Positions 1-24,576 of a DNA stretch of 24,576 nucleotides are shown here, piece after piece. The notes below the pieces were generated by a model, which worked only from the letters and a program-made list of their open reading frames with translations, made no database searches and was not told where the DNA came from. The DNA comes from a virus: the IMG/VR virus record IMGVR_UViG_3300044712_001424, positions 1 through 24,576 of that record. The stretch is one strand, 5' to 3'. The first letter of the stretch is position 1. Each line of letters opens with the position of its first letter. A program made the position numbers and the translations under genes.

Positions 1-1
1 G

Positions 2-2101
2 GTTGATCTAGCCACAACCGCCGTTACACCGGGCAGCTACACGACAGCAGACATCACCGTAGACGCATATGGACGCATCACGGCAGCGGCAAACGGTTCC
101 GGCGGCGGCACGGTCAGTAGTGTGTTTGGTCGCACCGGCGCAGTCATCGCCGCGCAGGACGATTACACGTTTGCGCAACTGGCGAGTAAGCCTACAACGC
201 TTTCTGGCTACGGCATCACCGATGCGCAAGCGCTGGATTCCGACCTGACAGCCATCGCCGCATTGACGCCGACCAACGACGACATCATTCAACGCAAGGC
301 GGGGGCCTGGACGAATCGAACCATCGCGCAACTGAAAGCCGATCTGTCGTTGAGTGGCTCCAATACCGGTGACCAGACGATCACGCTGACCGGCGATGTG
401 ACCGGCTCTGGCACGGGGAGTTTCGCGACGACACTGGCCAATCTTCCGTCCGGCGTGCCAATGGCGGGCAGTCTGCTGGCGACGAACATTGCCGCACCGT
501 CCACGCCCGCAACCGGGAAGACCTCGGTTTACGTTGATTCGACCAGCAAAAACTTTGCCGCCAAAAACGACGCCGGGACGGTTAATCACGGCGTCCAGAC
601 TCGCACAGCGTCGGCATCGAACTGGATTCGCGCCATTGCGGATGATGGGTCAACGACGATTTCGCAGCCTGCATTTACGGACATTTCCGGCTCGGTTGCG
701 GCAAGCCAGATGCCCGCATTAACAGGTGATGTGACGACTTCGGCGGGCGCAGTGGCGACGACCATTGGCGCGAATAAAGTCACGAATGCGATGCTGGCCA
801 CGGTCAGCACGGCAACGTTCAAAGGGCGAACCACTGCCGGAACGGGCAACGTCGAAGACCTCACTGCCACGCAAGCGACGGCACTGCTCAATGCCATGGT
901 TGGCGACTCCGGCTCCGGTGGAACGAAAGGGCTGGTGCCTGCGCCAGCGAGCGGAGATGCGGCAGCAGGGAAGTTCCTGAAGGCGGATGGCACATTCGCT
1001 GTGCCGACGGCAAGTGTGAGCTTTGCAAATCCAACCGCGTCCGTCGGACTGACCGCCGTCAATGGCAGCGCTTCGACGGTAATGCGTTCTGACGCTGCGC
1101 CTGCGCTGGATGTGACGATTGCGCCGACGTGGAGCGGAGCGCACACACACACCAACACAATTTCGCTGAACTCCACAACTGCCGCGAACAATAAAATTAC
1201 CCAAGGCGGGGCCGTCAACATTGGCACAACCAGCACCGATGGAATTGTCCTGCAAAACACCACGGCAGCAGCGGTGGGAGCGCAGCAGTATTCGCCACGA
1301 CTGCGATTGACCGGGCAAGGCTGGAAAACCAACAGCACAGCGGCGAGCCAGACGGTGGATTGGATTTTGGAAGCGCGCCCTGTGCAAGGAGCAGCGAATC
1401 CCACGGTGAACCTTGCGCTTCTATATCAGGTCAACGGCGGTGGGTATACCGATGCTGTGGCAACGGGGGGCATTCTTGCGCCGGGGGGAGGATCTGCTTC
1501 TCAATCGGTTGTTCAATATTCGGCTGTTAATAACACATCCAACGGATTACTAATTGGCGGCGGAAATGCTGGTAACGGCGTCAGCATCCGTGTTAACGGC
1601 ACCGCCGTTTTTGCAGCAGACGGCAACATTGGTTCGACCGCTGGCATTGCAGCCAATCTTGATTTTTTAAGCACGCCCAATAGTTTTACGGGGCGACTGG
1701 CCCGATTAGCCGCAACGTCTAACGTAGTTCGAGTCGGAGATTCTAATGCAACGGGCGTAGGCAGTATGCTGTTTGGCCGTGTTATTACGGCTAAAACGTC
1801 GAATTACACCGTTGTCAACACAGATTCTCACACCTTTTTCACCAATACCGGAGCCGCAGGCACAGTCAACTTCACCCTACCAACCGCCGCCGCCGGTCTA
1901 ACTTACACGTTTTACATTGACGCTGCGCAAACGCTGACCATCACGGCCGGAGCATCAACGACCATTCGTAGCGGATCGTCTGTCACGACCTCAGCGGGAA
2001 ACGTGACTTCAAGCACGCAAGGCAATCTGATTCGCATCACGGCGATTTCAACTACGCAATGGATTGCTGATTTTATCACTGGCACATGGACTTTTAACTA
2101 A
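2..2101 (+). CDS. Tail-fibre-like protein, 5'-truncated by the window edge
   Basis: The reading frame is open from base 2, so the gene starts outside the window; 699 residues are visible, ending at TAA 2099-2101. A GTG at 122 sits inside a conserved motif and is unlikely to be the start. The motif VFGRTGAVIAAQDDYTFAQL followed by SGYGITDAQ is typical of repeat-built phage tail fibres. Further blocks have the form LTGDVTGSGTG, LTGDVTTSAGAV and NKVTNAMLATV, all common in host-recognition fibres. The last 100 residues form a low-complexity Thr/Ala/Ser beta-rich end with a TVNFTLPTAAAG segment. Family knowledge places such proteins at the tail tip, binding the cell surface. The next gene starts 27 bases downstream and probably shares its transcript. 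Function is inferred from motif style, not from a catalytic residue. Confidence 0.75.
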   Translation, partial: VDLATTAVTPGSYTTADITVDAYGRITAAANGSGGGTVSSVFGRTGAVIAAQDDYTFAQLASKPTTLSGYGITDAQALDSDLTAIAALTPTNDDIIQRKAGAWTNRTIAQLKADLSLSGSNTGDQTITLTGDVTGSGTGSFATTLANLPSGVPMAGSLLATNIAAPSTPATGKTSVYVDSTSKNFAAKNDAGTVNHGVQTRTASASNWIRAIADDGSTTISQPAFTDISGSVAASQMPALTGDVTTSAGAVATTIGANKVTNAMLATVSTATFKGRTTAGTGNVEDLTATQATALLNAMVGDSGSGGTKGLVPAPASGDAAAGKFLKADGTFAVPTASVSFANPTASVGLTAVNGSASTVMRSDAAPALDVTIAPTWSGAHTHTNTISLNSTTAANNKITQGGAVNIGTTSTDGIVLQNTTAAAVGAQQYSPRLRLTGQGWKTNSTAASQTVDWILEARPVQGAANPTVNLALLYQVNGGGYTDAVATGGILAPGGGSASQSVVQYSAVNNTSNGLLIGGGNAGNGVSIRVNGTAVFAADGNIGSTAGIAANLDFLSTPNSFTGRLARLAATSNVVRVGDSNATGVGSMLFGRVITAKTSNYTVVNTDSHTFFTNTGAAGTVNFTLPTAAAGLTYTFYIDAAQTLTITAGASTTIRSGSSVTTSAGNVTSSTQGNLIRITAISTTQWIADFITGTWTFN

Positions 2102-2127
2102 ACCTCGGTGGTGCCAAAGGAAGTATC

Positions 2128-4353
2128 TTGAAACAAGTTTTATTCTCAATTTTATTCCTTGTTCTTTCCTTTCCGGCCTTCGCCCAAGCGCGCAAGGCGC
2201 AATCGCAACGGCTCACGGTTGTGTCACGTGATTTTACAATCACGAACTTCGGAGCCGTCGGCGACGGACAGGTTGCCACGGATTGCTCGATGGCGAATGG
2301 CTCTCCGGTGTTGACCTGCGGCGGTTCACGCTTTGTCGCCGAAGATGTCGGCAAAGTCGTGGCTGTCTACGGTGCAGGAATTCTCCGCAACGGCTACCGA
2401 CAACCGCTGGCGGCAACGATCACGACCTATTTGTCCGCCAGCCAAATTACACTGAGCGCGAACGCGCAAGCCGATGTCATCAATTCGGAGCGCGTGCTTT
2501 GGGGCACGAACAACACGGCAGCCATTCAAGCGGCAGTGAACGCAGCGGCAGACGCTGGCGGCGGATTGGTTTTTGTTCCTGATGGCCTGTTTCTAACCGA
2601 AGGCGCATATCTGGACTGTTCCACCATTGGCAACTTTCCCGGCTACGGCTACGGCCCATGCATCCGTGCGTACAACAACATTTCAATCAAAGGCAGTTCG
2701 GCACTTACATCAATTCTGGAAAACTGGAACCCTGACGTGCAGACCATCGGCGGCGTGATTGACCTTGGAAAAGGCGCGGAAATCCCCGGCTTCGGCGTGG
2801 CGAATTGGCCACCCAAACGACTGGCGAATATCGAAATCAGCAATCTGACAATCCGGCAAGTGAAGTACCCGACACGCCCGGTGAAGATCATTTCCGCTTA
2901 TGCCACGGAAGATGTTTCGATCCACGACTGTTACCTATTTGGTTACAGCTACGAAGGCGTGTACATGGGCGGCGGGTTCAAGTCCATTCGCTGGCGCGTG
3001 TTCAATAACGTTGCCTACGAAATCGGCAAAGGCGGGCCTGCTTATGGCAACACAACCAGCGCCTACAACCTGAACGGCTCATACGTCGAAGCCTTCGGTA
3101 ATAAAGCCAGCAATTGTGGCCAGTGCTTTGAAAGCGGCTCGCGCCACTCCTATTTTTACAACAACTTTTGCGAGAACTCCGTCCATTCGTTCCTGCTCGG
3201 TTCAACAGGTTCCGGCGTGTGGGACGTGACGATCAGCGGCAATGTGTTGCGCAATAATTACTATGCGCTGGTCGCGGGCAATGGCAACGGCACGCTGCAT
3301 TCCATCCGGTTTGTCGGCAACACGATGATTGACACGCCGGACATCAATTTCAGTTTTGGCGCAAACACCAACACGGTTAACGAGGTCGAAACCGACACCT
3401 TGATTCACGGGCAATCCGTGATCAGCGACAACGTGTTCACGTTCACCGACGCGCGCCATGCTGCGCGTTCAATCTTTCGCTTTTTTCAGAATCCTACCTT
3501 CGTCAATGTCGGTTCGGAGAATTTGACCGTCGCCGACAACACCATCACCTTCGCCGGATTGCCCACCGGCCCCGTGTTACAGATTGGCGGACAGGGCGGC
3601 TACAAATGGGAGCCGGGCCGAGCGTTTGCACTGAATGCTCCGGCCGTCAGTTCGATGTGGTCAGGCTATTGGTACAAGGCGACGAACGCGGGAGTGACGG
3701 GAGTAATCGAACCGATTTGGCCGCAAGGGCAGGGCCAAACAGTGACAGATGGAACCATCACGTGGCTGTGTATGGGAGCGCGCCCGCAAATCCATTTTTA
3801 CGACAATCGCGTGATTCTGCCGGGGAACATTCCGGCCAGCGGATCGCTCTATTCCACTTGGCCAGGGGCCATCCGCATTGATTACGGTGTGCGCGAAATG
3901 CTCAAGGTCAACAACTTCCAGTTGACGGGCGCGGACTGGCGGCTGATGGTTGTTTCGCCGGATATGCACGAGGAAATCGTGCCACGTGACGCGCCGTACA
4001 GCGACACCAATCGTTATTCCTACAGCTTCGGCGACGCGGAGCCGCGCGCCGGGTTCTGGAGCTTTGGAACCCGCGTCAGTAAGCGTACGCTTGCCGCCGA
4101 CGGCACGTATGGATGGATCGTGACGCGAGCGGGTTATGCCGCGCTGCCGTATTCCGCGACAGCCAGTTATTCCGCGTTCGGCACATTTGCCAAGCCAACC
4201 ACGGACAACGGCTTCGTGTATCAACTGATCGCCGGTTCGTGTTCGAACACTGCCGAGCCAGTTTGGCCAACGGTGATCAATCAAACTGTTATCAGCAACG
4301 GCTGCACCTGGAAAACGGCGGCAGTGTCCGCCCGATTTACTCCGCTTCGATAA
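2128..4353 (+). CDS. Secreted pectate-lyase-fold (beta-helix) protein, putative depolymerase or tailspike
   Basis: 741 aa from a TTG start, preceded by AAGGAAG at about 2117-2123. Residues 1-19 form a Sec signal peptide (Lys2, hydrophobic core, AFA before Gln20). Residues 30-160 match the start of the pectate lyase superfamily: NFGAVGDG, then NNTAAIQAAVNAA, then GGGLVFVPDG. The middle (about 180-500) has the repetitive N-, G- and V-rich pattern of a right-handed beta-helix, with segments such as ISGNVLRNNYYALV and VADNTITFAG. The C-terminal third holds two related segments (about 513-546 and 695-730) with pattern Y..(8-10)..EP.WP..(4-6)..QTV..G.(2)TW, probably a small beta, carbohydrate-binding-like repeat. 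Phage proteins of this fold usually cleave capsule or exopolysaccharide; the substrate is unknown. The signal peptide is odd for a virion protein, so a released enzyme is an alternative. Confidence 0.78.
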   Translation: MKQVLFSILFLVLSFPAFAQARKAQSQRLTVVSRDFTITNFGAVGDGQVATDCSMANGSPVLTCGGSRFVAEDVGKVVAVYGAGILRNGYRQPLAATITTYLSASQITLSANAQADVINSERVLWGTNNTAAIQAAVNAAADAGGGLVFVPDGLFLTEGAYLDCSTIGNFPGYGYGPCIRAYNNISIKGSSALTSILENWNPDVQTIGGVIDLGKGAEIPGFGVANWPPKRLANIEISNLTIRQVKYPTRPVKIISAYATEDVSIHDCYLFGYSYEGVYMGGGFKSIRWRVFNNVAYEIGKGGPAYGNTTSAYNLNGSYVEAFGNKASNCGQCFESGSRHSYFYNNFCENSVHSFLLGSTGSGVWDVTISGNVLRNNYYALVAGNGNGTLHSIRFVGNTMIDTPDINFSFGANTNTVNEVETDTLIHGQSVISDNVFTFTDARHAARSIFRFFQNPTFVNVGSENLTVADNTITFAGLPTGPVLQIGGQGGYKWEPGRAFALNAPAVSSMWSGYWYKATNAGVTGVIEPIWPQGQGQTVTDGTITWLCMGARPQIHFYDNRVILPGNIPASGSLYSTWPGAIRIDYGVREMLKVNNFQLTGADWRLMVVSPDMHEEIVPRDAPYSDTNRYSYSFGDAEPRAGFWSFGTRVSKRTLAADGTYGWIVTRAGYAALPYSATASYSAFGTFAKPTTDNGFVYQLIAGSCSNTAEPVWPTVINQTVISNGCTWKTAAVSARFTPLR

Positions 4354-4357
4354 CCTT

Positions 4358-4747
4358 ATGAACAAAACACGAATTCTGATTTTTCTGGTGTTTCTTTTTA
4401 CGGGCGCAGCAGTACTCGCCACGGCTCAGAAGCATGACACGGCCTCCATTGCTCAAGCGCCAGAGTTCTCGTATACGCTCACTCCCGAACAGGCCGGGCA
4501 GTGGGCAAAGCTTGTCGAGTTCGAAAAGGCCCAGGCTGAACGCCACGCACAGGCGATCAGTGCCGCGGTCAACACGCCGGTCGGCGAACTCAGCAAAGAT
4601 GTTCATGCCGCCGTGCAATCCACCTGGCTGGCAGTCAATCTGGCGCGCAGCCAAAAAAACGAACGACTCGCACAGCTCCGCGCCGACCACGGCTGTCCAG
4701 ATTGCGTCATCGCCGACGGCAAACTGACCAAGCCAAGACTTCCGTAA
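4358..4747 (+). CDS. Small secreted helical protein, unknown function
   Basis: 129 aa. The ATG lies 4 bases after the stop of the beta-helix gene and has no clear Shine-Dalgarno, so translation is probably coupled. Residues 1-23 are a signal peptide (Asn-Lys-Thr-Arg, long hydrophobic core, ATA before Gln24). The mature part, about residues 40-110, is rich in Ala, Glu, Gln and Lys and looks helical or coiled-coil. It is followed by one CPDC pair near residues 110-115 and a short basic tail. The gene is the last of its transcription unit; an intrinsic terminator follows 33 bases later. I do not recognise the family. Roles as a partner of the upstream beta-helix protein or as a spanin-like envelope protein are possible, but nothing in the sequence decides between them. 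Confidence 0.6.
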   Translation: MNKTRILIFLVFLFTGAAVLATAQKHDTASIAQAPEFSYTLTPEQAGQWAKLVEFEKAQAERHAQAISAAVNTPVGELSKDVHAAVQSTWLAVNLARSQKNERLAQLRADHGCPDCVIADGKLTKPRLP

Positions 4748-4780
4748 GTTTCATTCGCGTTGATCTCCAAAACCACTTAT

Positions 4781-4816
4781 CCGGTCGTGACTATCCCTGG
4801 CGCGACCGGCTTTTTT
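4781..4816 (+). terminator. Intrinsic (Rho-independent) terminator
   Basis: Inverted repeat CCGGTCG (4781-4787) and CGACCGG (4803-4809), extendable by a wobble pair, with a 15-base loop and then C plus six T (4811-4816). It separates the fibre/beta-helix unit from the scaffold/capsid unit, which implies a separate promoter before 4905. The AT-rich stretch 4820-4852 contains TATAAC at 4847-4852 but no convincing -35 partner. Confidence 0.8.
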
Positions 4817-4873
4817 GCTCGCCAAAAATAAAAATTCGCCTCGCCGTATAACTCCCACCGTCGCAGCGGGAAG

Positions 4874-4888
4874 CTGCAAATTTTGCAA
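4874..4888. repeat. Dispersed near-palindrome, copy 1
   Basis: CTGCAAATTTTGCAA, one mismatch from the 15-base form TTGCAAATTTTGCAA. It lies just upstream of the ribosome binding site (GAGGGA, 4893-4898) of the scaffold gene. Confidence 0.5.
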
Positions 4889-4904
4889 ATTCGAGGGATT
4901 CGAT

Positions 4905-5711
4905 ATGCCAGTAAAACAGATTTTTGACTCACGAGACGCTGCGCCGGAATGGCTCCGGCCGGCACTGCTCGAAGACGGAAACGGGAAGTTTGTCTTTGAA
5001 GCGGAAACCACGGTCGAAGTCGCCGGTTTGAAAAAGGCACTCGACGACGAGCGAACAAGCAGGGCTGATTTTGAAAAGAAGCTCTCGGCACTCAAAGGGG
5101 TGGACCCGGAAGAGTACAAGCGGTTGAAGGCCGAAGCCGACAAGGTGGCTGCGGACAAGCTCAAAAACCAGGGGAACTGGGAAGAGCGCGAGAAGCAGCT
5201 CAAGGACCAATTGGCTGCCGATCTGGCTGCGCGGGAAACGCAGTTTAAGACGGAGCTGGATGCTGCCACTCAGCGACAGCAGAAGCTGCAATCGTCGCTG
5301 GAGCGATACCTGATCGAATCGCAGGCCGCCGCCGCGATGGCCGAACCCGGCAAGCCGAAAGGCAATCCGGTGCTGCTGATGCCGCATATTCAGGGCAAGG
5401 TCAAAGTCTTTGAAGAAAACGGCGAGTTTGTCGCGCGCGTGGTTGATTCGGCTGGGAAGCCGCGCATCGCGAACGTCAAAGGCGACCCGTTCACGATCAA
5501 TATGCTGCTCGATGAGATGCGCTCTGATGCTGTCTTTAAGGCGGCGTTTGAGGCATCCGGCGCACACGGCACTGGCGCGCCAGTAGGAAGCACAGGGGCC
5601 GTTGGGAGCGCGATTACATTGACGTCGGCTCAAGCGAAAGACCCGGCGATATACCGACAAGCAAAGGAGGCTGCCGCGAAATCCGGTAGCCAGGTGGTCA
5701 TTACCGATTAA
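4905..5711 (+). CDS. Phage capsid scaffolding protein
   Basis: 268 aa. An upstream in-frame start at 4815 exists, but the ATG at 4905 is preferred because GAGGGA sits 6 bases before it and the longer form would begin inside the terminator T-tract. Residues 1-30 (MPVKQIFDSRDAAPEWLRPA) resemble the N-terminus of phage scaffold or minor structural proteins. Residues 35-140 are a highly charged Lys/Glu/Asp/Gln-rich coiled coil, and the C-terminus carries a KDPAIYRQAKEAAAKSG helix often seen at the end of such scaffolds. The protein would guide assembly of the coat protein encoded directly downstream and leave the procapsid before or during DNA packaging. No protease domain is visible. The position immediately before the major capsid gene strongly supports the call. 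Confidence 0.8.
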   Translation: MPVKQIFDSRDAAPEWLRPALLEDGNGKFVFEAETTVEVAGLKKALDDERTSRADFEKKLSALKGVDPEEYKRLKAEADKVAADKLKNQGNWEEREKQLKDQLAADLAARETQFKTELDAATQRQQKLQSSLERYLIESQAAAAMAEPGKPKGNPVLLMPHIQGKVKVFEENGEFVARVVDSAGKPRIANVKGDPFTINMLLDEMRSDAVFKAAFEASGAHGTGAPVGSTGAVGSAITLTSAQAKDPAIYRQAKEAAAKSGSQVVITD

Positions 5712-5714
5712 CCG

Positions 5715-5738
5715 CTCACGCGGTGTTTCCTGCGTGAG
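5715..5738 (+). promoter_or_regulatory. Hairpin between scaffold and capsid genes
   Basis: Perfect 7-bp inverted repeat CTCACGC (5715-5721) and GCGTGAG (5732-5738) with a 10-base loop and no T-tract. It starts 4 bases after the scaffold stop and ends 4 bases before the capsid AAGGAG (5743-5748). It could stabilise or process the capsid message; this role is inferred from position only. Confidence 0.45.
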
Positions 5739-5758
5739 AAACAAGGAGCACGTTCATA

Positions 5759-6886
5759 ATGAACACGTTGGGAGTTTACGATCCGATTTTTTACGCGCAG
5801 GAAGCGTTGATTTGGTTGCAGAACGCGTTGGGAATGGCGACGCGAGTCCACCGCGGTTACGACAAGGAACCGCAGCAAAAGGGATCCGTTATTTCCATTT
5901 CCCGGCCGTCCACGTTCACGGTGCAAGATGCGCCGTCGAACGCTCAAGACCTCAACACCGGAAGTGTCAACGTTACGCTCGATAAATGGAAAGAAGTGAA
6001 GTTCAAGCTGACCGATAAGGAGTTGAGCTTCACAACCGAAAAGATCATCGAAGATCACATCATGCCGGCTGCCTATGCGCTGGCGGATGACATTGATGCG
6101 AAGCTGTGCGCGCTTTACAAAGATGTGCCCTGGTATCAAACGGCCACCTCGCCGGCTGCTGTTGCCGATCTGACCGCGCTCCAGCGGATTATGTTCACCA
6201 ATAAGGTGCCGAACCGCAATCGCAGCCTGATGCTGTCTGGTGTACTGCGCGAAGAGTTCTTGAACATTTCCGCGTTCAGTCAATGGCAGGGCGCTGGCAG
6301 TGACGGTGTCAACACCCAGAAGGAAGGCGATCTGGGTATGAAGTATGGATTCGACACCTTTGCAAACCAGAACGCACAGACCCACACGCAGGGCGTTGCC
6401 GCCGACGCGACCGGCGCGCTGAATGGCGCGGTGGTAAAAGGCGCAACGACTATCGCGTTTGACGGCGTCACGATCGGCGGCACGTTCAAGGCTGGCGACA
6501 CCTTCGTTCTGGCCGGCAACTCCCAGCGCTACAGCTTTACGGCGGATGTGACTGCCGACGGCGGTGGCGCGGTCGCCAGTGCCAGTATCACTCCGGCGCT
6601 TGTTCAGGATTACGCTGACAACGTGGTGATGACGATCAACCTGGTTGGCGGTGTCCAGTCTCTGGCCTTCCACAAAAACGCCTTTGCCTTGGCGATGGCG
6701 CCCTTGTCCGAGATGGGCAATCAACTCGGCGCGCGCATCGCAACGATCACCGATCCTGTCACCAGCCTGAGCATTCGCTCGCGCATTTACTACGTTGGCA
6801 ACAGCTCTGAAGTGCATGTCGCGCTCGACTGCCTGTATGGCGTCAAAACGCTCGATCCCAATCTGGCGTGCCGGTTGGTGGACTAA
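5759..6886 (+). CDS. Major capsid protein, P22 coat-like
   Basis: 375 aa, with AAGGAG 10 bases before the ATG. The overall pattern fits the P22 gene 5 coat family, an HK97-fold shell protein: an N-terminal segment with YDPIFYAQEALIWLQNALG, then a block around KWKEVKFKLTDKELSF, and a long helix IMPAAYALADDIDAKL. A variable insertion around residues 215-310 (AFDGVTIGGTFKAGDTFVLAG, then ITPALVQDYADN) corresponds in style to the extra beta domain of this family. The C-terminal part has SLAFHKNAFALAMAPL and RIYYVGNSSEVHVALDCLYG, typical of these coats. It lies between the scaffold gene and the head-tail connectors, where the major capsid gene is expected, and is bracketed by a hairpin and a terminator-like stem that probably set its expression apart. 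Confidence 0.88.
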   Translation: MNTLGVYDPIFYAQEALIWLQNALGMATRVHRGYDKEPQQKGSVISISRPSTFTVQDAPSNAQDLNTGSVNVTLDKWKEVKFKLTDKELSFTTEKIIEDHIMPAAYALADDIDAKLCALYKDVPWYQTATSPAAVADLTALQRIMFTNKVPNRNRSLMLSGVLREEFLNISAFSQWQGAGSDGVNTQKEGDLGMKYGFDTFANQNAQTHTQGVAADATGALNGAVVKGATTIAFDGVTIGGTFKAGDTFVLAGNSQRYSFTADVTADGGGAVASASITPALVQDYADNVVMTINLVGGVQSLAFHKNAFALAMAPLSEMGNQLGARIATITDPVTSLSIRSRIYYVGNSSEVHVALDCLYGVKTLDPNLACRLVD

Positions 6887-6899
6887 ACCCACACTGAGG

Positions 6900-6943
6900 G
6901 CAGGTAATCGGTTCACGCCGGTTACCTGCGCTTTGCAATTTTT
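6900..6943 (+). terminator. Terminator-like hairpin after the capsid gene
   Basis: 12-bp stem with one G-U pair, formed by 6900-6911 (GCAGGTAATCGG) and 6918-6929 (CCGGTTACCTGC) around a 6-base loop. The downstream stretch GCTTTGCAATTTTT ends in five T, but the T-run is not directly against the stem, so termination may be partial. This is a common arrangement behind highly expressed capsid genes. Confidence 0.6.
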
Positions 6944-6947
6944 GCAG
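6933..6947. repeat. Dispersed near-palindrome, copy 2 (diverged)
   Basis: TTGCAATTTTTGCAG, two mismatches from the 15-base form. It overlaps the T-tract of the preceding hairpin and the beginning of the AGAGGA site of the next gene. Confidence 0.35.
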
Positions 6948-6955
6948 AGGACACA

Positions 6956-7144
6956 ATGGAAACAATCAAGGTTTTCTGGAAAGACAAATTTAACGGCGAG
7001 TTGGTTTTGATCAACGCCTCGGATTTCGATCCGGCCAAGCATCGGCGCGAGGCGGATGGTCCTTGGCTGGTCGAAGCGACTGACCCAAGTTCCCCAGACA
7101 GCACCAGCGACCCGGATGCCGACAAGGGCAAAAAGAAAAAGTAA
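6956..7144 (+). CDS. Small post-capsid protein, unknown function
   Basis: 62 aa, with AGAGGA (6946-6951) 4 bases before the ATG. The N-terminal half contains VFWKDKFNGELVLINASDFD, a short beta-type segment with the INASDFDPAKH pattern seen in small phage proteins encoded directly after the major capsid gene. The C-terminal half is disordered, acidic and Ser/Pro-rich, ending in a KGKKKK tail. The stop TAA is immediately followed by the ATG of the next gene. A head accessory role is inferred from position only; no catalytic motif is present. Confidence 0.65.
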   Translation: METIKVFWKDKFNGELVLINASDFDPAKHRREADGPWLVEATDPSSPDSTSDPDADKGKKKK

Positions 7145-7666
7145 ATGGCCGATCCCGTTATTGATGCCACCATCGGCGGCACTTCCGCCAACAGTTACCA
7201 GTCAGTCAGCGACTCAGATGCGTATTTCAATGAGCGCCTGAATGCGGATGCCTGGTTTAACGCGTCGGCGGGCGACAAGGCTCGCGCCAAGATTATGGCG
7301 ACGCGCCGACTGGAGCGTGAGAACTGGAATGGGGAGCGCACCAGTGCAACACAGCGGCTGGCGTTTCCGCGTATTGGCTTGCTGAAGCCGGATCGTTCGG
7401 GCGGGGGACTGGGAGACCTTTACGGTTATGGCGAATGTTACGGCACCGACGAAATTCCTGACCTGGTCAAACAGGCCGAAAACGAATTGGCGGTGGCGCT
7501 GCTGGACGGCTTCGGCGACGACAGCGATACCATCGAAGAGTTTGCCGAATCCGGCGGAATGCGTGTGAAGTTCCGAAACAATCGGCTGGAAGGAGAGCTG
7601 CCTGGCAATGTGTTGCGACTGATTGCGCCGTTAATTTCCGCAGGCACGCAACTGGTGAGAGGGTAA
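7145..7666 (+). CDS. Head-tail adaptor protein with DnaT-like domain
   Basis: 173 aa, starting directly after the previous stop codon. The N-terminus (DATIGGTSANSYQSVSDSDAYF) with the following RLNADAW and ATRRLERENWNGER fits the phage family often named putative DnaT-like ssDNA-binding protein, which structurally acts as a helical adaptor bound to the portal. The stretch IPDLVKQAENELAVALLDG is a conserved amphipathic helix of the family. The C-terminal portion (VLRLIAPLIS) ends near the gene overlap. It probably forms the first ring of the neck beneath the portal. The name DnaT refers to a distant fold resemblance; replication activity is not implied. Its stop overlaps the next start by one base (TAATG). 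Confidence 0.72.
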   Translation: MADPVIDATIGGTSANSYQSVSDSDAYFNERLNADAWFNASAGDKARAKIMATRRLERENWNGERTSATQRLAFPRIGLLKPDRSGGGLGDLYGYGECYGTDEIPDLVKQAENELAVALLDGFGDDSDTIEEFAESGGMRVKFRNNRLEGELPGNVLRLIAPLISAGTQLVRG

Positions 7667-8061
7667 TGAGCAGGCAACTGGTTTCTGCGAGGCAATTGAG
7701 ACGAGTCCGGCGCGTGAACGAACAGTTTATGCCGGATTCGGCAATCGTTCTGACGCCGACGGTGACAAAGGATGGCAGCGGCGGCGACGCAGTCAATTAC
7801 ACAGAAGGCACGGCGTATTCCTGCCGGTTTCGACCTGCGACCGATGCCGACCGGCGCAAAATTCGAGGCGGTCAGGAAATGACCGATCCGATCTTCGTCG
7901 CGACGTTGCCGTATGACGCGGCGCTGGGACAGGACAGCCGATTACGGATTGCAGCGATTGATTACGACATCGTCGGCTGGCTGGGCAGCCGGACGTTCAA
8001 GGCCGGAACGATTCTGGCACTGAAGCAGGCGCAGCCCGAATTACAAGAGGTGAATTCATGA
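7666..8061 (+). CDS. Head-closure (head-tail stopper) protein
   Basis: 131 aa, with its ATG overlapping the previous stop by one base. After a basic N-terminal helix comes MPDSAIVLTPTVTKDGSGGD, then an SCRFRP segment and the ending DYDIVGWLGSRTFKAGTILALKQA. This is the small beta-barrel pattern of phage head-closure proteins: a diagnostic N-terminal strand, then 'tracking' strands, with the description of a variable (property plus valid range) typical of the HK97 gp9-like group. Position after the adaptor and before the HK97-gp10-like protein supports the assignment. It would plug the portal channel after packaging. Exact family membership needs a profile search. Confidence 0.6.
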   Translation: MSRQLVSARQLRRVRRVNEQFMPDSAIVLTPTVTKDGSGGDAVNYTEGTAYSCRFRPATDADRRKIRGGQEMTDPIFVATLPYDAALGQDSRLRIAAIDYDIVGWLGSRTFKAGTILALKQAQPELQEVNS

Positions 8062-8219
8062 AAAGAGTAATTGGAAGGATTCTAAAGTTTGCTTTTAATC
8101 CCGCCAATCAATCACTGAGCCAGGCTTTTTGGTGCGACCGGAAGCCGTCAATTCTGGCCAGGATTTGGTGGAGACTTTACATAGTGATCGTGCCCGAAAG
8201 GGCAAAGGCCTGGTGGTAA
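8058..8219 (+). CDS. Small basic protein of 53 aa, unknown function
   Basis: The ATG overlaps the stop of the head-closure gene in an ATGA arrangement, and AAGAGGTG (8044-8051) lies just upstream, so it is well placed for translational coupling. The product begins MKRVIGRILKFAFNP and ends ERAKAWW; it is rich in Arg, Lys and Trp, with an amphipathic or weakly hydrophobic segment ILARIWWRLYIVIV near residues 32-45. The stop TAA (8217-8219) lies two bases before the next start. It could be a peripheral membrane protein; I recognise no family. Start/stop fit with both neighbours is the main evidence that it is real. Confidence 0.5.
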   Translation: MKRVIGRILKFAFNPANQSLSQAFWCDRKPSILARIWWRLYIVIVPERAKAWW

Positions 8220-8221
8220 CT

Positions 8222-8464
8222 ATGAAACTGATTGTTCACGCAAAGAAAAGCGACCCGCGCGTAGCGGCCTATCTGGCGACGCGCACAGATGCGGACGTCG
8301 GCGAACACGTGACCTACGACGGCACGCCAGTCCAATGCGATGAAGTCATTGTCTCGGCGGAACTGGCAAACGTGGACGCCATTTGCGCTGCGTACAAGGC
8401 CGAAGGCATCAAGGTCACTACACTGAGCAAACACGTGGAACCTCCCACACCGAAGGCGGATTGA
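8222..8464 (+). CDS. Small conserved-type structural-region protein, unknown function
   Basis: 80 aa when started at the ATG at 8222, which follows GGTGG by 5 bases. A longer in-frame version from 8129 would overlap the 53-aa gene almost completely and has a less protein-like N-terminus, so I prefer the short form. The sequence MKLIVHAKKSDPRVAAYLA followed by VIVSAELANVDAICAAYKAEG suggests a compact alpha/beta domain, with a Pro-rich tail. It lies among neck and tail-completion genes and may be a minor head-tail or tail-completion component, but no motif identifies it. Confidence 0.6.
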   Translation: MKLIVHAKKSDPRVAAYLATRTDADVGEHVTYDGTPVQCDEVIVSAELANVDAICAAYKAEGIKVTTLSKHVEPPTPKAD

Positions 8465-8468
8465 ACCA

Positions 8469-8783
8469 ATGGCAGCGACCTGGAAAAGCAACATTGCAAA
8501 GATCAAAACGCTTAGCCGGGAAGAGCTGCGCAAACTGATTGGCACCGCGACGCTCAAGATCGAAGCCGAAGCCAGGATGGGTGCGCCGGAGGATACCGGG
8601 TTTCTGCGCAGCTCGATTGCGAACAGCTTCCCTGATGATCTGACCGGCGTGGTCAGCGTCGGCGCGGAATACGGCATTTACGTCGAGATGGGCACCACGC
8701 GAACGCCTGCGCAGCCGTTTCTGTTGCCCGCTGCTGAACGAGTGATGAAAGAACTTGGCGGCGAATTGAAGCAAGTGATCTGA
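8469..8783 (+). CDS. HK97 gp10-like neck/tail completion protein
   Basis: 104 aa, starting 4 bases after the previous stop. It shows the family signature clearly: an N-terminal helix, then EARMGAPEDTGFLRSSI, then VGAEYGIYVEMGTTRTPAQPF followed by LLPAAERVM. The APxDTGxLRxSI and YxxYVExGTxxxPAxPFLxPA pattern defines the HK97 gp10 family of small virion proteins that sit at the head-tail joint or complete the tail. Length is near the family norm. It is followed by the DUF3168 tail terminator, the usual gene order. Confidence 0.85.
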   Translation: MAATWKSNIAKIKTLSREELRKLIGTATLKIEAEARMGAPEDTGFLRSSIANSFPDDLTGVVSVGAEYGIYVEMGTTRTPAQPFLLPAAERVMKELGGELKQVI

Positions 8784-8784
8784 G

Positions 8785-9216
8785 ATGGCCAATGAATTGT
8801 CCAAAGCCCAAAAGTGGATTTATGACACCCTGGTCAATGACGCGGAAACGACCGCCCTCATTGGCCAGCGCGTGTACCACGGCCAGGCGCGCGCCGGAAC
8901 TCTGTATCCGCTGATTGTGTTTTCGCATCAAGGCGGACCCGACACCCAGGGCGTTTGCACGGTTCGCATTCAGGCAAATCCGATCTTTCAGATCAAGGTC
9001 ATTTGCGACGGCAATCCAAATCAACAGGCGCGCGACGTCGCCGACCGGATTGACGAGTTGTTTCAAACCGCCGTTACCCAGATCAGTGACGGCTATGTGT
9101 TCAGCAGTCGGCGCATCCAGCCGATTGATTACATTGAATCCAAGCCCAATGGCGGCGGGCATTACACGCATGTGGGTGGATTGTTTCGCCTGCTTATTTA
9201 TCCAGAAGCTTCATAG
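8785..9216 (+). CDS. Tail terminator protein (DUF3168)
   Basis: 143 aa, with its ATG one base after the preceding TGA. The pattern WIYDTLVNDAETTALIGQRV at the start, LYPLIVFSHQGG next, then IFQIKVICDGNPNQQARDVADRI and a C-terminal strand GGLFRLLIYPE matches the DUF3168 family. These proteins form a hexameric ring that stops tail tube growth and joins the tail to the neck. The order gp10-like, DUF3168, tail tube is standard for siphophages and gene transfer agents. Slightly unusual is the Gly-rich loop NGGGHYTHVGG before the last strand. Confidence 0.8.
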   Translation: MANELSKAQKWIYDTLVNDAETTALIGQRVYHGQARAGTLYPLIVFSHQGGPDTQGVCTVRIQANPIFQIKVICDGNPNQQARDVADRIDELFQTAVTQISDGYVFSSRRIQPIDYIESKPNGGGHYTHVGGLFRLLIYPEAS

Positions 9217-9227
9217 GAGTTATCGCA

Positions 9228-10544
9228 ATGGCAGCATCGAGAGGCGCAGTAAATCAAAAGTTATATTTGGGGCCGGAGAGCGTCATCGGCGCGGCGGTCG
9301 CTCCTGTTAAATCGTTTCCGTCGCTTTCGGTGGATTTCAAGCGCATGCAGGACGATCAGTTTTACCGGCCTTCCGGGCAATTGGTGCCGGGATCCGGCGT
9401 CAAGCATCGCGAAATGTCAGAGCCGAGTTACAGCCTTGGCGCGGATTACAACGAGCTGACCTACATCTTTGCCGGGTTGTTTGGCGCGCCGGCGACGACC
9501 AATCCGGGCAGCGGATCGGCGTATCAGCACGTGTGGACACCGACGGAAAGCAATTTCGGAACTCCCAAAACCTTCACGGCGCGCAAAGGCGATTCCGTCG
9601 CTTCGTCACAGGTCGCCGGACTCCATTTCAATTCGATGGAACTGTCGCTGAGCGACGATAAGGCGGATTGCTCCGGCGATTGCTTCGGCTACGTCATCAA
9701 CGACACGCAAGGAGCGATTGCGGCACTGACTGATGAAGTCCAACAGTTGACGATCACTGGCTCGCCGACGGGCGGCACTTTTACGCTGACCTATTCCGGT
9801 CAGACCACCAGCGCGATTGCCTACAACGCAACGGCGGCGGATGTGGAGGCGGCATTAATCGCCTTGTCGAACATCGGCGCGGATGATGTGCGCGTGTACG
9901 GATCCTCGCTGCCTGCCGGAACGCTGACGATTCATTTCACCGGGGCACTCGGCGGAGCCAACGTCGCGCAGATCACCTCGACGGATTCCTTGACGGGCGG
10001 CTCGACGCCGGCAACGGCCATCAGCACCTTGCAGGCCGGTGGCGCTTCGTATTCCGCGATTGCGCAACAGCCGATCAGTAAATCTACGGTCAGTGTTTAC
10101 ATTGACACCACATCCGGCGGGATTGGGACGACGAAATACTGTGACGCGCTGGAAATCGGCCTTTCAATTCCGAAGCTGCGCAACCCGGTCAAAGTGCTCT
10201 GCACGGCCTATCCCAGCTTCAAAGACTCGGTCCAAGTCGCCGTCGAAGAAATGCGCTCCAGCATGACGCTGATCAAAAACACCGACATCATCAGCTTCAT
10301 GCAGACCTACAACGGCTCGACAAAGCCAACGCGCTACATTCGCTATGAGGCTATCGGCGCGCTGATCGGCGGGTCCAACTATTACAAGCTCTGGATTGAC
10401 CAGGCTGTGAAGTGCGAGACGCCGGAAGATGTGAACAACGTCCAGGAAACCTACGCGTACAAGGTGAACAATCGCTTTGTCGCGGATTCGGGTTTGGGCG
10501 GGCCGATCAAGATTACGCTGGTCAACACTCTCTCTGGATTGTAA
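9228..10544 (+). CDS. Major tail tube protein with inserted domain
   Basis: 438 aa, with AGGAG (9215-9219) overlapping the previous stop and 8 bases from the ATG. The core resembles large phage tail tube proteins: N-terminal AASRGAVNQKLYLGPES, a central EPSYSLGADYNELTYIFAGLFG and LHFNSMELSLSDDKA, and a C-terminal TSFMQTYNGSTKP-type region (here IISFMQTYNGSTKPTRYIR) with ALIGGSNYYKLWIDQAV. Residues about 169-270 look like an extra domain (VQQLTITGSPTGGTFTLTYS, then QTTSAIAYNATAADVEAALI, ending in SLTGGSTPATAIS), a repeat type also found in large extracellular bacterial proteins and some tail tubes. It would project from the tube surface. A two-Cys pair (CSGDC) lies near residue 145. The gene precedes the chaperone and tape measure, as expected. 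Confidence 0.8.
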   Translation: MAASRGAVNQKLYLGPESVIGAAVAPVKSFPSLSVDFKRMQDDQFYRPSGQLVPGSGVKHREMSEPSYSLGADYNELTYIFAGLFGAPATTNPGSGSAYQHVWTPTESNFGTPKTFTARKGDSVASSQVAGLHFNSMELSLSDDKADCSGDCFGYVINDTQGAIAALTDEVQQLTITGSPTGGTFTLTYSGQTTSAIAYNATAADVEAALIALSNIGADDVRVYGSSLPAGTLTIHFTGALGGANVAQITSTDSLTGGSTPATAISTLQAGGASYSAIAQQPISKSTVSVYIDTTSGGIGTTKYCDALEIGLSIPKLRNPVKVLCTAYPSFKDSVQVAVEEMRSSMTLIKNTDIISFMQTYNGSTKPTRYIRYEAIGALIGGSNYYKLWIDQAVKCETPEDVNNVQETYAYKVNNRFVADSGLGGPIKITLVNTLSGL

Positions 10545-10549
10545 TTCCT

Positions 10550-10936
10550 ATGGAACTGAAAGCATTGCAAACGGACCGGAAGCGCATCGTGCAGCTTCCG
10601 GTCAATAAAGAGAATGGCGAGGTCGGGTTGGTCGGCCTCGCCATTTGGCATCGTCCTGTGACGCCGCTGCTGGACGATCAATTGGCGGAGATCGCGCAGG
10701 CCGTCCAGGCTGATGCGGTTATCGCGGATGATTCTCCTGAACAGCCCGAACAGAAAGCCAAGCGGAAGCATGTGCTGGTGGCGCAGCTTGCTGTGTTGTT
10801 GACCCGTTGGGACATTACAGACCAAGGACAACCCGTGCCGATCACCGAGGGCGCGCTGGCATCGTTGGAATACGAAGCGCTGGCCGCAATGCGCGACGCC
10901 ATCTACGAGCCGATCTACCCAAAAAAAGCGACCTAG
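10550..10936 (+). CDS. Tail assembly chaperone, short (G-type) product
   Basis: 128 aa from the ATG at 10550, 5 bases after the tail tube stop; the in-frame upstream start at 10412 lies within the tail tube gene and is rejected. The product has an N-terminal domain MELKALQTDRKRIVQLPVN, a Pro/Glu/Lys-rich middle (DDSPEQPEQKAKRK) and a helical C-terminal part ending YEPIYPKKAT before TAG 10934-10936. Function follows from position between tail tube and tape measure plus the frameshift site at its end: G-type proteins bind the tape measure and recruit tube subunits during tail assembly. It is not part of the finished virion in the phages studied. Confidence 0.75.
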   Translation: MELKALQTDRKRIVQLPVNKENGEVGLVGLAIWHRPVTPLLDDQLAEIAQAVQADAVIADDSPEQPEQKAKRKHVLVAQLAVLLTRWDITDQGQPVPITEGALASLEYEALAAMRDAIYEPIYPKKAT

Positions 10937-11196
10937 CGGCGTTGCAGACGTGGTTGCAGGAACGGGGCGAAACCGGCCTGCCACCGCGCAAGCTGATTGA
11001 AATGGGCATCGCTGCCGCGCCGGATGACCTGGCGCTGTTGGAATTCGCGCTGAAATGGCGCGTCAATCCGCGCGAACTCCGGGAACAATGGGAACTGCGC
11101 GACATTCTGTGGCTGCAACTGGTCGAAGACGCGCAGCTCCTGGCCGCGCCGGAAATCGAAAAGCGTCGCCGCGAACGGATCGCCAAACTGAAGTAA
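10550..11196 (+). CDS. Tail assembly chaperone, -1 frameshift (G-T type) product
   Basis: Predicted fusion of about 215 aa: the first 126 codons of the short product, a -1 slip on the A-run ending at 10927, then 89 codons to TAA 11194-11196. The downstream frame (SDLAALQTWLQERG, then LIEMGIAAAPDDLALLEFA, ending in EKRRRERIAKLK) is charged and helical, and has no good start of its own near the junction. The G/G-T pair made by ribosomal slippage is a well-known feature of long-tailed phages. The T part usually contacts the tube protein while the G part binds the tape measure. The tape measure ATG follows its stop immediately. Confidence 0.8.
10918..10927 (+). other. Programmed -1 ribosomal frameshift site
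   Basis: CCCAAAAAAA, read in the short frame as (ta)C CCA AAA AAA GCG. It contains two in-phase slippery heptamers, C CCA AAA and A AAA AAA. The 0-frame stop TAG lies 7 bases after the A-run (10934-10936), and the -1 frame continues for 89 codons. I did not resolve a clear downstream stimulatory pseudoknot by eye. Confidence 0.8.
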
Positions 11197-13935
11197 ATGG
11201 AACTCGCTCGCTTACAAGCTGTCATCACCGCCGACGACCGGCAGTACCGTCAAAAGATGGATGCTGCCGAGTCGAAAGGCCGTGCGACGGCGAAGTCCAT
11301 TGGGTCTTCCTTCTCCAGTCTAAAACTCAACGTTCCTTCCATCGGTGGCGGCCTGTCCAAGCTCGCAGGCGAAGCGCGTGGCGCTTTTGCCGGAGCTTTT
11401 GCCGGCATTGGCACGGAACTGGTGTCCGGCGCGCTTGGCGCGGTCACATCGGGCTTCAATACGACGATCAAGGCCGGTCTTGATTTCAACAAGATGATGG
11501 AAGGGGCCGGGATTGTCTTTGAGAACTTCGCCGGTTCTGTCGAAGGCGCGCAGCAGCATCTGAATGATCTGAAAAGCTTCGCCAAATCTTCGCCGTTTGA
11601 TTTACCCGATCTGATTCAGGCTTCCGCTCGGATGCAGGCATACGGGACAAATCTCCGCGATGTGGTTCCGCAGTTGCAAAATTTGCAAAACGCCGCTGCT
11701 TTGGCCGCTGGCACATCCGGCAATTTCACGGAATCGCTCGACGGGATCGTGAATGCCCTGGGCCAAATGCGCGCCAAAGGATCCGTCAGTGCCGAAGAGA
11801 TGCAACAACTCGCCGAGCGCGGAATTCCAGTCTGGGAACTGCTTGCCGGGAAGATCAAGAAGACCGTCGAGGAAACCCGCAAGCTGAGCGAGCAGGGCAA
11901 ACTTCGCGGGGCTCCGGCTGCCGATGCGTTGCTGGAAGCTTTTGGCGAAGGTAAGTTCGCCAATCTTGGCGTAAAGCTGTCGAAGACGGCGCGTGGGCGC
12001 GAATCGGAAGCGCGCGACATAATGACTCAGCAGGCGGGCAAGGCGGCAGAGGATACGTTTGTCACCTACAAGCAGGCGCTTGAGCAGTTAATACAGCGAA
12101 CGCAGGGCGAAGCTGGCACGCAGATCACAAAGGCAGCCAACGCGCCAGTGCAGGCCGGACTCCAGATCGCTACTGACCTCTCGAGCGGCCAAACAACCCT
12201 GAAAGACATCGGCCGTGCGCTGCCGCAAACCGCCGTGGATACCGTCACGGAACTGAAAGACATTTTGTCCAAGGGGATCGCCAGCGCGTGGGATAGCGTA
12301 AAAGAATTAGGCTCCGGCGTGGCCGAAGGCGCAGGTGTTTCCATGGGCGATGCCGCGGCGGCGGGAACGAAAAAGAGCCTGCAAATTCAATCGCCGTCGC
12401 AGGTGTACATCGGCTTTGGTGAGATGGCCGCCGCAGGATTCCAGATCGGCTTTGAGAACGGCAAAAAACGAATCCGCGTTGACCTGACCGATTTGGCGGC
12501 AAAATTCGGAGAGCAGGCTGACAAGATCGCAAAGACAATGGAAGCGACGCTTGGCCGTGTTGGCGCAGAAAAGCTTCTCAAAAAAGGCGTTGCATTTGGC
12601 CCAGGTTTTTTCACTTCCGGGAGCAACGACATTGACGCGCAAATTCGCAAGCAGGCCTCGCGCGCAAGCCTACCGCCAGAATTACTGTTTGCTCAGTTGC
12701 TCCGAGAGTCCCGATTTAACGCCAGTGCTAAATCGCCTGTCGGCGCAGAAGGCTTGGCTCAGTTTATGCCGGGGACTGCAAAACGCTTCAATTTGCAAAA
12801 TCCTCTGGACCCGCTTGACTCCATTCGTGCTCAAGCCGATTACATGCGCCTGCTGTTTAATAAGTTCAGCAAATTTGGCAACGTCGAAGATTTGGCTCTC
12901 GCCGGGTACAACGCCGGCGAAAACCGACCATCCACACTCGGCAAAGGACGGGTACCGCAAATCGCCGAAACGCTTGGCTATGTCAAAGAAATTTCTGCTG
13001 TTGCAGATGCGATTCGTCAGTCCGAGCAGCCCTATCAGCAGATTTCCAAAGCCGCTCCCAAAGCTTCGGAAGCATTGCTCCGTCTGGCTGAGTTGGCCTC
13101 GCCGATTCAGGCGCTGGCATCCGCAGGCGGACGCCGGGCAGGTGACGGCGCTCAGGCGCGCCCCTTTGCCGGGCAGATCATTCCCGGCGGTGAAGTCTCT
13201 ACCACGGTGCGCGCGCCGTTTGAGCAGCTCCAGGGCCCAAATGTCAGCCTGGCCGGGCAATATGCCCAGCAGCTCGACACGACGGCTCTCAACGCCAAAA
13301 TCAAAACGCTGGGCGATTCGCTGAAAGGCGTGCAGCCTGCCGCCGACGTTGCGGGCAAGGCGACGCGCAATTGGGCCGACGAGATCATTTCGACCGGCGA
13401 CAAACTGAACAATGGCGCACAGCGGTTTGAAGGCTTCAAGGAACGGCTGGGGCAAGGCTTCGATGATCTGATCGGCGCGCTGATCACCGGCGGCGACCGA
13501 TGGCAGGATGTGGCGAAAAACATCGCTGTGGATTTCTTCAACAGCCTGGCAACCGAAATGATGCTGAGCGCGACCGGCGGCAAGTATGGTTCCGTCGGCG
13601 GATTGCTCGGCGGCATTGTTGGCGGCCTGTTCAGTGGCTTTGGAGGATTCGGCGGCAAGAAGGCCGGTGGCGGTTCCGTCTCTGGCAACAAGATGTACCT
13701 CGTCGGCGAGCAGGGGCCGGAGCTGTTTGTGCCGGGCGCATCCGGCGCGATCACGCCGAATGGCGCGACGCAGCAACTGATGAACGGTGGCCAGCCGCAG
13801 GCCGGGAAGGTCATCAACATTTCAATCACTGTGCCGGTCAGCGCGCCGCAAGGCTCGGTCTCTCCGCAAACGCGCCAGCAGATCGCAACGCAAACCGCAC
13901 AGGCGCTGAACGCGGCGCTTCAGAGGAATGGGTAA
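11197..13935 (+). CDS. Tape measure protein with SLT lytic transglycosylase domain
   Basis: 912 aa; the ATG directly follows the chaperone stop. Residues 1-60 (ARLQAVITADDRQYRQKMDA) and 60-250 (VFENFAGSVEGAQQHLNDLK, SFAKSSPFDLPDLIQASARM, VSAEEMQQLAERGIPVW) match the N-terminal tape measure domain. Residues about 485-605 are a soluble lytic transglycosylase domain: catalytic Glu504 in LLRESRFNA, then SPVGAEGLAQFMPGTAKRF and LALAGYNAGENRPS. Such domains cut peptidoglycan during DNA entry. The C-terminal part has a Gly-rich hydrophobic stretch (about 800-820) and the tape measure ending motif MYLVGEQGPELFVPG at residue 833. At 912 residues the predicted tail would be on the order of 130 nm if the usual 0.15 nm per residue holds. 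Its stop overlaps the next start (TAATG). Confidence 0.92.
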   Translation: MELARLQAVITADDRQYRQKMDAAESKGRATAKSIGSSFSSLKLNVPSIGGGLSKLAGEARGAFAGAFAGIGTELVSGALGAVTSGFNTTIKAGLDFNKMMEGAGIVFENFAGSVEGAQQHLNDLKSFAKSSPFDLPDLIQASARMQAYGTNLRDVVPQLQNLQNAAALAAGTSGNFTESLDGIVNALGQMRAKGSVSAEEMQQLAERGIPVWELLAGKIKKTVEETRKLSEQGKLRGAPAADALLEAFGEGKFANLGVKLSKTARGRESEARDIMTQQAGKAAEDTFVTYKQALEQLIQRTQGEAGTQITKAANAPVQAGLQIATDLSSGQTTLKDIGRALPQTAVDTVTELKDILSKGIASAWDSVKELGSGVAEGAGVSMGDAAAAGTKKSLQIQSPSQVYIGFGEMAAAGFQIGFENGKKRIRVDLTDLAAKFGEQADKIAKTMEATLGRVGAEKLLKKGVAFGPGFFTSGSNDIDAQIRKQASRASLPPELLFAQLLRESRFNASAKSPVGAEGLAQFMPGTAKRFNLQNPLDPLDSIRAQADYMRLLFNKFSKFGNVEDLALAGYNAGENRPSTLGKGRVPQIAETLGYVKEISAVADAIRQSEQPYQQISKAAPKASEALLRLAELASPIQALASAGGRRAGDGAQARPFAGQIIPGGEVSTTVRAPFEQLQGPNVSLAGQYAQQLDTTALNAKIKTLGDSLKGVQPAADVAGKATRNWADEIISTGDKLNNGAQRFEGFKERLGQGFDDLIGALITGGDRWQDVAKNIAVDFFNSLATEMMLSATGGKYGSVGGLLGGIVGGLFSGFGGFGGKKAGGGSVSGNKMYLVGEQGPELFVPGASGAITPNGATQQLMNGGQPQAGKVINISITVPVSAPQGSVSPQTRQQIATQTAQALNAALQRNG
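11674..11688. repeat. Dispersed near-palindrome, copy 3 (inside tape measure)
   Basis: TTGCAAAATTTGCAA, the exact reverse complement of the copy at 17739-17753. Here it is translated as LQNLQ within the tape measure N-terminal domain. Confidence 0.5.
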
Positions 13936-14102
13936 TGCTTGGCTGGTTATTATTGATTATTGCTGCTTTGTTCATTGTGGTTCCGCCGATTGCACATCCG
14001 GAACTGACGCAGATGCAGTTGCTAATCACTCACTGGCCATCTTATTTGCTCGGTCTAGTGTTGGCGTTAATAGGTGCATTGATCCTGAAAAACGAGAGTT
14101 GA
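13935..14102 (+). CDS. Small membrane protein with two predicted transmembrane segments
   Basis: 55 aa, with its ATG overlapping the tape measure stop by one base (TAATG). Two hydrophobic stretches are clear: residues 3-19 (GWLLLIIAALFIVVPPI) and about 33-51 (WPSYLLGLVLALIGALIL), joined by a short polar loop (AHPELTQMQ), with a charged end KNES. The next gene begins 3 bases after its stop. Size and topology would suit a class II holin, but location inside the tail operon argues equally for a tail or DNA-entry related membrane protein or an exclusion factor. No family was recognised. Confidence 0.62.
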   Translation: MLGWLLLIIAALFIVVPPIAHPELTQMQLLITHWPSYLLGLVLALIGALILKNES

Positions 14103-14105
14103 AAA

Positions 14106-14798
14106 ATGGCCACAGTCTTCGACGAAACCGCACTTCTCAACAACTGCGCTGACGGCGGCGTGATTGATTACAACGCCATCTCCGGCGGGCCGGAAAAGTC
14201 CACGACCGTCATCACTTCGCCGTTCAGCGGCGTCAGCCAGCGCAATGTCAACCGGCTCGATCCGCTCCATCGCTACCAGATCAATACAGCCTTGCTGACG
14301 CAAGCGCAGTTAAATGACCTGCGCACCTTCTTTCATTGTCGCGACGGCCAGGCGCGGGGCTTCCGGATGAAAGACATGATGGAGTTCTGGGCCAGCGCCG
14401 ACGGCACGCCGTATCAACCCATCGGCACGCCGAACAACTTCGGCACCGGCGACGGCTCGACGAAGGTGTTCGGGTTGTACAAGACGTACACCAGCGGCGG
14501 AGTCACGCGAACCCGGCGCATCGTAAAGCCAGTCAGCGGGTCGGTTTCGATTTATGTGAACGGTGTGCTGAAAACGCTGACGACGGATTACACGATTGAT
14601 TCGACCACGGGCATCGTCACGTTTGTGACCGCGCCGACGAATGGCCATGCGCTGACGTGGACGGGCACTTTTCACACGCCAGTACGATTCGCTACAGACT
14701 ATTTCAGTCCGCAGATGAATGACGCGATCACGGCGCTCAGTTATGACAATTTGCCGTTACTGGAGATTTGCGCCGCAGAATTCGACCTTGCCGTTTAA
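14106..14798 (+). CDS. Distal tail protein, DUF2460 (gene transfer agent gp12-like)
   Basis: 230 aa. The family pattern is clear: N-terminal [20 protein letters not shown] and [15 protein letters not shown], then [19 protein letters not shown], and a central [20 protein letters not shown] followed by [18 protein letters not shown]. It ends with the [17 protein letters not shown] strand before the last strand [16 protein letters not shown]2460 proteins form the hexameric ring at the bottom of the tail tube to which the hub binds. Its TAA (14796-14798) overlaps the reverse-strand stop of the HNH gene. The gene is intact, so the neighbouring insertion did not damage it. Confidence 0.85.
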
Positions 14799-15388
14799 GC
14801 GATATGATCCCAGACTTTGCGTTTCATAACTGCATAAATCAGAGTCATGTCAACACCGTATTCATCGGCCAGCATTTGATAAGTGACCACTTTAGGCTGG
14901 TAGCGTGCGCGAATATCTCTTACCGCAGCTTCATTCAGTTTTGCATTATGGTGCTTTGTGCCACGTGGCAGGCGATGTCGGTGCGTGCGCGAAGGATTCT
15001 GGTCGCCATGTTTCACCAATTGCGGGTTCAGCCTGACGGCGTTTCTGTTACCACTAGCAGCGCGGCCTTTAGTCTTCATGTCAGCAGAATTGTCGGCAAC
15101 AGTTCCGAGAAACAGATGAGCCGGATTACAACAGCGACGATTATCGCATGTGTGACAAACCAAGAGATTGCCCGGCTCGATGCCATAATGAAGAAAGTAA
15201 GCGACGCGATTCGCTTTCAAGTTGCTGTACTTAACCGCGAATTCTCCGTAGCCATTACTGAAACATCCGGCAGACCATTCCCAGCAATTACCCTCTGGGC
15301 CTTGCCCTTGAGACTTGTTTACCTTACTCCAAAATCGGTGGATGTCTTGCGAGGTAAATGGTGGCAGTTTAGGATTTGGCTTAGCCAT
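14795..15388 (-). CDS. HNH homing endonuclease, free-standing
   Basis: 197 aa on the reverse strand, the only antisense gene. Two ATGs are possible (15394 and 15388); AAGGAG at 15400-15395 touches the first but is 6 bases from the second, so 15388 is chosen. Residues 35-60 hold the [16 protein letters not shown] type N-terminal strand pair. The HNH core is [22 protein letters not shown], split here as His79, Asn88 and His91 with Cys78/81/86/87, followed by [12 protein letters not shown]. The C-terminal part ([18 protein letters not shown], then [19 protein letters not shown]) is a helix-turn-helix DNA-binding module seen in intron and phage homing nucleases. It probably nicks or cuts phage alleles lacking it and spreads by repair. 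GC is lower than in neighbouring genes, in keeping with mobility. Confidence 0.88.
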
Positions 15389-15419
15389 AATCATCTCCTT
15401 GATAGATGGTTATCGGTTA

Positions 15420-15453
15420 GGGCTTCTGAAATGCTCCAACATCTCGGAAGCCC
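15420..15453. promoter_or_regulatory. Hairpin in the HNH-DUF2163 gap
   Basis: 10-bp stem with one G-U pair: GGGCTTCTGA (15420-15429) with TCGGAAGCCC (15444-15453), 14-base loop. It lies in the 5' leader of the reverse-strand HNH gene and upstream of the forward hub gene. It has no adjacent T-tract, so a regulatory or processing role is more likely than termination. Confidence 0.45.
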
Positions 15454-15504
15454 CATAAACACAGCCATTTTATCACCCTTTCATCAAAACACGGAGGTCT
15501 TTTT

Positions 15505-16833
15505 ATGGCAATAAGTGTGGCGATGAAGAGCCATCTTGCAAATTCTGCAACGTATCTCTGTCATCTTTGGAAAATCGAAGAGCGTCCGCGCGAAATTCCG
15601 ATCACCTGGGCTGCGGCGTCCATCGCCAACGTCGTCGCGCGCGGCGGATATCTGCGCAAGAACGCCGGCACGGATGGCAGCGACGATGCGGCAGCGCGCT
15701 CGATCACGGCGTTCAACGGTGACATCTACGTGAAGCACACCACTCGGCTCGACGGCACAGTGTATTTCGGTCTGGCAACCAACAACACGACCGCAGCGGC
15801 CAGTTCGATCAACTTCGCCATTCGTGTTGAATCCAACGGCACGATCAAGGTTTACGAAGGCGGAACGCTGAAGGCAACGGCTTCGGCGACCGCCAAGAAA
15901 GGCGACTGGTTGCGCGTTCAGCGCGTCGGCACGACCATCACCTATTGGCACAATCGCACGAAGATTTACACGTCAGCGACAGCAACGAGCAGTGCGCTCT
16001 ATTGCGACACCTCCATCGTGACCCGCAACGCGACGATTCAAGACGCTGTGTTTGGTTACGTGCCGACCGTCATCACGGTGACCGACCACACGCGCAAGCT
16101 GACGTACGATGGCGACACCTTCAATCCGTTGCCGATGCTGCCGACGCGCATCGTTCGCTCCGCAGGCCTCAAGCCGGACAATGCCGAGCTGACGCACATT
16201 CTGAGCAGTTCTGGCGTTTCTGAAGCCGATATTCTGGGCGGGCGCTGGGATTATGCGCGGTTCGAATTCATGACGGTCAATTATCTGGATCTGACGATGG
16301 GCGTGGCACAGCGCATGGTCGGCCGGTTTGGCGAGTTCAAAATTGACAATGGCCGATTCCAGGCAGAGTTGCGCAGCTTGTCCCAGCCGCTCAGCCAGGA
16401 CATCGGCGACCTGGTCGGCTCGCTCTGCTCGGTCCGGCGGCTCGGCGATTTGCGGTGTGGTTTGCCGATGGACAGCTACACTCACGAAACCAGCGTCGCC
16501 AGCGCCAGCGGCTTGGAATTGACGGTCAGTCTCAGCCCGGCCAAAGCCGATGGATACTTTGAATATGGCCTGGTCTGGTTTCGGACTGGTGAGAACAAAC
16601 TGTATGAGCGCGAGATCAAGACCAACGTCGGCAATGTGTTGACGTTGCAGCGCCCATTCCCGTTCACGCCGCAGGCCGGAGATTTCGTGACGGTCGTCGC
16701 CGGTTGCAACCGCACCCTGGCCAAGTGCAAAACCTTCGTAAATGCGAATGAGCCGAGCGGTACGAATGTCGAAAACTTCGGCGCATCCCCGCACGTGCCG
16801 GGCAATAGCAAGCTGCTTCGCTATCCAGAATGA
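15505..16833 (+). CDS. Tail hub protein, DUF2163/BR0599-type (gp13-like), with inserted lectin-like domain
   Basis: 442 aa, with GGAGG (15493-15497) 7 bases before the ATG. Residues 1-32 (MKSHLANSATYLCHLWKIEE) begin the DUF2163 domain, which resumes at about 190 with TVTDHTRKLTYDGDTFNPL. It continues through YARFEFMTVNYLDLTMGV and the C-terminal BR0599-like region: LCSVRRLGDLRCGLPMDSYT, TLQRPFPFTPQAGDFVTVVA, then CNRTLAKCKTFVNANEPSG ending in FGASPHVPG. Family knowledge: the N-terminal half forms the hub ring under DUF2460, and the Cys-rich C-terminal part binds iron-sulfur or metal in some relatives. Residues about 33-188 are not part of that family; they form a beta-rich domain with GDWLRVQRVGTTITYWHN, related to the insert in the large hub at 19227. 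It probably decorates the tail tip. Confidence 0.83.
   Translation: MAISVAMKSHLANSATYLCHLWKIEERPREIPITWAAASIANVVARGGYLRKNAGTDGSDDAAARSITAFNGDIYVKHTTRLDGTVYFGLATNNTTAAASSINFAIRVESNGTIKVYEGGTLKATASATAKKGDWLRVQRVGTTITYWHNRTKIYTSATATSSALYCDTSIVTRNATIQDAVFGYVPTVITVTDHTRKLTYDGDTFNPLPMLPTRIVRSAGLKPDNAELTHILSSSGVSEADILGGRWDYARFEFMTVNYLDLTMGVAQRMVGRFGEFKIDNGRFQAELRSLSQPLSQDIGDLVGSLCSVRRLGDLRCGLPMDSYTHETSVASASGLELTVSLSPAKADGYFEYGLVWFRTGENKLYEREIKTNVGNVLTLQRPFPFTPQAGDFVTVVAGCNRTLAKCKTFVNANEPSGTNVENFGASPHVPGNSKLLRYPE
15536..15550. repeat. Dispersed near-palindrome, copy 4
   Basis: TTGCAAATTCTGCAA, one mismatch from the 15-base form, located 31 bases inside the DUF2163 gene. Confidence 0.45.
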
Positions 16834-16841
16834 TCCGCAAA

Positions 16842-16875
16842 ATAAACCGCAGGCCTCGGCTACGCTGCGGTTTAT
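16842..16875 (+). promoter_or_regulatory. Perfect 11-bp hairpin pairing with the next start codon
   Basis: ATAAACCGCAG (16842-16852) and CTGCGGTTTAT (16865-16875) around a 12-base loop. The right arm includes the first two bases of the ATG at 16874, and no Shine-Dalgarno is visible before that ATG. It could block translation of the secreted protein unless opened by ribosomes or a factor; it may also act as a weak terminator after the hub gene. Confidence 0.6.
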
Positions 16876-17398
16876 GAAATACCTATTTTTAACCTTCTGT
16901 CTGTTGTTGCTGGCTGTGCCGATCTCTGCGCAGATCAAGCCGGTCGTCGTGGAGCTCGGGCCGGAAGCCTATTCGACATTGCCGCATTCCGGCGGTGCTC
17001 GGTGGGTCGTGCGTGGATACGTTTATGCGCCCGGCACCTTCACCAGCAAAGATGAATGCGCTAATGCGCCGGTGACGGCCGTGCCGATTGGCACCTACGC
17101 TATCTTCGGCGAAAAGGGAACTGCCGCCAATCACACGGCGATTTACCGCGTCACGATCCAGGGCCAGCAATTCTTTTTCAGCGGCATCGTTGAACGTTAC
17201 GACGACGAATCCGGCCAGCCCGGCTCGACGCTCTTCGATCTGTTGCGCAGCCCGGTCACGCGTAATCCACAAGCTGAATTCGCCGATTACACGCCGCGGT
17301 CGGCCGTGTGCTTTGGCGGCCGGCTGAAACTGTATTTACGAGAAGAGGGATCGAATGGACGATCAGGATTTGATAAGCGAACAGAGCGAAGATTTTGA
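16874..17398 (+). CDS. Secreted protein of unknown function
   Basis: 174 aa from the ATG at 16874; an upstream in-frame ATG at 16742 lies inside the hub gene and would bury the signal peptide, so it is rejected. Residues 1-19 are a strong Sec signal peptide (Lys2, core LFLTFCLLLLAV, ISA before Gln20). The mature domain has two cysteines (in KDECANAP and SAVCFGG) that could form a disulfide in the periplasm. It also has beta-type segments RWVVRGYVYAPGTF, YAIFGEKGTA, AIYRVTIQGQQFFFSGIVER and GGRLKLYL. The last 16 residues overlap the next gene by 44 bases and look less constrained. I do not recognise the family. A secreted product inside a tail-tip operon may be a host-surface modifier or superinfection-exclusion factor, but this is a guess from location. 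Confidence 0.62.
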   Translation: MKYLFLTFCLLLLAVPISAQIKPVVVELGPEAYSTLPHSGGARWVVRGYVYAPGTFTSKDECANAPVTAVPIGTYAIFGEKGTAANHTAIYRVTIQGQQFFFSGIVERYDDESGQPGSTLFDLLRSPVTRNPQAEFADYTPRSAVCFGGRLKLYLREEGSNGRSGFDKRTERRF

Positions 17399-17555
17399 AA
17401 AGCAGTGGTCTGAATGGATTGCCTCGCAGCCGCATTTCACGCAGAAAGGCGAGCCGTTCGTCCAATCGTTCAAGCTCATCTGCAAGTCCTGGTATTTGCG
17501 GGGCATCAAAGCCGGCGTCCTGTGTGGCGCGGTGCTAATGTCGGAACCTGAATAA
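17355..17555 (+). CDS. Small acidic protein of 66 aa, unknown function
   Basis: The ATG follows AGAGGGA (17344-17350) by 4 bases and the gene overlaps the end of the secreted-protein gene by 44 bases. The N-terminus is acidic (MDDQDLISEQSEDFEKQW), followed by a QPHFTQKGEPFVQSFKLICK segment and a mildly hydrophobic end GIKAGVLCGAVLM. The NlpC/P60 gene begins 24 bases after its stop. No family recognised; the good ribosome binding site and helical, Trp-containing sequence make it likely to be real. Confidence 0.55.
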   Translation: MDDQDLISEQSEDFEKQWSEWIASQPHFTQKGEPFVQSFKLICKSWYLRGIKAGVLCGAVLMSEPE

Positions 17556-17579
17556 ACAATGAGTCAGTGAGGCCAGCCG

Positions 17580-18092
17580 ATGCCGCAGGTCGCGGAACCG
17601 ATCACAACTGAACCCATCGCCACGCGCGAAGCCTTTCTGGCGGAATGCCGGTCATTTCTGGGTGTCAAATGGCAACACCAGGGACGGTCAGAGCAGGGAA
17701 TAGACTGCGTTGGCCTTCTGGTTGTCCCGGCGATCCGTTTGCAAATTTTGCAAGCCGATCAGGACGTGACGAATTACCCGCGCCAACCGGATGGCGAGCA
17801 ACTATCAGCGCTGTTGCATCAGCACTGTCGCCGGTTGCCGGATTGGAAGGCCGCGCAGCCTGCCGACATTCTGGCTATCAAGTTCGCCGACCAGCCGCAA
17901 CACGTCTGCATCGTCACCGCGTTTTACAGCACGAACTGGGGCTTTCACGTGATTCACGCCTTCGGCAATTCCGAGATGGGCGGCAATGTGATCGAACACC
18001 GGCTCGACGATGTATGGCTGAAATCGCATCGCGCCAAAATTCACGCGGCCTTTTCGATCATTGGACTCACTCAATTGAAATTTCAAACTTAG
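17580..18092 (+). CDS. NlpC/P60 tail peptidase (gene transfer agent gp14-like)
   Basis: 170 aa. The catalytic set of the NlpC/P60 cysteine peptidases is visible: Cys43 in QGIDCVGLL, His108 in PQHVCIV and a polar third residue, probably His126 in VIHAFGN. The start (TREAFLAECRSFLGVKWQHQ GRSE pattern, residues 15-38) is typical of phage tail versions of this family. These enzymes cleave the peptide part of peptidoglycan and sit at the tail tip, helping the tail cross the cell wall. The gene lies between the DUF2163 hub and the large hub, the same order as in gene transfer agents. Length is close to the norm of about 145-170 residues. Confidence 0.85.
   Translation: MPQVAEPITTEPIATREAFLAECRSFLGVKWQHQGRSEQGIDCVGLLVVPAIRLQILQADQDVTNYPRQPDGEQLSALLHQHCRRLPDWKAAQPADILAIKFADQPQHVCIVTAFYSTNWGFHVIHAFGNSEMGGNVIEHRLDDVWLKSHRAKIHAAFSIIGLTQLKFQT
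17739..17753. repeat. Dispersed near-palindrome, copy 5 (inside NlpC gene)
   Basis: TTGCAAATTTTGCAA, the reference copy, read here as RLQILQ in the poorly conserved segment after the catalytic cysteine. Confidence 0.5.
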
Positions 18093-18110
18093 GAGGTCAA
18101 GCAAGAAAAG

Positions 18111-19142
18111 ATGAAAATCTATCTTTTGAATGAAGGTGAAAAAGGCAAGTTTGAGCAAAAAACATGGGCCTTTTTCTTTTATCGAAGCGCTTTGAAAGCG
18201 GCAAAGGAACGGATAGCCGAAGGAGGGGAATGGGAGCCCGTAACAGACCATGAAACCAGCGCAAAAGCGTTTTGGGTTACTTCGGCACTGTGGCTATCAA
18301 TTACTCCGCTGCCTTTGTTCTTTTCTACTTGGTTGCCGTTCTTCTTAATGCGTCAATGGATTCGGCGGCGATTCCATTGGCAAAACCTGAACGATAAGAA
18401 AGACGGCTTAATCGGCTCTGGCTGGAAACATGGTCGCGCTTGGTTTCACCGTAAATGGAACGAAGAGCGCGGCGGCTACGGTAAACGCAGCCGTCAAATT
18501 TGCTTTTCTTGGAACTTTGAGCCGCGTTGGTGGATTGGTGTTGCGATGAACTTGTTCGACGGCGATAACGAGCGAGATATCGGATTCAATCTCAATCTAG
18601 GCATCGCGCATTTCTACCTGACTCTTGAAAACTTTCTTTCACGCGAAAAGGCCAATCGCCACAATTGGGCGCATAAAACTGGTATTTCATATTTTGAAGA
18701 TCATCTTTCTGTTGATTTTCATTACGCCGGTTCTGACTGCTGGGACTGCGAAGGGTGGAAGGGAAAGCATTGGTCATGTTTCGTTCGGGATAAGCTTCTT
18801 GGAAGCGCCAAGTACGAGTCTTGTGAAATTGAGACGGTTCAAGTCGAAGTGCCTATGCCTGAAGGTGTCTATTCAGCCAACGTAAAACTTACCGAAGATT
18901 CTTGGAAGCGCCCGCTCTGGCCAATTCCGTCCAAGATTCGTCGCGCGCATATTGAGTGCGAGAGAGGCATCCCATACCCAGGCAAAGGAGAAAATTCTTG
19001 GGATTGCGATGATGATGCGACTTATGGTCTGACCTGTCCCGCTTCAACGGTCGAAGAGGCTATTACAGCCCTTCAACAAACAGTGATGCGCTCCCGCGAA
19101 CGGTACGGCGGAAAGAATTGGGTGCCTGCCTGTCACGCATAA
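18111..19142 (+). CDS. Phage accessory protein of unknown function, lower GC
   Basis: 343 aa. AGGAGG (18091-18096) overlaps the NlpC stop and is 14 bases from the ATG, an unusually long spacing. Base composition drops clearly (some 60-base lines near 32-48% GC), so the gene was probably acquired separately. One hydrophobic segment lies at about residues 54-80 (FWVTSALWLSITPLPLFFS and following). The rest is rich in Trp, His and Tyr, with blocks WNFEPRWWIGVAMN, DIGFNLNLGIAHFYL and VQVEVPMPEGVYSANVKL. Near the end come IPYPGKGENSWDCDDDATYG and TVEEAITALQQTV. The PMPEG and PGKGENSWDC blocks resemble, from memory, a protein family found in many unrelated phages without known function. Its slot between NlpC and the hub is a usual place for 'moron' insertions. 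Confidence 0.7.
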   Translation: MKIYLLNEGEKGKFEQKTWAFFFYRSALKAAKERIAEGGEWEPVTDHETSAKAFWVTSALWLSITPLPLFFSTWLPFFLMRQWIRRRFHWQNLNDKKDGLIGSGWKHGRAWFHRKWNEERGGYGKRSRQICFSWNFEPRWWIGVAMNLFDGDNERDIGFNLNLGIAHFYLTLENFLSREKANRHNWAHKTGISYFEDHLSVDFHYAGSDCWDCEGWKGKHWSCFVRDKLLGSAKYESCEIETVQVEVPMPEGVYSANVKLTEDSWKRPLWPIPSKIRRAHIECERGIPYPGKGENSWDCDDDATYGLTCPASTVEEAITALQQTVMRSRERYGGKNWVPACHA

Positions 19143-19172
19143 TCATTCTCCGAATTGCGCTCGCCGGTAGCA

Positions 19173-19206
19173 AGCCGTAGCGACACTGGGCATTGCCGTC
19201 GCGGCT
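19173..19206 (+). promoter_or_regulatory. Possible stem-loop before the large hub gene
   Basis: AGCC(GTA)GCGAC at 19173-19184 can pair with GTCGCGGCT at 19198-19206, leaving a 3-base bulge. It sits just before the GAAGGGA site (19213-19219) of the hub gene in an 84-base gap that otherwise holds nothing recognisable. Confidence 0.3.
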
Positions 19207-19226
19207 TCCTCTGAAGGGATGCAGAG

Positions 19227-22200
19227 GTGGCGAGCATCAACTGTATGGGCTTTCTTCTGTTACTTGTGGAGCCGTTTTCGTGGACGGCATTCTTCATCAG
19301 CCTGGCGCTGTCGGCGGCCAGCTATGCCGTGCAGCGTATTTTCGGCCCGAAGCCTCCGAAAGCGGTGCGTGGGCAGATGCAGGGCGATCTGTTCATTCAG
19401 AATGCCGACGAAGGAAGCCCGATTGTCGAGATTTATGGCGGCGCGCCCGGCACCGCCGTAAACAAAGTCACGTGGACCGGACTGACCAACACTCGCGTCA
19501 ACGCCGACAACAGTCTGGAAAAGATCAGCGGCGCCGACAACTGTTTCACCAACGCCTCTGGCTCTGGCGACGGCGGCGCGCGCAGCGTCGAGACTGTCAC
19601 CAGTGGCGATTGGGAACTGAGCTTCAGTTTTGATTCCGTCACCGAAGGGCGCGGGTTTGGCGGGCTGACCACCAACGGCAGCTTCACGACCGACTACACC
19701 CAGCTCAATTACTGCATCCACGTCAGCGACCAGAACAACACCTCCGGAACGCCGCATCCTCCGCATTCGATCTTCATTTACGAATCCGGCTCCGGCCGCA
19801 GCATCTCGGCGTCGTTGCAGGATGGCACGTACACCGCAGGCGACACGTTGCGCATTCAATGCGTCAGTGGCGTCGTCAAGTACTATCACAAACAGAATCT
19901 GCTCTATACCTCCGGCGTCACGCCGAGCTATCCGATGCGCGTCGGCGCATCCCTGGCCTGCCTGAACAAGACGATTGATGACGTCACGCTGACGACGGCG
20001 TCTGTGGATACCAAGGGTGGCATCAAAACCGCCGGAACGGTCGTGTGGTGCAAACCGCCGCGCAAGGTCGTCACGAAAGAGAAAAAGGGCGGCAAGGGAA
20101 TGCCCAAACAGACGGTCGAGACGATCACCTATTACACCGATCTGGCCATTCTATTTGGACGTGGACGATTGCGCTTGAAAAAGCTCTGGACGAATGCCGA
20201 TCTGGTGCTGGACCTCGACGCCGGCATCGGTTCGGCGACGGGTGTCGTGGACTCCGGATCGAGCGGCGCGACCAGTTACAGTCAGGGCAGTCCGCCCAGC
20301 GCAACCGGCACAGACAACGCGCCAAATACATTCTGGGGAATTCGGCTGACGACGGATCAGAACGGCACCCTCAGCGGAACCGTCGGCGCGGGCGGAGGCG
20401 CTTTGATGCGCTGGTATGAAGGCAACTACGATCAGTTGCCGGATCCGCTGATTCAAGGCGACGTCGGCGCGGCGAACACGCCTGCGTATCGTGGCCTGGC
20501 GCTGCTGGTAATCGAAAACTTCGACATCAGCAAATATGGCGGGGTGCCGACGTTTCTGGCGACGGTCGAGAATATGGATTACGACGATCTGGCCGAGATT
20601 GCGAACCATCTGTGCGAACGGGTCGGCATCGAGCCGCAGGATCGCGATTTCAGTGTGTTCGATGGCCAGGCCGTGCGCGGCTTGATTGTTCAGCAGCCGC
20701 AAGCGCCACGGCAGACGCTGGAGATTGCGTCCGTCCCATACCAAGCGCAGTTCTATGAATCGGTGGACGGGTTGTTGACTGGTTGTTATCTGGGCGGCGC
20801 GTCGGTTGTGACGATCAATCCCAATGACCTCGGCATGCAGGACGGTGACGTTGTCAGCACCGACGGAATGGGCAACTTGTTGGAGTTTTCGGTGCTGGCC
20901 GACGACCAATTGCCGCGCCAGCTCAACGTGACGGCGTTTGATCCCTTCAAAGATCACGAATCCATTACCCAGGCTGCCTATCGAATGACCGGCTTCAGTC
21001 AGAGCGTCGAGAATATGACGCTGCCGATGGCCCTCAGCCCGGATGAAGCCCGGCAGTCGGCGGAGCGGCTGCTGTATATGCGCCACGTGGAGCGCGAAAA
21101 CGCCGCGCTGAAATTGCCGTGGAAATATGGATATCTCAACCCCACCGACATTGCCGCCGTGGAATCCGGCACTCTGACTCATCGGCTGCGCGTCGGCACG
21201 ATCAATGGCGCGATGCCGGGTGTTCTGGAAATGCAGTGCGCTGCCGACGAACAGGAAATTTACAGCCAGACCATTGCAGGCACCTCTGGCGATGGGTACA
21301 CCGCGCCGACCGTGTCGGTACCGGTTGAGTCCATCGCGTTGCTGGTGGATTCCGTGATGCTCCGCGACACCGACGACCGGGCCGGGTATTACGCCGCGAT
21401 CGCGCCGAAATCCTCATCCGCGAATTGGGGTGGCGCGGTACTCTATCGAGATCGCGGCGCGGGCTATGAGGTAGTCGAACGGTTTCCGGCGCAGGCCGTC
21501 GCCGGTGTGATCAGCGGTTCGGTCACGTCGCAGGATGAAGCCGTCTGGGATGAAACCACAACGATCACCGTAGACCTTTACGGGACCGACGCCACGCTCG
21601 AAAGTGTCACTGAGGCCGAAGTGCTGAACGGCGCGAATGCGGCCATCATCGGTGACAACCAGGTGATTCAGTTTCAGAACGCGGTGCAGGTCGGCGGGTA
21701 TGACAATCGCTGGACGCTCAGCCGCCTTCTGTGGGGCCGGCGTGGGTCCGACCATTCGGCGGGCACGTATGCCAGCGGCAGCCGGTTTCTGCTGCTCGAT
21801 GGCGCCATTCTGTTTATCGAAAACAGCCTGACGGAACTGGGCATCGCGCGCGATTTCAAAGCGGTGACGGCGGGCTTTTCGATCACTGACACCGCCAGCA
21901 CGTCATTTACCTGGAACGCCAACGGCCTGAAGCCGCTGAGCGTCGTGGACGTCCAGGGAAGCCGCGACGGCTCCAATAATCTGACGATTGTTTGGGTGCG
22001 TCGCTCTCGCCTTGGTCACGAAACACCATACGCCGGCGCAGACCTGCCGCTGGGCGAACAATACGAACGATACGAAGTGGACGTGTACGACGGCGCGTCG
22101 GTCGTGCGGACCATCACGGTCAACGATGCGACGACAGCCAGTTATTCAGCGGCGGAGCAGACGACGGATTTCGGCAGTCCGCAAGCCAGCCTGACGATCA

Positions 22201-22259
22201 AGATTTATCAGATTTCGGCTACGGTAGGCCGGGGATTTGAGCGGAGCGCAACAGTATGA
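19227..22259 (+). CDS. Large tail hub/tip protein (gp15-like) with inserted lectin-like domain
   Basis: 1010 aa from GTG 19227, chosen because GAAGGGA lies 7 bases upstream; an ATG at 19242 is the alternative. Residues 5-38 are hydrophobic, followed by the family's conserved GPKPPKAVRGQMQGDLFIQN and SPIVEIYGG. The conserved strand AGTVVWCKPP follows only at 269, so residues about 77-258 are an insertion: a beta-rich domain with GDTLRIQCVSGVVKYYHK and NLLYTSGV. The remainder matches phage hub proteins: EIANHLCERVGIEPQDRDFS, then RQTLEIASVPYQAQFYESVD, MALSPDEARQSAERLLYMRH, the signature RLLWGRRGSD near residue 835, and a C-terminal fibronectin-III-like end. It would form the central tail tip and probably help pierce the outer membrane. 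The glycoside-hydrolase TIM barrel of the gene transfer agent relative was not recognised. Confidence 0.85.
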   Translation: MASINCMGFLLLLVEPFSWTAFFISLALSAASYAVQRIFGPKPPKAVRGQMQGDLFIQNADEGSPIVEIYGGAPGTAVNKVTWTGLTNTRVNADNSLEKISGADNCFTNASGSGDGGARSVETVTSGDWELSFSFDSVTEGRGFGGLTTNGSFTTDYTQLNYCIHVSDQNNTSGTPHPPHSIFIYESGSGRSISASLQDGTYTAGDTLRIQCVSGVVKYYHKQNLLYTSGVTPSYPMRVGASLACLNKTIDDVTLTTASVDTKGGIKTAGTVVWCKPPRKVVTKEKKGGKGMPKQTVETITYYTDLAILFGRGRLRLKKLWTNADLVLDLDAGIGSATGVVDSGSSGATSYSQGSPPSATGTDNAPNTFWGIRLTTDQNGTLSGTVGAGGGALMRWYEGNYDQLPDPLIQGDVGAANTPAYRGLALLVIENFDISKYGGVPTFLATVENMDYDDLAEIANHLCERVGIEPQDRDFSVFDGQAVRGLIVQQPQAPRQTLEIASVPYQAQFYESVDGLLTGCYLGGASVVTINPNDLGMQDGDVVSTDGMGNLLEFSVLADDQLPRQLNVTAFDPFKDHESITQAAYRMTGFSQSVENMTLPMALSPDEARQSAERLLYMRHVERENAALKLPWKYGYLNPTDIAAVESGTLTHRLRVGTINGAMPGVLEMQCAADEQEIYSQTIAGTSGDGYTAPTVSVPVESIALLVDSVMLRDTDDRAGYYAAIAPKSSSANWGGAVLYRDRGAGYEVVERFPAQAVAGVISGSVTSQDEAVWDETTTITVDLYGTDATLESVTEAEVLNGANAAIIGDNQVIQFQNAVQVGGYDNRWTLSRLLWGRRGSDHSAGTYASGSRFLLLDGAILFIENSLTELGIARDFKAVTAGFSITDTASTSFTWNANGLKPLSVVDVQGSRDGSNNLTIVWVRRSRLGHETPYAGADLPLGEQYERYEVDVYDGASVVRTITVNDATTASYSAAEQTTDFGSPQASLTIKIYQISATVGRGFERSATV

Positions 22260-22450
22260 GCGATTGGCATGTCATCCCCGTTGGAGACCTGAAAGAACAT
22301 ATCAGCGCGAAGGATTGTCATTGCCAACCTTACCAATCGCCGGACCAGCCGAAGCTTTGGATTCACAATTCATTTGATGGACGCGAGTTACTGGAGTTCA
22401 ACGAGGAAGAGTTGAGCCAGGCGACAAGCCGAAAGGAGCTGAACGTATGA
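22256..22450 (+). CDS. Small conserved-looking phage protein, unknown function
   Basis: 64 aa, its ATG overlapping the hub stop by 4 bases (ATGA), and its own stop overlapping the next start in the same way. The sequence has a WHVIPVGDLKEH block, a CHC triplet near residue 21 and HNSFDGREL near 37-45; from memory this resembles small proteins found in many phages after tail or head genes. The His/Cys content leaves metal binding possible. The double overlap indicates coupled translation with both hub and fibre genes. No function can be assigned. Confidence 0.65.
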   Translation: MSDWHVIPVGDLKEHISAKDCHCQPYQSPDQPKLWIHNSFDGRELLEFNEEELSQATSRKELNV

Positions 22451-24189
22451 AGCGATTTGTCTTTTTCCCACTAATATTATTACTAGCTTTTGGACAAACA
22501 GTCTTTGCCCAATCAACAACCACGAATCTCGGCATCGTCAAACCCCAGACCGGCCAAGCACAGCCGCAGGTTACCATCGCCACAGGCTTCGACAACTTCG
22601 ACACCGCCGTCGCGGGCCGCCTGTCGAAGAGTGTCGCCGGATCCGCCGACGTCACACTGACGACGACCGAAGCGCGCAATGCCGTTTTGGAATTTACGGG
22701 CACGTTGACCGGCAATATCAACGTGATTGTGCCGACGAAAAACCGAAAGTTTATCGTCTACAACAATACCTCCGGCGCGTTCACGCTTACGGTCAAAACC
22801 AGCAGCGGCACCGGTGTCGCCGTCACCCAGGGGCAGCGAGTCTGGCTGTATTGCGATGCCACGAACGTCGTCGCGCTCAGCAGCGCCTCCAGCTCGGCGA
22901 CGGCTGTTACTGTCACGGTCGCCAACGAAGGTTCGACCGGCACGCTCGCCAATGGCTTGGCGAAACTGACTGGCGCGCCATCCACCGCGACACGCACGGC
23001 GACCAGCGACACGGGCGGTGCGGTCGGCATTGTCACCAGCGGCGCGGGTACGACCAGCAATGCCACCATTCAGGTCGCCGGGTTGTGCTCATGCGTGTTC
23101 AGTGGAGCTACGACGGCAGGGAATTACGTCATCATCAGCGACGCCACGGCGGGCAATTGCAAAGACGGAGGCTCCAGCTTTCCCACCAGCGGGCAGGCGA
23201 TTGGGCGCGTACTGACGACAAACGGCGGCGCGGGCACTTACCAGATTTACCTCTTCGGTCCGGAAGAGCGTGGCGGCACTTCGGGCGGATCACTGACCGT
23301 CAAAGAAGTGGACGGAACGCCGACAGTGTCGAGCGTGGCGACCTTGCGCGTCAGCAACGGCACACTGACCGATGATGGCGGTGGCCAGGTGACGATCACC
23401 AACACTGGCGGATCCTCAGCCTGGAATGCGTTGACCGATCCGGCAGGAAATCAAACGCTGGCGATGGGATCAAACCTGACAGCGTGGACGTGGGCAGGGA
23501 ATTACGGCTCGTCGGTGGCGCTGGATATTCAAGGCAATAACACGTCGGCGACGGGCGCTCTGATGCGATTGCGAACTGCTGTCAGCAATAGCATGCCGCC
23601 ATTACTGATCGAACCTCGCACCGGCCAGAGTTTCAAGGCCGATCACCTGCAAAACATCTACATCGGCAAAGGCGCAATCGGAAACACTGACACCGATGGG
23701 TATCTATTTCTGCCAGTGATCGGTTCGAACCTTTTTCCCTCCGGCACGCCGACGACGACGTCGGGCTTTGCGCCGGTGGTTCTGGAGTCCGACGGTATCA
23801 ACGGCGATTACGCCTTGTGGGGCTACCAGGGCAGCGCCTGGCGCGATCTGAGCGGCCAGCGCAAACGGTGGGACACTGGCAGCGGATCCGGCGCACAGAC
23901 CATAGATTTCAATTCCTCGACGTCGGCGGTCGTCAGTCGGCAGTTCACACTATCTGGAGGAAACGTCACCTTCACGTTTTCAAATGCACCGAAGGCCGGC
24001 ACGCTGATTAGTCTGAAGATTATTCAGGATGCGACCGGCGGACGCACGGTGACGTGGCCGGCAACGGTGAAATGGCCAGGGGGCACGCCGTTTGCGCCGA
24101 CTTCGACGGCCAACGCGAAGGACGTCTATCTGTTCCTGTGGGACGGTTCGAACTATTGGTTTATTTCGCAATCGCAAGATTTGCAGTGA
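22447..24189 (+). CDS. Tail fibre protein with N-terminal signal peptide
   Basis: 580 aa; AAAGGAG (22433-22439) is 7 bases before the ATG, which overlaps the preceding stop. Residues 1-21 are a Sec signal peptide (Lys2-Arg3, core FFPLILLLAFG, VFA before Gln22). Residues 25-150 form a domain known from phage fibres: TNLGIVKPQTGQ, FDNFDTAVAGRL, TLTGNINVIVPTKNRKFIVY, NNTSGAFTLTVKTSSGTGV and LYCDATNVV. The middle is Thr/Ser/Gly-rich with a CSCVFSGATTAG stretch. The C-terminus (about 490-580) has the fibre-end pattern NVTFTFSNAPKAGTLISLKI followed by QDATGGRTVTWPATVKWPGG and FLWDGSNYWF. The gene follows the hub directly, the normal place for a receptor-binding fibre. A cleavable export signal on a virion fibre is unexpected. 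Confidence 0.8.
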   Translation: MKRFVFFPLILLLAFGQTVFAQSTTTNLGIVKPQTGQAQPQVTIATGFDNFDTAVAGRLSKSVAGSADVTLTTTEARNAVLEFTGTLTGNINVIVPTKNRKFIVYNNTSGAFTLTVKTSSGTGVAVTQGQRVWLYCDATNVVALSSASSSATAVTVTVANEGSTGTLANGLAKLTGAPSTATRTATSDTGGAVGIVTSGAGTTSNATIQVAGLCSCVFSGATTAGNYVIISDATAGNCKDGGSSFPTSGQAIGRVLTTNGGAGTYQIYLFGPEERGGTSGGSLTVKEVDGTPTVSSVATLRVSNGTLTDDGGGQVTITNTGGSSAWNALTDPAGNQTLAMGSNLTAWTWAGNYGSSVALDIQGNNTSATGALMRLRTAVSNSMPPLLIEPRTGQSFKADHLQNIYIGKGAIGNTDTDGYLFLPVIGSNLFPSGTPTTTSGFAPVVLESDGINGDYALWGYQGSAWRDLSGQRKRWDTGSGSGAQTIDFNSSTSAVVSRQFTLSGGNVTFTFSNAPKAGTLISLKIIQDATGGRTVTWPATVKWPGGTPFAPTSTANAKDVYLFLWDGSNYWFISQSQDLQ

Positions 24190-24240
24190 GATAGCTTCTT
24201 GCGATCGGCGTCCGTTGGGTGAGCTTCGCTGATCGCGGGA

Positions 24241-24273
24241 ACTGGGCGAGGTGAGGGATGCGCTTCGCCCAGT
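24241..24273 (+). terminator. Stem-loop after the fibre gene, weak terminator candidate
   Basis: Perfect 9-bp inverted repeat ACTGGGCGA (24241-24249) and TCGCCCAGT (24265-24273) with a 15-base loop. The following AAATTCT is not a real T-tract, so termination would be weak; it could instead mark the leader of the next gene. Confidence 0.4.
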
Positions 24274-24294
24274 AAATTCTGGAGCACAACTGAA

Positions 24295-24576
24295 ATGCTA
24301 AAGGGAAGCGTAATTCCACTGTTGGCGTGGGGAATGCTGTGTTTGCCCGACCTTCCGTCCTGGAATGTCGCCAGCGCTTCGACGATGACCATCTCTCAAA
24401 AGGCCGGCGCCAAGCGCCGACGGTCGCACCGGAAGCCTCGGCGAAGGCCTGCTGCGATTCCGGCCCCTTCGACGGTAACGCCTGCTGACCTGCAACAGTT
24501 GATTCGATCTTTCAGCAATGAGGAAATCCGGGCGGAGCTGAATCGCCGGTTATTGACAGCGTACCCTCTCGACCAG
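24295..24576 (+). CDS. Partial gene at the right edge, possible exported or anchored small protein
   Basis: 94 codons are open from the ATG at 24295 to the last base, with no stop, so the gene continues outside the window. GGAG (24281-24284) lies 10 bases upstream. Residues 1-28 (MLKGSVIPLLAWGMLCLP and following, ending VASA) are hydrophobic and could be a weak signal peptide or membrane anchor. They are followed by a strongly basic stretch KRRRSHRKPRRR near residues 40-52, a Pro/Ala linker and a helical region (ADLQQLIRSFSNEEIRAELN). I do not recognise the family. Confidence 0.5.
   Translation, partial: MLKGSVIPLLAWGMLCLPDLPSWNVASASTMTISQKAGAKRRRSHRKPRRRPAAIPAPSTVTPADLQQLIRSFSNEEIRAELNRRLLTAYPLDQ

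Follow-up and report, generated by a model that had tools for sequence, protein, structure and literature searches.

Tail fibres set the host range of tailed phages, and the usual assumption is that their folding and attachment take place in the cytoplasm. In vitro, particles of T4 and P22 that are already complete can still take up fibres or tailspikes. Phage proteins can also be Sec-exported, as are Lom and Bor of lambda. Lys44-type endolysins (PMC6116005) and T4 RI (PMC8385771) are likewise sent through the Sec machinery of the host, but all of these proteins have lysis, antiholin or envelope roles and none is a tail fibre. A tailspike-type beta-helix carrying an export signal is known from WceF of Pantoea (PMC7949094); unlike the protein described here, it is encoded by a bacterial gene within an exopolysaccharide cluster, uses Tat instead of Sec, and lies away from tail genes. 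In the open-access literature searched, with subscription journals largely outside the search, we found no description of a tail fibre with a signal peptide, nor, for tailed phages, of an assembly in which fibres are held in the periplasm and fitted at lysis.

A second comparison concerns the residue behind the cleavage site. In Bacteroidetes, type I signal peptidase (SPase I) exposes a Gln at position +1, the so-called Q-rule (PMC5837995, PMC10653852), which was described as specific to this group in a paper that does not mention Acidobacteria (PMC5837995). Phages of Porphyromonas gingivalis have also been reported to carry genes that follow it (PMC10367356). The locus presented here shares the exposed Gln and the adapted phage genes, but differs in having an Acidobacteriota host with a plant-type glutaminyl cyclase, and in that the proteins concerned include tail fibres, not only proteins of unknown function.

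The window, a virus record of 24,576 bases, encodes a scaffold, a P22-type coat protein, a head-tail connector, a major tail protein, a tape measure, a tail tip and fibre genes. Its sequence places it among the structural genes of an uncultured, temperate tailed phage infecting soil Acidobacteriota. The features relevant to the following discussion are:

2 to 2101, + strand: tail-fibre-like protein, N-terminus beyond the record; prophage homologue C1115:59241-62270 with 82-83% identity over about 80 aa
2128 to 4353, + strand: pectin-lyase-like beta-helix (tailspike-type) protein, 741 aa; TTG start, Sec signal
2128 to 2184, + strand: predicted signal peptide of the 2128 protein, MKQVLFSILFLVLSFPAFA, cut before Q20 (rule-based scan)
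4358 to 4747, + strand: small, predicted exported protein with C-terminal CxxC, 129 aa; homologues with signal peptides in C1115 and G422
4358 to 4426, + strand: predicted signal peptide of the 4358 protein, cut ATA^Q24 (rule-based scan)
4890 to 5711, + strand: head scaffolding protein, no signal (phrog_206)
5759 to 6886, + strand: P22-coat-type major capsid protein, no signal (PF11651 / phrog_283)
16874 to 17398, + strand: predicted exported protein with one conserved Cys pair, 174 aa; signal and Gln kept in prophage homologue (72%)
16874 to 16930, + strand: predicted signal peptide of the 16874 protein, cut ISA^Q20 (rule-based scan)
19227 to 22259, + strand: GTA-megatron-like tail tip protein without cleavable signal (PF13550, PF23666, NF048004 partial)
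22447 to 24189, + strand: tail fibre adjoining the tail tip gene, Sec signal, 580 aa (phrog_12796 and 9017, tail fibre)
22447 to 22509, + strand: predicted signal peptide of the 22447 fibre, cut VFA^Q22; homologues lacking a signal have their start Met here

The 22447 protein combines fibre domains with a place in the tail operon, as is characteristic of a phage tail fibre. For the 2128 protein, PHROG and NCBIfam matches to pectin-lyase/galacturonidase folds are weak. A sequence search against solved structures returned no usable match, and AlphaFold2 models were too poor for a fold search, both for the 2128 protein (pLDDT 34, single sequence without alignment) and for the 16874 protein (pLDDT 47, two sequences). 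Two further open reading frames lie among the tail genes. An HNH_3 endonuclease is encoded on the opposite strand (14795-15394, -) between tail genes 14106 and 15505, with no homologue detected in prophage C1115, and a 343-aa protein without Pfam match (18111-19142) is encoded after the 17580 gene and ahead of the tail tip, with no homologue among the related loci examined.

Signal peptides were identified with our own rule set, which looks for a charged n-region, a 10-residue hydrophobic core and an AxA-type site, and ignores the +1 residue; it is a home-made, small-sample predictor that miscuts some sites. On the forward strand it yields exactly four credible signals, on genes 2128, 4358, 16874 and 22447, while the other forward-strand structural genes carry none; two false-looking ORFs (14876-15514, +, and 8177-8557, -) are flagged as well. 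All four proteins show the n-, h- and c-regions and the AxA-type cut of Sec/SPase I substrates, and all are predicted to be cut before Gln: MKQVLFSILFLVLSFPAFA^QARK (2128), MNKTRILIFLVFLFTGAAVLATA^QKHD (4358), MKYLFLTFCLLLLAVPISA^QIKP (16874) and MKRFVFFPLILLLAFGQTVFA^QSTT (22447). The scan thereby agrees with the first-pass annotation, which had read the same four signals as ending in AFA, ATA, ISA and VFA directly before Gln and had placed two of them on a beta-helix and a fibre protein; of the proteins concerned, two, probably three, are of fibre/spike type. Good Shine-Dalgarno sequences precede the starts at 2128 (aaaggaagtatc before TTG) and 22447 (aaaggagctgaacgt before ATG). The starts at 4358 and 16874 have none, and their homologues start at the same Met. 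Disulfide enrichment was also considered as an independent sign of export and rejected, as the set predicted to be exported is not significantly enriched in Cys.

Which host do these signals belong to? A capsid-based search of named genomes identified one near-identical relative (97%) on contig JAEUQP010000041.1 of an Acidobacteria MAG. This contig of 82.6 kb consists of about 34 kb of bacterial genes, followed by a tyrosine-type integrase and a syntenic prophage, here called C1115. Two related genomes carry a bacterial gene from the flank of the prophage at 93-96% identity, so the contig is no stray phage fragment. The 97% identical capsid protein and the synteny with this Acidobacteria prophage led us to reject a Bacteroidetes host.

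The C1115 homologues of the 4358, 16874 and 22447 proteins retain both signal and Gln. The truncated gene 2-2101 also has a homologue there whose predicted signal is cut before Gln (MKVQRAIVLCVLLLMPLLAMA^QPSL). The 2128 beta-helix gene has no counterpart in C1115, and no homologue was found with which to follow the conservation of its signal. A third phage, G422, has a very different capsid protein (27% identity); its distal fibre, a fib0-type protein and a 4358-type protein occupy corresponding places in the gene order. The distal fibre and the fib0-type protein, the latter encoded directly ahead of the head genes, have signals with Gln at +1; its 4358-type protein has a signal with Lys, not Gln, at this position. 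The 4358 homologues are 60% identical in C1115 and weakly so (24-30%) in G422. Conservation across homologues is what one expects of Sec/SPase I signals, and it bears out the check that the first-pass annotation had proposed: related phages keep the signal and, for the fibre, the Gln. Misplaced start codons can be rejected, as homologues in independent phages retain signal and Gln and relatives lacking a signal begin at the mature position. Upstream of the packaging genes, C1115 and G422 also encode homologous Cys-rich proteins predicted to be exported (C1115:50711-51787 and G422:19010-20026, 26% identity).

The same first-pass annotation had called for a comparison with the +1 residue in the host proteome. 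In the rest of the MAG, 6 of 10 predicted signal peptides have Gln at +1, whereas E. coli K-12 run through the same code yields 1 of 13 (Fisher p 0.02 on these raw counts). Because the cut of one further call is three residues off and two others resemble membrane anchors, the share corrected by eye is about 7/8 in this small sample. Among genomes listed as relatives, Gln occupies this position in roughly half of the signals in four genomes and in almost none in another pooled set. The host counts are small, and MAG binning and record ends restrict completeness; within these bounds, most predicted SPase I substrates of the MAG follow the Q-rule, as is the habit of several, not all, related genomes. 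A predicted plant-type glutaminyl cyclase (PF05096) is encoded in 12 of the 15 genomes searched, namely in the MAG itself and in 11 of the 14 relatives. The MAG protein has a lipobox (FTAAC), is thus a predicted lipoprotein and should sit in the periplasm or on a membrane. A locus of this kind, a cyclase lipoprotein in an Acidobacteria MAG with a Gln-favouring secretome, is G001:C947:3170-3880 (L143).

SPase I is encoded in the host too. Given the Gln bias, the cyclase and the SPase I, the four Gln residues are what would be expected of a phage adapted to this host. By chance, Gln at +1 in four out of four would have a probability of 6e-6 to 1e-4 at a background of 5-10%; at the rate of the host it is unremarkable, which argues for host adaptation and not for a phage oddity. 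The earlier suggestion of a Q-rule host therefore stands as far as the match with the host secretome is concerned, but falls on taxonomy: the host belongs to the Acidobacteriota, not to the Bacteroidetes.

Ordinary fibres and tailspikes (PHROGs 12796, 9017 and 31104; pectin-lyase tailspikes) resemble the window proteins in their domains, their adjacency to the tail tip, and their conserved N-terminus with a variable distal part. What sets the window fibre apart is an added, cleavable Sec signal that is missing from 77 of 79 sampled viral contigs with this fibre N-terminus, the two exceptions being G422 and a near-duplicate. Compared with C1115, the 22447 fibre has only 30% identity in its signal peptide, which nevertheless still reads as a signal. 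Identity rises to 84% over residues 22-140 (dN about 0.11, dS about 1.0) and drops to 32% in the distal half. Residues 22-140 are thus comparable to the tail tip of the same phage pair, which shows 84-91% identity over its last 700 residues. A conserved docking end with a replaced distal part is, at the level of sequence, the pattern of a virion fibre. The fibre signal is kept in three phages despite its divergence, and so is the +1 Gln; these predicted signals are conserved as function, not as sequence.

Where such a signal is absent, the fibre begins almost exactly at the mature residue. The close relative G421 carries this tail module too, with 62% identity in the tail tip and 61-81% in three further distal tail proteins, but its fibre lacks this signal and starts MATTTNL, where the window reads VFA^QSTTTNL. 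The acidobacterial prophage L193 and the cyanophage MinM2 show the same start at the mature position. Ordinary tail fibres therefore appear to have had signals grafted onto them, and the signal in the window looks fused in such a way that its removal would restore nearly the usual N-terminus.

Scans of viral contigs with each of the four window proteins found nothing; those that worked used the capsid protein and the fibre module. The viral contigs matched by the C1115 fibre, with the matches in an internal module, were examined with fixed signal rules. Signals occur in 11 of 58 distinct fibre ORFs, compared with 11 of the 332 other genes of these loci (odds ratio 6.8, p 6e-5), and further fibre ORFs with a signal were recognised by eye (L204, L206, L258, L263). 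Three loci (L207, L226, L230) encode at least two consecutive signal-bearing fibre-type genes, and L207 reads PLHA^ADTQTPLLGLTKPDAPANTWGSKLNTNFD, a signal immediately ahead of a standard tail-fibre start. Predicted export signals on fibres are thus a recurrent feature of other environmental phages.

Signal-bearing genes near the head module were observed in the same clade. One family with a predicted signal lies just downstream of the capsid gene (L023:9348-10118, L034:2909-3694, L073:2551-3648, its start also in L043) in phages of this capsid clade, one of them in a Planctomycetes MAG, and has a domain in common with the major tail protein of the window, which has no signal. Another protein close to the head genes (L039:2994-3677, L073:4301-5029) looks like a beta-barrel, has a signal cut before Gln, resembles lambda Lom in this respect and found no Pfam match.

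Our main reading, to which we assign a probability of about 0.7, is that the phage produces its tail fibres or spike, together with two or more small accessory proteins, as Sec precursors, which are exported and processed in the style of the host. On the sequence evidence, signal peptides were acquired ahead of ordinary tail-fibre N-termini, with a cut site obeying the Gln habit of a host that encodes both SPase I and the predicted lipoprotein cyclase. During late expression the fibres would be translocated, cleaved by SPase I and probably capped with pyroglutamate; the mature fibres may then be retained in the periplasm, folding apart from virions assembling in the cytoplasm, until lysis would bring the two together. 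What happens next is a more tentative matter. Docking of the fibres onto released virions after lysis is our leading guess, at somewhat less than even odds, because cleavage leaves nearly the N-terminus that signal-less fibres have after Met loss, because purifying selection acts on the docking region as it does on the tail tip, and because C1115 and G422 have no other recognised fibre genes. Against the export scheme stand the Lys at +1 of the 4358-type protein in G422 and the lack of a significant Cys enrichment, and the scheme offers no route for trimeric fibres across the outer membrane before lysis.

The exported fibres and the beta-helix protein might instead never be part of virions and act outside the cell or at its envelope, serving as depolymerases or decoys or blocking receptors against superinfection, a serious possibility that we nevertheless would not bet on. 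The resemblance of the 2128 protein to pectin-lyase/galacturonidase folds fits such free effectors, as does the export of tailspike-fold glycanases by bacteria, for example WceF (PMC7949094), and the presence of the 22447 fibre module in a signal-bearing acidobacterial protein (L196). L258 encodes two fibre-type genes with a common N-terminal motif, one without a signal and one with it (2872-4356 and 5344-6879), which suggests that the exported copy there is additional to the one used in the virion. However, every recognised fibre-type gene in C1115 and G422 bears a signal, which would leave the tail tip as the sole receptor binder of a virion without them, and it is the docking region of the fibre that is best conserved while the distal part is swapped.

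The genes might also be lysogenic-conversion products, expressed from the prophage for display on the host surface like the morons Lom and Bor of lambda. The closest relative is indeed an integrated prophage, and other phages of the clade (L039, L073) encode small signal-bearing proteins in the head module, one of them beta-barrel-like; this reading could apply to the 4358 and 16874 proteins. As a general account it is unlikely, since the genes sit in the late structural operon and the 78632 fibre even overlaps the stop of the tail tip gene. Least probable, and in our view improbable, is that the hydrophobic stretch does not serve export at all, being bypassed or used as an anchor within the virion. 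Fibres are normally cytoplasmic, and the tail tip proteins of the clade have hydrophobic N-termini without a cleavage site; yet the AxA-type site and the Gln are kept while the hydrophobic sequence has diverged, these phages have the Gln in proteins of unrelated families as well, and signal-less relatives do well without any such stretch.

If this lineage exports its fibres as the main reading holds, its virions would be completed after lysis, or its surroundings would be flooded with free receptor-binding proteins. Either outcome, if true, would revise our view of host range, superinfection and biofilm clearance in soil phages. A whole environmental class of phages whose virion fibres mature outside the cytoplasm, being Sec-exported, pyroglutamate-capped, held in the periplasm and fitted at lysis, is conceivable though rather doubtful. 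For the hosts, the analysis places Gln-at-+1 secretion together with a plant-type cyclase in the Acidobacteriota, a phylum absent from the Q-rule paper, and the +1 Gln may become a marker by which phages can be assigned to such hosts.
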